From assembly GCA_016795505.1 (NCBI GenBank), contig JAEUHH010000029.1, positions 1 through 64,000 on the forward strand: a DNA stretch of 64,000 nt, written 5' to 3'. This document shows positions 1-64,000 of this stretch, in pieces. The translations under genes were made by a program, and so were the position numbers. The notes beneath the pieces are model-generated. The model was not told the DNA's origin and did no database searches. It saw only the letters and a program-made list of their open reading frames with translations. Position 1 is the first letter of the stretch. Every line of letters begins with the position of its first letter. The DNA comes from Verrucomicrobiales bacterium. GTDB lineage: Bacteria > Verrucomicrobiota > Verrucomicrobiia > Verrucomicrobiales > DEV007.

Positions 1-1
1 C

Positions 2-388
2 GTCTGGGATGAGCCGCTGCTGGCCCGCGCCGGTCGTGACCTCTTCGAGCGCGTGCTGCGCTACCTGATGGGTGGCGGCGTTGACAAGGAGGCCTTCCAC
101 CGTAGGTTAAATCTCGTTGTCGAGCCTGAAATCCGAAACGCCGCCATGACTCTCGCCGAACAGTTTATCCAGGAAGGTCATCACGAAGGCCTGCAAGAAG
201 GCCTCCAGAGTGGCATCGAAGCCGGCCACCGCGCTGATATTCTCGAAGCCCTCCAAATCCGATTCGGCGAGGTGCCAGACGGTCTGCGTGAGGTGGTGCA
301 GCAGGCCACGGGGGTGGATAGATTGCGCGCCCTGCATCGCTCTGCCATTCTCTCGGGATCGATTGAGGAGTTCGCGGCAACGATTTGA
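2..388 (+). CDS. Rpn-type PD-(D/E)XK nuclease/transposase family protein, C-terminal part
   Basis: The reading frame is open to the left edge, so the start and the nuclease core lie outside the window. The visible part ends in a Glu/Gly-rich segment (EGHHEGLQEGLQSGIEAG) followed by a helical tail with RFGEVPDGLREVV and a final ALHRSAILSGSIEEF. That tail design, a run of EG/QG repeats and then a RFG-x-P helical bundle, is typical of Rpn (YhgA-like) recombination-promoting nucleases and related putative transposases. No catalytic residue can be checked here. An internal ATG at position 53 exists but is unlikely to be the real start. Confidence 0.6.
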   Translation, partial: VWDEPLLARAGRDLFERVLRYLMGGGVDKEAFHRRLNLVVEPEIRNAAMTLAEQFIQEGHHEGLQEGLQSGIEAGHRADILEALQIRFGEVPDGLREVVQQATGVDRLRALHRSAILSGSIEEFAATI

Positions 389-418
389 AGCATGCGCGCT
401 CGGCGGTGCGCCTGCCAT

Positions 419-455
419 ACCCGGTTGACTCGGCGGACAGACCCGGTTGAGTCGG
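419..455 (+). repeat. Diverged 22-bp-phased repeat pair (locus 1)
   Basis: ACCCGGTTGACTCGG at 419-433 and ACCCGGTTGAGTCGG at 441-455 differ at one base and start exactly 22 bp apart. Against the unit seen elsewhere in the window (ACCCTGTTTGATCGG) they keep ACCC, GTT and TCGG (about 11 of 15 positions). The pair lies between the nuclease gene and the GNAT gene, and the second unit covers the possible TTG start at 447. Membership in the family is inferred from the shared 22-bp phase plus partial identity. Confidence 0.5.
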
Positions 456-458
456 AAT

Positions 459-899
459 ATGCTGAGTATTTCCCCCATCACCGCGGCTGATCTCGATCCC
501 TGGCTTGCTTTACGCGCTTTGCTTTGGCCGAATGATGGTCCGGATGCGCTTGCCGAAGACGCGGCACGCACCCTGGCGGACGCCCATCAGGCTGGCTTTC
601 TGGCTCGAGATGGCGAGGGTCGGCCGATCGGTTTTATCGAGGTCGCAATCTATCGGGATGTTCATTCTCAGAACCCGCGCGGGCACATCGAAGCGTGGTT
701 CGTCGTCCCCGATCGGCGCGGAGAGGGACTCGGAGCGGCCCTGCTGGCCCACGCCGAACAATGGTGCCTGCACCGGGCTATCACTCTGCTCACCTCTGAC
801 ACCCACGATGGCTATCCTCTCAGTCCGGTCGCGCACGAGGGTCGAGGATTTCGGAAACTCGCTGAATTGCAGATTTTCGTGAAGGAGCTTACAGGTTGA
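459..899 (+). CDS. GNAT family N-acetyltransferase, AAC(6')-like
   Basis: About 146 residues, the size of a single GNAT domain. The acetyl-CoA-binding motif is visible as VVPDRRGEGLGAALL (R/Q-x-x-G-x-G/A type), preceded by the beta strand HIEAWF. The N-terminal WLALRALLWP and the C-terminal SDTHDGYPLS...HEGRGFRKLAE resemble aminoglycoside 6'-N-acetyltransferases and their uncharacterised relatives. The substrate cannot be told from sequence. ATG 459 is preferred because it begins directly at the first beta strand; an in-frame TTG at 447 would add four residues and falls inside a repeat unit. Confidence 0.75.
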   Translation: MLSISPITAADLDPWLALRALLWPNDGPDALAEDAARTLADAHQAGFLARDGEGRPIGFIEVAIYRDVHSQNPRGHIEAWFVVPDRRGEGLGAALLAHAEQWCLHRAITLLTSDTHDGYPLSPVAHEGRGFRKLAELQIFVKELTG

Positions 900-938
900 G
901 GCTCCGATTCCGCCTCTTTTCCTATTTTCCTCACGCTC

Positions 939-2660
939 ATGTCCGACCGCGATCCTTCCACCCTCCGCTCTGCTCGCTGGTTCGCGCCGGACGACCAGCG
1001 TTCCTTCGGCCATCGTTCGCGATTGAAGCAGATGGGCTTCGACACGGAGGACTTCAAAGCGAAGCCGGTGATCGGCATCCTGAACACTTGGTCGGACCTG
1101 AACAATTGCCACACCCATTTTCGCGACCGCGCCCAGGAGGTGAAGCGGGGTGTGTGGCAGGCAGGGGGATTCCCTTTGGAGATCCCCATCATGACGCTCT
1201 CGGAGAGCTTCATGAAGCCCACCTCCATGTATTACCGCAATCTGGTGGCTCTGGAGGTGGAGGAAACCATGCGCTGCTATCCCCTCGACGCGGTGGTGCT
1301 GATGGGTGGCTGCGACAAGACAGTGCCCTCGCTGATCATGGGAGCGACTTCGGCGAATCTGCCATCCATCTTTCTACCCGCCGGCCCGATGCTGCGGGGC
1401 TGTTGGCGCGGCGAGGTGCTGGGATCGGGCACGGACATGTGGAAGTACTGGGCCGAGCGTCAGGCCGGCAATCTCTGCGGGGAGGCTTGGAATGAGTTGG
1501 AGGACGGCATCGCCCGATCTCCCGGCACCTGCATGACGATGGGCACGGCATCCACCATGGCTGCGGTCACGGAAGCGCTGGGCCTGTGCCTGCCTGGAGC
1601 CTCATCCATCCCGGCGGTGCACTCCACCCACGCCCGGATGGCGGCAGCGGTCGGCCGGCGCGTCGTCGATCTGGCCTGGGAACAGGTCAAAATCCGCGAA
1701 TTGCTGACGGAGGATGCCTTTCACAATGCCGTCGTCACCCAAATGGCCCTCGGCGGCTCGACCAATGCCATCGTGCATCTCATCGCCATGGCCGGCCGGG
1801 CGGGCGTCCGCCTCACACTCGATCGGTTTGACGAGATTTCCCAGCAAGTGCCGGTCATCGCAAACCTGCGGCCCTGTGGCGACCATCTGATGGACGATTT
1901 CTACGATGCGGGAGGCTTGCTCGCTCTGTTGAACCGCATTCCCGGCCATCTCCGGCTTGGCGCGCGCACCGTCTCGGGGAAAACCCTGGGAGAAACGATC
2001 GACGGAGCCGAAGTCTACAACGACGATGTCATCCGCACTCCCGACCGATCCGTCTCAAAGGCGGGCGGCACCTTCGTGCTGCGGGGCAACCTGGCGCCGA
2101 ACGGTGCGGTGATCAAACCGACCGCGGCCGAGCCACGACTGCTCCAGCACCGGGGACCAGCGGCGGTCTTTGCCAACTACGCCGACCTGAAGGCTCGAAT
2201 TGACGATCCCTCGCTGAGCCTGACTGCAGATCATGTAATCGTGCTGCAAAACGCCGGCCCGATCGGCGCGGGCATGCCGGAATGGGGCATGCTACCCATC
2301 CCGAAATACCTCCTCGCCCAGGGCGTGCGCGACATGGTGCGCCTCTCCGATGCCCGCATGAGCGGCACCAGCTACGGAGCCTGCGTACTGCACATCTCGC
2401 CCGAGTCGGCGGTGGGCGGCCCTCTGGCTTTGGTAAAAAGCGGTGATCTGATCACGCTCGACGTAGCCGGGCGCCGGCTGCATCTGGAGGTCGACGAGGC
2501 CGAATTGGAGGCCCGTCGCGCCGACTGGCGGGCGCCGGAGCCGAAATTTGCCCGCGGTTATGGCAAGCTCTATCTGGAGGAGATCACCCAGGCCGACGAA
2601 GGCTGCGACTTCCGCTTTCTTCACCACGGACCGGACGCGCCGGAGCCGGACATTTTCTGA
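939..2660 (+). CDS. IlvD/Edd family dehydratase, probably a sugar-acid (arabonate/xylonate type) dehydratase
   Basis: A 573-residue full-length IlvD/Edd protein. The three Fe-S cluster cysteines are visible as C57 (NNCH), C125 (GGCDKT) and C198 (GTCMTMGTAS); K127 in the second motif is the usual metal-associated lysine, and RMSGTSYG near residue 470 is the conserved C-terminal catalytic loop. The block FRDRAQEVKRGVWQAGG...PTSMYYRN is characteristic of the aldonic-acid dehydratase branch rather than of valine/isoleucine IlvD, so dehydration of a sugar acid to a 2-keto-3-deoxy acid is the likely reaction. The substrate is inferred and branched-chain synthesis is not excluded. The next gene starts immediately after the stop. 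Confidence 0.82.
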   Translation: MSDRDPSTLRSARWFAPDDQRSFGHRSRLKQMGFDTEDFKAKPVIGILNTWSDLNNCHTHFRDRAQEVKRGVWQAGGFPLEIPIMTLSESFMKPTSMYYRNLVALEVEETMRCYPLDAVVLMGGCDKTVPSLIMGATSANLPSIFLPAGPMLRGCWRGEVLGSGTDMWKYWAERQAGNLCGEAWNELEDGIARSPGTCMTMGTASTMAAVTEALGLCLPGASSIPAVHSTHARMAAAVGRRVVDLAWEQVKIRELLTEDAFHNAVVTQMALGGSTNAIVHLIAMAGRAGVRLTLDRFDEISQQVPVIANLRPCGDHLMDDFYDAGGLLALLNRIPGHLRLGARTVSGKTLGETIDGAEVYNDDVIRTPDRSVSKAGGTFVLRGNLAPNGAVIKPTAAEPRLLQHRGPAAVFANYADLKARIDDPSLSLTADHVIVLQNAGPIGAGMPEWGMLPIPKYLLAQGVRDMVRLSDARMSGTSYGACVLHISPESAVGGPLALVKSGDLITLDVAGRRLHLEVDEAELEARRADWRAPEPKFARGYGKLYLEEITQADEGCDFRFLHHGPDAPEPDIF

Positions 2661-3683
2661 ATGCCCGGACCCATGAGCGACCCCGCCCATCTTGGCGAAC
2701 GTGACGAAGCCATCAGCCGCCGTATCGACGATTGGCTGGCCACGCATACCTTCCGCCACGACGCATTTTCAGATACGGCGGCTCTGGCCGCCCTGAAGGC
2801 GGAGCAGAATCTGACCATCAGCCTGTGCATCCCCACGCTCAATGAAGAAGACACCGTCGGCACGGTGGTCTCGGTGTTGCGGGAGGCGCTCATCGATCGG
2901 GTGTCCCTGCTTGACGAGATCGTCGTCGTCGACTCCGGCTCAAGCGACCGAACCCGCGAGATCGCCGCCACCGCAGGGGCAGAAGTGATGCCTTCAGCGG
3001 ACATCCTGCCCAGCCAGGGCTATCGGCGAGGCAAGGGAGAAAATCTCTGGAAGGCGGTGCACCACCTGCGGGGGGATCTCATCTGCTATGTGGATGGCGA
3101 TATCGCCAACATCCATCCGCGCTTCGTCACCGGCCTGGTGGGCCCGCTGTTGCATGATCAATCCCTCCTCTACGCAAAGGCCTTCTACGAGCGCCCCATC
3201 GCCCACACGGGCGGACTTCATCCGTCGGGAGGCGGAAGGGTAACGGAAATCCTGATACGCCCCCTGTTTTCACTCTTTTTTCCCGAGTTGACCGCCTTGG
3301 TGCAGCCTCTGGCGGGGGAATATGCGGCCCGCCGCGAGGTGCTTGAACGGCTGGCGTTTCCCATCGGCTATGGGGTGGAAACAGCCCACCTGATCGATGT
3401 TTTCCGCACCTGGGGGCTGGATGCACTCTGCCAGACCGACATCGACCGGCGGATTCACCGCAATCAATCCACCCACGATCTCGGGCGCATGGCTTTCGGC
3501 ATTCTGCAGGCCTTCCTGCGTCGTCTTGACGGTGACGTACCGTCCGCGGCAAGCCACCTGCTGCGTCAGTTCACCACCGAGGGAGACTATTGCCGTCAGA
3601 CCATCGGTGAGATCATTGAAGAAGAACGACCGCCCCTGATCCAACTCGCCGAATATCTGGATAGACGACGGCTGTTCTCCTAA
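2661..3683 (+). CDS. gpgS: Glucosyl-3-phosphoglycerate synthase-like glycosyltransferase (GT81)
   Basis: A 340-residue GT-A fold enzyme. The nucleotide-binding start SLCIPTLNEEDTVG is at residues 54-67, VVVDSGSSDRT at 88-98 and the metal-binding DGD at 145-147 (YVDGDIANIHPRF). The downstream LAGEYAARREVLERLAFPIGYGVE and IDRRIHRNQ blocks are typical of GpgS, which transfers glucose from a nucleotide sugar to 3-phosphoglycerate in glucosylglycerate synthesis. It follows the dehydratase with no gap and precedes a second glycosyltransferase and a HAD phosphatase, consistent with a compatible-solute operon. Other GT2/GT81 acceptors remain possible. Confidence 0.75.
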   Translation: MPGPMSDPAHLGERDEAISRRIDDWLATHTFRHDAFSDTAALAALKAEQNLTISLCIPTLNEEDTVGTVVSVLREALIDRVSLLDEIVVVDSGSSDRTREIAATAGAEVMPSADILPSQGYRRGKGENLWKAVHHLRGDLICYVDGDIANIHPRFVTGLVGPLLHDQSLLYAKAFYERPIAHTGGLHPSGGGRVTEILIRPLFSLFFPELTALVQPLAGEYAARREVLERLAFPIGYGVETAHLIDVFRTWGLDALCQTDIDRRIHRNQSTHDLGRMAFGILQAFLRRLDGDVPSAASHLLRQFTTEGDYCRQTIGEIIEEERPPLIQLAEYLDRRRLFS

Positions 3684-3707
3684 TTGATCGGCTTTTCTTC
3701 TTCTCCC

Positions 3708-5153
3708 ATGCGGATTGCCCTCGTCCATTCCCACCTGCGACCCGGCGGCGTGACGCGCGTGATGGAACAGACCGTCCAAGCTTTGCGAAGGAGCAGACCG
3801 GGCGAACTGTCGATCGTCGTCCTGACCGGCGAGGCCGCTCCTACCGACTCACCTCTGATTGATTCCCATGCTGTCGTCGAGGGTTTGGGCTATCAGGATC
3901 ACTGCACCCCTGGGGCACCGGCGGAATTGGCAGCCTCCCTCACAGTCACGGCCGCCCGTTGTCTGGGTGGCAACCCGGATGTCTGGCACTTCCACAATCC
4001 GCTCCTTGGGAAGAATGTCGCCCTCCCCGGCGCCATCCGGCTCCTCGCCGGACAAGGAGAGAATCTGTTGATTCATCTTCATGATTTTGCTGAAGACGGA
4101 AGGCCGGATAACTATCGGCAACTCTTCAGTGCTCCTGGATTCCTGCAGACAGGCCTCTACCCTTCGGCCGGACAGGTTCACTATGCGGTCCTCACCCCCA
4201 GAGACGCAGCCATCCTGCGTCGTGGCGGCTTGCCGCCGGATCGACTTTGGATCCTCCCCAATCCAGTAGCCCCCCTTCCGTCCGATCCTGCCGGTAGCAA
4301 GCCGGAGTTTGCACTGGGACGGCGTTTCTTCCTTTATCCAACCCGCGGCATCCGCCGAAAGAACCTCGGTGAACTGCTGCTACTCGCCCAACTCACCCGG
4401 CAAACCCATGCCTGGGCCACCACCCTGAGCCCAGCCAATTCACGCTGGCAAGCCGGCCACGCGCAATGGAGAGCCGTGGCCCGCCGGCTTTCGCTACCGG
4501 TCGAGTTGGGGCTATCCGATCATCCCGCTCATTCGTTTGGCTCGCTGGTGTCCGCCGCAGACGGCATCGTGACGACCAGTGTGGCCGAAGGTTTCGGGCT
4601 GGCTTTTCTCGAACCGTGGCTGTCGGGAAAATCGGTCCACGGACGCCGCCTGCCGGAAATCACCGACTCATTCGAGAGCTTATCCTTCGATCACTTGTAT
4701 GACCGGCTCACGATCCCGGTGAAATGGATCGATTCGAACCGTCTCCACGAAAAACTCGACCACGCCCTGCGAGCCTCGCACTCCGCCTACGGCCGGGACC
4801 TGCCCGACGATGCCATCGAGCGCGCCTACATGGCCGCGGTCCGCTCGGGTCACGTGGACTTTGGCAGACTCGACGAAGAACTCCAGATCTCGGTGCTGGA
4901 GATGATCGACGCAGATGCTTCCAGGGCCGATTCGATCGCCCGGCCCGAATTTTCGCCACTACCGCCTGCACAGATCACCGCCCAAGCCGACCAGATCGCC
5001 AGGCAGTTTGCCCCGGGGACCTATGCCAGCCGCCTGCTTGCGGTCTATGACCGTCTCATCGCCACGCCCCCGACCGAAGTGTCCCAACTTGATGGCGAGG
5101 CCGTTCTCGACGCGTTTCTGGACGCCGGACGCTGCCATCTGCTCTGCCTGTGA
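3708..5153 (+). CDS. GT4-like glycosyltransferase
   Basis: About 481 residues with GT-B/GT4 traits: N-terminal RIALVHSHLRPGGVTRVM, the second-domain strand FFLYPTRGIRRKNLGELL, and the E-x7-E nucleotide-sugar motif in SVAEGFGLAFLEPWLSGK. ATG 3708 is preferred over an in-frame TTG at 3684 because it begins at the first beta strand. The gene sits between the GpgS-like synthase and the HAD phosphatase, so it may add a second sugar to glucosyl(phospho)glycerate, as in mannosylglucosylglycerate synthesis. That role is inference from context; acceptor and donor are not visible. Confidence 0.65.
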   Translation: MRIALVHSHLRPGGVTRVMEQTVQALRRSRPGELSIVVLTGEAAPTDSPLIDSHAVVEGLGYQDHCTPGAPAELAASLTVTAARCLGGNPDVWHFHNPLLGKNVALPGAIRLLAGQGENLLIHLHDFAEDGRPDNYRQLFSAPGFLQTGLYPSAGQVHYAVLTPRDAAILRRGGLPPDRLWILPNPVAPLPSDPAGSKPEFALGRRFFLYPTRGIRRKNLGELLLLAQLTRQTHAWATTLSPANSRWQAGHAQWRAVARRLSLPVELGLSDHPAHSFGSLVSAADGIVTTSVAEGFGLAFLEPWLSGKSVHGRRLPEITDSFESLSFDHLYDRLTIPVKWIDSNRLHEKLDHALRASHSAYGRDLPDDAIERAYMAAVRSGHVDFGRLDEELQISVLEMIDADASRADSIARPEFSPLPPAQITAQADQIARQFAPGTYASRLLAVYDRLIATPPTEVSQLDGEAVLDAFLDAGRCHLLCL

Positions 5154-6049
5154 GACTGATGACCGACCTGATCGACATCCTCCGCCAGCATGCCAGCCCG
5201 TTGGAGCCAATTCCCACCGGGATTGAGCCCCGCCTCGAACCATTGCCAGGAATCCGCGCCGTGATTTTTGACATTTATGGGACCCTATATCTATCCGGCG
5301 CGGGAGGGATCGACTCCAGCGTCTCGGACATGGAATGCCAAGCCCTCCTCAAAGCCGGTCATCTGGTGGGGCTGCGGTGGGAGACGGACGGAGCCAATGA
5401 CCTCCGCCTGTTCCATGATCTCATTCGGTCTCACCAGAACCGCCGCCGGGCCGATGGCATCGAATGGCCGGAGGTCGAGATCCGCGACGTCTGGCGGGAC
5501 TGGCTCCGCGTGATGCGTGAAAGCCTCCGGCTCACCTCCACATGTCCTGACGCCGATCTGACGGAAAAACTGTGCCTTCACTTTGAGGGCCTCGCCCACC
5601 CCGTCTGGCCCGCACCGGGAGCCGCTGAAGCCATCGCGAGCCTGAAAAAACGCGGAATGACGCTGGGCCTGGTCTCCAATGCCCAATTCTACACGCCACT
5701 CCTGTTTCCCGCCCTACTGGGAGCCGATTCGGTTTCACTGGGCTTTCGGGAAGATCTTACGATCTACTCCTACCGGCTTCGAGAAGCCAAGCCATCCCGC
5801 CGCCTTTACGAGTCCGCCGCGACCTCACTCAGACAGCTTGGCATTTTGCCGAAGGAAACACTCATGATTGGCAACGACCTGCGCAACGACATCGCTCCGG
5901 CCGCAGCCACGGGATTCCGCACCGCCCTGTTCGCCGGCGATGCGCGCTCCCTTCGCTGGCACCGCTACGATCCGGGAACAGAAACCATCCTCCCGGACCG
6001 CATTCTGACCGACTGGAGTCAGCTTTCCTTCCTTCTCCCGACCGAATGA
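5150..6049 (+). CDS. HAD family phosphatase/hydrolase
   Basis: A 299-residue HAD-superfamily protein. Motif I is FDIYGTL with the nucleophile Asp at residue 41; the second Asp of DxD is replaced by Tyr, as in the DxYGT subgroup. Motif II is LVSNAQ, motif III the Lys in REAKPSRRLYE and motif IV MIGNDLRNDIAPA. The GTG at 5150 overlaps the upstream stop (GTGA), suggesting translational coupling; ATG 5159 is an alternative start. After GpgS and a glycosyltransferase, the expected job is removal of the phosphate from a glycosyl-3-phosphoglycerate, which is inferred from gene order. It is convergent with the TldE gene eight bases away. Confidence 0.7.
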   Translation: MRLMTDLIDILRQHASPLEPIPTGIEPRLEPLPGIRAVIFDIYGTLYLSGAGGIDSSVSDMECQALLKAGHLVGLRWETDGANDLRLFHDLIRSHQNRRRADGIEWPEVEIRDVWRDWLRVMRESLRLTSTCPDADLTEKLCLHFEGLAHPVWPAPGAAEAIASLKKRGMTLGLVSNAQFYTPLLFPALLGADSVSLGFREDLTIYSYRLREAKPSRRLYESAATSLRQLGILPKETLMIGNDLRNDIAPAAATGFRTALFAGDARSLRWHRYDPGTETILPDRILTDWSQLSFLLPTE

Positions 6050-6057
6050 CAGCCCGA

Positions 6058-7392
6058 TCAACTCGCTTCCGAGACGGAGGAGAGATTGAAGTCGCGCACC
6101 ACCAGCGGTGGCACGTGGAAAGGCATGTCATTTTCACTGCCCAATACCCGCTCCGGAATGCCCGAAGCCATGATCTGCCGGAGAATATTGACCGGGGATT
6201 CATTGAACCGGAAATTCTTCACTGGCCCCACAACCTTTCCATCGCGGATGGCAAACGTCCCGTCCCGGGTGAGCCCGGTATATAGCAGCGTCTGCGGCTG
6301 CACCTGCCGCAGATACCAAAGCCGGGTGATCAGGACACCGTCGTCAACCTGACTGATGAGCTCATCCAACGTGGCGCCGTCTCCGGGCATGAGAACGTTT
6401 CCCGGCCCGGGTTGAACCGGAATCTTCTTCTCTCCGGCCCAAAAGCGCCCGACTTCGAGCGTCTTGAGCACGCCTTTCTCGATCCAAGCGGTGCGATTCA
6501 GCGGCAACCCGCCCGAGTGAGTGGCACAGGGCGCTTCCGGCGCGAGCGGATCGGAGACAAGTGTGGCCCGATCGCCAAACAGAGAGGCCCCGACGGGGTC
6601 TTTTCCCTCCCCGACGAGCCCGTTCAAAAAGCTGCGCCCCTCGTCGAAAGAGCGCCTGTCGAGATCCCAAATGAGCAGTGATATCAGATCACGAACTGCC
6701 GAGGCCTCCAATACCACGGTGGTGCGGCCCGGCGCCCGCTCGACCGCATTCCTCGAGGCCAGCGCCTTGCGGATGGCCCGCTCTCCGACGGGGGCGAGGT
6801 CAAGATCCCGTATGTCGGTAACCTGGGTGCTCGCCCAGCCAGAACCATTCCCCTCGCCGGTCCTCGCCGTCAGCGAAAAGCCGACCGAGGCGCTCCGCTG
6901 GTGAACGAAAAGGCCGCGACTGTTGGCAAGTGCCATGCCATAGACGAGCCTCTGGAGATATCCGGCACTGTCCACACCAGCGGCTCTCGCCTGTTCAATG
7001 ACGGGGCGGACGCGCTCAATCGCATCACCCGGTGCGGCATTGGCGGTCGCTTCCGACCAGTTGATCGGATCGGCATAGGTCGCCGGCTCCACCGGGGGCA
7101 TGGACTCAGGATCCTCCGGAGCGAGTCGCGCCATGGTCTGCACTTTCTCCACCATCGTCCGGAGAGCCTCGTCGCCGGTCTGATTGGTCGAGATGGAGGC
7201 GGATCGCTTTCCATAACTCACGGAAAGCCCCACGTCGATCCGTCGGCTCACGCTGTTCGAGGTGATGTCATTGTTGGCATACCGCAGATGCTGTTCCGAT
7301 CCCTCGGAAAGCCACACCTCGGCTGAGTCGGCCCGCACCAGGCCGAGAATGCGGTCGCACAATTCCCTGGCTTTGTCTTCGGTCAGGCCCAT
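6058..7392 (-). CDS. pmbA: TldE/PmbA-like subunit of TldD/TldE metallopeptidase
   Basis: A 444-residue TldD/PmbA family protein without the HExxxH zinc motif, as expected of the TldE (PmbA) partner. Known TldD/TldE heterodimers degrade or mature peptides, the zinc site being in TldD. Visible family features are the N-terminal LRYANNDITSNSVSRR region, the SGGLPLNRTAWIEKG loop and the C-terminal LYTGLTRDGTFAIRDGKVVGPVKNFRFNES-like end. ATG 7392 overlaps the end of the TldD gene (ATGGGCCTGA) and has a good ribosome-binding site (AAGGGAG) about 9 bases upstream; the ATG at 7422 would overlap TldD further. No export signal is seen, unlike its TldD partner. Confidence 0.85.
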   Translation of the reverse strand: MGLTEDKARELCDRILGLVRADSAEVWLSEGSEQHLRYANNDITSNSVSRRIDVGLSVSYGKRSASISTNQTGDEALRTMVEKVQTMARLAPEDPESMPPVEPATYADPINWSEATANAAPGDAIERVRPVIEQARAAGVDSAGYLQRLVYGMALANSRGLFVHQRSASVGFSLTARTGEGNGSGWASTQVTDIRDLDLAPVGERAIRKALASRNAVERAPGRTTVVLEASAVRDLISLLIWDLDRRSFDEGRSFLNGLVGEGKDPVGASLFGDRATLVSDPLAPEAPCATHSGGLPLNRTAWIEKGVLKTLEVGRFWAGEKKIPVQPGPGNVLMPGDGATLDELISQVDDGVLITRLWYLRQVQPQTLLYTGLTRDGTFAIRDGKVVGPVKNFRFNESPVNILRQIMASGIPERVLGSENDMPFHVPPLVVRDFNLSSVSEAS

Positions 7393-9017
7393 CGTCCCAG
7401 TCTCCCTTCGTTGCAGTTGCATGTGTTTTTGCCCACCGCGGCGATGTCTTTCCCGGCTTCGGCGGCGGTGTTCAGAATGTTGACGCGCCGAAACCGCGCC
7501 GGCACCGCCCCGTGCGAAACTGGAGCCACCTGCTGGGGCTGGCCCTTGCCACAGTTGAAGGCACCACCAAGCTCATAGGTCGGCGCTCCGCCGAGTCCAT
7601 CGCAGGCTTTCCAGAAATCGACCGAATTCCCCTGATAGGCCACATCCCGCAGCATGCCATCGAGCCGTCCCTCCCGGATACGATGAAAGACCTGTCCGGT
7701 GAACTGAAAATTGTAGCGCTGTTGATCGATGCTCCAACTGCCGTTCCCCTCGATGTAGATGCCATCCTCGACCCCCGCGATCAGGTCGGTCACCGTAACC
7801 GAAGGGTCCGTCCCCGGCTGGAGCGAGATGTTCGGCATCCGCTGGATCGGAAAGGCATCGAAACTGTCGGCGTAGGCGCACCCGTTGCTGCTTTCCCGAC
7901 CGATGAGGGCCGCCTGGCCGAGAGCCATCTGGAAGTTCCGGAAAACGCCCTTATCCACGATGGCAAACTCCCGTCCCTCCGTGGCGACCCCGTCATCATC
8001 GTAACCGATCGTTGAGAGGCCATTGTCGGCGGTGCGGTCGGCGCGGATGGTGACCAGTTCACTGCCGTATTGCAGAGAATCCAACTTGTCCGGTGTGCAA
8101 AAGGAAGTGCCGGCGAAATTCGCCTCATAGCCGAGGGCACGGTCCAACTCCGTGGGATGCCCGACCGTCTCGTGGATGGTGAGCCAGAGATTGCTGGGAG
8201 CGATCACCAGATCGAGCTTCCCCGGTCGCACCGACGGCGCGGCCATTTTTTCCCGGGCCTGCTCGACTGCCAGCGGGGCTTCGGCGATGAAGTCCCAATC
8301 CCGCAAATGCTCAAAGCCGGCCCCCCGCGGCGGAGCCAGACTGGACCGGCTGGCGAATTCGCCTTTTTTCTCATCGACCACGGTGACGCCAAAGCTGGGA
8401 AAGACACGCACCCGGGATTGCTCGATTCGACTACCAAAGGTATTGGCCAGCCATTTCCGCTCGCGGACCTGCGAAAAATGGGCGTTGCAGTAGTTGGCCC
8501 CCTTTGCCAGCGCGGCTCTATTGATGGCGAGCAGTCGTTCCACCTTTTCCTCGAGCGTCACCGTGAAGGGATCGATGCCGATAGCCTGCTCCCATCGGCC
8601 GGTGTGGGCTGGCAGCGTCTCGATCTCCACCGGCCGTTTTCGCCAACCGGCCTGAGCCCGCCCGATCGCAACCGCCGATTCGGCGAGACGTGACACGCCT
8701 TCTGGCGACAGATCGTCTCCCGCTGCAAAACCCCAAGCTCCATCGACAAGCACCCGCACCGAACAACCCAGCGACGAGTCGGCATCCACCCCCTGGACCA
8801 TTTCCTCCCGCACGAAGAGCGACTCGGAGTCGGTCTGCATGATGTGAAAGTCTGCGAAGGAAGCGCCCAGCGCCTTCGCCCGGGCCAACGCGGCATCGGC
8901 CAGATTCGGGAATCGCTCTCCAATCGTCGCCGCGGCGGCGGCGGTAACCTGCCAGCGGTCAGCCAACAGGGCGACACCTGCCGCGGATGTTCGTTTCAAC
9001 CAGTCTCTGCGATGCAT
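7383..9017 (-). CDS. tldD: TldD family metallopeptidase with Tat-type leader
   Basis: About 544 residues. The zinc motif HETVGHPTE places H282, E283 and H287 (numbered from ATG 9017), and a late Cys in GGAFNCGKG matches the C-terminal zinc ligand of TldD. The N-terminus MHRRDWLKRTSAAGVALLADRW has a twin-arginine motif and a hydrophobic stretch, which is why ATG 9017 is chosen over the longer frame starting at 9065. The leader suggests export or membrane attachment, whereas characterised TldD is cytoplasmic. It overlaps and is presumably co-translated with the TldE gene. Confidence 0.85.
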   Translation of the reverse strand: MHRRDWLKRTSAAGVALLADRWQVTAAAAATIGERFPNLADAALARAKALGASFADFHIMQTDSESLFVREEMVQGVDADSSLGCSVRVLVDGAWGFAAGDDLSPEGVSRLAESAVAIGRAQAGWRKRPVEIETLPAHTGRWEQAIGIDPFTVTLEEKVERLLAINRAALAKGANYCNAHFSQVRERKWLANTFGSRIEQSRVRVFPSFGVTVVDEKKGEFASRSSLAPPRGAGFEHLRDWDFIAEAPLAVEQAREKMAAPSVRPGKLDLVIAPSNLWLTIHETVGHPTELDRALGYEANFAGTSFCTPDKLDSLQYGSELVTIRADRTADNGLSTIGYDDDGVATEGREFAIVDKGVFRNFQMALGQAALIGRESSNGCAYADSFDAFPIQRMPNISLQPGTDPSVTVTDLIAGVEDGIYIEGNGSWSIDQQRYNFQFTGQVFHRIREGRLDGMLRDVAYQGNSVDFWKACDGLGGAPTYELGGAFNCGKGQPQQVAPVSHGAVPARFRRVNILNTAAEAGKDIAAVGKNTCNCNEGRLGRWA

Positions 9018-9072
9018 GGCGCAGACGTTACGCGGAGGAACGCCCGGCAGCAACTGGCTTCCCACGCCCCTG

Positions 9073-10617
9073 CTATCGCTCGGGCGACGGCAGGGTGAAG
9101 GAAAGCACGCGCTCCTCCAGATAGGAGTAAAAGGGATTCCAGCGGAGGCGCAGTTGTTCCTCCGCGGACACCTGCAGGAGCCCGCGTTCCCCCCGCAGGG
9201 CGATGTTGCCCAGTTTCAATCGGCCGGCCGGTTGGTCACTGATTCCATAGACCGGATCATCACTCGCGAAGGGGAGCGACACGTGCGAAAGGGAATAGAC
9301 TCCGCGAGGCCAGGAGAGCGGTATCGGTGTCCGACGGATCGCCTCCGGGGTGCGGCTGGCTCCCGCAGTCTCGATCATGATCTCGGATGTGGCCGCATCC
9401 CGGTTCGTTAGTAGCGTCACCGCAAATGGGATCTGGGGGGACTCCAACAGACCATGCAGAGCGACCGTAGGATCATTCATCAGCAACCCTTCGATCTGCT
9501 CCGATCGATTGATATCGAACAGCACCAGTTCGTGACCCGATGCCGGGAGCCTGGCAAACAGACCCTTCACCAAAGCCGTCGTGGATACCGTGGCATCAAT
9601 GGCCGACTGAAAGGCGAGGATGCCAGGCATTTCCTTGAGTCGATCCGCGCCCTGAAGGCGGGCCAGGCGGGATTGAATCTCCGTGGTCAGGCGATAGACC
9701 TGATGTCCCGCATTCACCGCAAAGGAGCCGTATTTGTAGGGATCGTACTCGGGATGGATCGAGTTCCACTCCAACTTCTCCAGCCCGAGCCAATGACCCA
9801 GCCGGCTTTGCCAGACTGCGAGGGATGCCATGGGACTGACCCCGATGGCCGGGGAAACCAGCACAATGCCGCCCGGCACCGGTAGAGCCTCATCCGCTGG
9901 GGAATCCAACGCGGCAATGGTGTAGTGGACCGCCAACGCCCCTCCATTGGAATACCCGATGATATGGATGGGCCGCCCCTCGGTCACGGAGGCGAGGTGT
10001 CTCATGGCCAGGACCACGGCGCCGTGCATGTCCTCCCACTCGACATGGACCAACCCCGACGGAGCCGTGCCATGACCGGGCAATCTAAGACCGACCACAT
10101 GAGCCCCCTCCCGATGCAATCGCTCTCCGAGGACACGCAGACTGTAGGGAGAGTCCGACATGCCGTGGAGCAACAACACCCCGACAGCGGGGTCCGGCCG
10201 GGAGAGTTCAAAACTCCGGTTCCAATTCCGCTCTGAACCACGCGGGTCCGATGGACTGCCTGACCGAAAACGGTGATACACACCCGTCACCAGCCCACCT
10301 TCCTCGACCGGCCCGTAAACCTTTCGATCCAATTCATCAAACAGCCTTTCTTCCAACCTCAGATACTCTTGGAAATCGGCCAAATCCATCCCCTTCGTGA
10401 ACTCTTCCTCCAGTTCCTCCGTATGCCACGGAGACAGTTCGGGACGCCCGTTGAGATGCAGCACCACCATCACGACGAGCATCAAAACGCCGCCGATCAG
10501 TCCGTAGAGCAGCGCCCGCAGACCGTGGCGCGCGACGTGCCCGCCACCTGACCACAAGCTGCCGGCCAATCGCGGCATCCATCGCCCCAACACCTGAGAT
10601 ATTGCCGTTGATTTCAT
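9073..10617 (-). CDS. Membrane-anchored alpha/beta hydrolase (serine aminopeptidase/lipase-like)
   Basis: About 514 residues. One transmembrane helix near residues 36-55 (LLYGLIGGVLMLVVMVVLHL) is followed by an extracytoplasmic alpha/beta-hydrolase fold: oxyanion-region LLLHGMSDSPYSLR, nucleophile elbow GYSNGG, candidate acid Asp in SAIDATV and candidate His in LSHVSLPF. This arrangement fits monoacylglycerol-lipase-like or S33-like hydrolases; the substrate is unknown. ATG 10617 is chosen because AGAGGGG lies about 10 bases upstream, while for ATG 10626 it would abut the start codon. It follows the MscK-like gene by 39 bases on the same strand. Confidence 0.72.
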   Translation of the reverse strand: MKSTAISQVLGRWMPRLAGSLWSGGGHVARHGLRALLYGLIGGVLMLVVMVVLHLNGRPELSPWHTEELEEEFTKGMDLADFQEYLRLEERLFDELDRKVYGPVEEGGLVTGVYHRFRSGSPSDPRGSERNWNRSFELSRPDPAVGVLLLHGMSDSPYSLRVLGERLHREGAHVVGLRLPGHGTAPSGLVHVEWEDMHGAVVLAMRHLASVTEGRPIHIIGYSNGGALAVHYTIAALDSPADEALPVPGGIVLVSPAIGVSPMASLAVWQSRLGHWLGLEKLEWNSIHPEYDPYKYGSFAVNAGHQVYRLTTEIQSRLARLQGADRLKEMPGILAFQSAIDATVSTTALVKGLFARLPASGHELVLFDINRSEQIEGLLMNDPTVALHGLLESPQIPFAVTLLTNRDAATSEIMIETAGASRTPEAIRRTPIPLSWPRGVYSLSHVSLPFASDDPVYGISDQPAGRLKLGNIALRGERGLLQVSAEEQLRLRWNPFYSYLEERVLSFTLPSPER

Positions 10618-10656
10618 ATTCGCCATTCCCCTCTAAGTTTTTCGAGTCGAAAGAAG

Positions 10657-13600
10657 TCATCTGCCTCCCTCGCCCGGCGAAGGCCACGGGACGGAAGGGT
10701 GCACCGAGCGGATGTGAAGATCGCGCTGCGGATAGGATATCTCGATACCTGCCTCGGCGAACCGCCGGTGGATCTCGGAATTGATGTAATGGGTGGCATC
10801 GAGCCGCTCAGCCGGGCTGGGCAAAAAGCAGCGCACCGTGAAGTTCAGCGTGCTGTCGCCAAACAGCTCGAACACCGCCTGTGGCGCGGGATCTGGCAGC
10901 ACCTCCGGATGGCTGGTGGCAATCTCGACGAGGAGCTTCTGCACCTTGGCGGTGTCGGAGCCATAGGCCACGCCCACGGGAATGACGAGGCGGGTCACCG
11001 AACTGGAGAGAGTCCAGTTGAGCAGGGTCCCGGTCACAAACTCCTTGTTCGGAACGACAAACTCCTTGCGATCCCAGTTCGTGATGGTCGTCGCCCGGAG
11101 CCGGATGCGGGAGACGACTCCGTCCACGCCCGCCACCGTCACGATGTCTCCGACCCGGATTGGCCGCTCCAGGAGAAGAATCAGGCCGCTGACGAAATTC
11201 GTAACCACTTCCTGCAGACCGAATCCGAGTCCGACACTGAGCGCCGCCGCGATCCAGCCGAACTGCGACCAATCCAGGCCAAGGGTGTGGAAGGCGACGG
11301 CCGCCCCAATGGCAATGGTGAGATACTGACAGATGGTGACGATGGCATTGCGGCTGCCCGATTCCAGCTCCAGAGCCCGGAGAAAGGCGACCTCCAGCAG
11401 GCCGGGCAGATTCCGGAAAACCACCGAGATGATCATTCCGATCAACCCCAACAACAGCACGTCGGCGATGCTGATGGATCCGAAAAGCATTCTGGAATCC
11501 AGATACCGCAGCACCGGAATTGCCTCCGACCAGATCACCCAAGTCGCCAGCAGCCCCAACACGGTCACCACTGAGGCGATGAGCCGCCGAGTCTGGTCTC
11601 CCACTTCTTCGAGATCCGGCAGATCTTCATCCTCATCCTGGGCCAGAGACAGTTCCGATGCCACCGGCGCCTCCACCGGTGGAGGCCCCTCTGCACGGGC
11701 CGCAGCGAGTCTGGCCTCGCGCTCGGCCAGAGCCTCCCGCAGCGCCAGACGCCGCTCCTTCAGCATCGCCCACCTCGACAGGGTGCCATGGAGCACGAGG
11801 CACACCAGCAAAACCAGGGCCGTATTCTGAAATTGGTAAGCCAAAGCCACTGCGGTCAAAAAGTGCCCGGCAGCAGCCAAAACCGCCAACGCCAGAGGCA
11901 CGCCGGCCACCAGAGGCACCCAAAATCGCCGAAGCCGGATCAACCAATGCACCGGCCGTCCCGGCCGGACGTAAACAGTTTCCGGCCCCGAAAGGAGTCT
12001 CCACAGAATGACGCTGATCAGCACCATCGAAAACAAGAACACCAGCCGCCCGATCCCCTGGAAGTGAGCCGGGTCTTCATGATTGAGCCAATATCCGAGC
12101 AAGCCCACGGCCGGCGGATAGATGATCGTTGCCTGGCGGAGAAACCGCCGCATCCGCTCCACCAACTCGCGTGGCCAGCCAAAATGGGCTTCCCCGACCC
12201 CCGACGGCCGGCACAACCACGCCGCAAACCGCAGGCCGAACAGTGACAGCATGAAGCCTCCCGCCGTCAGAGCCTGCCCCAGCGGGTAAGCCGTTGAACT
12301 GCCGGGCGTTTCGTTCAACAGAAGCCTGCCGCCCCAGCCCAGCAACAAGGGCAGAGGAGCCGCCAGAAAGGCGGTCGCCAAAATGGCCTGCATTGTGTTG
12401 CCTATCCCGTCCCGGGAGATCCGACGGGTCCTCAGGGCCGAGTCTGAAAGGAACCGCTTTACCTTCGAACGTGGCGCGAATAACAACACGATCGTTGCCA
12501 TCAGCAACGTCCAGGTGGGCCACTCAACCTGTTTCAGAGAATTCCCCAAACCACGCCACATCCCCGGACCAGCCATCTCCCGCAGGGCCGGCCCCACTCC
12601 CGTGATCGCTGACCACCCGATCGGCGGCGAACTGGCCACCCACAGCAGTTTCTCCCCCAAATAATCACCCAGTTCCTTCGACAGGCTGATTGTCTCGCTT
12701 TCGACGAGTTCGACCTCGCCCAACTGGCGCGACAACCTCCGGTTCCCATCGGAGTAATCGGAAAGCAGCCGCCGATGAGTCGCCACCAGCGACTCCAGCA
12801 CCGGCTTCAGCTTTGCGACCATCGCCTCCTCCAGCCCGGCGAAGCGGAGCGAGGTCAATAGTTCCTCCAGTTGCGTCTCGGCGGAGGGCAGCGACTCCAA
12901 TTCGCGCTGGGACCGATAGGCAGCCAACCGGGCCGCCGCGATCGACTTGCGGCGCTCCTCTGCACGGGCGGAAAAATCGCCCGCCCGGGGCAGTTCCCGC
13001 ATCAATTCCGGCACCGCATGGGCGAACGATTCCTCCATGCCTCCGATCTCGATCTGGGCCCGCAAGTTTTCCCCATCCCGGCGCAACCGGTCGAGTTCCG
13101 TTTCGGCCGTCTGGAGGGCGGTATCCGCCACCCGGATCTTGTCGAGCGCCTGCTGGGCTTCCGTGGACAGCCGTTTGGTCTCCTCGACCAGATGCCGGAC
13201 CGGTTCATGATCGCTGATCGCGCTCAGTTCCGATTCCGCAATGAGCCGCTCGGCCTCGCCGATCCGGGCCGATGCCGACGCGCGAGCCCGATCTTCCAAA
13301 GCCTTCGCCCGGTCCCTCAGCACGGTCAGATCAGACGCTGCCAGATCCCGCCGGGCCTCCTGGAGCCCGCGCCTCAGCTCCAGACTGAGCAGTTCCTGAT
13401 CGAGACTTTCAATCTCCCGCCTCAACACCAGCGCCGTGGCCTGGACAACGGCTTTCTCTGCCTTTTCCCTCGGCGTGACCGCTTTGCGACTGCTCCAGGC
13501 TGCCTCGGCCGCCTGTGCCTCGGCTGACAACCGACGCGCCTCGATGAGTCGGTCTCGGATCTCCGTCGGCCTCGACTCGAGGGCGGCCAGTTGATCCTCC

Positions 13601-14091
13601 AACTCCCGCAAAGCCCGGCCGGCATCAGCCACCCGGGCCGTTTCAGCCGAAAGCCGGGCCGTCACCGTCTCAGGTGGTGCATCCTTTGCGGGCAAAGGAT
13701 CGGTGGGCAGGCCCTTCGCCGCCGCGCCGCTTTGCCGGGCCGCCAACTCCGTGCGGATACGCCCGATCTCCCCGGGTGCCTCGGTCACATCACGCCGGTA
13801 GGCTTCCATCCTCGCCAGATGAGTCGCCGCCGCCTTCACGGAGGCGATGGCCCCCTCGAGATCCTTGACCACCGCCGCTTTGGCCGTCTCGTCGAGTCCG
13901 GGATCCGCCTTCGTCTCCTCGATGATCTGGTTCACCGCCTCCTCCGTGACGATGGGGGCTGCCGTTTCGGCCGGTGGTTCGACCGCCTTGCCCTTGGTCT
14001 CCTGCGCATGACCGGCGGAAAATGCCAGACACCATCCCAGGAGGAAAAACAGCACTCCCAATCGCTTCGTTATGATGACCATTTCAGTCAT
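10657..14091 (-). CDS. MscK/KefA-like mechanosensitive ion channel
   Basis: About 1144 residues. A signal peptide (MVIITKRLGVLFFLLGWCLA, ending AGHAQ) leads a long periplasmic coiled-coil region rich in Glu, Arg and Ala (roughly residues 30-500). Several transmembrane helices follow, then a C-terminal MscS domain. The pore-lining helix is recognisable as AALSVGLGFGLQEVVTNFVSG, followed by the beta-domain signatures ERPIRVGDIVTVAGVDGVV and NWDRKEFVVPNKEFV. This build is that of large MscS-type osmotic safety valves. Upstream in-frame starts as far as 14406 are possible but would bury the signal peptide. Confidence 0.85.
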   Translation of the reverse strand: MTEMVIITKRLGVLFFLLGWCLAFSAGHAQETKGKAVEPPAETAAPIVTEEAVNQIIEETKADPGLDETAKAAVVKDLEGAIASVKAAATHLARMEAYRRDVTEAPGEIGRIRTELAARQSGAAAKGLPTDPLPAKDAPPETVTARLSAETARVADAGRALRELEDQLAALESRPTEIRDRLIEARRLSAEAQAAEAAWSSRKAVTPREKAEKAVVQATALVLRREIESLDQELLSLELRRGLQEARRDLAASDLTVLRDRAKALEDRARASASARIGEAERLIAESELSAISDHEPVRHLVEETKRLSTEAQQALDKIRVADTALQTAETELDRLRRDGENLRAQIEIGGMEESFAHAVPELMRELPRAGDFSARAEERRKSIAAARLAAYRSQRELESLPSAETQLEELLTSLRFAGLEEAMVAKLKPVLESLVATHRRLLSDYSDGNRRLSRQLGEVELVESETISLSKELGDYLGEKLLWVASSPPIGWSAITGVGPALREMAGPGMWRGLGNSLKQVEWPTWTLLMATIVLLFAPRSKVKRFLSDSALRTRRISRDGIGNTMQAILATAFLAAPLPLLLGWGGRLLLNETPGSSTAYPLGQALTAGGFMLSLFGLRFAAWLCRPSGVGEAHFGWPRELVERMRRFLRQATIIYPPAVGLLGYWLNHEDPAHFQGIGRLVFLFSMVLISVILWRLLSGPETVYVRPGRPVHWLIRLRRFWVPLVAGVPLALAVLAAAGHFLTAVALAYQFQNTALVLLVCLVLHGTLSRWAMLKERRLALREALAEREARLAAARAEGPPPVEAPVASELSLAQDEDEDLPDLEEVGDQTRRLIASVVTVLGLLATWVIWSEAIPVLRYLDSRMLFGSISIADVLLLGLIGMIISVVFRNLPGLLEVAFLRALELESGSRNAIVTICQYLTIAIGAAVAFHTLGLDWSQFGWIAAALSVGLGFGLQEVVTNFVSGLILLLERPIRVGDIVTVAGVDGVVSRIRLRATTITNWDRKEFVVPNKEFVTGTLLNWTLSSSVTRLVIPVGVAYGSDTAKVQKLLVEIATSHPEVLPDPAPQAVFELFGDSTLNFTVRCFLPSPAERLDATHYINSEIHRRFAEAGIEISYPQRDLHIRSVHPSVPWPSPGEGGR

Positions 14092-14321
14092 GGCAGCGCC
14101 GACCGGGCGGCACCAGTTGAACCGGGCGGATTTCTTCATGCGTCTCGAGTGCGCCACTATCGCGCAGACCGCCGCCCCGCGCACCGATTTTAGCCCGCAT
14201 TTCTCATCCCCCATTTTCGCGTGATGCGCCGATTCAGGCCGCACCCAATGGAATACCGGTGCGCTTCCGCGTTGCAAGCGACCGGGCGATGTGGGACCAT
14301 CCCATCTGCCGTTCTGATCCC

Positions 14322-15260
14322 ATGCCCACCCCTCCCAAAATCCCCACTTTCCGCTTTGCCATCGCCGCCGTGGCAGCCATCGGTCTCGCCGCGTCCCTGA
14401 TCGCACAAGAGGGCGGAGAGCGGTTCCAGCCTCAGTTCTTTCCGGGCAAAATCTACAACTACAGCAGCGAGACCGACGTGGTGATGGACCTGCCGAATCA
14501 GGACGGCGGCAAATCCTCTCGCCGGGTGAACATGCAGCACGAGGCCCGCGTCGTCACCGCTCCCCGCTTGGACGCCGCCGGCGTCTTGCTCGATGCCAGC
14601 ACCCAGCGGCTCCAGTTTTCCGTCACTGCGGGAGAAAAGGCGATGCGCTACGATTCCGCCGACGAAAAGACCAAAAGCTCAGCCCTCGGCCAGCACTTCG
14701 AAGGTGCCCGGATGCGCTCGGTCGCCATCGAACTCGATGAGGCGCAAAAAGTCGTGAAATCCGAGGAAAAAGGCGGAGGCGGCCCGGCCACTCCCATGCC
14801 CGGCATGCCTCAATTCGGCCCCGATGAACTCAAGCAACTCGTCTCCGGTCTGCTCCAGGGCTTTCCCCCGGATGCCGTGAAGCCAGGTTCCCAATGGACT
14901 CAGAAAGGCAAACGTTCCCTGGGACAGTTCGGCGAGATGGAGTTCGAGATCTCCTATCGATACAAAGGGGACGAAGCCTACGATGGAGCCGACTGCGCCG
15001 TGATCGAATTCACCGGCGACATGAAAGGCGGCGTCGATGTCGCCAGCGGTGGCGCGAGTGGCAAGCTCGGGTTTGAGGGCCAGAAGCTGGAGGGCCGCCT
15101 CGTTTACGACAAACTGCGCCGCGCCGTGCGCGAGAGCCGCCAGACCGTCGATCTCACCATCGACGTACCCAATCCCGATCCCGCCGCCGCCGGGGCCCCC
15201 CTGCGCCTGCCGATGCGCCAGCAGGTCACCGTAAAGCTGCTGTCTCTTCAGGATTCCTAA
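14322..15260 (+). CDS. Exported DUF6263-like protein of unknown function
   Basis: 312 residues. A hydrophobic leader (FAIAAVAAIGLAASLIAQ) at residues 11-28 predicts export. The mature start RFQPQFFPGKIYNYSSETDVVMDLP and the body with alternating beta strands (EFEISYRYKGDEAYDGADCAVIEF) resemble DUF6263-type secreted proteins. Function is unknown. ATG 14322 is selected because it directly precedes the leader; a longer frame from 14259 is less likely. It is divergent from the MscK-like gene. Confidence 0.6.
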   Translation: MPTPPKIPTFRFAIAAVAAIGLAASLIAQEGGERFQPQFFPGKIYNYSSETDVVMDLPNQDGGKSSRRVNMQHEARVVTAPRLDAAGVLLDASTQRLQFSVTAGEKAMRYDSADEKTKSSALGQHFEGARMRSVAIELDEAQKVVKSEEKGGGGPATPMPGMPQFGPDELKQLVSGLLQGFPPDAVKPGSQWTQKGKRSLGQFGEMEFEISYRYKGDEAYDGADCAVIEFTGDMKGGVDVASGGASGKLGFEGQKLEGRLVYDKLRRAVRESRQTVDLTIDVPNPDPAAAGAPLRLPMRQQVTVKLLSLQDS

Positions 15261-15297
15261 GCCGGCTTGTCGCAAAGAACCGCCCCCCTCTCCCGCC

Positions 15298-16089
15298 ATG
15301 AGACTTGAGCGCCCCTGCCTCATCGGCGTCATCCACCTGAACCCCTTGCCCGGCTCGCCCGGATGGGGTGGCGACTTCGACTCCGTCCTCCGCGCCGCGG
15401 TTGATGACGCCCGAGCCTACCGGTCAGCCGGCTTTCGCGCCGTCGTGGTGGAAAACTTCGGCGACACCCCGTTTTATCCCGGGACCGTGCCACCGGAGAC
15501 CGTCGCGGCGATGGCCCGGGCCGGCTCGGTCGTGCGCGACGCGGTAGGCCCCGATTTTCCCATCGGCTTCAATGTCCTGCGCAACGACGCCCGCGCCGCC
15601 CTCGCCCTGTGCGCGGCCTGCGGAGGCAGTTTCATCCGCGTAAATGTCCACACCGGCGCCATGGTCACCGATCAGGGGCTCATCCAGGGACAGGCCGCCG
15701 ACACCCTGCGCCAGAGGGACGCGCTTGGCTTGACCGGTTCGGTAGCCATTCTCGCCGATGTCCTCGTCAAACACGCCGCTCCCCTCGCCGCCCTGCCGAT
15801 CGACTGCTGTGCCACTGACACCTGGCAGCGGGGCCGGGCCGACGCCCTCATCGTCACTGGCACCGGAACGGGCCAGGCCACCCCGCTGGACCGTCTGCGG
15901 GCGGTCCGCGATGCAGTTCCCGAAGCTCCCCTTTTCGCCGGCAGCGGAGTCACGGCGGAGACCGTCCGCGACATCCTGGCCATTGCCGATGGCGTCATCG
16001 TTGGCAGCGCACTGAAAACCGGCGGTCGCCTCAATGCCCCCGTTGATCCAGACCGCGCCGCCGCTTTCGTCAAAGCCGCCGGACTTTGA
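15298..16089 (+). CDS. BtpA/SgcQ family TIM-barrel protein
   Basis: 263 residues with the BtpA family layout: N-terminal IGVIHLNPLPGSP, VVVENFGDTPFYP, FNVLRNDARAAL, GGSFIRVNVHTGAMVTDQGLIQG, ADVLVKHA and DALIVTGTGTGQAT, ending with ADGVIVGSALKTGGRLNAPVD. BtpA is linked to photosystem I stability in cyanobacteria, but bacterial homologs such as SgcQ sit in sugar or nucleoside gene sets and are probably TIM-barrel enzymes. No photosynthesis genes are present here, so a metabolic role is more plausible. It starts 37 bases after the DUF6263 gene. Confidence 0.8.
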   Translation: MRLERPCLIGVIHLNPLPGSPGWGGDFDSVLRAAVDDARAYRSAGFRAVVVENFGDTPFYPGTVPPETVAAMARAGSVVRDAVGPDFPIGFNVLRNDARAALALCAACGGSFIRVNVHTGAMVTDQGLIQGQAADTLRQRDALGLTGSVAILADVLVKHAAPLAALPIDCCATDTWQRGRADALIVTGTGTGQATPLDRLRAVRDAVPEAPLFAGSGVTAETVRDILAIADGVIVGSALKTGGRLNAPVDPDRAAAFVKAAGL

Positions 16090-16162
16090 AGGACGCTCGA
16101 TCACGTCATTTCCGGAAATCGGTTCCTGAGGGAAACTGTCGGGTCTCCAGCCCGCCATCCCC

Positions 16163-17554
16163 ATGAAAACCACCGCGTCAACGGCCCGGCCAGCCATCGA
16201 CCGCCGCTCTCTGCTGCGGATCGGCTCCCTCGGTCTCGGCGGCAGCGTTTTCAGCCTGCCCGACTTCCTCGCCGCCAAGGCCGCCGCGCCCGCCTTGGTC
16301 AAGGATCGCGCGGTGGTGTTCCTCTTCATGCACGGCGGCCCCTCGCAGACGGAGACGTTCGATCCCAAAATGGATATGCCCGCCGAGATCCGCTCGGCCA
16401 CCGGCGAGATCCCCACTTCCCTGCCCGGCGTCACCTTCGGCTCGACCTTTCCCAAGCTCGCCCGCCTCGCCCACAAGCTCGCCATCGTCCGCTCCTTCAC
16501 CACCGGGGATGGCAACCACGACATCAAGCCCATCGTGGGCCGGAATTCCCTCGGGGCCAACATCGGCTCGCTCTACTCCCGCGTCGCCGGCACCACCGCG
16601 GACGGTTCGGGCATGCCGCGAAACGTCACTCTCTATCCCCGCGCCGTCGACGACCAGGCCATGGAGGCCTTCACCCGGTTTGGCGATTTTGCCTCAGCCG
16701 GACCGCTCGGCGCCAGCTACCGGGCTTTTGCCCCCGGCGCCGGTGGCACCCTGCAGGCCGACATGACCCTCCGCCTGTCGCGCCACCGGCTTGAGGATCG
16801 CCGCAGCCTTCTGGGCGAACTCGATTCCGCCCGCCGCGCCTTCGACGGCGGCGCCGCAGCCGGCCTCAACGGCTTCCAGCAGCAGGCGTTCGACACCATC
16901 TTCGGCGGCGTGGCCGAGGCCTTCGACCTCAGCCGCGAGGATCCCCGCACCGTCGCCCGCTACGACACCGCCCCACTGGTACACCCCAATTCCATCCGCA
17001 CCGTCTGGGCAAATCACGAGCGCTACCGCGACCACGGCCAGTCGCTGGGCAAGCTGATGCTCCTCGCCCGCCGCCTCTGCGAGCGGGGAGCCGGTTTCGT
17101 CACCGTCACGACCAATTTCGTGTGGGACATGCATGCCGACAAGAACAATGCCACCATCGTCGAGGGCATGGAATACGTCGGCACCCCCTTCGATCACGCC
17201 GTCTCGGCTTTCATCGAGGACTGCGAGGCACGCGGCCTGGGTGAAAAGATCCTCCTCGTCTGCTGCGGCGAGATGGGCCGCACGCCCAAGATCAATGCCA
17301 AGGGCGGCCGCGATCACTGGGGGAAACTCGCCCCGCTCATCTTCTATGGCGGCGGACTGAAAACAGGACAGGTCATCGGCCAATCCACCCGCGACGGCGG
17401 AGAACCGGCCAGCACGCCCATCCTGATGGAGAATCTCACCGCCACCCTGCTCCACTCCCTGCTCGATCTCAATCAAGTCCGCGTCATGGACGGCCTCAGC
17501 AACGACCTCCTCACCGCCATGACCGCACCCAGCCCCATCCGGCAGGTGCTCTGA
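16163..17554 (+). CDS. DUF1501 domain protein with Tat leader
   Basis: 463 residues. The N-terminus has a twin-arginine leader (DRRSLLRIGSLGLGGSVFSLP). The body carries the DUF1501 signatures VVFLFMHGGPSQTETFDPK, LPGVTFGSTFPKLARLAHKLAIVRS, GFVTVTTNFVWDMH and CCGEMGRTPKIN followed by GRDHWGKLAPLIFYGGGLK. DUF1501 proteins belong to the alkaline phosphatase/sulfatase-like fold and are abundant in Planctomycetes and Verrucomicrobia; their reaction is not established. Unlike the copy at 28.5 kb, this one has no adjacent cytochrome partner. Confidence 0.85.
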   Translation: MKTTASTARPAIDRRSLLRIGSLGLGGSVFSLPDFLAAKAAAPALVKDRAVVFLFMHGGPSQTETFDPKMDMPAEIRSATGEIPTSLPGVTFGSTFPKLARLAHKLAIVRSFTTGDGNHDIKPIVGRNSLGANIGSLYSRVAGTTADGSGMPRNVTLYPRAVDDQAMEAFTRFGDFASAGPLGASYRAFAPGAGGTLQADMTLRLSRHRLEDRRSLLGELDSARRAFDGGAAAGLNGFQQQAFDTIFGGVAEAFDLSREDPRTVARYDTAPLVHPNSIRTVWANHERYRDHGQSLGKLMLLARRLCERGAGFVTVTTNFVWDMHADKNNATIVEGMEYVGTPFDHAVSAFIEDCEARGLGEKILLVCCGEMGRTPKINAKGGRDHWGKLAPLIFYGGGLKTGQVIGQSTRDGGEPASTPILMENLTATLLHSLLDLNQVRVMDGLSNDLLTAMTAPSPIRQVL

Positions 17555-17637
17555 GGCGAACGGCCGCGCCATCATCATCGCATGACGGAACGCCCGATCC
17601 GGCGTAAACTCCGACGCATCCCCAATCCTCCGGAACC

Positions 17638-19350
17638 ATGCGTTGGACCTTTGGCTCCCGCCGCCCCACATCCGCCGTCGCCGCGCCGAAAGGTGCCGGA
17701 GCCGGCTGCCTGATCCCCTTCGGCCTGATTTTCCTCGGCATGGGGCTGCTGTTCACCTTCTTCCTGGTCCGCCAGATCCTCGCCGAAGCCGAGACCTATC
17801 GCTGGCCGGCCACGCCCTGCGAGATCGTCGCCTGCGAGGTCTTCGTCGATGGCCAGCGCGACTCCCCTTTCCGGCTGGATGTCACCTACCGGTACGAGGT
17901 CGCAGGCCAAACCCACGAATCGAACCGGCTCGGACTCCAGGAAAAATGGTCCGACTCCTACGAAAAGCTGGCCCTGAAACGCCGCGCCTTCCTCTCCGAT
18001 CCGGACGCGGTGTGCTATGTGAATCCCGCATCAGCCACCGAGGCGGTGCTCCAGCGCGAGCATCCCGCCGCCGCCCTGTTTGTGCTCATCCCCCTGATCT
18101 TCGTGGTCGTCGGTGCCACGATCGTCTGGGCAGGCGTCGCCTCCTTCCGCAAACAGAAACAGCGTGCCCTGTCCGCCCAGCCCTCCGCCACCCCGACTGC
18201 GGCCGGGCCTCCCAGCCGCAGATCGTCCGCGATTTTCGGCGTCGTCTTCACCGTCATCGGCCTCGGAGCCAGCCTGCCCTTCCTCCTCGGACCGGTCCGG
18301 AAGATGGCCGAGTCCCGACACTGGGTCGAGACACCCTGCACCATCGTGTGGAGCCGGGTCATCAGCCACGACAGCGACGACGGCACCACCTACAGTGTGG
18401 ACATCTTTTACGAGTATCAGTTCGCCGGTCAGACCCACCGGTCGAACCGCTACCGCTTCCTGACTGGCTCCTCCAGCGGCTACGCGGGAAAGAAAGCCGT
18501 CGTGGACCGACATCCCGCTGGCTCCACCCAGGTCTGCCACGTCAATCCCGACCTACCCGAGCAGGCTGTCCTCGTTTCCGGCTTCACCCCGGGCGCCCTG
18601 TTCGCCGGCATCCCGATCGCCTTCCTCCTCATCGGCCTCGCCGCCCTGTTCAGCTCGGTCAAACCCGCGCCGGCCTCGCCACTCGCCGCGGGCCTTCTTT
18701 CCGCCAGTGGCAGCGGCGGCAGCACCAGCGGTGAGCCTCTGGTGCTCTGTCCCGCGGGCAGCCGAAAGTTGAAAGCCGGCGGTTGCCTCCTCGGAGCCGT
18801 GTTTTGGAACGGCATCGTTTCCCTGTTCGTCGCCGACACCATCGAAGGCTGGCAAAATGGAGGCGGCGACTGGTTCCAGACCCTTTTCATGATTCCCTTC
18901 GTCCTCGTCGGTCTGGGCCTCGTCTTCGGCTTCTTCTACCAACTCCTCGCCCTCGCCAATCCCCGGCCCACCGTCGTGCTGCCCGCCGGTGCTCCGCGCG
19001 CGGGCGAAACGGTCGAAGTGCTGTGGGAACTCACCGGCCGCACCTCGCGGGTCACCCGGCTCAGCATCAGCCTGTGGGGCATCGAGACGGCCACCTACCG
19101 GCAGGGCACCAGCACCGCCACCAGCCGCGAGGTCTTCTACGATGCGACCCTGGCCGAGGCGGTCGACGAAATGGACATCCGCCAGGGCAAAGCCACACTG
19201 ACCCTGCCGGCCGACCTGATGCACTCGCTCAAGCTACCCAACAACCAGATCCACTACCAGATCCGGATCCACGGCGAGATCCCCCTGTGGCCCGACATCG
19301 CCGACCATTTCGATGTGACCCTGTTGCCTCTCCGATCAAACCCTGTTTGA
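17638..19350 (+). CDS. Membrane protein with two DUF3592 domains and a C-terminal beta-sandwich region
   Basis: 570 residues. Two similar modules are visible: WPATPCEIVACEVFVDG...VTYRYEVAGQTHESNR (about residues 55-105) and WVETPCTIVWSRVISHD...IFYEYQFAGQTHRSNR (about 226-270). Each is flanked by transmembrane helices, the DUF3592 pattern. After further helices around residues 375-440 a soluble C-terminal domain begins (PAGAPRAGETVEVLWELTG...ITLPADLM-type strands), similar in style to the next gene. The stop codon lies inside a perfect hairpin of the 22-bp repeat, so the last residues (RSNPV) are repeat-encoded. Function unknown. Confidence 0.72.
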   Translation: MRWTFGSRRPTSAVAAPKGAGAGCLIPFGLIFLGMGLLFTFFLVRQILAEAETYRWPATPCEIVACEVFVDGQRDSPFRLDVTYRYEVAGQTHESNRLGLQEKWSDSYEKLALKRRAFLSDPDAVCYVNPASATEAVLQREHPAAALFVLIPLIFVVVGATIVWAGVASFRKQKQRALSAQPSATPTAAGPPSRRSSAIFGVVFTVIGLGASLPFLLGPVRKMAESRHWVETPCTIVWSRVISHDSDDGTTYSVDIFYEYQFAGQTHRSNRYRFLTGSSSGYAGKKAVVDRHPAGSTQVCHVNPDLPEQAVLVSGFTPGALFAGIPIAFLLIGLAALFSSVKPAPASPLAAGLLSASGSGGSTSGEPLVLCPAGSRKLKAGGCLLGAVFWNGIVSLFVADTIEGWQNGGGDWFQTLFMIPFVLVGLGLVFGFFYQLLALANPRPTVVLPAGAPRAGETVEVLWELTGRTSRVTRLSISLWGIETATYRQGTSTATSREVFYDATLAEAVDEMDIRQGKATLTLPADLMHSLKLPNNQIHYQIRIHGEIPLWPDIADHFDVTLLPLRSNPV

Positions 19351-19355
19351 TCGGA
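19318..19355 (+). repeat. 22-bp-phased repeat pair with perfect hairpin (locus 2)
   Basis: Two units start at 19318 (ACCCTGTTGCCTCTCC) and 19340 (ACCCTGTTTGATCGGA), exactly 22 bp apart. The second lies in a perfect inverted repeat: TCCGATCAAAC at 19331-19341, loop CCT, and GTTTGATCGGA at 19345-19355. The stop codon of the DUF3592 gene (19348-19350) is in the right arm. As RNA it would form an 11-bp stem with a 3-base loop, but no T-run follows, so it is not a standard terminator. Confidence 0.8.
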
Positions 19356-19373
19356 ATCCGCCCCGCCTACCCC

Positions 19374-19802
19374 ATGAGCCAAGCCACCATCCAGACCGAA
19401 TTCGACAATCTCGCCTACACTCCCGGCGAGACGCTGCGCGGCCAGGTCACCTGGCAGGCCGACAGCCGGCCCCGGTCAGCAGTGCTGCGTCTGTTTTACC
19501 ACACCTCGGGCCGGGGCACGCAGGATGTCATCGTGGTCGAGGAGCGAACCTTCGACGGGCCGGCGGAGGCGGATCGCCGCGAGTTTTCCTTCACTCTGCC
19601 CGCGGAGGGGCCGTGGTCTTTCTCCGGCAAATTGGTCAGCCTGATCTGGGCGTTGGAACTGGAGCTGGATCTCGGCAGCGACTCCCTGATCGAAAAGCGC
19701 GACTTCACCCTGTCGCCCACCGGCGCGGAGATCCTGCTGCATGCCCACGCGCAGGAGACGATGCCGACCTACACGGATTTTGGCCCGGCGAAACGCCGCT
19801 GA
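19374..19802 (+). CDS. Small beta-sandwich (arrestin-like?) protein of unknown function
   Basis: 142 residues, starting 23 bases after the DUF3592 stop. There is no signal peptide or membrane helix. The pattern NLAYTPGETLRGQVTWQAD, SAVLRLFYHTSGRG and REFSFTLPAEGPWSFSGKLVSLIWALELELDL is that of an immunoglobulin- or arrestin-like beta sandwich and echoes the C-terminal domain of the preceding DUF3592 protein. The two probably work together. Function unknown. Confidence 0.55.
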   Translation: MSQATIQTEFDNLAYTPGETLRGQVTWQADSRPRSAVLRLFYHTSGRGTQDVIVVEERTFDGPAEADRREFSFTLPAEGPWSFSGKLVSLIWALELELDLGSDSLIEKRDFTLSPTGAEILLHAHAQETMPTYTDFGPAKRR

Positions 19803-19814
19803 GGAGCGGGCCAC

Positions 19815-20639
19815 TCAGCGCTTTGCCTGTCCGACGGCGGCTCCGCGGCTGGCTGCCGATTCTATCGCCCCTCGGTCGGAGGAATTCAGCGGGGCGACTT
19901 CGTCGCGCTTGCGATTGAGTTCCTCAAGCTGCCGCTCCAGTTCGACGATCTGGGCACGCAGCTTGGCGATGGTGGCCATGTCCGGATTCATGGCCGCCGC
20001 CGCATTCTGCCCGGCTTTGGGCAGAGCGGACTTCAGGCCCTCGGCGAGACGCAGTTTCAGCAATTCGTTCTGCTGTTCGAGATTCTCCGCCTTCGACTCC
20101 AACCCATCGCGATCGGTGGCCCACGACTTGGCTTCCTCCTGCGCCATGCGCCGGGCGGCCTGGAGTTCGCCCCGGAGCCGCTCGACTTCACCTCCGGACG
20201 CCGCACGAGCCAGCGACAGCTCCTGGGTGAGCCGGGCTTTTTCCGCTTCGAAGCCCTCGACGGTGAGGCGGTCTTTCGTCGTCTGCTCCCGGAGGCGGTC
20301 CCGCTCGGTCTGGGCCGCGGCCAGGTCTTGCTTCAGCCGGTCAATGGACTCGCGGAGTTGGCTGGCCTCGGTGCCGATCGCTCCCTGATCACGACGGAGG
20401 GATTCCAATTCCCCGCGCAGGGTATCACGGTCAGCCTCGATGGCCGCCAACTGGGCTTTCCACTCCGCCGGGGCGGATTCACCGGGCGCCGTCGGCGCCA
20501 CCACTTGGACCGGGCCCGTGGCCGCTTCGCCGCGGTTGCTGAGATGATCGGCTAGGAAACACAGGGCCGACAGGCCGGTGAGCAAGGCGAAGACACTGAG
20601 GCCCAGGCCATTGCCAATGACGGATCGGGGTTCGTCCAT
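19815..20639 (-). CDS. Membrane-anchored coiled-coil protein
   Basis: 274 residues from ATG 20639. A transmembrane helix at residues 10-30 (LSVFALLTGLSALCFLADHL) is followed by a linker and a long coiled coil with heptad-like Glu/Arg/Leu content over about residues 55-255 (AAIEADRDTLRGELESLRRD onward). No enzymatic motif is visible. ATG 20639 is chosen because it places the membrane helix near the N-terminus; an upstream frame to 20732 has low-complexity content. It converges with the arrestin-like gene 12 bases away. A structural or scaffolding role is inference. Confidence 0.6.
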   Translation of the reverse strand: MDEPRSVIGNGLGLSVFALLTGLSALCFLADHLSNRGEAATGPVQVVAPTAPGESAPAEWKAQLAAIEADRDTLRGELESLRRDQGAIGTEASQLRESIDRLKQDLAAAQTERDRLREQTTKDRLTVEGFEAEKARLTQELSLARAASGGEVERLRGELQAARRMAQEEAKSWATDRDGLESKAENLEQQNELLKLRLAEGLKSALPKAGQNAAAAMNPDMATIAKLRAQIVELERQLEELNRKRDEVAPLNSSDRGAIESAASRGAAVGQAKR

Positions 20640-20845
20640 GAGAAAAAAAGCGGGGGTTCCAACGGTGACAGAGGCGGTTCTCCGCCATCTGGCAGGCGGC
20701 GGAATTCCGGACGCTGAAATGGACAACGCCAAGCGCCGCCAAAGTCACCGTCTACAACATAGACGGTCCGCCGGGGAAATCATCCACCCGATTCGCAAAA
20801 ATCTTTCGCCCAACCCGCCCGGGGCTTGGGATCGCGAAGCGCCGA

Positions 20846-20950
20846 TCAGTGGTGCTCCTGCTCGTCGTCGGGCTTGGACAGATAGGAAAAACAGACTGCC
20901 CCGAGCACGAGGAAGCTGATTGCCACAATGAGTCCGATGAAAATATTCAT
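20846..20950 (-). CDS. 34-residue single-pass membrane peptide
   Basis: A short frame from ATG 20950 to TGA ending at 20846 encodes a hydrophobic segment (NIFIGLIVAISFLVLGAVCF, residues 2-21) followed by a polar tail SYLSKPDDEQEHH. A clean membrane helix followed by a charged tail is what a real small membrane protein would show, and the interval between its neighbours has no other gene. No clear ribosome-binding site is seen. It lies between the coiled-coil gene and the symporter gene on the same strand. Its reality is inferred from composition only. Confidence 0.45.
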   Translation of the reverse strand: MNIFIGLIVAISFLVLGAVCFSYLSKPDDEQEHH

Positions 20951-21055
20951 TGGGACGACTAATAGAGCCCCAGACGGGAAAAGCCAGCGGGAATTTCACG
21001 CGGATGCGCGGCTCGCGGGGCGACACCCCATTTTTGCCAAAGCCAGCCCAGGCAA

Positions 21056-22357
21056 TCAGGCCGCTCCCGGAGCCTTGTCATCGGCCGGCATCGTCGGCTC
21101 GACCACGGCGGCCCCGACCACGTCGCCGAGCACGTTGATGGCGGTGCGAAAGCGATCCAGCAGCCAGTCGACCGACAGGATCAGCGCCATGCCCTCGACC
21201 GGCAGCTTGGCGGCATTCAGCACGATGACCATGGTGATGAGGCCCGCTTCGGGAATGCCGGCAGCGCCGATGGCGGCCAGAGTGGCGGTGATGGCGACGA
21301 TAACCTGACCGGCAAAGTCGAGCTGGATGCCGAAGGCCTGGGCGATGAACAGGGCGGCGACCGCCTCGTAGAGCGCCGTGCCATTCATGTTCACCGTACT
21401 GCCCAGGGGGACGACGAACTCAACCGATTTCCGCGAGATGCCGGCTTCGTCGATGGCGCATTCCATCGTGACCGGCAGGGTGGCGGAGGAACTGGCGGTG
21501 GAAAACGCGGTGAGCAGCGAACGGGACATTTTTCCGAGGAATCGGAAGGGATTTTTCCGGGTGAAGACCCAGTAGATGGCCGGCAGCACGATCAGACCAT
21601 GCAGGGCGAGGCCGATGAGGACGGCGCCGAAGTATTTGCCGACACTTTTCAGTTCCGTCATCAACTGCCCCTCGGCATTGGCGAGGCCGAAACGGGCAGC
21701 CACAAGGCAGAAGATGCCAAGCGGCGCCACGCGCATCAGCAACATCACGAAATCCATCAGCGCGTCATTGACCTGGGTGATCAGCGAGGCGAGCGGCGCC
21801 GACTTCGCGCCCCGCATCGTCAGGATGGCGGCAAACAGGATGGAAAACACGATGAGCGGCAACAACTGCACCTCCACGGCGCTGCGGAACAGATTGTCGG
21901 TGAACAACAGCAGCACCATGCCGCGCAGCAACTCGCCGGTGGTCTGGGGTCGCTCCGGCGCGGTGGCTTTGGCATGTACGGCCTCGCCGGTTTCCGCGCT
22001 CAGGGCTCTGCCGTCCAGGCCGACACCCGGATCGACGACATTCACCACCATCAGCCCGATGATGACGGCCAGCATCGTGGTGAAAAAGAAAAAGCCGATC
22101 GTGGCCGCGCCCGGCCGCCCCAGCCGTCGGACATCGCCGAGACCGATCACGCCGCTCATCACACTGGTGATGACCAGCGGGACGACGATCATTTTCAACA
22201 GATTGAGGAAGACATCGCCGCCGATCTTCAGATGCACCGAAAACCGCGGGGCCACGAGGGCCATCGCCACGGCGAGGACGATGGCGATCAGGATCCACAG
22301 GCCGATGTGGCCGCTGCCTCGCTCGCGGACGGTGGAAGAGTGGGAAACGACTCGCAT
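21056..22357 (-). CDS. Dicarboxylate/amino acid:cation symporter (DAACS family)
   Basis: 433 residues with about eight membrane helices and two re-entrant hairpins. Family signatures are the serine-rich hairpin FSTASSSATLP, the GSTVNMNGTALYEAVAALFIAQ block and GIPEAGLITMVIVL; the N-terminal KMIVVPLVITSVMSGVIGL is also typical. GltP, GltT and DctA use proton or sodium gradients to import glutamate, aspartate or C4-dicarboxylates. Which substrate applies cannot be told from sequence alone. The next gene (SMP-30 type) is upstream on the same strand about 50 bases away. Confidence 0.9.
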   Translation of the reverse strand: MRVVSHSSTVRERGSGHIGLWILIAIVLAVAMALVAPRFSVHLKIGGDVFLNLLKMIVVPLVITSVMSGVIGLGDVRRLGRPGAATIGFFFFTTMLAVIIGLMVVNVVDPGVGLDGRALSAETGEAVHAKATAPERPQTTGELLRGMVLLLFTDNLFRSAVEVQLLPLIVFSILFAAILTMRGAKSAPLASLITQVNDALMDFVMLLMRVAPLGIFCLVAARFGLANAEGQLMTELKSVGKYFGAVLIGLALHGLIVLPAIYWVFTRKNPFRFLGKMSRSLLTAFSTASSSATLPVTMECAIDEAGISRKSVEFVVPLGSTVNMNGTALYEAVAALFIAQAFGIQLDFAGQVIVAITATLAAIGAAGIPEAGLITMVIVLNAAKLPVEGMALILSVDWLLDRFRTAINVLGDVVGAAVVEPTMPADDKAPGAA

Positions 22358-22410
22358 GGGGCCGACTCTGCCACATTTTCCGCCACGGGGGCGAGACTTT
22401 TACGCCCGAA

Positions 22411-23337
22411 TCACTTCGGCATCGCCTCCGCCGGGCGCGGCGGCTGGAAGGTCAGGACGCCACGGGTCTTGGTCTTGCGCCGGTAGATCTTGTCGCCGCA
22501 GGCCACGTGGAGATATTCCAGATTCGGACCGGCGAAGCAGCAGCTGACCAGATTCGCCTCCTGAGGCTTCAGGATGACGCCGCCCATGCGACCGGTGGGA
22601 TCGAACATTTGCAGGCCCACCGCAGTGGTGACGTACCAGCGCCCATGCGTGTCCACCGTCATGCCGTCGCCCTTTGCCACCTCGGGATCAGCGGCCGGGA
22701 TGCGCATGGTCATATAGCCCTCGGGATGCGCCAGGGTGCCATCGGCCTCGATGCGGAAGGCCCACACGTATTTCCCACCGTAATCGGAAACCGCCAGGGT
22801 GCCCTGATCCGGCGACAGCGTGATGCCGTTCGGCTTGCCCACGGTCCCGGCATTGACCACGGTCATCACGCCCTTCGGATCGATGCGGCGGATCTCCTTG
22901 GTTCCGGTCATGGTGAAATAGACATTGCCATCATGAGTGACAGCCAGGTCGTTCGGTTGGACCTCGCGGGCGAGTTCAGTCATCTTTCCATCCTTGTCGA
23001 AGGCGACGACCATCCGCCCCCTCGCCACGCAGGCATAAAGCCGGCCATCGGCACCCCATTTCAAGCCGCTGATGCCGGCAGCGTCCTTGATGAACTCGGT
23101 GACTTTGCCCGCGAGATCGACCTTGTAGATCGCGGTGCCGCTCTTCACATCGGAGAAGTACAGATTCCCCTCCGCATCCGGGCACAGCCCATCGGTAAAC
23201 CCGTGCCCCTCGCTGACGACCTCCCAGCCCTCGCCATCAATCAGGATTTGCGAAAGTGGCATGTCCTGGGCGCGCGAAGCGGTCGCCAGAAAAGCAGCAG
23301 ACAGGAAATAGGCAAAAGAGAGGGTCTTCATGGTCAT
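22411..23337 (-). CDS. Exported SMP-30/gluconolactonase/LRE-like beta-propeller protein
   Basis: 308 residues. A signal peptide (MKTLSFAYFLSAAFLATASRAQ) indicates export. The six-bladed propeller pattern of SMP-30/gluconolactonases is visible: EGHGFTDGLCPDAEGNLYFSDV, GISGLKWGADGRLYACVA, QPNDLAVTHDGNVYFT, KPNGITLSPDQGTLAVSD and GDGMTVDTHGRWYVTT. Such proteins are metal-dependent lactonases. Starts at 23337 or 23331 are both reasonable. The neighbouring secreted esterase is on the same strand upstream. Confidence 0.82.
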   Translation of the reverse strand: MTMKTLSFAYFLSAAFLATASRAQDMPLSQILIDGEGWEVVSEGHGFTDGLCPDAEGNLYFSDVKSGTAIYKVDLAGKVTEFIKDAAGISGLKWGADGRLYACVARGRMVVAFDKDGKMTELAREVQPNDLAVTHDGNVYFTMTGTKEIRRIDPKGVMTVVNAGTVGKPNGITLSPDQGTLAVSDYGGKYVWAFRIEADGTLAHPEGYMTMRIPAADPEVAKGDGMTVDTHGRWYVTTAVGLQMFDPTGRMGGVILKPQEANLVSCCFAGPNLEYLHVACGDKIYRRKTKTRGVLTFQPPRPAEAMPK

Positions 23338-23461
23338 CAAAAGGGAAAAAGGGCTCAACATTCAGATTTCAACATGCCGGGAAAGGGCGCGAAAAAGGCT
23401 CAGAGGCACCGACCAACGGGAAAACCGCCGAAAACGGAGACCCAGCCCCTGAGAGCGTCTC

Positions 23462-24364
23462 TCACGGCTTCAGCGTCTTCCAATCCCGCCACAACCACCG
23501 CAGGGTGTCGGGAAAAATCGCTCCGCCATGCTTGCCGCTGTGGCCGCCGGTGCCGAAGACGACTTTGTGATCGTACTTGGCGAACTTCAGTGCTGCTTCC
23601 ATCTGCCGATTGGCCAGAGGCCAGTTGCCATGGAGATTGTCGAGGTCATTCTCCCCTTCCTGCAAAAAGACACGCAGCGGTTTTGGCTCCGTCTTGCGAA
23701 TCAGGGCCGGATAGACATGGCCGCCGCGGATGTTGGTGAAACTGCCGATGTGGCTGACGACCTTGCGAAAGACATCCGGCCGCTCCCAGGCCACGGTAAA
23801 CGCCGCGATGCCGCCCGAGCTGTTGCCACAGACCGCCCGGCAGTCCGGATTGTCACTGAGACGGTGGGTTTTGGCCACTTCGGGCAGGAGTTCCTCGATC
23901 AGGAAGCGTGGATTCTGATCGCTCAGGGTGTCGTATTCGAAGCTGCGGTTCTTGCGCCCCTCCTGCCCGGCTTTGGCCGGCGGGACGACGCCTGGATTCA
24001 CGAAAATGCCGATCGTCGGCGGAATCTCGCCGGCCTGGATGAGATTGTCGAACACGGTGGGCACCCGGAAGGCTCCTTTCTCATTCACAAAGCCGCCGCC
24101 GTCGAAGAAAACCATCACGCACGCCGGTTTCGAGCTGTCATGGCCGGCCGGGACATAGACCCAGTAGTCCCGCTCCGTGCCGGGGAAGATCCGGCTCGTC
24201 GTCCATTTCGCCTGGGTGACGGTGCCCTTTGGCACGCCCTCCTTCGGCTGGGCATCGGGCCCGGGCTGATAGTCATCCTGAGCGGCGAGGGGCCAGACCG
24301 CGAGCCAGGCGGTACAGGCGACGAAAAACGGGGTAAGACAGGTGCTGGGTCGCATGATCGCCAT
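23462..24364 (-). CDS. Secreted esterase (enterochelin/feruloyl esterase-like alpha/beta hydrolase)
   Basis: About 300 residues from ATG 24364, with a signal peptide (CLTPFFVACTAWLAVWPLAAQ). The fold elements are YWVYVPAGHDSSKPACVMVFFDGG, the nucleophile elbow in CRAVCGNSSGGIAAF (G-N-S-S-G) and a candidate catalytic His in FGTGGHSGKHGG. This resembles the Fes/feruloyl esterase (CE1-like) group common in Verrucomicrobia and Planctomycetes and suggests action on acylated polysaccharides or related esters. The longer frame to 24577 would bury the leader and overlap the ileS promoter region. Confidence 0.8.
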   Translation of the reverse strand: MAIMRPSTCLTPFFVACTAWLAVWPLAAQDDYQPGPDAQPKEGVPKGTVTQAKWTTSRIFPGTERDYWVYVPAGHDSSKPACVMVFFDGGGFVNEKGAFRVPTVFDNLIQAGEIPPTIGIFVNPGVVPPAKAGQEGRKNRSFEYDTLSDQNPRFLIEELLPEVAKTHRLSDNPDCRAVCGNSSGGIAAFTVAWERPDVFRKVVSHIGSFTNIRGGHVYPALIRKTEPKPLRVFLQEGENDLDNLHGNWPLANRQMEAALKFAKYDHKVVFGTGGHSGKHGGAIFPDTLRWLWRDWKTLKP

Positions 24365-24488
24365 GTTGCCAAGCCGGCGCCGGTTTGGCAACGGCGGAAA
24401 TCGGGTGAGAACCCGGTCGGTGGCGACGCCCCTGATGACGAACGGGATACGAGCCACGGCCGCCGATGGCTTGGTCTCGTCCGCCGCA

Positions 24489-24517
24489 TTGACCCCACCG
24501 GGTCGGGGTGCTACCTT
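24489..24517 (+). promoter_or_regulatory. Candidate sigma-70-type promoter of ileS
   Basis: TTGACC at 24489-24494 and TACCTT at 24512-24517 are separated by 17 bases, a standard spacing. It would give a 5' leader of about 80 bases before the ileS ATG, with a hairpin and T-run inside it. The site is inferred from sequence only. Confidence 0.45.
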
Positions 24518-24543
24518 CGCGCGCCCGCGCCGGACCGCCCTTG

Positions 24544-24568
24544 AGCCCGCCGTTGTCGCGGGCTTTTT
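24544..24568 (+). terminator. Hairpin with T-run in the ileS leader (terminator or attenuator)
   Basis: AGCCCGC (24544-24550), a 7-base loop, GCGGGCT (24558-24564), then a run of five T residues starting with the last stem base. This is the form of an intrinsic terminator, but it lies between the candidate promoter and the ileS start, so it may attenuate ileS or stop upstream transcription. No complete T-box is recognisable. Confidence 0.5.
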
Positions 24569-24603
24569 CGTTTTCACGCTCCCGCTTTTCCCAGATCTGA
24601 CCG

Positions 24604-27378
24604 ATGAGCCAACCGGACGACAGTTCCCCCTACAAATCGACGCTGAATCTGCCCGAGACGGCTTTTCCCATGCGCGCCGACCTCGTGCAACGTGAGCCGG
24701 CGCGGCTCGAAAACTGGGAAAGCCAGGGGCTGTATCGCCGCATCGTGGACCGGCGCCGGGCGGCGAGCGATCCCGATTTCATCCTCCACGACGGGCCACC
24801 CTTCGCGAACGGCGATGTCCACATGGGTACGGCGCTGAACAAGGTGCTGAAGGATCTGGTCATCAAAAGCAAGGCGATGGCGGGCTTTCACTGCCCCTAC
24901 GTGCCCGGCTGGGACTGCCATGGGCTGCCGATCGAATTTAAGGTGGTCAAGGAATCGAAGGGGCTGGAGCCTGCCGAGATCCGACGGCGCTCGGAGGACT
25001 ACGCGCGCAAATACATCGACATCCAGCGGGCCTCCTTCCGCCGGCTCGGCGTCTTCGGCGACTGGGACCGCCCCTACCTGACGCTGTCCCCGGAGTATGA
25101 GGCCGACATCATCCGCGTCTTCGCCCGCTTCGTGGAGCAGGGCCTCGTTTACCAAAGCAAGAAGCCGGTGCTGTGGAGCTACGGCGCGCAGACCGCGCTC
25201 GCCGAAGCCGAAGTGGAATATGAGGACCGCTCGGATCCCGCGATTTTCGTCAAGTTCCCCCTGCTCCGGCCCGGCAAAGCCGGCGTCCTCCCGGCTGACA
25301 CCTCACTCGTCATCTGGACGACGACGCCCTGGACCCTGCCCGCGAACCTGGGCATCGCTTTGCATCCGCAGTTCACCTATCTCGCCGGCGCGTTCACCCA
25401 CGCCGAATCTGGCCGGACGGAAAACCTGGTCGTGGTGCGCGAATTGCTCGAGTCGTTTACCGCCAAGACTGGCTTCGCACCCACTGGCGCGCTGGAGGAA
25501 ATCAAGGGCGAGGCGCTCGCGGGGGCTGAAGCCGGGCACCCCTTCCTCGACCGCACCTCACGGGTGATCCTTGCTGATTTCGTCACCGCCGAGACCGGCA
25601 CCGGGGCGGTCCATGTCGCACCCGGCCACGGCGCCGACGACTACCGTGCTGGTCAGGAGAACGGGCTCGGCCTGCTCTCACCCGTCGATGATGCGGGCTG
25701 CTTCACGGCGGATGTCGGGCTCGACTTCCTGGTCCGCAAGCACGTCTTCGACTGCAACGGCCCGATCATCAAGTTGTTGGCGGAAAAAGGCGCCCTGATC
25801 GGCAAGGAAAACTACCGCCACAGCTACCCACACTGCTGGCGCTCGAAAACGCCCATCATTTTCCGCTCGGTGCCGCAGTTTTTCATCCGCATCGACGCCC
25901 TGCGCCAACAGGCGCTCGACGAGATCGACCGGGTCGAGTGGCTGCCCCACTGGGGGCGGAACCGCATCTACGGCACGGTGGAATCGCGTCCGGACTGGTG
26001 CATCTCTCGCCAGCGGACCTGGGGCGTGCCGCTGCCCGTCTTTTACCCGGCCGGCAACCGCGACGAGCCGATCATCGACGCCGATCTGGCGCGCCGCGTG
26101 GCCGATCTCACCGAGACGCGGGGCACGAACCTGTGGTTCGAGCAGGACGATGCCTGGTGGGCGGAGCAACTCGGTCTGCCCGCCGGCACCACGCGCGGTC
26201 ATGACACGCTCGACGTATGGATCGACTCCGGCTCCAGCCATGTGGCGGTACTGGACCGCCATCCGGAGTTGCATGCCCCGGCCGATCTCTATCTGGAGGC
26301 CACCGACCAGCACCGCGGCTGGTTCCAGAGTTCGCTGATTCTCAGTTGCGCGGTCAGGGGCGGTGCTCCCTACAAGGCGGTGCTGACCCATGGCTTCGTG
26401 GTCGACCAGGACAAGAAGAAGCTGTCCAAGTCCGCCGCTGAAAAGGCGGGCAAGCCGATCGATGCGGCCCATTTCTACAACAAATACGGCGCCGACATCC
26501 TGCGGCTCTGGGTGAGCAGCGTGGACTGGCAGAACGAGGTGCCCTTTGGAGAGGATCTCTTCAAACAGACCGCCGAGCCCTACCGCCGTTTCCGAAACGT
26601 GCTGCGCATCCTGCTGGCGAACCTGAACGACTACGATGCGGAGCGGGATGCCGTCGGCGCGGAGTCGTTCACCACGGTGGACCGCTGGATCCTGGAACGT
26701 CTCAACACCGTGGTCACTGAATGCCGCGCGGCCTATGCGGACTTCGAATTCCGCAAGGTCTTCAACACGCTGAACCAATTCTGCGCCGTCGACCTGAGCG
26801 CCCTCTATGTGGACCTGACCAAGGACCGCCTCTACTGCGATGCGAAGGACTCGCCCCGTCGGCGCGCCACCCAGACGGCGATGCACCGCGTCTTCGAGGC
26901 GCTCGCCCGGCTGCTGGCGCCAATTCTGGCCTACACGGCGGACGAAGCCTGGGAATTCGCGGGACACAGCGATCCGATCCACCTGGAGACCTTCCCCGAG
27001 GCCGACCCTTCCTTTGCCGGCGATGCCGCCACCGCGACCGTTGCCCAACTCCTCCGGCTCCGCGACGAGGCCCAAATCGCGATCGACGAGGCCATCAAGG
27101 CCGGCCATTTCCGCAAACGGGAGCGGGCCGATATCACCTTCACCGTACCGGCGGATGATCCGGCCCTGCCACTGTTGGAGGGGCATCGCGACGAAGTGCT
27201 GGAGCTCCTCATGGTCTCCCGCTACTCCGTCGTCGCCGGTCCGGCGCTGAAAGCCACCGTCGTGGAAACCGCCGAGCCGGAGTGTCCGCGATGCCGGCGC
27301 TCCCTGCCGGTGGGCGCCCTGGCCGCTCACCCGGACTTGTGCGACCGTTGCGCGGATGTGATGCTCAAGCTGTCCTGA
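24604..27378 (+). CDS. ileS: Isoleucine--tRNA ligase
   Basis: 924 residues, full length for the bacterial type with a C-terminal zinc knuckle. Visible features are the N-terminal LPETAFPMRADL, HDGPPFANGDVHMGTALNK (HIGH region, here H-M-G-T), PYVPGWDCHGLPIE, the editing-domain ETGTGAVHVAPGHGADDY, the KMSKS-type loop DKKKLSKSAAEK and the C-terminal CPRCRRSLP...CDRCADV zinc motif. It charges tRNA-Ile in the cytoplasm. The second His of HIGH is Thr here. lspA follows 10 bases later. Confidence 0.95.
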   Translation: MSQPDDSSPYKSTLNLPETAFPMRADLVQREPARLENWESQGLYRRIVDRRRAASDPDFILHDGPPFANGDVHMGTALNKVLKDLVIKSKAMAGFHCPYVPGWDCHGLPIEFKVVKESKGLEPAEIRRRSEDYARKYIDIQRASFRRLGVFGDWDRPYLTLSPEYEADIIRVFARFVEQGLVYQSKKPVLWSYGAQTALAEAEVEYEDRSDPAIFVKFPLLRPGKAGVLPADTSLVIWTTTPWTLPANLGIALHPQFTYLAGAFTHAESGRTENLVVVRELLESFTAKTGFAPTGALEEIKGEALAGAEAGHPFLDRTSRVILADFVTAETGTGAVHVAPGHGADDYRAGQENGLGLLSPVDDAGCFTADVGLDFLVRKHVFDCNGPIIKLLAEKGALIGKENYRHSYPHCWRSKTPIIFRSVPQFFIRIDALRQQALDEIDRVEWLPHWGRNRIYGTVESRPDWCISRQRTWGVPLPVFYPAGNRDEPIIDADLARRVADLTETRGTNLWFEQDDAWWAEQLGLPAGTTRGHDTLDVWIDSGSSHVAVLDRHPELHAPADLYLEATDQHRGWFQSSLILSCAVRGGAPYKAVLTHGFVVDQDKKKLSKSAAEKAGKPIDAAHFYNKYGADILRLWVSSVDWQNEVPFGEDLFKQTAEPYRRFRNVLRILLANLNDYDAERDAVGAESFTTVDRWILERLNTVVTECRAAYADFEFRKVFNTLNQFCAVDLSALYVDLTKDRLYCDAKDSPRRRATQTAMHRVFEALARLLAPILAYTADEAWEFAGHSDPIHLETFPEADPSFAGDAATATVAQLLRLRDEAQIAIDEAIKAGHFRKRERADITFTVPADDPALPLLEGHRDEVLELLMVSRYSVVAGPALKATVVETAEPECPRCRRSLPVGALAAHPDLCDRCADVMLKLS

Positions 27379-27388
27379 ACCGCCCGCC

Positions 27389-27904
27389 ATGCGCTACTTC
27401 CTCCTGCTCAGCCTGCCGCTCTATGTGATCGACCAATTCACCAAGTGGTTGATCGTGGCGAATTTTCCCGATTCCTACAACGAACCCGTGGCGCCGCGGG
27501 TCATCGAGGTGATCCCCGGCTTTTTCAATCTGGTCCGGGTCCACAACACCGGCATGGCCTTCGGGCGCTTCAACGGCTCGGAGTATGCCAACCTGGCTTT
27601 TGGCCTCATCGCCATCGGCGCCTTGATCGCGATCACCCTGCTCTGGCGCCGCAACGGCTTTCCCACCAAAGTCGGCAAAACGGCCGCCGCACTGCTGGTC
27701 TCCGGCATTCTGGGCAATTTCACGGACCGGGTCATGCCGGGCCGGGGCTATGTGGTCGATTTCCTCGACTTTTACATCGGCCAGAGCCACTGGCCCTCGT
27801 TCAATGTGGCCGACTCCTGCATCTGCATCGCGGCGGGCCTGCTGTTTATCAGCGCCTTCCGTCAGGAGAAGGAAGCCGCCGCGGCCGCGTCGCCCGCAGA
27901 CTGA
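27389..27904 (+). CDS. lspA: Lipoprotein signal peptidase (signal peptidase II)
   Basis: 171 residues with four membrane helices. The two catalytic aspartates are in the conserved blocks GILGNFTDRVMPGRGYVVDF and WPSFNVADSCICIA; N-terminal IDQFTKW and VRVHNTGMAFG also match. It cleaves prolipoprotein signal peptides in the inner membrane. The C-terminal tail is short and Ala-rich. The ileS-lspA order with a 10-base gap is common in bacteria. Confidence 0.93.
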   Translation: MRYFLLLSLPLYVIDQFTKWLIVANFPDSYNEPVAPRVIEVIPGFFNLVRVHNTGMAFGRFNGSEYANLAFGLIAIGALIAITLLWRRNGFPTKVGKTAAALLVSGILGNFTDRVMPGRGYVVDFLDFYIGQSHWPSFNVADSCICIAAGLLFISAFRQEKEAAAAASPAD

Positions 27905-27916
27905 TCGAGCGCCGTC

Positions 27917-28471
27917 ATGAGCGTCCGCTTCAAGCTCTGGGTGATCGGCCTGCTGCTGTTGGCGGTGCTGCTCCTGCTCGCAGTGCAGTGGGTCCACGAC
28001 AAGCTTCAGGTGCTGAAGAGCATCGACTCCATCGAAACGGCGATCATGGCCGATTTCCCCGGCGTGACGCACCTGACCACGGCCAAACTCGCCGAACTGA
28101 CCACCACCGAGCCGTCATTGCTCATCATCGACTGCCGCAAGCCGGAGGAATACGCCGTCAGCCACCTGCCCGGCGCGGTGAACCTGCAATCGGCAGACGA
28201 AGTTTCCGCTTATCTGCAAAAGGAATCGAAAAAGCCTTCCCTGATCGTCTCCTACTGCTCGGTCGGCTGGCGCTCGAGCCGGCTCACCGCCGCCCTGACC
28301 GAGGCCGGCTTCCCCAACGCGGCCAGCCTCCGCGGGTCAATCTTCCGCTGGGCCAATGAGGACCGGCCGCTGGTGAAGCCCGACGGTTCACCCGCCACCG
28401 TGGTGCATCCGCTCCACTCGGTGTGGTCGGGACTGCTCAAGGAGGGCAAGGCGTGGGAAGCCGGCTCCTGA
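27917..28471 (+). CDS. Membrane-anchored rhodanese-like protein
   Basis: 184 residues. An N-terminal membrane helix (LWVIGLLLLAVLLLLAVQWV) is followed by one rhodanese domain: LLIIDCRKPEEYAVSHLPGAVNL and the active-site loop SYCSVGWRSSR containing the catalytic Cys. Rhodanese domains move sulfane sulfur or act as redox/regulatory modules. The gene starts 12 bases after lspA, so it is probably in the ileS-lspA operon; its partner is unknown. Confidence 0.82.
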   Translation: MSVRFKLWVIGLLLLAVLLLLAVQWVHDKLQVLKSIDSIETAIMADFPGVTHLTTAKLAELTTTEPSLLIIDCRKPEEYAVSHLPGAVNLQSADEVSAYLQKESKKPSLIVSYCSVGWRSSRLTAALTEAGFPNAASLRGSIFRWANEDRPLVKPDGSPATVVHPLHSVWSGLLKEGKAWEAGS

Positions 28472-28511
28472 ACCGGCTCCCCGCCACGCTGCTTTCCGGC
28501 CTTTTCGCCGA

Positions 28512-29987
28512 TCAGGCGTACAGCTTATCGACTTTCTCCGCCTTCACCAACTCGCGCGGCTGGTTCAGGTGATTGTAAACAATGGTCTGCGGGTCGATCG
28601 CCAGACTGTGGTAGATGGTCGCCAGGATTTCGGTGGGATGCACCGGATCTTCGACCGGAGCCGAGCCGGTCTTGTCCGACTTGCCGAGCACGAACCCGCG
28701 TTTCACGCCGGCCCCGCCGATCACCGAGGTGTAGCAGTAAGGCCAGTGATCGCGGCCGTCGGCGCTGTTGCTGTTGCCCGAAGTGGACACGCCTTTTTCC
28801 GGGCTGCGGCCGAATTCGCCGATCGCCACCACCAGCGTCTCGTCCAGCAGACCGCGCTGGTCAAGATCTTCGAACAAGGCGCTCAGGCCCTGGTCAAGCA
28901 TCGGACCACTCTGGTTCTTCATCCGGTTGGTCAGCCCCACGTGGTGGTCCCACGAATGGTTGTCCGAATTCGCCACCTTTGGCCAGATCACCTCGACCAC
29001 GCGCGTACCGGCCTCGACGAGACGCCGGGCCAGCAGACAGCTCTGACCGAAGGTATTGCGGCCGTAGCGGTCCCGCATCTGCTCAGTCTCGGCTCCGAGA
29101 TTGAAGGCGTCGCGGGCCCGGCCACTAACCAGCAGATTGAGCGCCTGATTGTAGAAATCGTCGATGTTGTATTGCTCCACCGCCTTGTCGATGACCGGCA
29201 TCTGGGCCGCCACCGCATCGCGCAGGCTGGCGCGGCGCTTCAGGCGCACCGAGAACACGTCGGGCCGCAATTGCAGGTCGTCGACGCGGATGCTGTCCAT
29301 CTTGGCCAGATTCATGTCATCCCCGTCGGGGAAAAGGTAGTAGGGATCGTAGGCTTTGCCGAGGAAGCCGGCGGTGCCGCCCTTGTTGACCACGTTCGAC
29401 TCCTGGAGAGGACGCGGCATCATCACAAAGGGCAGCATCGGCTCGTCGGTCGGCTTCAGCCGCACGATGTTGGACCCGAAATTCGGGAAATCCTTCGGCG
29501 ACGGCGGCTCGAGCTGGCCACTGGGGCTCACCTTGTCGGTGGTGTAGCCGGTCATGATCTGGTAGATCGCGGCGGTGTGGTTGAACAGGCCGTTGGGCGT
29601 GTAGCTCATCGAGCGGATCATGGTGAACTTGTCGTTCACCTGCGCCAGTTTCGGCAGGATGTCGGTGAAATGGACGCCGGGGATCTTGGTCGGGATGGTC
29701 TTGAACTCTGAGCGCACATTGTCCGGCACTGAATTCGGCTCCTTCGGGTCCCACAGGTCGAGATGGCTCGGTCCGCCCTGCAAGTAGACCATGATAACCG
29801 ACTTGGCCTTGCCCCAGCCCGGTCCGCCCGCCAGCGGGCTCGCCGCGCTGGCCGATTGGGCGCGAAGGATGGTATTCAGGGACATGCCAAGCATGCCAGC
29901 CCCCCCGACTCGCAGGAAATCGCGTCGGGTGCTGCCGAGATGGTTGTCACAGAGGTCTTTGGCTTTGGCTCCGGGTATTCTGAACAT
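28512..29987 (-). CDS. DUF1501 domain protein with Tat leader (partner of PSCyt protein)
   Basis: 491 residues. The leader [20 protein letters not shown] is a twin-arginine signal. DUF1501 signatures include [64 protein letters not shown] and [12 protein letters not shown]...[22 protein letters not shown]. It lies 45 bases downstream of the giant PSCyt/DUF1549/DUF1553 gene on the same strand; that pairing is widespread in Planctomycetes and Verrucomicrobia. The reaction is unknown. Confidence 0.88.
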
Positions 29988-30032
29988 GGCGGTGGATGGG
30001 GTTAGACACGGGACGAGTGGTGGATGGATGTT

Positions 30033-33000
30033 TCAGCGATTAAACAGGAAAGCGGCATTGTTGATCAAGGCCCAAGTGAGATCCTGCGCCGCGGTGAGAC
30101 GGCGATTGGCGGCCTGCTGGATGGACTGGCTCACATCGGCCCGCAGGCCTGTCAGCGCTCCGTCGTCCGCCACCGGGGTCTCGGCACGTGCCAGGGCGGC
30201 CTTGAGTTCCTCCATGCGCGGATCGGCCGGCAGGGGCCGTTTTTCCTGGGCCAGGGTCTGGGTGCGCTTCAGATATTCGGCGTCCTGATCCCGCACGTAG
30301 GTCGTCAGGGCGCCCTTCTGGGCATCGGTCCTCTGGGCGGGCGGCGTTGAAGCAATCGCGGCCATATCGCGGGGCAGGCCAAGATCGAGCGGCTGGCTGG
30401 AATCCGTCGTCCAGAGGCGGAACTTGCCGAGCGGATACTCGCCGTTCGAGTAGCGGCACAGCACCTTCACGGTGATCGTGCCGCCCTTGTCATCGATCTG
30501 GATCGGCTTTTCGAGCTGGAAGCGCGCCCAGTGCGGACGACGCTCCTGACCGGCGACGGCCCAACCCTTGTCGTTGCGATCGACATTTCCGTTGATGGCA
30601 TTCTTCACATCGAAGTCCTGCTGATTGTGATCCGCCATCGCCCCGACGAACTTCACCGGCATCGCCTTCGGCTGGCCGGCGGCGGCGACCTCGGCCTGGA
30701 ACTCGGTGACCACGAAATTGCCGTTGGTATTCAGACCGGGACCGAACCCGGCGAGCCGTTCATCCGGCAGCGCCTCCAGCATGAAGCCGGTGATCGTCGT
30801 CGGCGCGCCCTTGGGAATGGCAAGAGTCACCGTGTAATCGGCGTTGCCGACATTTCCCGAAGCCAGCACGGTGCCATCAGGTTGAAGCGCCGCGGTGATG
30901 ACACTTCCGGCGACCTTGGCTTCGGCCGGCACGACAGGCTGCCACTGGGTCCAGAGTCGGCCGAGGGTCAGGGCGCTTTCCCAGGCGGTGACCTTGGCCG
31001 GCACCTGACCGAGGTACTCCTTCACCTGCTGATCGGCTGCGGCAATGCGCTGCTTCTGGGCGGCCTCGGCTTCGGCCTTCTTCTTGTTAAACTCGGGCGT
31101 GTAAGCCGCGATCTCACCCTGGGCCTTGGCGATGCTCTGGAGCCGTTGGACTTCCAAAGCGGCCTTTTTCGGCACCCAATTGCCCTCTGCCTGGGCCAGC
31201 TTGGCGACCAGGGATTGGTGGTCGCTCTCGATCCCGGACCAGTTTTCCATCACAGCGGCGATCTCCGCGGCGGTCGGTTTGCGGTTCAGGATGCGTAGGT
31301 AGAGCTTCTCGACCAGTTTCTTGTCATCCGGCTCCGTGGCCACAATCTGGGCGATGGCATTCTTCGGATCACCGATCGCCTCAGCCACGGCGGGACCGCT
31401 CAGCAACGACATCACCGAGCCGAGTTGCAGATCATTCTGCCGATCACACTCGCAGGCGCTCTCGCGGGGCGGTCGGCCGAGATTGGCGAGGAAGCCACCC
31501 TTCGCGTCCGTCTGGGAGTCAGCCAACTGCGCGGCACGCACGCCGGGAGCGGCTCCGGGAATGTTCGGCACGGATCCCGTCACGGCATAAACGCTGTCGA
31601 AGAGCACCTCGGCAGGCAGGCGGCGGGCCTTGGCCCGGGCGTAGTTGATGGTGTCGTCGGCATTCCACTGGTTCGCTTCGATGGAAAGCTGGTAGGTGCG
31701 TGATTTGCAGATTTCGGCCATCAGCTTCCTCACGTCAAATCCACCGCCGACAAACTGCTTGGTCAGGTAGTCCATCAGCTCAGGATTCGAGGGCGGATTG
31801 CCGGCCCGGATGTCGTCGATCGGCTCGATCAGGCCGGTGCCGGTGAGGTAGCCCCAGATCCGATTCGCGTAGCTCATGCCGAAATAGCGATTGTCAGGGC
31901 TGGTCATCCACGCGGCCAACTGCTCGCGGCGGGACGGAGCCTCCGGGTTCTTGAAGGCGGCCTTTTCCACCTTGGCCGGATAGGGGAATGCCGGCTTGGC
32001 CACCTGGTTGGTCACGATGTTGGTCACATCGCCCTCGGCCTTGTCTGCGATTACCTCATAGAGCGGTTTGGCCCCCTCGACCGCGGTGCCGCCAATGTTC
32101 TGGTTGGGCGCATTCTTGCCGTCGCGTGCCAGCCCCACCTGAGCGAAATACGAGGCTGTCTCGTAATAATTGGCCACATTCCACTTCTCGAAGGGATGGT
32201 CATGGCACTTATTGCAGTTGAACCGCGTCGCCAGGAACAGATGGGTCGTGTTCTCAACGAGATCCTCGGGATTTCTCAGGATCTTGTAATAGGAGGCGGC
32301 GGGGTTTTCCTTGTTCGAACCCGAAGCCGTGACGATCGAATAGACGAACTGGTCGTAGGGCGTGTTCTTCTCCACCTGCTGCTTGATCCAGTCGCGGAAC
32401 AGCTTTGCCCCTTCGCCGCCGAGGAATTTCGAATTCACCTGCAGCATGTCCGCCCACTTGTTCGCCCAATGGTCGACGAATTCCGGCGAACCAATGAGCT
32501 GGTCCACCACCGCGTCGCGCTTTTCCCGGGTCGGGCGCTTGTCGGCCAGGAACGATACAACCCTGTCTGATGAGGGAGGCAACCCTGTCAGATCGAGATA
32601 GACCCGGCGGATAAACTCCTCGTCGCTGCTCAGGCCCGAGGGGATGATCTTCATGCGCTCCCATTTCGACGCGACCAGCTTGTCGATCTCGCCCCACACT
32701 TCCGGCTGCTGCCAGGTGAAGCCCTCGCGGTCGCCCATCACGGTCAGCGTGGTGGCGGCATAGGCCCCTTCGTAGCGGGCCAGAATGGGCGCCTCGCCCC
32801 GGCGGATCGTCGTCATCAGGCCGAAATCGTCATGCTCGGCCACCTCGGAGTTGCCACTCTCGATGAAGGCCTCGTGGGTCACGTCGCGCTGCTTGCCGTC
32901 GGCGTAGTGGGCGACCACGCGAAGCTGCTGACGACCGGCGGTATTCTGGATGACCGGGTTCTTGGGAAACAGCTCGATGCGCGTGACCCGCGGCGTATCG

Positions 33001-35192
33001 GTCTTCAGGTTGGCTCCATCGGCGATCCACTGGCGGATGGTATTGTAGTAGGCCGATCCGATGTCGGTCAGGGCGCCCGCCTCGTGCGGGACCGCACCCG
33101 TGGCCTTGAGCAGCATCAAGCTGTCATCGGGTGAGGCGTAATTCACGCGACGGGCCGCATGATCGTCGCCAAAGGCCCGCACGTCGAACAGCGGATCGTA
33201 CCCGCGAAGACTGAGTTTAAAGCCGTTCCGCCCGTCCTTGGCTCCGTGGCAGGTGCCGGCATTGCAGCCGAGACGCGTGATCACCGGATTCACATCCCGC
33301 AGGAAATCGGGATGAAAGGCGGCATTCAGACCCGAGACTTTCACCTTGGTGGTGGCGGTCACGCCCTCATAGCTAGCGGTCAGGACCGCCTCGCCCTCCT
33401 GCTTGGGACGGGTCACCCCACGCGCCTCGACCGCCGCGATGGGCCGGTCGAACGCCCACGTCACCTGACGCGTCAGATCAGCCGTGCCGCCACCTTCCAG
33501 CTTGGCGGTGACGATCAGCTGATTGTAGGCGCCGGGCGAATCGAGCACCACGGTGGCCGGAGAAATCTCGATCGCGGCGATCTTCGCTCCCTTGGGCAGT
33601 TCGTCGGCGCGCGCGTTGGCTTTGCCCTTTTTCAGATTCACCGGCGCCTTGTCCTGCTGGGGCGCACTGGCGGCTAGGGTCTTGCTGTCGGAGATCTGCA
33701 CCGGGACAAACGCGGTGCGTTCGGCCGCGGTAGTCGTGTCGATGAGGCGGATTTTCCCGTCATCGCTTCCAGCCGCGACCGTCTTGCCATCGGGCGAAAA
33801 AGCCAGGGCAAACACCGCCGCGTCGGCGATGCGGACACTCTTGATCAGTTCCGCGCCCTGGGTCTGAAATTTCTCCACGATGTCATCCGGACCCGCCCCA
33901 CGGCGGTCGGGCGTCTCGAATGCCTTCTTCAGCTCAGCAGTGATGGTGGCATCGTACTCGCTCTTGTAAAAATTGACCATGCCCTGCCCGTTCAGGCTGG
34001 ACGCCGCCGCGAAACGCTTGCCATCCGGTGAGAAAGCCACGCTCCAGATCCGCCCTTCCATGGCAGGGTATTTCCGGATCAGGTTGGCATTGTCACCGAT
34101 CTTGCGAGCCGTCTCCCGATACATCCGGTAGATCTGCGGCACCCCATCGGAGCCACCCACCAGGATGTGATCGGTCTTCGGATGCCGCACCACCGTGTTC
34201 ATCCCGCCTTTCAAGGCTCCCGGCGTAATCGAGGTGACATTGTCGACAAACCGCTCGGTGGCCACGTTGGTCAGCTTGGCGGTCATGTCGCGGCCGACGG
34301 AGACGAGGTGATCGCCCTTGATCGACCACACCGTGTCGAGCACCCAGTCGCTGTGGCTGCCCATGAACAGCGTCTGCGCACCGGTCTCGGCATCGATGGC
34401 CCGCACCGTGTTGTCCGGCAGGCCAAAGGCGATGTGCTTGCCATCGGGCGACCAACTCGCACCGTAGGCGGTGTCGTAGCCGACCGGCTTGGAGAGGGTC
34501 AACTCGCGCTTGGCCACATCCCACACCTGGATCTCACCCATCCGGCCGGGCAGGCCGCCCGCGACGACGAGGCGCTTGCCATCGGGGGAAAACCGGGCGC
34601 TTTCGATCCGTTCCGAGAGGCCAACCAGACGGGCGACGAGCCCGGAGCCGTCGGCCTTGTGCAGCAGGACTTCGTGAAAGCCCGCCACCGCGATCAACTG
34701 GCCATCCGGCGAATAATCCAGCGACGTGACCACCGGTGGCACCGCGTACTGGGGCGGGTTCGCCATGTCATAGCGTTGCCGGGCATTGGCCGGCGTGTCG
34801 TCCTTGGCTCCCTGCTCGATCCATTTGCGCACCATCGACAACTCGAAGGGCGTCAGCGGCTCGTCCTTCGGCGGCATTTCCGGGCGCTCGTCGCCGTCCT
34901 GCTTCGTCACGAGTTCGATCAGATAGCTCTCATCCGGCTTGGTCGGCACCACGGCGGCGCCGTTTTCCCCGCCAGCGATGAGCTTGGCGACCTCGGTCAT
35001 GGTGTATTCGCCCTTGGCCTTGGCCGGCTGGTGACAGCCCTGGCATTTCGCCTGAAACAGTGGGCGGATATGCTCGTGGTAGCTGACCGTATCCGGCAGG
35101 GCTTCCTTCTCGGCGGCCGCGTGGGACCAGCCGGAGGCGGCGGCCAGGGCCGACAAGTAGAGGGAGGCGGAAAGAAAACGATTCCGTCGCAT
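30033..35192 (-). CDS. Multidomain Planctomycete-type cytochrome protein (PSCyt1, WD40, BIG2, DUF1549, DUF1553)
   Basis: 1719 residues from ATG 35192, with a signal peptide (RRNRFLSASLYLSALAAASG). Order: a cytochrome-like heme motif CQGCH at 50-54, WD40-like repeats (YSPDGQLIAVAG, FSPDGKRLVVAG, WSPDGKHIAFG, FSPDGKTVAAGSDDG), a BIG2-like domain (IEISPATVVLDSPGAYNQLIV), a CNAGTCHGAKDG motif, the PSCyt2/DUF1549 block YLDLTGLPPSSDRV with NKCHDHPFEKW, and a DUF1553 region (REQLAAWMTSPDNRYFGMSYANRIWGYL onwards). A coiled coil and a C-terminal sugar-binding-like domain follow. Likely periplasmic or surface-bound. One 22-bp repeat pair lies within the PSCyt2 block. Confidence 0.88.
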   Translation of the reverse strand: MRRNRFLSASLYLSALAAASGWSHAAAEKEALPDTVSYHEHIRPLFQAKCQGCHQPAKAKGEYTMTEVAKLIAGGENGAAVVPTKPDESYLIELVTKQDGDERPEMPPKDEPLTPFELSMVRKWIEQGAKDDTPANARQRYDMANPPQYAVPPVVTSLDYSPDGQLIAVAGFHEVLLHKADGSGLVARLVGLSERIESARFSPDGKRLVVAGGLPGRMGEIQVWDVAKRELTLSKPVGYDTAYGASWSPDGKHIAFGLPDNTVRAIDAETGAQTLFMGSHSDWVLDTVWSIKGDHLVSVGRDMTAKLTNVATERFVDNVTSITPGALKGGMNTVVRHPKTDHILVGGSDGVPQIYRMYRETARKIGDNANLIRKYPAMEGRIWSVAFSPDGKRFAAASSLNGQGMVNFYKSEYDATITAELKKAFETPDRRGAGPDDIVEKFQTQGAELIKSVRIADAAVFALAFSPDGKTVAAGSDDGKIRLIDTTTAAERTAFVPVQISDSKTLAASAPQQDKAPVNLKKGKANARADELPKGAKIAAIEISPATVVLDSPGAYNQLIVTAKLEGGGTADLTRQVTWAFDRPIAAVEARGVTRPKQEGEAVLTASYEGVTATTKVKVSGLNAAFHPDFLRDVNPVITRLGCNAGTCHGAKDGRNGFKLSLRGYDPLFDVRAFGDDHAARRVNYASPDDSLMLLKATGAVPHEAGALTDIGSAYYNTIRQWIADGANLKTDTPRVTRIELFPKNPVIQNTAGRQQLRVVAHYADGKQRDVTHEAFIESGNSEVAEHDDFGLMTTIRRGEAPILARYEGAYAATTLTVMGDREGFTWQQPEVWGEIDKLVASKWERMKIIPSGLSSDEEFIRRVYLDLTGLPPSSDRVVSFLADKRPTREKRDAVVDQLIGSPEFVDHWANKWADMLQVNSKFLGGEGAKLFRDWIKQQVEKNTPYDQFVYSIVTASGSNKENPAASYYKILRNPEDLVENTTHLFLATRFNCNKCHDHPFEKWNVANYYETASYFAQVGLARDGKNAPNQNIGGTAVEGAKPLYEVIADKAEGDVTNIVTNQVAKPAFPYPAKVEKAAFKNPEAPSRREQLAAWMTSPDNRYFGMSYANRIWGYLTGTGLIEPIDDIRAGNPPSNPELMDYLTKQFVGGGFDVRKLMAEICKSRTYQLSIEANQWNADDTINYARAKARRLPAEVLFDSVYAVTGSVPNIPGAAPGVRAAQLADSQTDAKGGFLANLGRPPRESACECDRQNDLQLGSVMSLLSGPAVAEAIGDPKNAIAQIVATEPDDKKLVEKLYLRILNRKPTAAEIAAVMENWSGIESDHQSLVAKLAQAEGNWVPKKAALEVQRLQSIAKAQGEIAAYTPEFNKKKAEAEAAQKQRIAAADQQVKEYLGQVPAKVTAWESALTLGRLWTQWQPVVPAEAKVAGSVITAALQPDGTVLASGNVGNADYTVTLAIPKGAPTTITGFMLEALPDERLAGFGPGLNTNGNFVVTEFQAEVAAAGQPKAMPVKFVGAMADHNQQDFDVKNAINGNVDRNDKGWAVAGQERRPHWARFQLEKPIQIDDKGGTITVKVLCRYSNGEYPLGKFRLWTTDSSQPLDLGLPRDMAAIASTPPAQRTDAQKGALTTYVRDQDAEYLKRTQTLAQEKRPLPADPRMEELKAALARAETPVADDGALTGLRADVSQSIQQAANRRLTAAQDLTWALINNAAFLFNR
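32560..32596 (+). repeat. 22-bp-phased repeat pair inside the PSCyt2 coding region (locus 3)
   Basis: ACCCTGTCTGATGAGG at 32560-32575 and ACCCTGTCAGATCGAG at 32582-32597 begin 22 bp apart. On the coding strand they encode parts of the conserved DLTGLPPSSDRVVSFL segment, which has normal family length, so the pair was not created by an insertion. Identity to the consensus unit is lower than at the other main loci, and chance or codon constraint is possible. Confidence 0.5.
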
Positions 35193-35679
35193 GGCAGGCA
35201 GGGAGTTGGCAGGTGAGAGAAACGGGGGAAAAAGAGACACCCGAAGATGTCCCGGAGCCGCGACGCCCTTACGGATATCGCGGGTGGGAAGTGTACGCGG
35301 TCGCGCCAGAGCACGCCATGGGCGCGTTTGCGTCGGCGGGAAGAGCCGAAAAGCCCATCAATCGTCACGACGCCTCGGTTGTGGCGGGCAGCGGAGGACG
35401 AAGGCTGGCTGGAAAGAGGCGGATCCTTCCATCGCCTGAGGCTCCCTCAGGATGACAGACGGGGACCGGGCAAGGCTTCCTCGATTCCCTCCATGATCGG
35501 GGTGCGATATCCGGGAGAGATCTTCGATCTTCGACAGCGGAACCAGCCAGACCGGATAGACGCACCTCGATTCGAAAAATCCTTGTCGGGACGGGGTTTT
35601 CCGGAGATTCTGGGCGGTGACTGACCGGTGTGATATCACTTGGATCGGTCATACGGATATGGACTGTTCGCTTGAGAGA
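35193..35679. other. Intergenic region with a REP-like hairpin
   Basis: About 490 bases between the divergent PSCyt gene and the small Cys-rich gene. No convincing coding frame is visible. It contains a perfect short palindrome, CCTGAGG CTC CCTCAGG at 35435-35451, set in a stretch (ggatcc...ctcaggatgaca) that resembles the interspersed REP-like sequences seen in many bacterial genomes. No clear promoter was found. Confidence 0.4.
35435..35451. repeat. Short palindrome, possible REP-like element
   Basis: A 7-bp perfect stem (CCTGAGG/CCTCAGG) with a 3-base loop, followed by ATGACAG. Its form recalls dispersed CTCAGGATGAC-type elements in other genomes. Only one copy is in this window, so repeat status is inferred. 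Confidence 0.3.
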
Positions 35680-36015
35680 ATGAAACCACAGCAAATCAAC
35701 TCCAGCCATCTGAGTTTCATCTGCCCGATGAAGCGTTCGGACTTTCAACAATCCGGAAATGAATACTTCTGTGATAAGTGCCAGAAGCAAGTCTTCGATC
35801 TTACAGATTGTTCCTTGGATGATGTCATCGCTCTTCAGCGAGAGAGAGGGACGATTTGTGGGATTGTCCGGGTGGTGGGAGTTGCTTCTCTGTTGTCTCT
35901 CTCATCGTGCGCTGGACAAATTGCCCCGCCTGAGAAGTTGACCGATCCCTCCGTGATTGGAACGATTCCGATCTCCAGTCTCGAAGACGGAAGCAAATCG
36001 GGTCCCCGCGACTGA
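35680..36015 (+). CDS. Small cysteine-rich protein with internal lipobox-like membrane segment
   Basis: 111 residues from ATG 35680. The first half carries FICPMKRSDFQQSGNEYFCDKCQKQVFDLTDCSLDDVIAL. The same plan (C-x15-C-x2-C, then V-x-D-L/F-T and an acidic helix) occurs in uncharacterised proteins of Bacteroidetes and Verrucomicrobia and suggests a metal-binding knuckle. A hydrophobic segment at residues 62-77 ends in LSSCAG, which resembles a lipobox but lies mid-protein. The stretch is visibly richer in A and T than its neighbours, which may mean recent acquisition. ATG 35659 is an alternative start. Function unknown. Confidence 0.5.
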   Translation: MKPQQINSSHLSFICPMKRSDFQQSGNEYFCDKCQKQVFDLTDCSLDDVIALQRERGTICGIVRVVGVASLLSLSSCAGQIAPPEKLTDPSVIGTIPISSLEDGSKSGPRD

Positions 36016-36742
36016 CTGAGCGTTCACCCAGCCAGCCGTGGGTCCCACAAAGGCTCCGCCGACCACGGGCCGTTGCAGCTACCTGCTTCGCATCCCTGCG
36101 AACGGCTCCGTACAGGGCGGTTCCAATCAGACTCGGACCTTTGGCCCGTAGTACAGCACGATCCAGATCGCTTTGACTCCGCTGCGCTCCGTCCATGCGG
36201 TCAGGCTTCGCCAGGGGGATGCCGCTGGCGCGGCAGGGCATTCCTGTCTGGAACCCCTTGTTCCTCAAGCCAACGGTTGTTCAGCGCGGCGCGCACGATC
36301 GAATGGCCGCGCCGGCGGCGAGCGGCCATGGACGAAGCGCAGCGGAGCCCGAAGGGTGAGGCAGCGCTGGTGTGGACGGATTTTGTGGATCGGGCCTGGC
36401 TGCAGGGGTTGAATGTCCCGACGCCGTGGGGCACCCGGCGAATGCAGGGGAAGGGTTGAGTCTGGCCTTCCAGATTTTCAGGCTGATGCCAGGTTCCAGC
36501 GGCGATGCCCCAGGTTCGGGTGAGGCTGACCTTTGGCCAACTCTCGGCGCGAAGTCGGCGTTTCGGTGTTTCATTTTTTTCGTTTCGACCTGCGATTCCC
36601 GATCGAACCCTGTCGCGTCTCCGATCGAACCCTCTTTGATCGACCGCTCAAGATCGGCGAGTGGACGGAGGGCTTGAAAAAGCGAATTCCCGGCAGTAGG
36701 TGACGCCCGAAGACGGTAACCAGCCGAACTTTTTGGATCCCG
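36016..36742. other. 727-bp region without a recognisable gene
   Basis: Several short frames exist on both strands, but none has family resemblance, a leader or a convincing start. The sequence is mixed: GC-rich tracts such as GGCGGCGAGCGG near 36315, and an AT-richer patch around 36560-36600. It holds one 22-bp repeat pair (36601-36643) about 100 bases before the SGNH gene. It could be a decayed gene or mobile-element remnant. Confidence 0.4.
36601..36643 (+). repeat. 22-bp-phased repeat pair (locus 4)
   Basis: GATCGAACCCTGTCGCGTCT begins at 36601 and GATCGAACCCTCTTTGATCG at 36623; the ACCC units start at 36607 and 36629, 22 bp apart. The second unit has one substitution (ACCCTCT) but keeps the TTTGATCG arm. 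Located in non-coding DNA upstream of the SGNH hydrolase gene. Confidence 0.75.
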
Positions 36743-38962
36743 ATGAAACACCTCCTCGCCCTGGCTTGTTGCCTCCCGGTCGCCTCATCATCGTTGGTGG
36801 CCGCCGACGCGCCAGCAATGGTGCCGAACGGCGATTTCGAGCTGGAAGACGGCGGGACGCTGGCAGGCTGGATGCCATTCGATACCGTGCCGGATGCGGT
36901 GCCGAACCACGTCGGCGGCGTTTCCTCCGGCTTCTTTGACTTTGTCTGGGACACCGCTTCCGACGGCGGCGGCTCCGGATCGCTGCTGGTGCGAGGAAGG
37001 GGGAATCGCCTCCCCGTGGTGCCGGGGGTGTCGCCGCTCACCGCGCGCAGCGAAACGCTGGCCTACATCATCACCCCGAAGATCCCGGTGCGCGGCGATG
37101 CCCAGTACCGGCTCACCTATTCGCTGAAAACCAGCGGCATGGCCGATCCGGAGACGAAGACACCCGCCCGCATCGCATTCGAGTTCCGCTACTACGACGG
37201 CAATGGCAAACCTGGCTATGGTGCCCACAACGGACGGGTGCCCAATCGCACGGGAAAGGAAAATGACCGGCAAATCTCCACGGCCGACACCCCGACCCAC
37301 TCGGAGGACGTGGCGGACTGGCAGCGTCACGAGGCGATCATCCGGACGCCGGCCGACACCACCGATCTCGAGATCCGCGTGCGGCTCATCTGCACCAAGC
37401 CAGGCCAGAAATTCTCCGCCTGGATCGATCGCGTCGGACTCGCCCCCATCGATGGCGATGCGCCCGCCGCCGCCGTGGTCCCGCCGCAATGGCGCGTCCG
37501 TAACCTGCCGCCGGCAACAGCCCGGGGCCTCGCGACCGGCGACTTCGAATTGCTCCCGCCGCCCGTCCCTTTCGGCAGCCGCATCCAGCGCACCATGAAG
37601 TTGCTCGCCACCAGCACCCCCACGCAGCGGCACCGCGTTCGCATTCTCTGCTACGGCCAGTCCATCATGGCACAGGCGTGGTGGCGCTCGCTCCAGGCCG
37701 ATCTCCATCAGCGATTTCCACATGCCGACATCGAGATGGTCAATCTTTCGCTGGGCGGCTTCATGTCCAATGACCTCATCCACTCGGCCGAGACGGACAT
37801 GATCCCCCATTACCCCGATCTGGTGCTCTTCCACGACTACCTGCGGAATGGCCCCGAGGAACTCGAGGCTCTCTACGGCGGGCTGCACCACCGCACCACC
37901 GCCGAGATGCTCACCCTCACCCATCACCTCGCCTTTGTCGCCACGCCCGCCATGTTTGCCGGAAACGCCCGCAGCCACGACCGCGAGGCCGGAATCATCA
38001 ATGCCGTGGCGGATCATCACGGCTTCGAGGTCGTGCAGATCCGGGACAATTGGAAACACCTGCTCGGCCTGCTGCATCCGGGCATGGAGCCCCGCATCGC
38101 CGCCCAGCACTATCTTCAGGATCAGGTGCATCTCTCCCGCCGCGGCGAACGGCTGATGGAGCGCATCACCGCGCGCCATTTCGAGTATTTGCCCGACCAG
38201 CCACCCACCTGGCTCGACCGGATCCGCGTCTACAACCCCGACGGGTCCCGCTGGCCGCAAACGGGCGCCGAATATCCCACCGGAGGCACGGCGCTCGCGG
38301 GACCGCTGAAATTTGAGTTCGTGGGCAATCGCATCGACCTCATCGCCGCCCCCGGCACCGGCTCGCCAGGCACCGCCACCGTCCTCATCGACGGCAAGCC
38401 ACCGACGGCGATCCCCGACCTCTACACCGCCACCCGGACCTCGCTCATTCCCGGCTCCCCGTGGCCCTACCTCAAGCACGTGCGCACCAGCGGCCAGCCC
38501 GTCGAGGAGGAGTGGTCGCTGACCTACACAAAAGTCACCCCGCGACAGTTGCCCGATGGAAAACCGGATGCCTTCGAGATCGCATTCGACCTCAGCGGCA
38601 GCGTCACCGGACCCGACGGCAGCGGCAGCACCCGCGAGCGCTTTGTTTCGGACTCGGGCCGCATCACCATCGAGCCCGCCTGGTTCCTTCCCGTCGGCTT
38701 CTGGAATTCGACCAGCGCCAAACAGCCCGCCGTCGGGACCGTGGTGAAATGGAAGACCGTGCTTCAGGGCCGCGACCACTGGAGACCCACCCCCGGCCTC
38801 GATCCCGCGGAGGAGGATCGCCAGGTCCTCGCGCAGGGCCTCACCAATGGCCACCACACCCTGGAATTGATCCCACAAGGCGACGGCCCCTGCACCCTGC
38901 GCGCCATCGTCGTGCACCAGCCCGCTTCGCCATCCGAAGATCGCCCCATCCCAGTGCCGTGA
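36743..38962 (+). CDS. Secreted SGNH/GDSL-type hydrolase with N-terminal carbohydrate-binding-like domain
   Basis: 739 residues with a signal peptide (KHLLALACCLPVASSSLVAAD). Residues about 25-240 form a CenC/galactose-binding-like beta domain (NGDFELEDGGTLAGWMPFD). The SGNH region follows: block I-like ILCYGQSIMAQAWW, block II NLSLGGFMSND, block III LVLFHDYLRNG and block V DQVHLSRRGERLM with the Asp/His pair. The C-terminal part is another beta-rich domain. Members of this type remove acyl groups from polysaccharides; the substrate is not visible. Block I departs from canonical GDS(L). Confidence 0.72.
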   Translation: MKHLLALACCLPVASSSLVAADAPAMVPNGDFELEDGGTLAGWMPFDTVPDAVPNHVGGVSSGFFDFVWDTASDGGGSGSLLVRGRGNRLPVVPGVSPLTARSETLAYIITPKIPVRGDAQYRLTYSLKTSGMADPETKTPARIAFEFRYYDGNGKPGYGAHNGRVPNRTGKENDRQISTADTPTHSEDVADWQRHEAIIRTPADTTDLEIRVRLICTKPGQKFSAWIDRVGLAPIDGDAPAAAVVPPQWRVRNLPPATARGLATGDFELLPPPVPFGSRIQRTMKLLATSTPTQRHRVRILCYGQSIMAQAWWRSLQADLHQRFPHADIEMVNLSLGGFMSNDLIHSAETDMIPHYPDLVLFHDYLRNGPEELEALYGGLHHRTTAEMLTLTHHLAFVATPAMFAGNARSHDREAGIINAVADHHGFEVVQIRDNWKHLLGLLHPGMEPRIAAQHYLQDQVHLSRRGERLMERITARHFEYLPDQPPTWLDRIRVYNPDGSRWPQTGAEYPTGGTALAGPLKFEFVGNRIDLIAAPGTGSPGTATVLIDGKPPTAIPDLYTATRTSLIPGSPWPYLKHVRTSGQPVEEEWSLTYTKVTPRQLPDGKPDAFEIAFDLSGSVTGPDGSGSTRERFVSDSGRITIEPAWFLPVGFWNSTSAKQPAVGTVVKWKTVLQGRDHWRPTPGLDPAEEDRQVLAQGLTNGHHTLELIPQGDGPCTLRAIVVHQPASPSEDRPIPVP

Positions 38963-39176
38963 CCCGGCGGAGCGACCTCCCGGGCAGATCAAAGCCCAGA
39001 TCCGAGCGCCATTGGGAGACCCGTCGGCCGAATCGGCACCGCTTGGCCCGGAATGAGCTTCTCCCCCATCCCTGGACCCGGGCCTCTGGGCGGAACGATC
39101 AAACCGAGGCGCATCCGATCCGATTTCACCGGGATGATGGCGGGAAAAATTTGAAACGAACGCCTCCGGCTGGAGT

Positions 39177-40433
39177 ATGTATCACGACCTTTACGGCTTA
39201 TTCCACCCACCGCCCCCACCTGTGATCCCCCCTCCGATCCCGAGCAGAAGCTGGTTCCCGCTCGCGCTTTTTCTCACCGTTTGGGCAGTAAATCTGGCCG
39301 CACAGGACGTGACGCAGCCAGAGACACCCTCCGGCCCCGCCCTGACAGTCGTCGAGCCGGGTGATTGGGGGCACTTGGAGTACTACCCCCTCGTTTTGGA
39401 GCCACCGGCAGACTACCTGCGCAGTTCTCCCTATTGGAAGTCCCATCTGACCGGCACCGAGTGGTCCTTTCACCAACAGAGCCTGGACGAAGTGCGCCGG
39501 GCCCTGACGGATGCCGGTTTGAGTCCCGAGGCGGTCGACCGCCTCCTGGCGACTGCGGTCGTCGGGCCCGAGACCGGGCGCATCGTCATTCAGCCCCCAG
39601 AGGACGTGATCCTCGCACTCGACCCGGTGGCCCGTGAAAGGCTTTACAACAGAATCGGCCCCCCGGATGGACCAAATCCCTTTTCCGAACCTTTCGGAAT
39701 CGATCCCCGCGGTTTCAGGGTGATGGCGGAAGGTTCCCGGCTGTCACCGGAATCGATCGATCTGATCTCATCCCTCACGTTTTCGCGATCGAAGGTGAAG
39801 CTGTTTTCGGACATCGCCCTCGTCTCCGCGCGGCAAGCCACCGAGGCAGACCGGCTCATCCTCTTCGGCACCCTGCTTCGCCAGCCTTCCACCGTGATGC
39901 GCCTGCGGCTGGGACCGGAAAGCGATCTTCCCACCATCGCCGACTACTGGGCCGCCGGCGGCCGGAACGAGGGTATCCGCCCGCTCCTCCAGTCGATGGC
40001 GGCAAGTTCCGCCGTGGACACCATCGATGTGATCCATCTGCTCCCCCCCACCCCACGCAAACTACTGAACACCTTTCCCAGCCCGATGATGTCGCTGGGG
40101 CAATCGTTTCCCGACTGCTTTTGGACAGCGATGAATTTCTTCAACGATGAGCCGTCGGACCGCTACCTCGACAGCCAGTGGCTGGGAGACTGGCTCGAAG
40201 AGGATTACGAAACCGTCCAGAAGCCCCTCCGACTCGGGGATGTGATCGTGTTCATCAAAACCGACGATAACAAGCCCCTCCACGCCTGCAATTATCTGGC
40301 CGGCGACCTCATCTTCACGAAAAACGGACTTAGCCTGATGAAGCCGTGGACCGTGCAAACGATCGACGATGTATTGGGTACCTACCTCACCGAAGAGCGG
40401 GTGACCGTGTCTTTTTTTCGCAAACGCCTGTGA
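39177..40433 (+). CDS. Exported NlpC/P60-like protein, paralog A (active-site Cys present)
   Basis: 418 residues. A hydrophobic leader (WFPLALFLTVWAVNLAAQ) predicts export; GTG 39222 would give a shorter, cleaner signal peptide than ATG 39177. The C-terminal region FPDCFWTAMNFF (C314), LRLGDVIVFI and LHACNYLAGDLIFTKNG (H369) has the Cys-helix, G-D-(L/V)-I strand and His-strand order of NlpC/P60-like cysteine hydrolases. The N-terminal 300 residues are unassigned. It overlaps the next gene by four bases and is its clear paralog. Confidence 0.55.
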   Translation: MYHDLYGLFHPPPPPVIPPPIPSRSWFPLALFLTVWAVNLAAQDVTQPETPSGPALTVVEPGDWGHLEYYPLVLEPPADYLRSSPYWKSHLTGTEWSFHQQSLDEVRRALTDAGLSPEAVDRLLATAVVGPETGRIVIQPPEDVILALDPVARERLYNRIGPPDGPNPFSEPFGIDPRGFRVMAEGSRLSPESIDLISSLTFSRSKVKLFSDIALVSARQATEADRLILFGTLLRQPSTVMRLRLGPESDLPTIADYWAAGGRNEGIRPLLQSMAASSAVDTIDVIHLLPPTPRKLLNTFPSPMMSLGQSFPDCFWTAMNFFNDEPSDRYLDSQWLGDWLEEDYETVQKPLRLGDVIVFIKTDDNKPLHACNYLAGDLIFTKNGLSLMKPWTVQTIDDVLGTYLTEERVTVSFFRKRL

Positions 40434-41656
40434 CCGAGAAGTCGAGCCTCCTTTTCAGCCTACTCCTGTGCACCATCGGCGCCGTCGGGGGGGCGCCTTC
40501 CGCTCCGGCCCAGGAGCCGGACGGCGTCACCGTCCGTGAGAACGCGGCCGACGCGCCGAGCACCAACCCGCTGCATGCCTGCCGTCCAGGTCCCTGGGGA
40601 GACCTGAATTACTATTACGTGCACCTCGAAGCTCCGGACGAGTTCGTTCGCCAGTCCGTGATCCCTTCCGAGGTCACCGTGTGGCGCTTTGTCGGCATGT
40701 CATCCGACGCCGTGACCGCCTTCCTCCACAGCCTGGCACTGCCCGCGCAAATACTGAGTGCCATCCAAGAACAATCCCAGTGGTATGTCTCCGAGACGGA
40801 GACCCGCATCCTGCCGCATCCCGTCGTGATCGTCAATCTGTCCCCGGAAGCACGCACCAGGATCTACTCCCTGGTCCGCCCGTGGAGGGATAATGAGATA
40901 TTCTTCAAACCCATCGCCATCGAATACGAAAGCGCCGAGCAGTGGTTCGAAGGACTCGATCTGCCGCCGACCATCCCCCCGCTGGTCCATCGACTCACCT
41001 ATCCACAGGGAAAGGGATACGCGTTTTCGGACATTCCCTTCGTCCTGAGCCAACTCGAAAGCGAACACCAGCGACGCACCTTCATCAGAGCACTCACTCG
41101 AACCCGCTCGATCGTCCTCCGCCTCACTGTCGACGGATCGACCGACCTGCGATCCGTGGCGGATTACTGGAGTTCCGGTAGCCGCTTCAAAGACACGCTC
41201 CCCCTGCTGGAGTCGGTGGCGAAAGTCCCGGAGGTGAGCAGCCTCGACGTGACCCACCTGCTGCCCCCTCTCCCGAGAAAACGCCTTTTTACCTTCCCCT
41301 CACCGGGCACCGGATTCTCGGGCCGATTTCCCGATGGATTGTGGACGGCTTTCAATTTCTTCCAGTTTTCACCCATCCAGGATCTGCCGGACGAACCAGA
41401 AGCAGTCGAAACCTATCTCAAATCCCGTTACATCCCAGCCGGAGAAGACCCGCGTTTCGGCGATCTGATTGTACTAAGACACCCCATGACCAAATCCGCG
41501 ATGCATGCCGCAGTCCGCATCGCCGATGACATCGTCTACACCAAGAACGGCGCAAGCATCTTCCGACCGTGGACCATGATGAAGATGGACTCCATGCTGC
41601 TCCAGTGGTCCCATCGCGGCCGACCGGAAGTCGAGTACTGGCGGCTCAAGGAATGA
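40430..41656 (+). CDS. Exported NlpC/P60-like protein, paralog B (Cys position lost)
   Basis: 408 residues from GTG 40430, which overlaps the paralog A stop (GTGA), with a signal peptide (SSLLFSLLLCTIGAVGGAPSA). Shared blocks with paralog A include GPWGDLNYYYVHLEAP, SVADYWSSGSR, DVTHLLPPLPRK, FPSP, RFGDLIVL and MHAAVRIADDIVYTKNG (H359). At the position of C314 in A the sequence is FPDGLWTAFNFF, with Gly303 in place of Cys. If the assignment is right, B is catalytically dead or uses another residue and may regulate A. Confidence 0.55.
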   Translation: MTEKSSLLFSLLLCTIGAVGGAPSAPAQEPDGVTVRENAADAPSTNPLHACRPGPWGDLNYYYVHLEAPDEFVRQSVIPSEVTVWRFVGMSSDAVTAFLHSLALPAQILSAIQEQSQWYVSETETRILPHPVVIVNLSPEARTRIYSLVRPWRDNEIFFKPIAIEYESAEQWFEGLDLPPTIPPLVHRLTYPQGKGYAFSDIPFVLSQLESEHQRRTFIRALTRTRSIVLRLTVDGSTDLRSVADYWSSGSRFKDTLPLLESVAKVPEVSSLDVTHLLPPLPRKRLFTFPSPGTGFSGRFPDGLWTAFNFFQFSPIQDLPDEPEAVETYLKSRYIPAGEDPRFGDLIVLRHPMTKSAMHAAVRIADDIVYTKNGASIFRPWTMMKMDSMLLQWSHRGRPEVEYWRLKE

Positions 41657-41670
41657 CCCGGACCGATTTC

Positions 41671-41715
41671 CGATCGAACCCTGTTGGATCGGAGAGGATA
41701 CCCTGTTTGATCGGA
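41671..41715 (+). repeat. 22-bp-phased repeat pair between convergent genes (locus 5)
   Basis: ACCCTGTTGGATCGGAGA starts at 41678 and ACCCTGTTTGATCGGAAT at 41700, 22 bp apart; the first is preceded by CGATCGA. The pair fills most of the 100-base gap between the convergent NlpC-like and DUF1552 genes, a place where terminators are expected, but there is no T-run. Confidence 0.8.
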
Positions 41716-41756
41716 ATCCACACCCAATGCCGGTCTCTGGCGATCTCCACGCCACC

Positions 41757-43067
41757 TCAAACCAGCAAACCCGACACGGCACCTGTGCTGGCTTCGTTGA
41801 AGCGCTCGATCTCCAATCCCATCCCCTGCCCGAGGGTGAGCAGCAGATTCGCCTGGGGGGTGCCCGGCTTTTCGATGATATGCCGGCCCGGTCGCAAGGC
41901 ACCGCCACCGCGCCCGGCCACCAGCAGCGGCAGGTCGACCGGCACATGGCCGTTGCCATCCTTCATCCCACATCCGTAGAGAACGACCGACTGATCGAGC
42001 AGACTGGTACCGCCTTCATCGATCGCCTTCATGCGACCGAGCAGATAGGCCACCTGCTCGACGAACCACTGGCACACCCGGGTGTATTCCGCGATGGCCT
42101 CTGGCTTGTTCTTGTGGTGCGACATGCCGTGGTGATCGCTGCTCACTCCCGGGAGGAAGGCAAAACTCTGCCGGCTGAATCCATGCGCCATCATCAGCGT
42201 GCCGACCCGGGTCGTGTCCGTCCAGAAAGCCAGCACCATCAGATCCATCATCAGCCGCAGGTGGGCCTCGCGACTGGCAGGCGGCACCGGCGCGGGGCGG
42301 GTCAAAGCGGCATCGCCGGGCGGATGCGGCGGCATCCAGTCCCGCTCGGGAGGATTCAGGATGCCCTCCACCCGACGCTCCACGCCGCGAACGGCCTCGA
42401 AATACTCGTCCAGTTTTTGCCGGTCCGCACCGCTGGCTCGATGCTGGAGGGATCGGGCGTCCTCCCGCACCAGATCGAGCACGCTGCGCCGCCGCGCCGC
42501 CTCCGCCACACCGGGCCGGCGGAACAACCGGTCAAATGCCACCTGCGGGTGGATCTCCGGCGCCAGACGCGTGCTCGCCGTATCCCAGGACACCGTGTTG
42601 GCCAGCGAAATAGGCTCCCCGCTGGCATTCCCCTGCCGGGGCGGCTCGGTGCCGAGCTGAATCGACGGCACCGGCGTGAGGTGACCGATCGCCGCCGCGA
42701 TTTGTTGATCGAGCGAGACCGCATTCCGCAGATTCACGATCGGCGTGCCCGTCAGGAAGGCACCGGTCATCTGGACATGCCCCCGGGCTGGCGTGTCGAG
42801 ACCGGAAACCACGGAAAAATCCCCCATCCGGTCGCGCAAAGGAGCCAGGATCGGCGACAGGTCGAATCCGCCGCCATCGGCCCGGTCAATGACATCCCAG
42901 GCCGCCGGGTAGACGCCATTGGGCTGGAACACGCCGAGGAACCGCACCGGATGCCCGGCTTGTGCCGCCGCCCGGCCCGTCGGGCTCATGATCTCCAGAC
43001 ACGGCAGCCCCATTGAGGCGCCGAGGCCTCGCAGCAGGGTGCGTCGGGAAATGCGGGCGGATTTCAT
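41757..43067 (-). CDS. DUF1552 domain protein with Tat leader
   Basis: 436 residues. The leader ISRRTLLRGLGASMGLPCLEIM is a twin-arginine signal. DUF1552 signatures are FLGVFQPNGVYPAAWDV, LSPILAPLRDRMGDFSVVSGLD, ISLANTVSWDTASTRLAPEIHPQVAFDRLF, MDLMVLAFWTDTTRVGTLMMAHG and LLDQSVVLYGCGMKDGNGHVPVDLPLLVAGR. The family belongs with the DUF1501/sulfatase-like group. It lies 75 bases downstream of the DUF1592/DUF1588 cytochrome gene on the same strand, the usual partner. Function unknown. Confidence 0.88.
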   Translation of the reverse strand: MKSARISRRTLLRGLGASMGLPCLEIMSPTGRAAAQAGHPVRFLGVFQPNGVYPAAWDVIDRADGGGFDLSPILAPLRDRMGDFSVVSGLDTPARGHVQMTGAFLTGTPIVNLRNAVSLDQQIAAAIGHLTPVPSIQLGTEPPRQGNASGEPISLANTVSWDTASTRLAPEIHPQVAFDRLFRRPGVAEAARRRSVLDLVREDARSLQHRASGADRQKLDEYFEAVRGVERRVEGILNPPERDWMPPHPPGDAALTRPAPVPPASREAHLRLMMDLMVLAFWTDTTRVGTLMMAHGFSRQSFAFLPGVSSDHHGMSHHKNKPEAIAEYTRVCQWFVEQVAYLLGRMKAIDEGGTSLLDQSVVLYGCGMKDGNGHVPVDLPLLVAGRGGGALRPGRHIIEKPGTPQANLLLTLGQGMGLEIERFNEASTGAVSGLLV

Positions 43068-43142
43068 TTTCTTTCCTTCAAGAAAGCCCAGTCACGCGCC
43101 ACGGACAAGGCCCGGACCGCGTTTTGCCGAAGTGTCGCGATC

Positions 43143-45788
43143 TCACTCTGGCGATTGGCGACGAAAGGGCACGCTCCTCACCACCAGGCGCACCATCGAC
43201 CGCGCCGAACGATCGCCAGTGGCAAATTCGGCCATCCGGTCGCGGATCTCCGGCTCGTCGAAATAGTGCAGCTCACGTCCCAAGGCATAGGCGAGCAGGC
43301 GGCGATAGAGATTCTCCTCAAAGTCGTCGCGCCGTTCCAACAAGGCGGCTTTCAGTCCCTCCGGACCGGCAAAGACCCGGCCGCCGGGCAGTTGGCCACT
43401 CGCATCCACCGGTTTCCCGGCCTCGAGATCGCGCCAACGACCGACGGCGTCGTAGTTCTCCAACGCGAAGCCGATCGGATCGATCTTCTCATGGCAGCGC
43501 GCGCACTCGGCCCGGGTTCGGTGGAGATCCAGTTCCTCGCGCAGGGTGCGACCGCGCGACTCGCCCGCCTCGCCGGGCAGCTCACCAGCGGTCGGCAACG
43601 GCTCACCGGGATCTTCGCCCAGCAACCGCTCCAGCACCCAGGCTCCACGCCGCACGGGATTTGTCCGCGCCGGCGACGAGGTCGCCACCAGCACACTACC
43701 CATCCCGAGCAAGCCACCGCGCCGACCATCGGTTACGGTGACGGGCCGAAAGTCAGCGCCCTCGATGCCCGCCACGCCGTAATGGCCTGCCAACATCCCA
43801 TTCAAGTAAGCTGTTCCCGAATCGATCAATTCCACCGCCGGCCGTCCCTCGCGAAACACCGCTGCCAGGGTGCGAACTGTCTCCTCGCGCATGGCGGCGG
43901 CCAGTTCGGGAGTAAAGTCGGGAAACTTCGACGCATCCGGAACCACCGTGCGGCCCAGTTCGCGCAAGCCCAGCCAATCGAGGGCGAACGCGTTGAAAAA
44001 CGCCCCGGCTCGCTCGTCGTCCAGCATCCGGTCGGCCTGCGTCGCGAGCGTCTCCGGATGGTTCAACAGACCGGCGTCCGCCAGGTCGGACAATTCTCCA
44101 TCAGGCAGGGTCTGCCACAGGAAGTAAGACAATCGAGAGGCCAGCGCGTGGTCATCCAGCGCCCTTTCTTCCCCCGCCCCGCCGGCTTCGGAGGCCAGCT
44201 CATCCCGGTAGAGAAACCGCGGCGACGTCAGCACCGCCGTGAGCACCGCGGGCCATCCCGCCTCCGGGATGGCGGCGGCGTATCGATCCACATCGGCCTC
44301 CGCCACCGGCCGGCGGAAGGCGCGGGGCAGAAAGTCAGCCAAGATCGAGCGCGGTTCCGCCACCGGGTCCGACAGGGCATCCGCCAGGGTCCACTCGACC
44401 GCCGGACCACCCGGACGGACCGGACCGGACCACTCCAGCCGATCCATGAACAGCCGCCCCTGCCAGCGCGACCAGTCCTCCCATTTCACCTCGGCCACGG
44501 CGACCAGCAGCGCGGCATTGTCGGCCAGCCGCCCGGCATTCTGCTCCTCCCACAGTCGGCGCAGTTCTTCGGCCGATCGACCCGCCACAGCGGCGAGCCG
44601 AACGAGTTGCCGCTCCCATTTCTGGCTTCGTTCCCGCAGATAGACGCGCCGCAGATCGATCTGCCTCGGATCTCCCCCGGGCCCCAGTTCGCGCAGCCAT
44701 TCGTGGCATTCCTGGATGCCCCAGGCCTTGAGATTCAGGTCTTCACGGGCCTCGCGCACCGCGTCCGGCTCGTCGGCGGAAAGCGGGCCCAGCCGGGGAG
44801 CCCGCTCCCGCGCCCGTTCATCGACCAGTCGCACCACATCGGGCGGCAGCGGAGTCCGCGGCACCAGATTGCGGCTCTGGATCGACACGGCATGCCGGCC
44901 GGCGGGGACGAATGCCAGAATCTCCACCATTTCTGTCTGCCCGGCAGCCTGTGCCGCGACGTCCGCCGATCCCGCCGGCTCACCGTCGATCCGCAGGTCG
45001 GCCACGCAGGGGGGACCGTCGCGGGTGGCGGCGGAAAGCCGGAAGCGATACCAGCCATCGGCGGGAAAGTCCCACTCCGCCCTCACCTCGTGGTCGGGAT
45101 GCACCAGCGTCACCCCATCGGACCGGGTGGCGAGCTTCGCCGGGCTGCGCTCCATCGTCTCCGCCTCGATCCAGCCGGCTTCCGGCGGCCGGGTCAGCGC
45201 CAGGACACCCGCGACAGCGCGACGGGCGGATTCTTCATAACGGTCCAACTGGGCCTCTCCGATGGAGAGCGCATCGCGGTCATTGGTGAAACCACTCGCC
45301 CCCTCGCCGTCGTCCGGCAGAGACTCGCCCGCGCGCAGATCGACCCCCAGCAGGTCGCGCAGGGTGTTGCGGTACTCTTCCTTGGTCAGCCGCGGCAGCG
45401 TGACATGGCCGGGCCGCCGGTGACGCGACCAGTCGATCCCATCGAGCCGTTCCCGCAGCCAGCCGCTGAGCCGGGCACGCTCCTCGCCAGTCGGAAAGGG
45501 TCCCTTCGGCGGCATCTCCTCATTTTCGACCTGCTCGATCACCGATTCCCACAGTTCACGGTCGCGGACGAGGTCCAGCTCATCCGTCAGGCCGGTGAGA
45601 TCGGCGCCGCCTTCGGTCTTTTCCCCGCCGTGGCAGCGCACGCAGTGCTCCTCGAGCAGGGAGCGGATGGGCGCCGCAAAATCGGCCTCCTGACACACCC
45701 CGCCGATCTGCACCAACAGGGTCAGTCCGGAGACCCAACAGGGTATGATCGGAAATCGGCGGATTCGCGCTTTCGGTTTTCGCCTCAT
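43143..45788 (-). CDS. DUF1587/DUF1595/DUF1592/DUF1588/DUF1585 Planctomycete-type cytochrome protein
   Basis: 881 residues. After an exported N-terminus there is a heme motif CVRCH (49-53), then PRLTKEEYRNTLRDLLGVDL (DUF1587). A carbohydrate-binding-like domain follows (about 200-330), then RAFRRPVAEADVDRY (DUF1595), SPRFLYRDE...LASRLSYFLWQTLPDGEL (DUF1592), HYGVAGIEGADFRPV...GGLLGMGSVLVATS (DUF1588) and CHEKIDPIGFALENYDAVGRWRD plus the C-terminal LAYALGRELHYFDEPEIRDRM (DUF1585). A periplasmic redox role is expected. The N-terminal codons include a 22-bp repeat pair, so part of the leader (PIIPCWVSGLTLLV) is repeat-encoded. Confidence 0.88.
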   Translation of the reverse strand: MRRKPKARIRRFPIIPCWVSGLTLLVQIGGVCQEADFAAPIRSLLEEHCVRCHGGEKTEGGADLTGLTDELDLVRDRELWESVIEQVENEEMPPKGPFPTGEERARLSGWLRERLDGIDWSRHRRPGHVTLPRLTKEEYRNTLRDLLGVDLRAGESLPDDGEGASGFTNDRDALSIGEAQLDRYEESARRAVAGVLALTRPPEAGWIEAETMERSPAKLATRSDGVTLVHPDHEVRAEWDFPADGWYRFRLSAATRDGPPCVADLRIDGEPAGSADVAAQAAGQTEMVEILAFVPAGRHAVSIQSRNLVPRTPLPPDVVRLVDERARERAPRLGPLSADEPDAVREAREDLNLKAWGIQECHEWLRELGPGGDPRQIDLRRVYLRERSQKWERQLVRLAAVAGRSAEELRRLWEEQNAGRLADNAALLVAVAEVKWEDWSRWQGRLFMDRLEWSGPVRPGGPAVEWTLADALSDPVAEPRSILADFLPRAFRRPVAEADVDRYAAAIPEAGWPAVLTAVLTSPRFLYRDELASEAGGAGEERALDDHALASRLSYFLWQTLPDGELSDLADAGLLNHPETLATQADRMLDDERAGAFFNAFALDWLGLRELGRTVVPDASKFPDFTPELAAAMREETVRTLAAVFREGRPAVELIDSGTAYLNGMLAGHYGVAGIEGADFRPVTVTDGRRGGLLGMGSVLVATSSPARTNPVRRGAWVLERLLGEDPGEPLPTAGELPGEAGESRGRTLREELDLHRTRAECARCHEKIDPIGFALENYDAVGRWRDLEAGKPVDASGQLPGGRVFAGPEGLKAALLERRDDFEENLYRRLLAYALGRELHYFDEPEIRDRMAEFATGDRSARSMVRLVVRSVPFRRQSPE
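45716..45757 (-). repeat. 22-bp-phased repeat pair in the leader codons of the DUF1592 gene (locus 6)
   Basis: Read on the minus strand, ACCCTGTTGGGTCTCCGG and ACCCTGTTGGTGCAGATC start 22 bp apart (plus-strand ACAGGGT at 45738-45744 and 45716-45722). The flank nearest the gene start reads CCGATCATACCCTG. The pair encodes residues of the predicted signal peptide of the gene starting at 45788. Confidence 0.65.
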
Positions 45789-45840
45789 GGCCGGCTCCCG
45801 TCATCGTAGCGCTCCGGCCGGGACGCCGCAACCGGCCCCA

Positions 45841-47286
45841 TCAGGCGCGATCATCATCGGCATCGTCTCCGGTCGATGGATCGAGTCGGCGGAATTTCAC
45901 CTCCTGCACGCTGCGCTCGTCGGCGCGGGTCACGGTGACCTCATAGTTGTCGACCACGGCGCTTTCCCCCTCGCGGGGCAGGTGGCCGATGACCTGGGTG
46001 ATGTAGCCGCCCACGGTACTGACGTCGGGGCTTTCCAACTCCAGGTCCTCCTCGTGCTCGGTCAATTCGTGCAGCGAAAGCGTGCCATCGACCACGAACT
46101 CGCTCTCGCTGACCCGGCGGAATTCCTTGTCCGGCTCGTCAAACTCGTCCTGAATCTCGCCGACCAACTCCTCGACCACGTCATCGAGCATCACGAGCCC
46201 GAGGGCGCCGCCAAACTCATCCACCACGAGGGCCAGATGGGCGTGCTTCGAGAGAAAGGTCTGCAACAGCGTGTCCAGCGGCATCAGCTCGGGCACGGAG
46301 ACGATGTCGCGTTTGATGGCGAGCAGGTTGGGACGCTCCGCCCGGGTCTCGCCGAGCAGGTCCTTGATGTGGATGAGCCCGATGGTGTCGTCGAGATGCC
46401 CTTCGACCAGAGGAAAGCGGGTGTGCTTGGTTTCGATGGCGATGGCGAGGTTTTCCTCGAACGACTTCTGCGTATCGAGCACGACGACCTCGTTCCGCGG
46501 CGTCATGATGTCGCGCACGGTGAGTTCATTCAGCTCGAGGGCATTGATGAGAATGCCGGCCTCGACCTCGGTAACTTCGCCGGCGCCGCCCGTCTGCTCA
46601 ACCAGGATGCGCAACTCCTCGGAGCTGTGGATGGAGCCGTGCTCGCTCGCCGGCTCGATGCGGAACAGGACGCGCATCAGCCAGATCGAGCAGCCATTGA
46701 GCAGCCAGATCGGCCAGCGAAACAGCCAGTAAAACGCGTGCAGCGGATGGCCGCAGAGCAGCGAGGTGCCGAGGGCTTTGCGAATGGCGAGCCCCTTGGG
46801 CATCATCTCGCCGACCACGACGTGGAGGAAGGTGATGACCGAGATGCCGATCATGAAGGAAATGGTCCGTATCCAGCCCTCGGAGAGACCGAACTGGCTC
46901 AGCAGGGGTTGGAGCAGGCGGGAGACAAAGGGCTCGCTGACGGAGCCTAGCACGATACTGGCGATGGTGATGCCGAGCTGACAGGCCGATAGGTAGGCGT
47001 CCAGATGACGCACGATGTGCAGGGCCATCTTCGCGGACCCGCGCCCCTCCTCGACGAGGGGGTCGAGCTGGCTGGCCCGCACTTTGACCAGCGCGAATTC
47101 GGCGGCGACGAAAAAGCCGTTCATCAGCACGAACAGCACGAGCAGAAAGACCTGCCAGCCGAGATAGCCGGCAGAGAACTCGCTGTAGTGCAGCACGATG
47201 GGCTCATTCGAGGCCAGGGCGAGCAGTGGTCCGACGGAGAGGACGGGAAGATCGGCAGGCGTCATCGGGACGGCGGGAGCGGACAT
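45841..47286 (-). CDS. CNNM/CorC (hemolysin C) family transporter
   Basis: 481 residues. Domain order: a DUF21/CNNM membrane domain (about residues 40-220; FLLVLFVLMNGFFVAAEFALVKVRASQL and VVVGEMMPKGLAIRKA), a CBS pair (VRDIMTPRNEVVVLDTQ... and LVVDEFGGALGLVMLDDVVEELVGEI) and a C-terminal CorC_HlyC domain (VDGTLSLHELTEH...VGGYITQVIGHLPREGESA). The family is linked to magnesium and cobalt efflux and resistance. It follows fmdB and rpsN on the same strand with gaps of about 80 bases. Confidence 0.9.
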   Translation of the reverse strand: MSAPAVPMTPADLPVLSVGPLLALASNEPIVLHYSEFSAGYLGWQVFLLVLFVLMNGFFVAAEFALVKVRASQLDPLVEEGRGSAKMALHIVRHLDAYLSACQLGITIASIVLGSVSEPFVSRLLQPLLSQFGLSEGWIRTISFMIGISVITFLHVVVGEMMPKGLAIRKALGTSLLCGHPLHAFYWLFRWPIWLLNGCSIWLMRVLFRIEPASEHGSIHSSEELRILVEQTGGAGEVTEVEAGILINALELNELTVRDIMTPRNEVVVLDTQKSFEENLAIAIETKHTRFPLVEGHLDDTIGLIHIKDLLGETRAERPNLLAIKRDIVSVPELMPLDTLLQTFLSKHAHLALVVDEFGGALGLVMLDDVVEELVGEIQDEFDEPDKEFRRVSESEFVVDGTLSLHELTEHEEDLELESPDVSTVGGYITQVIGHLPREGESAVVDNYEVTVTRADERSVQEVKFRRLDPSTGDDADDDRA

Positions 47287-47368
47287 GGGAGATCCTCGGG
47301 CCGCCGCGGTGTGATCCCGCCGGTGCGACTTCGACCCTCGGCGTCATCGGCCGAATCGGAGGCTGGCT

Positions 47369-47620
47369 TCATAGCTTTTCGTAGACTCCCTGATCCCGCC
47401 GCTGCAGCACGGTGAAACCGGCGCTTTTCGCATCGGAAACCGAGAGCGGTTTCGCGATCTTGGGCGTATTGACCCGGGAAATGACCTTTTTCACCGGTCG
47501 GCGGCACAGCGGGCACTTTTCCAGAGCCGGCCGGTCCACGGGACGACGCAATTCAAAACCGCGGCTGCAAACCCGGCAGCCCTCCTCGGTATTGACGGCG
47601 ATGTATTCGTAAATGGGCAT
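47369..47620 (-). CDS. FmdB family zinc-ribbon protein
   Basis: 83 residues, beginning MPIYEY as is standard for the family. Two knuckles, CRVC and CPLC, make the zinc ribbon; the usual EC of the first pair is replaced by EGCRVC. The tail KPLSVSDAKSAGFTVLQRRDQGVYEKL is unique. FmdB-type proteins are small regulators or of unknown role. Position between rpsN and the CNNM gene suggests co-transcription. Confidence 0.8.
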   Translation of the reverse strand: MPIYEYIAVNTEEGCRVCSRGFELRRPVDRPALEKCPLCRRPVKKVISRVNTPKIAKPLSVSDAKSAGFTVLQRRDQGVYEKL

Positions 47621-47689
47621 CTGAGGCCGGAGTGGCGGTCGGAAACGCCGCCCACCGGCAATCTCAACGCTGGCGGAAGCGGCAGACGA

Positions 47690-47959
47690 CTACCAGCTCG
47701 ACTTGGTGACACCGGGAATAAGGCCCCGGCAGGCCAGCTCGCGCAGGGTGATACGCGACATCCGGAAACGGCGGTAGAAACCACGGCGACGACCGGTTAC
47801 CTGACAGCGATTGACCAAGCGGGTCGGGCTTGCATCACGCGGCAACAGGGTGAGACCGATGTAGTCTCCCTGCTTCTTGAGTTCCGCACGCAGCTTGGCG
47901 TATTTTTCCACGGTGCGTTTTTTCCGCGCATTGCGCTCGATCCAGCTTTTCTTGGCCAT
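47690..47959 (-). CDS. rpsN: 30S ribosomal protein uS14
   Basis: 89 residues, the zinc-independent long form. It carries [14 protein letters not shown] and the conserved C-terminal block [39 protein letters not shown]. The CxxC pairs of the zinc-binding form are absent. It is outside any large ribosomal operon here, as is common for single-copy secondary uS14 genes; whether another copy exists cannot be judged. A possible promoter (TTGAAT, 15-base spacer, TACATT) ends 10 bases before the ATG. Confidence 0.93.
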
Positions 47960-48065
47960 AGTGGGCGGGAATGTACCGTTTCTGGGGGAAATTCAAGGAG
48001 AAATCCCACTCTTGAGGCTCTTTTCTGGGATTGCATTGCTGGGGCGAAACCGTCAAGATGCCCTC

Positions 48066-48875
48066 ATGTCGACGTTTTTCCCCTCCACTGCAAGCTTCTG
48101 GGCGTTTTTGAGCCTTTCGATTACCATCCTGCCCGCGCAGGAAGCGAAACCCGACCCGGCACCTCCAGCTGATGCCCCGGCGAAGGATGCCCCGGCCGCC
48201 ACGGATCGCGACTGGCTTGAGTCCTATTATGAAAAGCCCTCGCCAGAGCAGTTTGTCGAGAGAGTCCGCGAGTTCAGCGAAGATGGCACGCTGCTGAACG
48301 AGCAGGCCCGGCCGGCGCTGGTCGCCTTTATGAGCCAGGTCATCCGCCAGAACCGGGACAAGGTGGCCGACTGGCACGGCTCCCTGCGGGGTCTGTCCCC
48401 GGAGGAAATGCAGGTCGTGAACACGGCGCTCCTTTACGCCCGCATCGACGAAGCCGACGCCATCTTGAAAGAGCAGATCGGCGAGGAGGAGTTCAAGAAG
48501 GCGCTCGATGAGACGCCGAAGATCCTCGAGGTCCAATTGGCCCAGCCCCAGACCATCAGCATGCTATGGGGCTACTTTTACGCCACCGGATCGGACTCGG
48601 CCATCCGCCGCATCGTCTCGTGCTTCATCTATGAGGACGCGCCGGAGAATCCGGAATTCGCCAAGATTCCCGAGGGTTTCAAGCCCTTCTACGCCGAATT
48701 GCCAGATATCGCGGCCTGGACGCTGGTCAGCAATGCCCAGCGCCACCCGAAAGTCGTCGAAATCCTCCAGCAATTCGACAAGACGGAGGACGCCCTGACC
48801 CCGACGGAGCGCCGACTGCTGCGGGAAAAGGTCTTCGATGTCCTTAAAGCCGAAGAGGCCGCGCCGGCCAACTGA
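48066..48875 (+). CDS. Exported hypothetical protein
   Basis: 269 residues from ATG 48066. A hydrophobic N-terminus (FWAFLSLSITILPAQ) predicts export, followed by a Pro/Ala-rich linker (PDPAPPADAPAKDAPAA) and a mostly helical acidic domain (LNEQARPALVAFMSQVIRQNRDKVADWHGSLRGLSPEEMQVVNTALLYARIDEAD region). No known family is recognised. A longer in-frame upstream region overlaps rpsN and is rejected. It is convergent with aroE at four bases. Confidence 0.6.
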   Translation: MSTFFPSTASFWAFLSLSITILPAQEAKPDPAPPADAPAKDAPAATDRDWLESYYEKPSPEQFVERVREFSEDGTLLNEQARPALVAFMSQVIRQNRDKVADWHGSLRGLSPEEMQVVNTALLYARIDEADAILKEQIGEEEFKKALDETPKILEVQLAQPQTISMLWGYFYATGSDSAIRRIVSCFIYEDAPENPEFAKIPEGFKPFYAELPDIAAWTLVSNAQRHPKVVEILQQFDKTEDALTPTERRLLREKVFDVLKAEEAAPAN

Positions 48876-48879
48876 TCGC

Positions 48880-49755
48880 TCAATCGCCGAAAACGGCCTC
48901 CAGCCCGGCTCGCATCACTGCCGCGTCGGGGGTGCGACCGGTCCAGTATTCGATACCGATCACGCCCTGTCCGACCAGCATCGCGAGCCCGTCGATGACG
49001 CGGCAGCCAAGCGCCTCGGCCTCGCGGACCAGCCGGGTGCGCGGGGGATTCGGGATCACATCGGCGACGACCATGCCGGGGCGCAGCGATTCCACCGCCA
49101 AAGCCAGGCGGGCATCGACATCGGGATACAGGCCGATCGAGGTGGCGTTGACCACGATGTCGGTGTCTTCGGGCACGATGGCATCGCCGTCCCAAGGGCG
49201 GTAATCGACCTCCAGCGTACCGCCTGTCGCCGCCGTCACCGGTCCGCGCAGGAGGGTCTCCAGATCACGGCCCCGCCCGTCGCCCCGGTTGAGCACAGTG
49301 ATTTTCCGCACCCCGGCGAGGGCCATTTCCACCGCGATGGCCCGGGCCGCCCCGCCGGCACCGAAGATGAGCATCGATTTGCCGGCCGGATCGTCGATTT
49401 CGCGAAAGCTGGCCACGAAGCCCTTGCCGTCCGTGTTCTCGCCGATGAAACGCCCGTTGCGGTTGACCACGCAGTTCACCGCGCCCATCAGCGAGGCCGA
49501 CTCGCCGAGTCCGTCGAGCAGCGGAATCACCGCCACTTTGTGCGGGATGGTGCAGTTGAACCCGCGAAAGCCGAACGCCCGTGCACCCGCCACCGCCGCG
49601 GGCAGATCCTCGGGGCGCACCTCCAGAGTCAGATAGCGCCAGTCGAGCCCCATGGCGCGAAAAGCCGGCTCGATCATGGCCTGGGTGGGATTCTCCGCCA
49701 CGGGAAAGCCAAAGCAGCCGACCAGTTCCTGTTTGAAATTCAATTCTGTTGCCAT
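48880..49755 (-). CDS. aroE: Shikimate dehydrogenase
   Basis: 291 residues from ATG 49755. Substrate-domain motifs are GFPVAENPTQAMIEPAF (usually S-x-S here) and FNCTIPHK with the catalytic Lys; GENTDGKGF is the usual GxNTDxxG site. The Rossmann motif is IFGAGGAARAIA, and the C-terminal VVNATSIGLYP and DGLAMLVGQGVIGIEYWTG agree. It reduces 3-dehydroshikimate to shikimate in aromatic amino acid synthesis. The PVAENP variant (in place of PVxHSxSP) suggests a divergent AroE-like or quinate-type enzyme. An upstream extension to 50058 is a shadow frame. Confidence 0.85.
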   Translation of the reverse strand: MATELNFKQELVGCFGFPVAENPTQAMIEPAFRAMGLDWRYLTLEVRPEDLPAAVAGARAFGFRGFNCTIPHKVAVIPLLDGLGESASLMGAVNCVVNRNGRFIGENTDGKGFVASFREIDDPAGKSMLIFGAGGAARAIAVEMALAGVRKITVLNRGDGRGRDLETLLRGPVTAATGGTLEVDYRPWDGDAIVPEDTDIVVNATSIGLYPDVDARLALAVESLRPGMVVADVIPNPPRTRLVREAEALGCRVIDGLAMLVGQGVIGIEYWTGRTPDAAVMRAGLEAVFGD

Positions 49756-49876
49756 GGGGGCGGATAGTAGGTGGCGAAACGACCGGCGCCAAGCCCGAAT
49801 GCCCGGATCGCCCTCCCGCAGGCCGCCGCGTGATCGCGTGTCGCTTCCGGCTCGTCGTAGCGGCCCGATCGCGAGT

Positions 49877-52756
49877 ATGAATGACGGCGTGAAACGCCTG
49901 ACTGCCTTGCTTCTTTTCCTCGCCCCGCTGGCCGGACCAATCCGGGCGGAAATACCCGCTCCCCATTGGATCTGGAGCGATTCCGACCCATCGGGCACAA
50001 CAACAAGCCGACAGGTGTCCCTCGACGGCCCGGTGGAGAGCGCCACGCTGCGGGTCACGGCCGACTTCGCGGCGGTCCGGGTCAGTCTGAATGGAAAGCC
50101 GGTGTTCGCGCTCGATTCCTACGATCCGCCGACCGAAATTGACCTCACCCGGTCCCTTCAAATCGGGGAAAACCGGCTCGATGTCACCGCGACAGCCGTC
50201 GATGGCCCCGCGGCGCTCGCCTACGCCCTGGTCATCCAGCCCCGCGATGGCGAAGCGCGCCACATCGCCAGCGGCTCCACCCCGTCACCGGGCCTGCGCG
50301 ATCTCGGGGCTGTCACACCGACGCGCTGGGCGCTGAACCGACTCCCCGATGTCAGTCCCTTTGCCGAATACAACCAGTGGAGAGAAGCGCTCGCCGGTGA
50401 CCCAGCCGCCGTGGCGAATCCAGGCGACGCCCGGCTGTCGCCCCTGCCGGCCGGCTTTGAAATTGAAAAAATCCGCGACGCGCGTCCCGACGAGGACTCC
50501 TGGATCAGCCTCGCCATCGATCCCAAGGGTCGCCTCATCGTCGCCCGGGAACAAAAAGGCCTGTTGCGGCTGACCTTGTCGGACAACGGGCGGGAGATCG
50601 TCTCCGCCGAGACCATCGACGACACCCTGGAGGAGTGCCGGGGCATCGAGTGGAAGGACGGCGCCCTCTACGCCCATGCGAACCGCTCCAAGACCCTCTA
50701 CCGACTGCGCGACACGGATGGCGATGACCGATTTGACGAAATCGTACCGCTCCTGAGCACCGAAGGCGGATCCGGCCACGGCCGCAACGACCTCGTCACC
50801 GGTCCCGACGGCGCCCTGCACGCCATCTTGGGCGACGACATCGCGGTCCCCGAAAACGCCCCCCGCCGCGCCCGCCCGGAGGCTGGCGCACCAAAAGAAC
50901 TGGGTCACTGGGCACGCTGGATCGGGCGCCCCGACGGCACCGGTACCTGGGAGGCGCTCACCCGCGGACTACGCAATCCCTATGGCATCGACTTCAATGC
51001 CGACGGCGAGCCTTTCACCTACGATGCCGACAACGAAGGCGACGTCGGTCTCCCCTTCTACCGTCCCACGCGGATCAATCACCTCGTCTCCGGAGCCAAC
51101 TACGGCTGGCATCAGGACCGGGGAAACTCCCGCAGCCTCCCCATCCACGCCCCCGACAGCGTGCCGACCACCTACGATGTGGGCCGCGGCTCACCCACCG
51201 GGGTTAAATTCGGCACCCGCAGCCATTTCCCCCAGCCGTGGCGCGAAGCGCTATTCGCCCTCGACTGGGCCTACGGACGCATCGTCGCCGTCCATCTCTC
51301 GCCCCATGGCGCAGGCTATCTCGGCAGCGGCGAGATTTTCCTCGAAGGCCGTCCCCTCAATGTCACCGACCTCGATTTCGATGCCGACGGCGCCCTGTGG
51401 TTCATCACCGGCGGACGCAAGACTCAGTCCGCGCTCTATCGCATCCGTTTCACCGGAGCCAAGCCAGCGCCAGCGGAGAGCGAGCAGGACCGCGTGCGGG
51501 CCGAGCATTCCCGTCAGGCCCGGGAGACCCGGCGCTCCCTGGAGCGTTTCCATGGCCATGCCGATCCCGCCGCCATCGCGGCCGCCTGGCCCCATCTCGG
51601 CAGCCCCGATCCCTGGCTCCGGCATGCCGCCCGCGTCGCCGTCGAGTGGCAACCGGTCGATACCTGGCGGGAAAAGGCTCTCGCCGCCGAAGGCAATCTC
51701 GCCGGTCTGACCGCCCTGCTGGCCCTCGCCCGTGCGGGCGGTGACCCCGACCGCTCCGCCGCCTCGGACCGGGCTTCGCGGTTTGCCCTGTCACCCGACG
51801 CCAGCCGCATGGAGAAACTCACCCTGCTCCGAATCCACGAACTCGCCGGCCCACCCATCCGGCCCGACGACCGGCGGCGCCTCGCGGAGCAGTTGTCGGC
51901 CTTCAAAAGCGACCTTTCCGAGCCCGTCCAGCGCGAGTTGGCCCGCGCTCTCATCGCACTCGACTCGCCCGACGGCGTCACGTTTGCCCTGGAGCGTCTC
52001 GCCGCCGCGGACGATCAATTGGAGCGCCTCCACTACCTGGAGGCCCTCGCCGAGGCCAAGACGGGATGGAACGAGGATCGTCGCAGCCTCTTTTTCACCA
52101 CCCTGGCCCACGCCAAGCGCTTTTCCTACGGCGACCGCCTCATGATTCCCTTCTTTCAGGGCCTCGAAGGGCAGTCCCTCGCCCAGGTCGAAAACGCTGC
52201 CGACCGCGATCGATTTACCAAAATGCTGGCCGGCGAGTCCGACGACAGCCCGCCTGTCGTGGCCCGGCCCTTCGTACAACATTGGACCACCGACGCGCTG
52301 GCCCAACCTGCCGAGCACAAGCCCGATCCCGGCCGTGGCCGCGACCTCTACGCCGCCGCCCTGTGCGCGCGCTGCCACGTCTGCGGCACCACCGGCCGAC
52401 CCGTCGGTCCGGATCTCACCCACGTGGCCAACCGGTTCAGCCGCCGCGATCTCATCGAGTCCATCGTCGAACCCTCAAAAGTCGTCGCCGAAGTGCATCG
52501 CAACGTCATCGTCACCCGCACCGATGGCACCACCCTGCAGGGACGCATCATCCAAAACGATTTCCGCGAGTCGAAACTGATCCTTTCCACCAACCCCTTC
52601 GCCCCAGCCGAAACGGTCACCCTGCCGAAGTCCGAAATCAAAAGCTGGGAGGAATCTCCCGTCTCCCCCATGCCTCCCGCTCTGCTCGACACCTTGAGCC
52701 GCGAGGAGGTCGAAGACCTGCTGGCTTTCATCCTCGGCGGCGGTCGGGTCGAATGA
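49877..52756 (+). CDS. PVC-type heme-binding CxxCH protein
   Basis: 959 residues from ATG 49877 with a signal peptide (VKRLTALLLFLAPLAGPIRA). Order: an N-terminal galactose-binding-like domain with a tryptophan-rich start (APHWIWSDSD), a six-bladed propeller (LAIDPKGRLIVAREQKGLLRL, GRNDLVTGPDGALHAILG, GLRNPYGIDFNADGEPFTYDADNEGDVG, DLDFDADGALWFITGG), a HEAT-like helical region and a C-terminal cytochrome domain with CARCH near residue 831. A closing beta domain (VTRTDGTTLQGRIIQNDFRESKLIL) follows. This build is restricted to Planctomycetes and Verrucomicrobia. Function is unproven. Confidence 0.87.
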   Translation: MNDGVKRLTALLLFLAPLAGPIRAEIPAPHWIWSDSDPSGTTTSRQVSLDGPVESATLRVTADFAAVRVSLNGKPVFALDSYDPPTEIDLTRSLQIGENRLDVTATAVDGPAALAYALVIQPRDGEARHIASGSTPSPGLRDLGAVTPTRWALNRLPDVSPFAEYNQWREALAGDPAAVANPGDARLSPLPAGFEIEKIRDARPDEDSWISLAIDPKGRLIVAREQKGLLRLTLSDNGREIVSAETIDDTLEECRGIEWKDGALYAHANRSKTLYRLRDTDGDDRFDEIVPLLSTEGGSGHGRNDLVTGPDGALHAILGDDIAVPENAPRRARPEAGAPKELGHWARWIGRPDGTGTWEALTRGLRNPYGIDFNADGEPFTYDADNEGDVGLPFYRPTRINHLVSGANYGWHQDRGNSRSLPIHAPDSVPTTYDVGRGSPTGVKFGTRSHFPQPWREALFALDWAYGRIVAVHLSPHGAGYLGSGEIFLEGRPLNVTDLDFDADGALWFITGGRKTQSALYRIRFTGAKPAPAESEQDRVRAEHSRQARETRRSLERFHGHADPAAIAAAWPHLGSPDPWLRHAARVAVEWQPVDTWREKALAAEGNLAGLTALLALARAGGDPDRSAASDRASRFALSPDASRMEKLTLLRIHELAGPPIRPDDRRRLAEQLSAFKSDLSEPVQRELARALIALDSPDGVTFALERLAAADDQLERLHYLEALAEAKTGWNEDRRSLFFTTLAHAKRFSYGDRLMIPFFQGLEGQSLAQVENAADRDRFTKMLAGESDDSPPVVARPFVQHWTTDALAQPAEHKPDPGRGRDLYAAALCARCHVCGTTGRPVGPDLTHVANRFSRRDLIESIVEPSKVVAEVHRNVIVTRTDGTTLQGRIIQNDFRESKLILSTNPFAPAETVTLPKSEIKSWEESPVSPMPPALLDTLSREEVEDLLAFILGGGRVE

Positions 52757-52803
52757 AGTCAGCAGGCCGCCTTTCCCCTTTTTCTGCGGGTCACGAGCCT
52801 CTT

Positions 52804-55116
52804 TCAACGGATCACCACCACTGCCGCCTGCTCATTCTCGCCGGCAGCGCTGATGATGGACGGGACAGCCTGGGCGGCCAGGACGGCCTGCCAGGCGACC
52901 GCAGCGCCCAGACTCTCGCCAAGGATGCGGGCGGGTGAAACGGCCCGGCCGGAAAACGCTGCCCACGCGGCGGCCTCGGCAGCATCGAGTCCGGGGTCGC
53001 CGTCTTTCCGATCAAACAGGGTAGCATATCCGATCAAACAGGGTTCCATCGAAATCCCCGCCGCCAGTCCGGCGACGACATCGGGCCGGGGTCGCGCGGC
53101 GGTGTAAAGCTCGGGGCCGAGGATGTGAGTCAGGCTTGGGCCATCGATTTTGGCCGTTTTGGCAGCCTCGAGATAGAGGGCACCGGCGCCTTCAGCAAAG
53201 GTCACACCGGGGGCGAAGAGCTGGACGGCCTCGGCACAGAGCCAGTCGTACTCCTCGGCACCCACCACGACGACCCCGTCGCAGTCGCCATCTTCGATCC
53301 AGCGGACCGCGATTTTGACTGCCTCGACGAACTGGGAAGAATCGCCGACGAGGGTGTAGCACGGCCCCGTGCTGCCGAGCAGGGCGGCGAGGTGGCTGGC
53401 GGGGGCATTGTAAACGGTCTCGGGAAAGAGAATGGGACTGGCGAGCGCGGGATCGCCGATGACTTCGCCGAAGAAACGGGCGCTGTATTGGACGCAGCCA
53501 TTGACGAGGGCGTAAACGATGCCAAGCCGGGTGCTCCCGCCCCGGACGGCGGCGGCTCGCGGCTCGCCGATGGCCTCCAGGGCGGCGGCGACGGCATAGC
53601 GGGCCACTGAGCTGGAGCGCCGGAGCCGGGGATCGCGGAGGAAGGGAAATTTCTCAACCGGCGGCGGCACGCGGCGAACCGGCACCGCCCAGGGCCGGCC
53701 CTCGCGGACAATGGGCTCGGGGGGCGTCAGGCTGGCCGGATCGGCGAGGGCGGCATCGAGCGCCGCGGCAGTCCAGCCGGCGGGAGAGACGGCGCCCCGG
53801 CCGCGGATGACGATGTGGTACGGCAAATCCGTTGCGGCGGCGGCCACGGCGTGGCTTTCGTCATAAGCCGCGAGGATGAGGGAGGCATTCGATCCACCGA
53901 AGCCGAAGGAATTCGTCAACACGCGCCGGACGCAGGCATCGCGCGGCTGGCGGACGAGGTCGAAGGTGCAGACGGGATCGGGTGTCTCGACGGTGGTGGT
54001 GGGCGGCAGGAACTGCTCGCGCAGGGCCATGAGGGAGATGACGGTCTCGACCGCGCCGGCCCCGCCGAGGAGATGGCCGATGGCGGACTTGGTGCTGCTG
54101 ACGCGGATGGCGCCCACCTCCGCGCCGGCCCAGCGCTGGATGGCGCGACCCTCGGCGATGTCGTTGAGCGGGGTGCCGGTGCCGTGGGAGTTGAGATAGT
54201 CGATATCGGCGGGCCGCAGCCCGGCCTGGCGACAGGCCATCTGCATGGCACGCAGGGCGGCATCGCCCTCGGGATGCGGCTGGGTGAGGTGGTGCAGGTC
54301 GGTGGCGACGCCATAGCCGACGATCTCGGCGAGGATTTCCGCTCCCCGGCGGCGGGCGGCATCAAGGGACTCGATGGCGAGCATGGCCGCGCCCTCGCCG
54401 AGCGCCAGTCCGTCGCGGTGGGCATCGAAAGGTCGCGGCGGGACGTGGGTGGTGAGGGCCTGGAGCGAGTCGAAACCGGCGAAGACGAGTCGGGCGAGGG
54501 CATCGTAGCCCCCGGCAAAGACCCGCTCTGCCTCGCCACGACGGACGAGCCGGCAGGCGTGACCGATGGCATTCGCCCCGCTGGCGCAGGCATTGCTGAT
54601 AATGGTGATCGGTCCGGCGAAGCCCAGGGCATCGGCAAGATGGACGGCCTGCCGATGGGTCTGGTAGTTGCGGATGCGGGTCATCTGGCCGCGGCGGCAG
54701 TCGGGGGTGGCGATGGCCTGCTCGTAGTAAGCCTCGCCCAGGGTCATGGCTCCGGCCGAGGTGCCGAGGCAGAGGGGAAGCGGCTCGGCGCGCACGGCAT
54801 CATCCCATCCGGCTTGGCGCCAGGCTTCATCTCCGGCATGCAGGAGCAGACGGGAGGCGCGGTCGAGCCGAAGGGTTTCGCGGGAGCCGAGACGATGGGC
54901 GGGCAGATCGGGCGGCAGAATGACCTCCCCGGCGAGGCCGACCCGCTGGCAGTTGGTGTCAAACAGGGTGATGGGGCGGAAGGCGAGCCGTCCCTCGCGA
55001 AAGCCGTCTGCGTTTTCCCGCCACCCGAGCCCCATCGATGTGATGATCCCGACACCGGTGATGACAACCCGGCGATCCCGGGGGAAAGGTGTGGCTATGC
55101 AGGAAAGACGCGACAT
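52804..55116 (-). CDS. Two-domain beta-ketoacyl synthase fusion (KS plus degenerate KS)
   Basis: 770 residues from ATG 55116. The N-terminal domain (about 15-420) is a FabF-like KS with C177 ([12 protein letters not shown]), H311 ([11 protein letters not shown]) and K343/H348 (STKSAIGH). The second domain restarts at [12 protein letters not shown] (about 430) and follows the KS fold ([11 protein letters not shown]). At the nucleophile site it reads [10 protein letters not shown] with no Cys, and no HGTGT or K-x4-H is seen, so it resembles a chain-length-factor partner fused to its KS. The C-terminal part includes a 22-bp repeat pair. Product and acyl carrier partner are unknown. Confidence 0.75.
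53010..53045 (-). repeat. 22-bp-phased repeat pair inside the ketosynthase gene (locus 7)
   Basis: Plus-strand CCGATCAAACAGGGT occurs at 53008-53022 and CCGATCAAACAGGGTT at 53030-53045; read on the minus strand both units are ACCCTGTTTGATCGG, 22 bp apart and nearly identical. They encode [14 protein letters not shown] in the degenerate KS domain. This is the best-conserved pair in the window. Confidence 0.82.
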
Positions 55117-55156
55117 GTCGGGGAATACGCCCCAGTGTCCGGCACGGAGTCGGGCT

Positions 55157-55948
55157 GTGTCAACCGATGCGCCCCCCGCCCGGCTTCGGCGTTGGGCATT
55201 CCTTGGCCTTTTCGGGTCGTTGCTTGCGATGATGGGATTCTTTTCGAACTGTCGGCGGGATTCCGGGTCAAAGGCCCCCATGTCTCCACTGGAAGCCCCG
55301 ATCTCTGACGAAACCCACCGAACCGCCCGCGAAAGACTGGTGGAGCGATTCCGCCACGGACCGGGGGCGATCCACGATGAGCGGGTGCTGGCGGCGATGC
55401 TGGCCACGCCGCGCCATGAATTCGTGCCCGAAAACCTGCGGCGCGACGCCAACCGCGACAGTCCGCTGCCGATCGGCCACCGCCAGACGATCTCGCAGCC
55501 GTCGCTGGTGGCTTACATGACAGAGCAACTCCGGCCCGGACCCACCGACCGGGTGCTCGAAATCGGCACAGGCTCGGGCTATCAGGCGGCGGTGCTGGCC
55601 CCATTGGTGGCCGAGGTCTACACCATTGAGATCGTGGAGCCTCTCGGCCGCCAGGCGCGAGAGACGCTGGCCCGACTAGGCTACACCAACGTCCACACCC
55701 GGATCGGCGACGGACACGCCGGCTGGCCGGAGGCGGCGCCATTCGATGCGGTGATCGTGACATGTGCACCCGATGCCATCCCGCAGCCTTTGATCGACCA
55801 ACTGAAGGAAGGTGGCCGGATGATCATCCCGGTGGGACCACAGAATGACCTGCAGGATCTGTATTTGTTGGAGAAACGCGGGGGCGAGATCGTGCGTCAG
55901 GCGATCCTGCCGGTGCGATTCGTGCCAATGACGAGTGGGAAAGACTGA
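55157..55948 (+). CDS. pcm: Membrane-anchored protein-L-isoaspartate O-methyltransferase
   Basis: 263 residues from GTG 55157, which has GGAG 7 bases upstream. A hydrophobic segment ([17 protein letters not shown]) precedes the catalytic domain. PCMT motifs are [19 protein letters not shown], the SAM site [17 protein letters not shown] and [34 protein letters not shown]. It repairs isoaspartyl residues using SAM. Classical PCMT is cytosolic and about 220 residues, so the extra N-terminus suggests membrane or periplasmic placement. Starts at ATG 55115 (overlapping the divergent ketosynthase start) and ATG 55280 (no membrane segment) are alternatives. Confidence 0.8.
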
Positions 55949-55950
55949 TC

Positions 55951-58248
55951 CTACTTGGCTTCGCCAGCATCGGGCCGCGTCCGGCTTGGCTTGGACAGAG
56001 AGAAATCGGTCAGTTCGATGACCGCACCCGGATCATTCGTTCCCACGCCGATGCCGACCTGGGCGTAGCGTTCCTTGACCAGCCCGCGCTCGGTCTGGGC
56101 GAGTTTTGTGACCACGGGCTTTCCGTCGATCTCCAGATCGAAGACTCCCTGCCGGCCAACGAGGCGGAAGGAAAATTCCTGACCCAGAGGCGCGGGGACC
56201 GACTTGACGGGCGCTTCGAAACCCCGGCCGAACGAAACGATGCCCTCGGGACCGCCGACGAGAAACCGCACCGAACCCCAGCGCCGCGAGCCGGGCTCGG
56301 GATAGCCGTAAGTGACGGCAACCTGGAACTTTGCCCCCTCCTGCGGAGGCGTCGAGCCGGGCTGGATGCGCACTTTGCCGGTCACTTCGAAAGACGGACC
56401 CGTACGCGCCAGCGCCGTTGCCAGACCGGTCCCCTGCCCCTGCCAGACGAGCCGGCCCTCTTCCGGTTGCCACGGGGCACCGAGCAACAACCAGCCATGC
56501 GTCTCCGGCCCGGGGAGGAAAGGCACGGGGCCGCCCCCGGCAAAGGCGGCCTCCATTGCGGCGATGCGCTCGTGATGCCGCACGTAGGCCAGCACCTCGT
56601 CCGACAGACCGCCCTGCGCGAGTGCCTCGGCGTAGTGGGTCGCGGCGGTGTCGGAGTCGAAGCGGATCCAGGCTTTTTCAGCCTGCTTGAGGGGTTCGCC
56701 GGCGGCACTGGTGAAAGCGGCCGTCTTTTGCAGCAGCTCAGTCGCATCCCTGATGCCCCAGGTCTCCAGCGCGCGGGCATCGGGCTGGAGTTCGATAATC
56801 TCCAGAGCGGCCCGGGCCTTGTCATACTGCTGGCATTTGAACCAAAACGCCGCCGCCATGGACTGGTCGAAGCGTTTCCACGGCTGCCGGGCGGGCTCGG
56901 CGGCGAATCCAGCCATCAGCTTTTCAAAGGGCGCGGTGTCGCGCAGTTCGATCCAGTAGTAGTCCGGGAGATCCCAATCCTCGGCCGCCTGGTTGTGGAC
57001 GTAAAGCCACTGCCAGGGCTGGAAGGTGTCGAAACGCCCCGCTTCCAGACAAGCCTCGCCGAACTCCTCAAGCGATCGCTTGTTTCCATACCAGCGCGGC
57101 AGCAGCCCCTGCCGGTATTTGACGTAGGCCCGTTCGTAGTCGATCTGGGCACCAGTGGAGCGGTCGAACCACTTGCGCATCTCGGTGAGCGGTTCGTCGC
57201 TCGATCCCATCGCCACCGTGATGCCCTCGCTGGCCGGACCGGGATGGGTGGGCTCCTTTCGGTAGGACTGCTCAACGGCCTCGCGAGCCGCGGCCAGCTC
57301 GGCGTGAAAGATCTGCCAGCCCTTTTCCGTGACGGTGTTGGAATAGCCCGAACCGCGCGCGTCCCAGGCGGCCCGGATGTGGTGCACGGACTTCACCCAG
57401 TGACGCAGCCACTCCGGCACGGCCTGATTTCGCTCCACGCGTCCCGCCATCTCGGCGTGATTTTCCTCGAGGAATTGCCGGATGGTCGATGAGTCAGGAC
57501 TGGCACCGGAGTCCGCCAGCAGGGCGTAGGCGGCCAGTTGCGGCTTGGCATTTTGGAAAAAATCCGACTCCGCCGCGACGGCCGCGTCCAGCAGCGTCAG
57601 CGCCCGCGCCACGGCAGCCTGGTAGAGCGGCAAATCTTCCTGGTTACCTCCCTGGTGAATCGCCATGGCGTAGTGGACCGCTGCATGCCAGGCGAGGATC
57701 GGATCGCCCCCCTCCTCCGACAGCGCCGTCACGGCCTCGCTGAGATACCGCAGCCGCTCCGTCGGATCGGACACCCATCTCCCCAGCAGCCAGCGCAGCA
57801 CCGGCAGCGGATCGGTGCCATCCGGGAGCGCCAAGACGGCCTGGTCGGCCGCCTCGACGGTCTGCCACATCGCCGGATAGCCGGCGGCACGCGTCTCCCA
57901 GGCGATGGCTTTGTCGATGAAATCTTTCACCTCGGGCTGGGAAACCGCAGCCAACGGCCGGCGCCAGCGTTCGTCGAGCCAGCCATCCAGCATTTCCGAG
58001 ACCTGGTCTCGGTTCAGTGCGGTGGGAGCGTGGCGGATCGCCTCGACCGTCACCGGTCTCGTGTCACGATCCGGGGAGCCGGCTCCGGCTTCCGCCCGCT
58101 TCGCCATGGTAAACACAAACCAGCCAAAGCCGGCGATGATGGCGATCATCACGAGGATCAACACGACGGCCAGCCCGATCCAGAGCCAGCGCAGGGATTT
58201 TCCGCTCGCAGGAGCCGGAGTGGGAGGGAGAGGTGGAGGAGGATTCAT
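55951..58248 (-). CDS. DUF4034-like membrane protein with C-terminal laminin/concanavalin-like domain
   Basis: 765 residues. A Pro-rich cytoplasmic start (NPPPPLPPTPAPASG) and one membrane helix (LWIGLAVVLILVMIAIIAGFGWFVF) lead to a large helical extracytoplasmic region. Its middle part (SEGITVAMGSSDEPLTEMRKWFDRST...AQIDYERAYVKYRQGLLPRWYGN) resembles DUF4034. The C-terminus (about 590-755) is a beta jelly-roll of the concanavalin/LamG type (GWLLLGAPWQPEEGRLVWQ...FEVTGKVRI...LEIDGKPVV). Function unknown. Its upstream region is shared with dnaK. Confidence 0.6.
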   Translation of the reverse strand: MNPPPPLPPTPAPASGKSLRWLWIGLAVVLILVMIAIIAGFGWFVFTMAKRAEAGAGSPDRDTRPVTVEAIRHAPTALNRDQVSEMLDGWLDERWRRPLAAVSQPEVKDFIDKAIAWETRAAGYPAMWQTVEAADQAVLALPDGTDPLPVLRWLLGRWVSDPTERLRYLSEAVTALSEEGGDPILAWHAAVHYAMAIHQGGNQEDLPLYQAAVARALTLLDAAVAAESDFFQNAKPQLAAYALLADSGASPDSSTIRQFLEENHAEMAGRVERNQAVPEWLRHWVKSVHHIRAAWDARGSGYSNTVTEKGWQIFHAELAAAREAVEQSYRKEPTHPGPASEGITVAMGSSDEPLTEMRKWFDRSTGAQIDYERAYVKYRQGLLPRWYGNKRSLEEFGEACLEAGRFDTFQPWQWLYVHNQAAEDWDLPDYYWIELRDTAPFEKLMAGFAAEPARQPWKRFDQSMAAAFWFKCQQYDKARAALEIIELQPDARALETWGIRDATELLQKTAAFTSAAGEPLKQAEKAWIRFDSDTAATHYAEALAQGGLSDEVLAYVRHHERIAAMEAAFAGGGPVPFLPGPETHGWLLLGAPWQPEEGRLVWQGQGTGLATALARTGPSFEVTGKVRIQPGSTPPQEGAKFQVAVTYGYPEPGSRRWGSVRFLVGGPEGIVSFGRGFEAPVKSVPAPLGQEFSFRLVGRQGVFDLEIDGKPVVTKLAQTERGLVKERYAQVGIGVGTNDPGAVIELTDFSLSKPSRTRPDAGEAK

Positions 58249-58395
58249 GGCTCAGTCATTCCAAGCAGAAACGGGCCGCCCCGCCAAGCCAATTTTCGCC
58301 TTTTTGTTCCACCGACGGGACTCCCTGCCTTCCCGGCCTCAAACGACGCCCCCATCGGGCCACCCGATCGGACAAGGCGACCCACTTGAGACAAT

Positions 58396-58411
58396 TTGGC
58401 ACACCCAATGC
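58396..58411 (+). promoter_or_regulatory. TTGGCACACCCAATGC element (sigma-54-like -24/-12), copy 1
   Basis: TTGGCACACCCAATGC keeps the GG-N10-GC spacing of a sigma-54 promoter (TGGCAC near -24, TGC near -12) with A instead of T before TGC. A near-identical copy lies 127 bases downstream. It could instead be a repeated operator. Confidence 0.35.
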
Positions 58412-58477
58412 CCAAAATGCGCGCCAAACTGGCACTTTCGCTCAAGCCGTGCGCCAGATCGCCCGGAAGGCATTCCG

Positions 58478-58507
58478 TTGCAAATCACTTACAGTCAGAG
58501 CTTTAAA
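58478..58507 (+). promoter_or_regulatory. Candidate sigma-70-type promoter of dnaK
   Basis: TTGCAA at 58478-58483 and TTTAAA at 58502-58507 with an 18-base spacer; the -35 matches four of six consensus bases and the -10 is A/T rich. It would give a leader of about 155 bases. Confidence 0.35.
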
Positions 58508-58523
58508 ACAAAACCTCACCCCA

Positions 58524-58538
58524 TGGCACACCAAATGC
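58524..58538 (+). promoter_or_regulatory. TGGCACACCAAATGC element (sigma-54-like -24/-12), copy 2
   Basis: TGGCACACCAAATGC matches copy 1 at 14 of 15 positions and again has GG-N10-GC. If used as a promoter, transcription would begin about 120 bases before the dnaK ATG. Confidence 0.35.
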
Positions 58539-58668
58539 AATTCTCCGAGCCATCCGAGTGGTCCGAGGCCCTTTCCATAAATCCCTGATAAATATCCCCT
58601 CGCCCCGGCCACCACGACGATAACCACCCCACCCACCCAAACCTGAAATTCCTCCCTCTTTTCAACCC

Positions 58669-60609
58669 ATGAGCAAAATACTCGGCATCGACTTGGGAAC
58701 GACCAACTCCTGCATGGCGGTCATGGAAGCCGGCGAACCGGTCGTTCTGGAAAATTCCGAAGGCGCCCGGACCACGCCCTCGGTGGTGGCCTTCACCAAG
58801 GACGGCGAGCGCGTCGTCGGCCAGGCCGCCAAGCGCCAGGCCATCACCAACCCGCGGAACACCATTTTCTCCGCCAAACGCCTCATCGGCCGGAAATTCG
58901 CCGAGCTGACCGAGGACGAAAAGCAGACCCCCTACAAGATCGTGGCCGCGCCGAATGGTGACGCCCACATCGAAGTCGAGGTCGGCGGCGAGAAGAAGAC
59001 CTACAGCCCGCAGGAAATCTCCGCCATGGTCCTGGCCAAGTTGAAGGCCGATGCCGAAGCCAAGCTCGGCGAGACCATCACCCAGGCGGTCATCACGGTG
59101 CCGGCCTACTTCAACGACTCGCAGCGCAATGCCACCAAGGCGGCCGGCGAAATCGCCGGACTGGAGGTGAAGCGCATCATCAACGAGCCCACCGCCGCCT
59201 CGCTGGCCTACGGTCTCGACCGCAAATCCGATGAGAAAATCGCCGTTTACGACCTTGGCGGCGGCACCTTCGACATTTCCGTGCTGGAGATCGGCGACGG
59301 CGTCTTCGAAGTGCTCGCCACCGACGGCGACACCCGTCTCGGCGGCGACGACTGGGACAAGGCGGTGATCCGCTGGATCGTCGACGACTTCAAGAAGGAC
59401 ACCGGCATCGACCTCAACGGCCAGCCCGACGCCCTGCAGCGCATCAAGGAGGAAGCCGAAAAGGCCAAGATCGCCCTGTCATCCTCCCAGAGTTACGACC
59501 TGAGCCTGCCTTTCATCACCGCCGACCAGACTGGCCCGAAGCACATCCAGAAGACGCTGACCCGTGCCCAGCTCGAACAGATGACCGACTCGCTCTTCGA
59601 GCGCACCATCGGTCCGGTCCGGGAGTGTCTCAAGGAAGCCGGCGTCTCCGCCAGCGACATCGATGAACTCGTCCTCGTCGGTGGCATGACCCGCATGCCC
59701 AAAGTCGTCGAGACGGCCAAAAAGCTCGCCGGCAAAGAGCCGCACAAGGGCGTCAACCCCGATGAAGTCGTCGCCGTCGGCGCGGCCATCCAGGGCGGTG
59801 TGCTCCAGGGCAATGTGAAGGACGTGCTCCTCCTCGACGTGACGCCGCTGACCCTCTCCATCGAGACCATGGGCGGCATCGCGACCCCGATGATCGAGCG
59901 CAACACCACCATCCCGGCCAAGAAGTCGCAGATCTTCTCCACGGCCGCCGACAGCCAGCCCTCCGTCGACATCGTCGTCTGCCAGGGCGAGCGCAAGATG
60001 GTCGCCGACAACAAGAAGCTCGGCAATTTCCGCCTCGACGGCATCGAGCCCGCCCCCCGCGGCGTGCCGCAGATCGAGGTGACCTTCGACATCGATGCCA
60101 ACGGCATCCTCAATGTCTCCGCCAAGGACAAGGGCACCGGCAAGGAGCAGAAGATCGTCATCAAAGACTCCGGCGGTCTCTCCGATGAGGAGATCGAGAA
60201 AGCCAAGCGCGACGCCGAGATGTTCGCCGAGGCCGACCGCAAGCGTGCCGAGTCCGTCGAGACCCGCAACATCGGCGACAACGCCGTCTACACCGTGAAA
60301 AAGCAGATGGCCGAGCTGGGCGACCAACTCCCCGCCGATGCCCGGGCCAAAGTCGACGCCGCCGTCACCGTGCTGGAGGAAGCGCTCAAAGGCGACGACA
60401 TCGACGCCATCCGCTCCGCCACCGACGCCCTGCACCAGACCTTTGCCGGCATCGCCGCCGCCGCCCAGATGGGTGGAGCCGGAGGAGCCTCAGCAGCAGG
60501 CACCGCCGATGCCGGTGATGCCGACGAAGCCGCCTCCAGCGAGCCCCGCCAGGCCAAAGGCAAGGTCGTCGATGCCGACTTCGAAGTCGTCGACGAGGAC
60601 AAAAAGTAA
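58669..60609 (+). CDS. dnaK: Chaperone protein DnaK (Hsp70)
   Basis: 646 residues. The nucleotide-binding domain carries [17 protein letters not shown] (5-20), [31 protein letters not shown] and [14 protein letters not shown]. The substrate-binding domain begins near [14 protein letters not shown] and the C-terminus ends in an acidic tail ([12 protein letters not shown]) after an Ala/Gly-rich linker. It folds and protects proteins together with DnaJ and GrpE, neither of which is adjacent here. A strong hairpin follows the stop. Confidence 0.97.
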
Positions 60610-60624
60610 CCCCCACCCCTTTCC

Positions 60625-60657
60625 CGCGGCCTGGCTGCCCGTAGCATCCAGGCCGCG
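60625..60657 (+). terminator. Hairpin after dnaK, probable terminator
   Basis: CGCGGCCTGG (60625-60634), a 13-base loop and the perfect complement CCAGGCCGCG (60648-60657), followed by ACCCTTTCC. It lacks a long T-run, as is common in GC-rich genomes, and separates dnaK from groES. Confidence 0.6.
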
Positions 60658-60801
60658 ACCCTTTCCGCGAGTCGTTAGCCCGTCGTTCGGGCGGACAATC
60701 AGAATCCCACCGATCCTGTGCCCCCAAAAATCCCGGAAGACGGGCCTGGCGATTCGCGGACTCCAACCTGAAACCCAATAAACGAACCCAACCACACCGA
60801 T

Positions 60802-61098
60802 ATGGCAAAGAACATCAAACCGCTCGGCACCCGCGTGCTGGTGAAGCGCATCGAAAATGAGGAGCAAAAGACCGACGGCGGCATTTTCCTCCCCGACACC
60901 GCGAAGGAAAAGCCGCAGGAAGCCGAAGTCATCGCCCTCGGCACCGGCAAAAATGACGAAGGCGAAATCATCGAGTTCTCCGTCAAAGTCGGCGACAAGG
61001 TGCTCATCTCCAAGTACGGCGGCACCGAAGTGAAGATCGAAGGCAAAGAGTGCCTCATCATCAGCGAAGGCGACATCCTCGGCATCATCGAGGGTTGA
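60802..61098 (+). CDS. groES: Co-chaperonin GroES (Hsp10)
   Basis: 98 residues with the family patterns [14 protein letters not shown], the mobile loop [28 protein letters not shown] and the C-terminal [25 protein letters not shown]. It caps GroEL. groEL begins 59 bases later on the same strand. No CIRCE element is seen upstream. Confidence 0.95.
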
Positions 61099-61139
61099 TC
61101 CGTCCCGCTGGTCATCCCCAACCCATCATCCAACCGTAA

Positions 61140-62774
<1,635 letters not shown>

Positions 62775-62803
62775 TCCTCCGGCCTGCCACCCTCTGAGCC
62801 GTC

Positions 62804-62828
62804 GCCCCTCCGGTCCTGCCGGAGGGGC
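62804..62828 (+). terminator. GC-rich hairpin after groEL
   Basis: GCCCCTCCGG, loop TCCTG and CCGGAGGGGC form a perfect 10-bp stem 30 bases after the groEL stop. There is no T-run. It may protect the 3' end or work with the stronger terminator at 62900. Confidence 0.4.
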
Positions 62829-62899
62829 ACGCCTCCGGGAGCAGGCCACCCAACCCTTTTCGTGGCCGATCGCAAACCGGTTGCGAAATCCCGAGCACC

Positions 62900-62945
62900 A
62901 AAACCGGGCGGATCTGTGAAAGCAGGTCCGCCCGGTTTTCTCTTT
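62900..62945 (+). terminator. Strong intrinsic terminator
   Basis: AAAACCGGGCGGA (62900-62912) pairs perfectly with TCCGCCCGGTTTT (62927-62939) over a 14-base loop and is followed by CTCTTTTC. Because both arms have A/T runs it could act in both directions. It closes the groES-groEL transcript just before the next promoter. Confidence 0.8.
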
Positions 62946-62993
62946 TCTGCGAAAATGCCGCCGCCGAAATTCGCAGCCGTGCATTCCAAGAGC

Positions 62994-63022
62994 TTGACAC
63001 TTTCCCCGTTTTTTCCCATACT
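62994..63022 (+). promoter_or_regulatory. Strong sigma-70-type promoter
   Basis: TTGACA at 62994-62999 is a perfect -35, and CATACT at 63017-63022 is a good -10 after a 17-base spacer. The expected start of transcription is about 63029, only a few bases before the ATG at 63033, so the mRNA would be nearly leaderless. Confidence 0.7.
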
Positions 63023-63032
63023 CGTGCACCTC

Positions 63033-63299
63033 ATGAAAAAGATCGTCACCCTGTTGTTGATCCTGGCGTGTCTGCACCTGCCCGTTGCCGGCTACGTGCA
63101 CGCCGCCGAAGTCCAGAAAAAGCCCCTCCAGTTCGACGAAATGGTCGATCTGGCCCGCGAGCAGGTTCAGGACTACGAAGAGACGAAGAACACCGAAGCC
63201 GGCATTGCCAATGGCTACGGTCTCCTGACGGTCGCCCTCGCCGTGGCTGTCGGATACCTGATCTACGAGCAAATTCAGGACAACGACGACGACAACTGA
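63033..63299 (+). CDS. Small exported membrane protein
   Basis: 88 residues. A signal peptide (KKIVTLLLILACLHLPVAGYVHA) is followed by a short acidic helix (LQFDEMVDLAREQVQDYEETKN) and a C-terminal membrane helix (GYGLLTVALAVAVGYLIYEQI) ending in a poly-Asp tail (DNDDDN). No family is recognised. It has its own strong promoter and sits between two terminator-like hairpins, so it is a single-gene unit. The strength of that promoter suggests an abundant product. Confidence 0.65.
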   Translation: MKKIVTLLLILACLHLPVAGYVHAAEVQKKPLQFDEMVDLAREQVQDYEETKNTEAGIANGYGLLTVALAVAVGYLIYEQIQDNDDDN

Positions 63300-63359
63300 T
63301 CCCGATCGGCTGATCCGCCGACGACGGTCCTCTCATTTCCCCCAATCCTTTTTCCATCG

Positions 63360-63394
63360 ACGGCCCGCCCCCGCACCCTGCGGGGCCGGGCCGT
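63360..63394. terminator. Bidirectional hairpin between convergent genes
   Basis: ACGGCCCG...CGGGCCGT forms an outer stem around an inner CCCGCA/TGCGGG stem and is followed by TT on the plus strand. It lies between the small membrane protein and the convergent oxidoreductase gene. Confidence 0.55.
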
Positions 63395-63403
63395 TTGGCT
63401 GTC

Positions 63404-64000
63404 TCACTCCGTCACCGGCACCCAGCGCACCGCGTCGATGATCACATGGCCGTCGACACCCGCGTTCGAGAGAGTCACGGTGCCCGTTTCCCCGAAGGCA
63501 TAGGTGCCGACCGAGCCGAACAGGCCGTCGATGCCCGGCTTTAGCCGTTGATTCACCGCCACCACGGTCTGGCCCCCGGCGTGGTCGATCGTCACCGCCA
63601 CCCGCGTGGCGCGATTCGCATTCGGCGACCAGGCCACCTGCACCTCGTATTTTCCGGGAGCCGGCAGCTTGGCGGTGAAGGCGGCGGCGCATTTCCCGTC
63701 GCGGGCGTCATTGTCGTGGCGATAGCCCTGGTGAATGCCCGACGGCAGGATCGACGCCAGCCAGTCTCCCGTCAGTTTGGCGGCCGTGTCGTCCACCACG
63801 ATGCCCTTCAGCCCGTCGAGCGGGGTGTAGTTCGCGGCCGGACGGGGCGGCGGCGTGTAGCTGAGCACCTGACCGTCGGCCAGCAGGCGCGCCTTCAGTG
63901 ATTCATACGGCACCGCCTGCACCGCGACGCCTCCGTCGATCGCCAGACTGGCCGCCGTGGCAGCCGACTGGCCCAGCACCATGAAAACCGGCTCCATCCG
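63404..64000 (-). CDS. FAD-dependent oxidoreductase with golvesin-like C-terminal domain, partial
   Basis: The frame is open at the right edge, so the N-terminus and the FAD-binding part are outside the window. The visible MEPVFMVLGQSAATAASLAID is the typical end of the FAD-dependent oxidoreductase (xanthan-lyase-like) domain of Planctomycetes and Verrucomicrobia. The final 130 residues (GIVVDDTAAKLTGDWLASI...GKYEVQVAWSPNANRATRV...GHVIIDAVRWVPV) match a golvesin-type carbohydrate-binding domain. A role in extracellular polysaccharide metabolism is inferred. Upstream part not seen. Confidence 0.75.
   Translation of the reverse strand, partial: RMEPVFMVLGQSAATAASLAIDGGVAVQAVPYESLKARLLADGQVLSYTPPPRPAANYTPLDGLKGIVVDDTAAKLTGDWLASILPSGIHQGYRHDNDARDGKCAAAFTAKLPAPGKYEVQVAWSPNANRATRVAVTIDHAGGQTVVAVNQRLKPGIDGLFGSVGTYAFGETGTVTLSNAGVDGHVIIDAVRWVPVTE

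Follow-up and report, generated by a model that had tools for sequence, protein, structure and literature searches.

Evenly spaced arrays of a 22-bp-phased palindrome in a Verrucomicrobiales genome: candidate sites of a chromosome-organising protein

The window analyzed here, a 64-kb stretch of DNA (C7:1-64000) from a Verrucomicrobiales bacterium with a draft genome of 6.55 Mb in 120 contigs, carries seven short arrays of a palindromic unit that are scattered between and within protein-coding genes. Each consists of two units except where indicated. The leftmost array (408..458; unit centres at 422 and 444) is diverged, with a pair score of 21. The second (19307..19357; centres 19321 and 19343; score 61.8) overlaps the stop codon of the open reading frame at 17638-19350; the third (32549..32599; centres 32563 and 32585; score 21.9) lies within a 5.2-kb gene, 30033-35192(-), which was named PSCyt2/PSD1 by Pfam; and the fourth (36596..36646; centres 36610 and 36632; score 46.7) is intergenic. 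The fifth array (41645..41717; scores 67.9 and 27.2) combines two strong units, centred at 41681 and 41703, with a weak third one at 41659, and occupies the convergent junction between the genes 40430-41656(+) and 41757-43067(-). The sixth (45705..45755; centres 45719 and 45741; score 34.3) adjoins the predicted start of the gene 43143-45713(-), and the seventh (53005..53055; centres 53019 and 53041; score 61.9) falls within the 3' portion of the gene for a ketoacyl synthase, 52804-55035(-). The 1719-aa product of the PSCyt2/PSD1 gene joins PSCyt1, WD40-repeat, PSCyt2 and PSD1 domains.

All seven pairs had been listed, with a constant 22-bp step, in a first-pass annotation of the window, and all were recovered; the pair at 419/441, described there as diverged, is a weak but genuine member of the family. 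The seven pairs score 21-68 under a pair model that was trained on the same sequences that it scores; under the same model, the score in 20 shuffled windows never exceeds -0.3. A count of ACCCNGT pairs at every step from 7 to 60 bp, of the kind that the annotation had proposed, gave six pairs at 22 bp, against 0.017 per shuffled window, and none at any other step in the window. Nor are the units a local peculiarity, a prospect that the same annotation had raised: in the whole genome, the 15-mer ACCCTGTTTGATCGG has 1447 matches with up to 3 mismatches, compared with 89 for the reversed control, and the paired pattern has 806-856 matches, compared with none for the reversed control. Extrapolation from the 92 arrays detected in 855 kb yields approximately 700 arrays per genome.

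Alignment of the matches in 464 kb of the genome defines the unit as a 21-bp palindrome, CGAT-N3-AC-N3-GT-N3-ATCG, with an asymmetric centre that is mostly CCT (AGG in the reverse orientation) and sometimes CCG or CGG. Given that the unit is palindromic, the "+" and "-" units are one and the same thing with the asymmetric centre reversed; accordingly, the ACCC(T)-type units previously assigned to both strands do occur in both orientations but represent a single palindrome rather than two kinds of unit. In the same 464 kb, the distance between neighbouring centres is 22 bp in 54 cases, 44 bp in 9, and 40, 62 and 84 bp in one case each. The relative orientations of neighbours at 22 bp are -+ in 18 cases, ++ in 16, -- in 12 and +- in 8, so that the phase holds whichever way the CCT/AGG centre points. 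Most of the arrays contain two or three units, but one has four and another has eight; the earlier description of the units as occurring in twos therefore captures the pairs and misses these longer arrays. The 8-unit array keeps the 22-bp step, lies upstream of a gene for a RecQ-like helicase (G000:C75:93569-93723) and is apparently a tandem expansion.

The ends of the arrays are flanked by TTT/AAA, symmetrically on both sides, and the canonical element of approximately 50 bp can be written as TTTCCGAT..AC...GT..ATCNNNGAT..AC...GT..ATCGGAAA. Because of the terminal TTT...AAA, this element is a palindrome as a whole, and with this layout dyads alternate every 11 bp, AC-N3-GT being followed by ATC-N3-GAT. 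One double pair, its inner centres separated by 53 bp, also occurs in the genome analyzed here. In a second genus, represented by the genome G072, many elements are double pairs with the inner centres 32 or 42 bp apart (e.g. in G072:C17 and G072:C97). The spacings of 22, 32, 42 and 53 bp are all close to multiples of ~10.6 bp, the helical repeat.

Given their proximity to stop codons, their enrichment at convergent junctions and their AAA/TTT flanks, the palindromes could in principle be bidirectional transcription terminators or other RNA hairpins. However, the arms carry no compensatory changes: for the three variable arm pairs, the Watson-Crick fraction is 0.36, 0.29 and 0.31, compared with 0.47, 0.39 and 0.38 expected from composition. 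The N3 arm triplets thus do not covary, and a hairpin of RNA or single-stranded DNA, whether in a REP element or in a terminator, is rejected on this ground. Moreover, the TTT/AAA flanks are symmetric at both ends, some of the arrays lie in coding DNA, an Rfam search of the window gave no match, and termination leaves the spacing rule described below unaccounted for, all of which makes terminators highly improbable. The lack of covariation would best fit two protein half-sites on double-stranded DNA. A CRISPR array was rejected as well, given that the units abut (21 bp plus 1) without spacers and occur in groups of 2-4 at hundreds of dispersed places.

The genomic context of the arrays was analyzed in 855 kb, with genes predicted by our own simple gene caller, according to which ~88% of the DNA is coding. 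Of the 92 arrays, 73 are not fully inside a gene and 19 are wholly in-gene. Arrays occupy 22 of the 51 convergent junctions (43%), 35 of the 271 tandem junctions and 13 of the 97 divergent ones; the contrast between convergent and all other junctions (48/368, 13%) is highly significant (Fisher p=1.4e-6). The in-gene arrays are translated in differing frames; that they are limited to very long genes was considered and found not significant. In two well-known, conserved enzymes, cysteine desulfurase and gamma-glutamyl phosphate reductase (ProA), the arrays add no residues compared to solved homologues, and this gap-free alignment indicates that these arrays arose through substitution rather than insertion.

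The sample for the analysis of spacing comprised the same 855 kb, in six contigs, with 92 arrays and 86 gaps. The most unusual property of the arrays, one that the first-pass annotation missed, is their even spacing along the chromosome. The mean gap is 8.9 kb with a coefficient of variation (CV) of 0.48, compared with 0.95 for uniform random placement (lowest of 2000 simulations, 0.69), 0.92 for random placement restricted to intergenic DNA, and 0.92 for a null matched for the convergent, divergent, tandem and in-gene classes (lowest of 3000, 0.69); this test and that of the convergent preference were chosen after the data had suggested them, and the second genus provides an only partly independent replication. 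Gaps shorter than 3.5 kb number 2 of 86, against 26.6 in the class-matched null (lowest 15), and the six contigs differ little in density, with one array per 7.9-10.7 kb. On the basis of the class-matched nulls, we reject the notion that a preference for intergenic or convergent-gene positions alone produces the even spacing.

The same geometry recurs in related genomes. In three sister species of the same genus (G001-G003), the array geometry is retained with drifted half-sites, GATTCAACAGGGTTAAGTC...GACTTAACCCTGTTGAATC. Orthologous loci in these species were compared, as the first-pass annotation had recommended. All three species retain the window arrays at 45716 and 53016 in the orthologous place, and an array at C9:95.1 kb is kept at the same place in two of the three, the flanks of the retained arrays being ~65-75% identical; in contrast, an array at C9:81.7 kb is absent from all three. 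The latter array takes up an intergenic region for which two of the sister species have a shorter counterpart, and it looks like a gain, so that insertion may be the source of some arrays. In G072, the element is TTTACGAACCAACAGGGTTGGTTCG-a-CGAACCAACCCTGTTGGTTCGTAAA, with a different half-site and the same geometry. The mean gap there is 5.9 kb, with a CV of 0.61 compared with 0.89 in the class-matched null, and 12 gaps are shorter than 3.5 kb against 22.4 expected, just under the null minimum of 13, so the spacing in this genus is only moderately regular; arrays occupy 13 of the 32 convergent junctions compared with 35 of the 157 others (p=0.04). Array positions are not enriched at shared places between the two genera (4/8 vs 7/18 orthologues).

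Of the genera of the order that were searched, three (g1, g2 and g19) carry the paired pattern; g20 shows it weakly, g15 has a single occurrence, and the others gave no match. In 76-100 kb from each of three other genera in the family, there is no 22-bp signal, and among 289 genomes drawn from the phylum, matches appeared only in the genome analyzed here, apart from one isolated single match. The named stretches among the matches listed all belong to Verrucomicrobia/Verrucomicrobiales assemblies. Judged by these searches, no more than a few genera, all from one Verrucomicrobiales family, possess the arrays. An IMG/VR contig (L139) contains one good paired array at 4678-4718 (GAGCGAACAGGGTTGACTCACGGACTCAACCCTGTCGAGTC), in the dialect of the sister species, within a predicted 225-aa gene that adjoins a tape-measure gene; this contig is perhaps a (pro)phage of the clade that shares the site. 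In a motif-negative sister genus (G080), exact 7-mer repeats at 41-42 bp are in strong excess and represent some other repeat family.

A REP-like mobile element was among the possibilities raised in the first-pass annotation, and the arrays might accordingly be REP/BIME-like palindromes that were spread by a Y1 (RAYT) transposase and perhaps co-opted later. The palindromes are indeed high-copy, paired and mostly intergenic, Y1_Tnp genes are present, and the array at C9:81.7 kb behaves as noted above. However, there is no REP hairpin or arm covariation, alignments of cysteine desulfurase and ProA reveal no residues inserted at the arrays, and a minimum spacing of ~3.5 kb is not expected from a mobile element. 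Furthermore, the counts of Y1 genes do not track the arrays across 10 genomes: G072, with 723 paired matches, has a single Y1 gene, and the motif-negative G006, with none, has 36. The three Y1 genes that we examined are located 2.5-4.5 kb from the nearest array. Together, the gap-free enzyme alignments, the orthologous positions and the transposase counts make this origin very unlikely. Many of the 36 Y1_Tnp matches in G006 fall in ~345-aa frames that resemble one expanded family.

DNA uptake sequences, by which a competence system recognizes DNA of its own species, deserve consideration because those of Haemophilus are likewise abundant and significantly evenly spaced (PMC1939737). Even spacing over the genome is also what we find here, and the half-site dialects vary between species and genera. 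Known uptake sequences, however, are short, non-palindromic single words that need no partner, whereas here the strong units are organized in 22-bp-phased arrays with defined ends; the density of approximately one array per 9 kb and the preference for convergent junctions also speak against uptake sequences, which are therefore a quite unlikely explanation.

The palindromic, phased sites, some of them directly upstream of start codons, could also be the operators of a transcription regulator, whether ordinary or global, another possibility raised previously. As a regulon, this appears unlikely because hundreds of evenly spaced sites, 19 of the 92 sampled being wholly in-gene and others being located at the favoured convergent 3' junctions, are a poor fit to promoter control.

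The two remaining suggestions of the first-pass annotation fare better. That of a dimeric protein bound to one face of the helix is supported by the dyad half-sites, the lack of arm covariation, the spacings close to whole turns and the independence of the phase from unit orientation, and that of a nucleoid or segregation site is supported by, among other grounds, the even chromosomal spacing. We consider it probable, at roughly 60%, that the arrays are high-copy sites of a dedicated dimeric (or dimer-of-dimers) candidate protein with an architectural role; binding of this protein, its cooperativity and the effect of its binding are what we infer. Besides the copy number, the dyad symmetry, the helical phase and the kilobase minimum spacing, this reading draws on the positions retained between species, their turnover between genera and the drift of the half-site under an unchanged geometry. 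One dimer would dock on each palindrome, with GAT-N3-AC as the half-site, and dimers on neighbouring palindromes would cooperate at 22 bp because the units share one helix face. Going by known protein families, the alternating 11-bp dyads might suit row-forming, cooperative binders of the ribbon-helix-helix or double-HTH type. Each occupied array would then mark one point every ~6-9 kb over the whole chromosome and might act as a loop anchor or a barrier to supercoil diffusion rather than control an individual promoter, with placement favoured at convergent genes, between which positive supercoils accumulate. Both loop anchoring and supercoil barriers would fit the spacing together with the convergent preference. 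More tentatively, and with somewhat less than even odds in our estimate, a protein specific to this clade may use the evenly spaced arrays to divide the chromosome into segments of 6-9 kb (loops or supercoil domains), in the manner of a ruler-like insulator; individual sites would be replaced and the half-site would change from genus to genus, with the spacing maintained throughout.

A ParB-type binder was considered and rejected: each of six motif-positive genomes encodes one ParB-HTH protein, without an extra copy, and four motif-negative genomes encode one or two. Given that ParB is single-copy in the motif-positive genomes and in three of the four motif-negative ones, these counts give no hint of a binder. 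No candidate emerged among the neighbours of the 8-unit array (RecQ, ATP-grasp and AAA proteins) or among the small genes downstream of arrays.

Little is known of what physically marks the borders between supercoil domains in bacteria, and in Escherichia coli the barriers appear to be placed at random (reviewed in PMC6907758). The arrays are a candidate for a domain-border mark that is displayed by the genome itself, and the sequence alone is enough to read their spacing rule. Should the binding protein be found, the domain size would become measurable and changeable, and the system would provide a clade-specific case of a chromosomal protein that co-evolves with hundreds of sites. In the open-access literature that we searched, we found neither a description of such paired arrays nor a bacterial example of a ruler-like insulator system.

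Several known systems share part of these features. The cyanobacterial HIP1 is a clade-specific, very abundant palindrome, as the arrays are, but is a single short word without a phased array or kilobase spacing. The sites parS, matS and KOPS and those bound by Noc occur in tens of copies or are regionally or strand biased. They resemble the arrays in being short, mostly palindromic and bound by chromosome organisers, which for the arrays is a candidate role; the arrays differ in their uniform density, their phased pairs and the lack of an extra ParB-HTH protein tracking the motif. The uptake sequences of Haemophilus and Neisseria have lineage-specific dialects and resemble the arrays also in high copy number, even spacing and presence on both strands, whereas the arrays are 50-bp, two-unit palindromic elements that occur approximately every 9 kb and prefer convergent junctions. 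Closest in function to the proposed role of the arrays is the enterobacterial BIME: for one such element, an impediment to supercoil diffusion has been demonstrated (PMC6907758). Like the arrays, REP/BIME elements are palindromes scattered at hundreds of places, mostly between genes; unlike REP/BIME, the arrays show no hairpin or covariation and no link to RAYT numbers, and combine a 22-bp-phased dimer layout with even spacing and with in-gene copies that involve no insertion.
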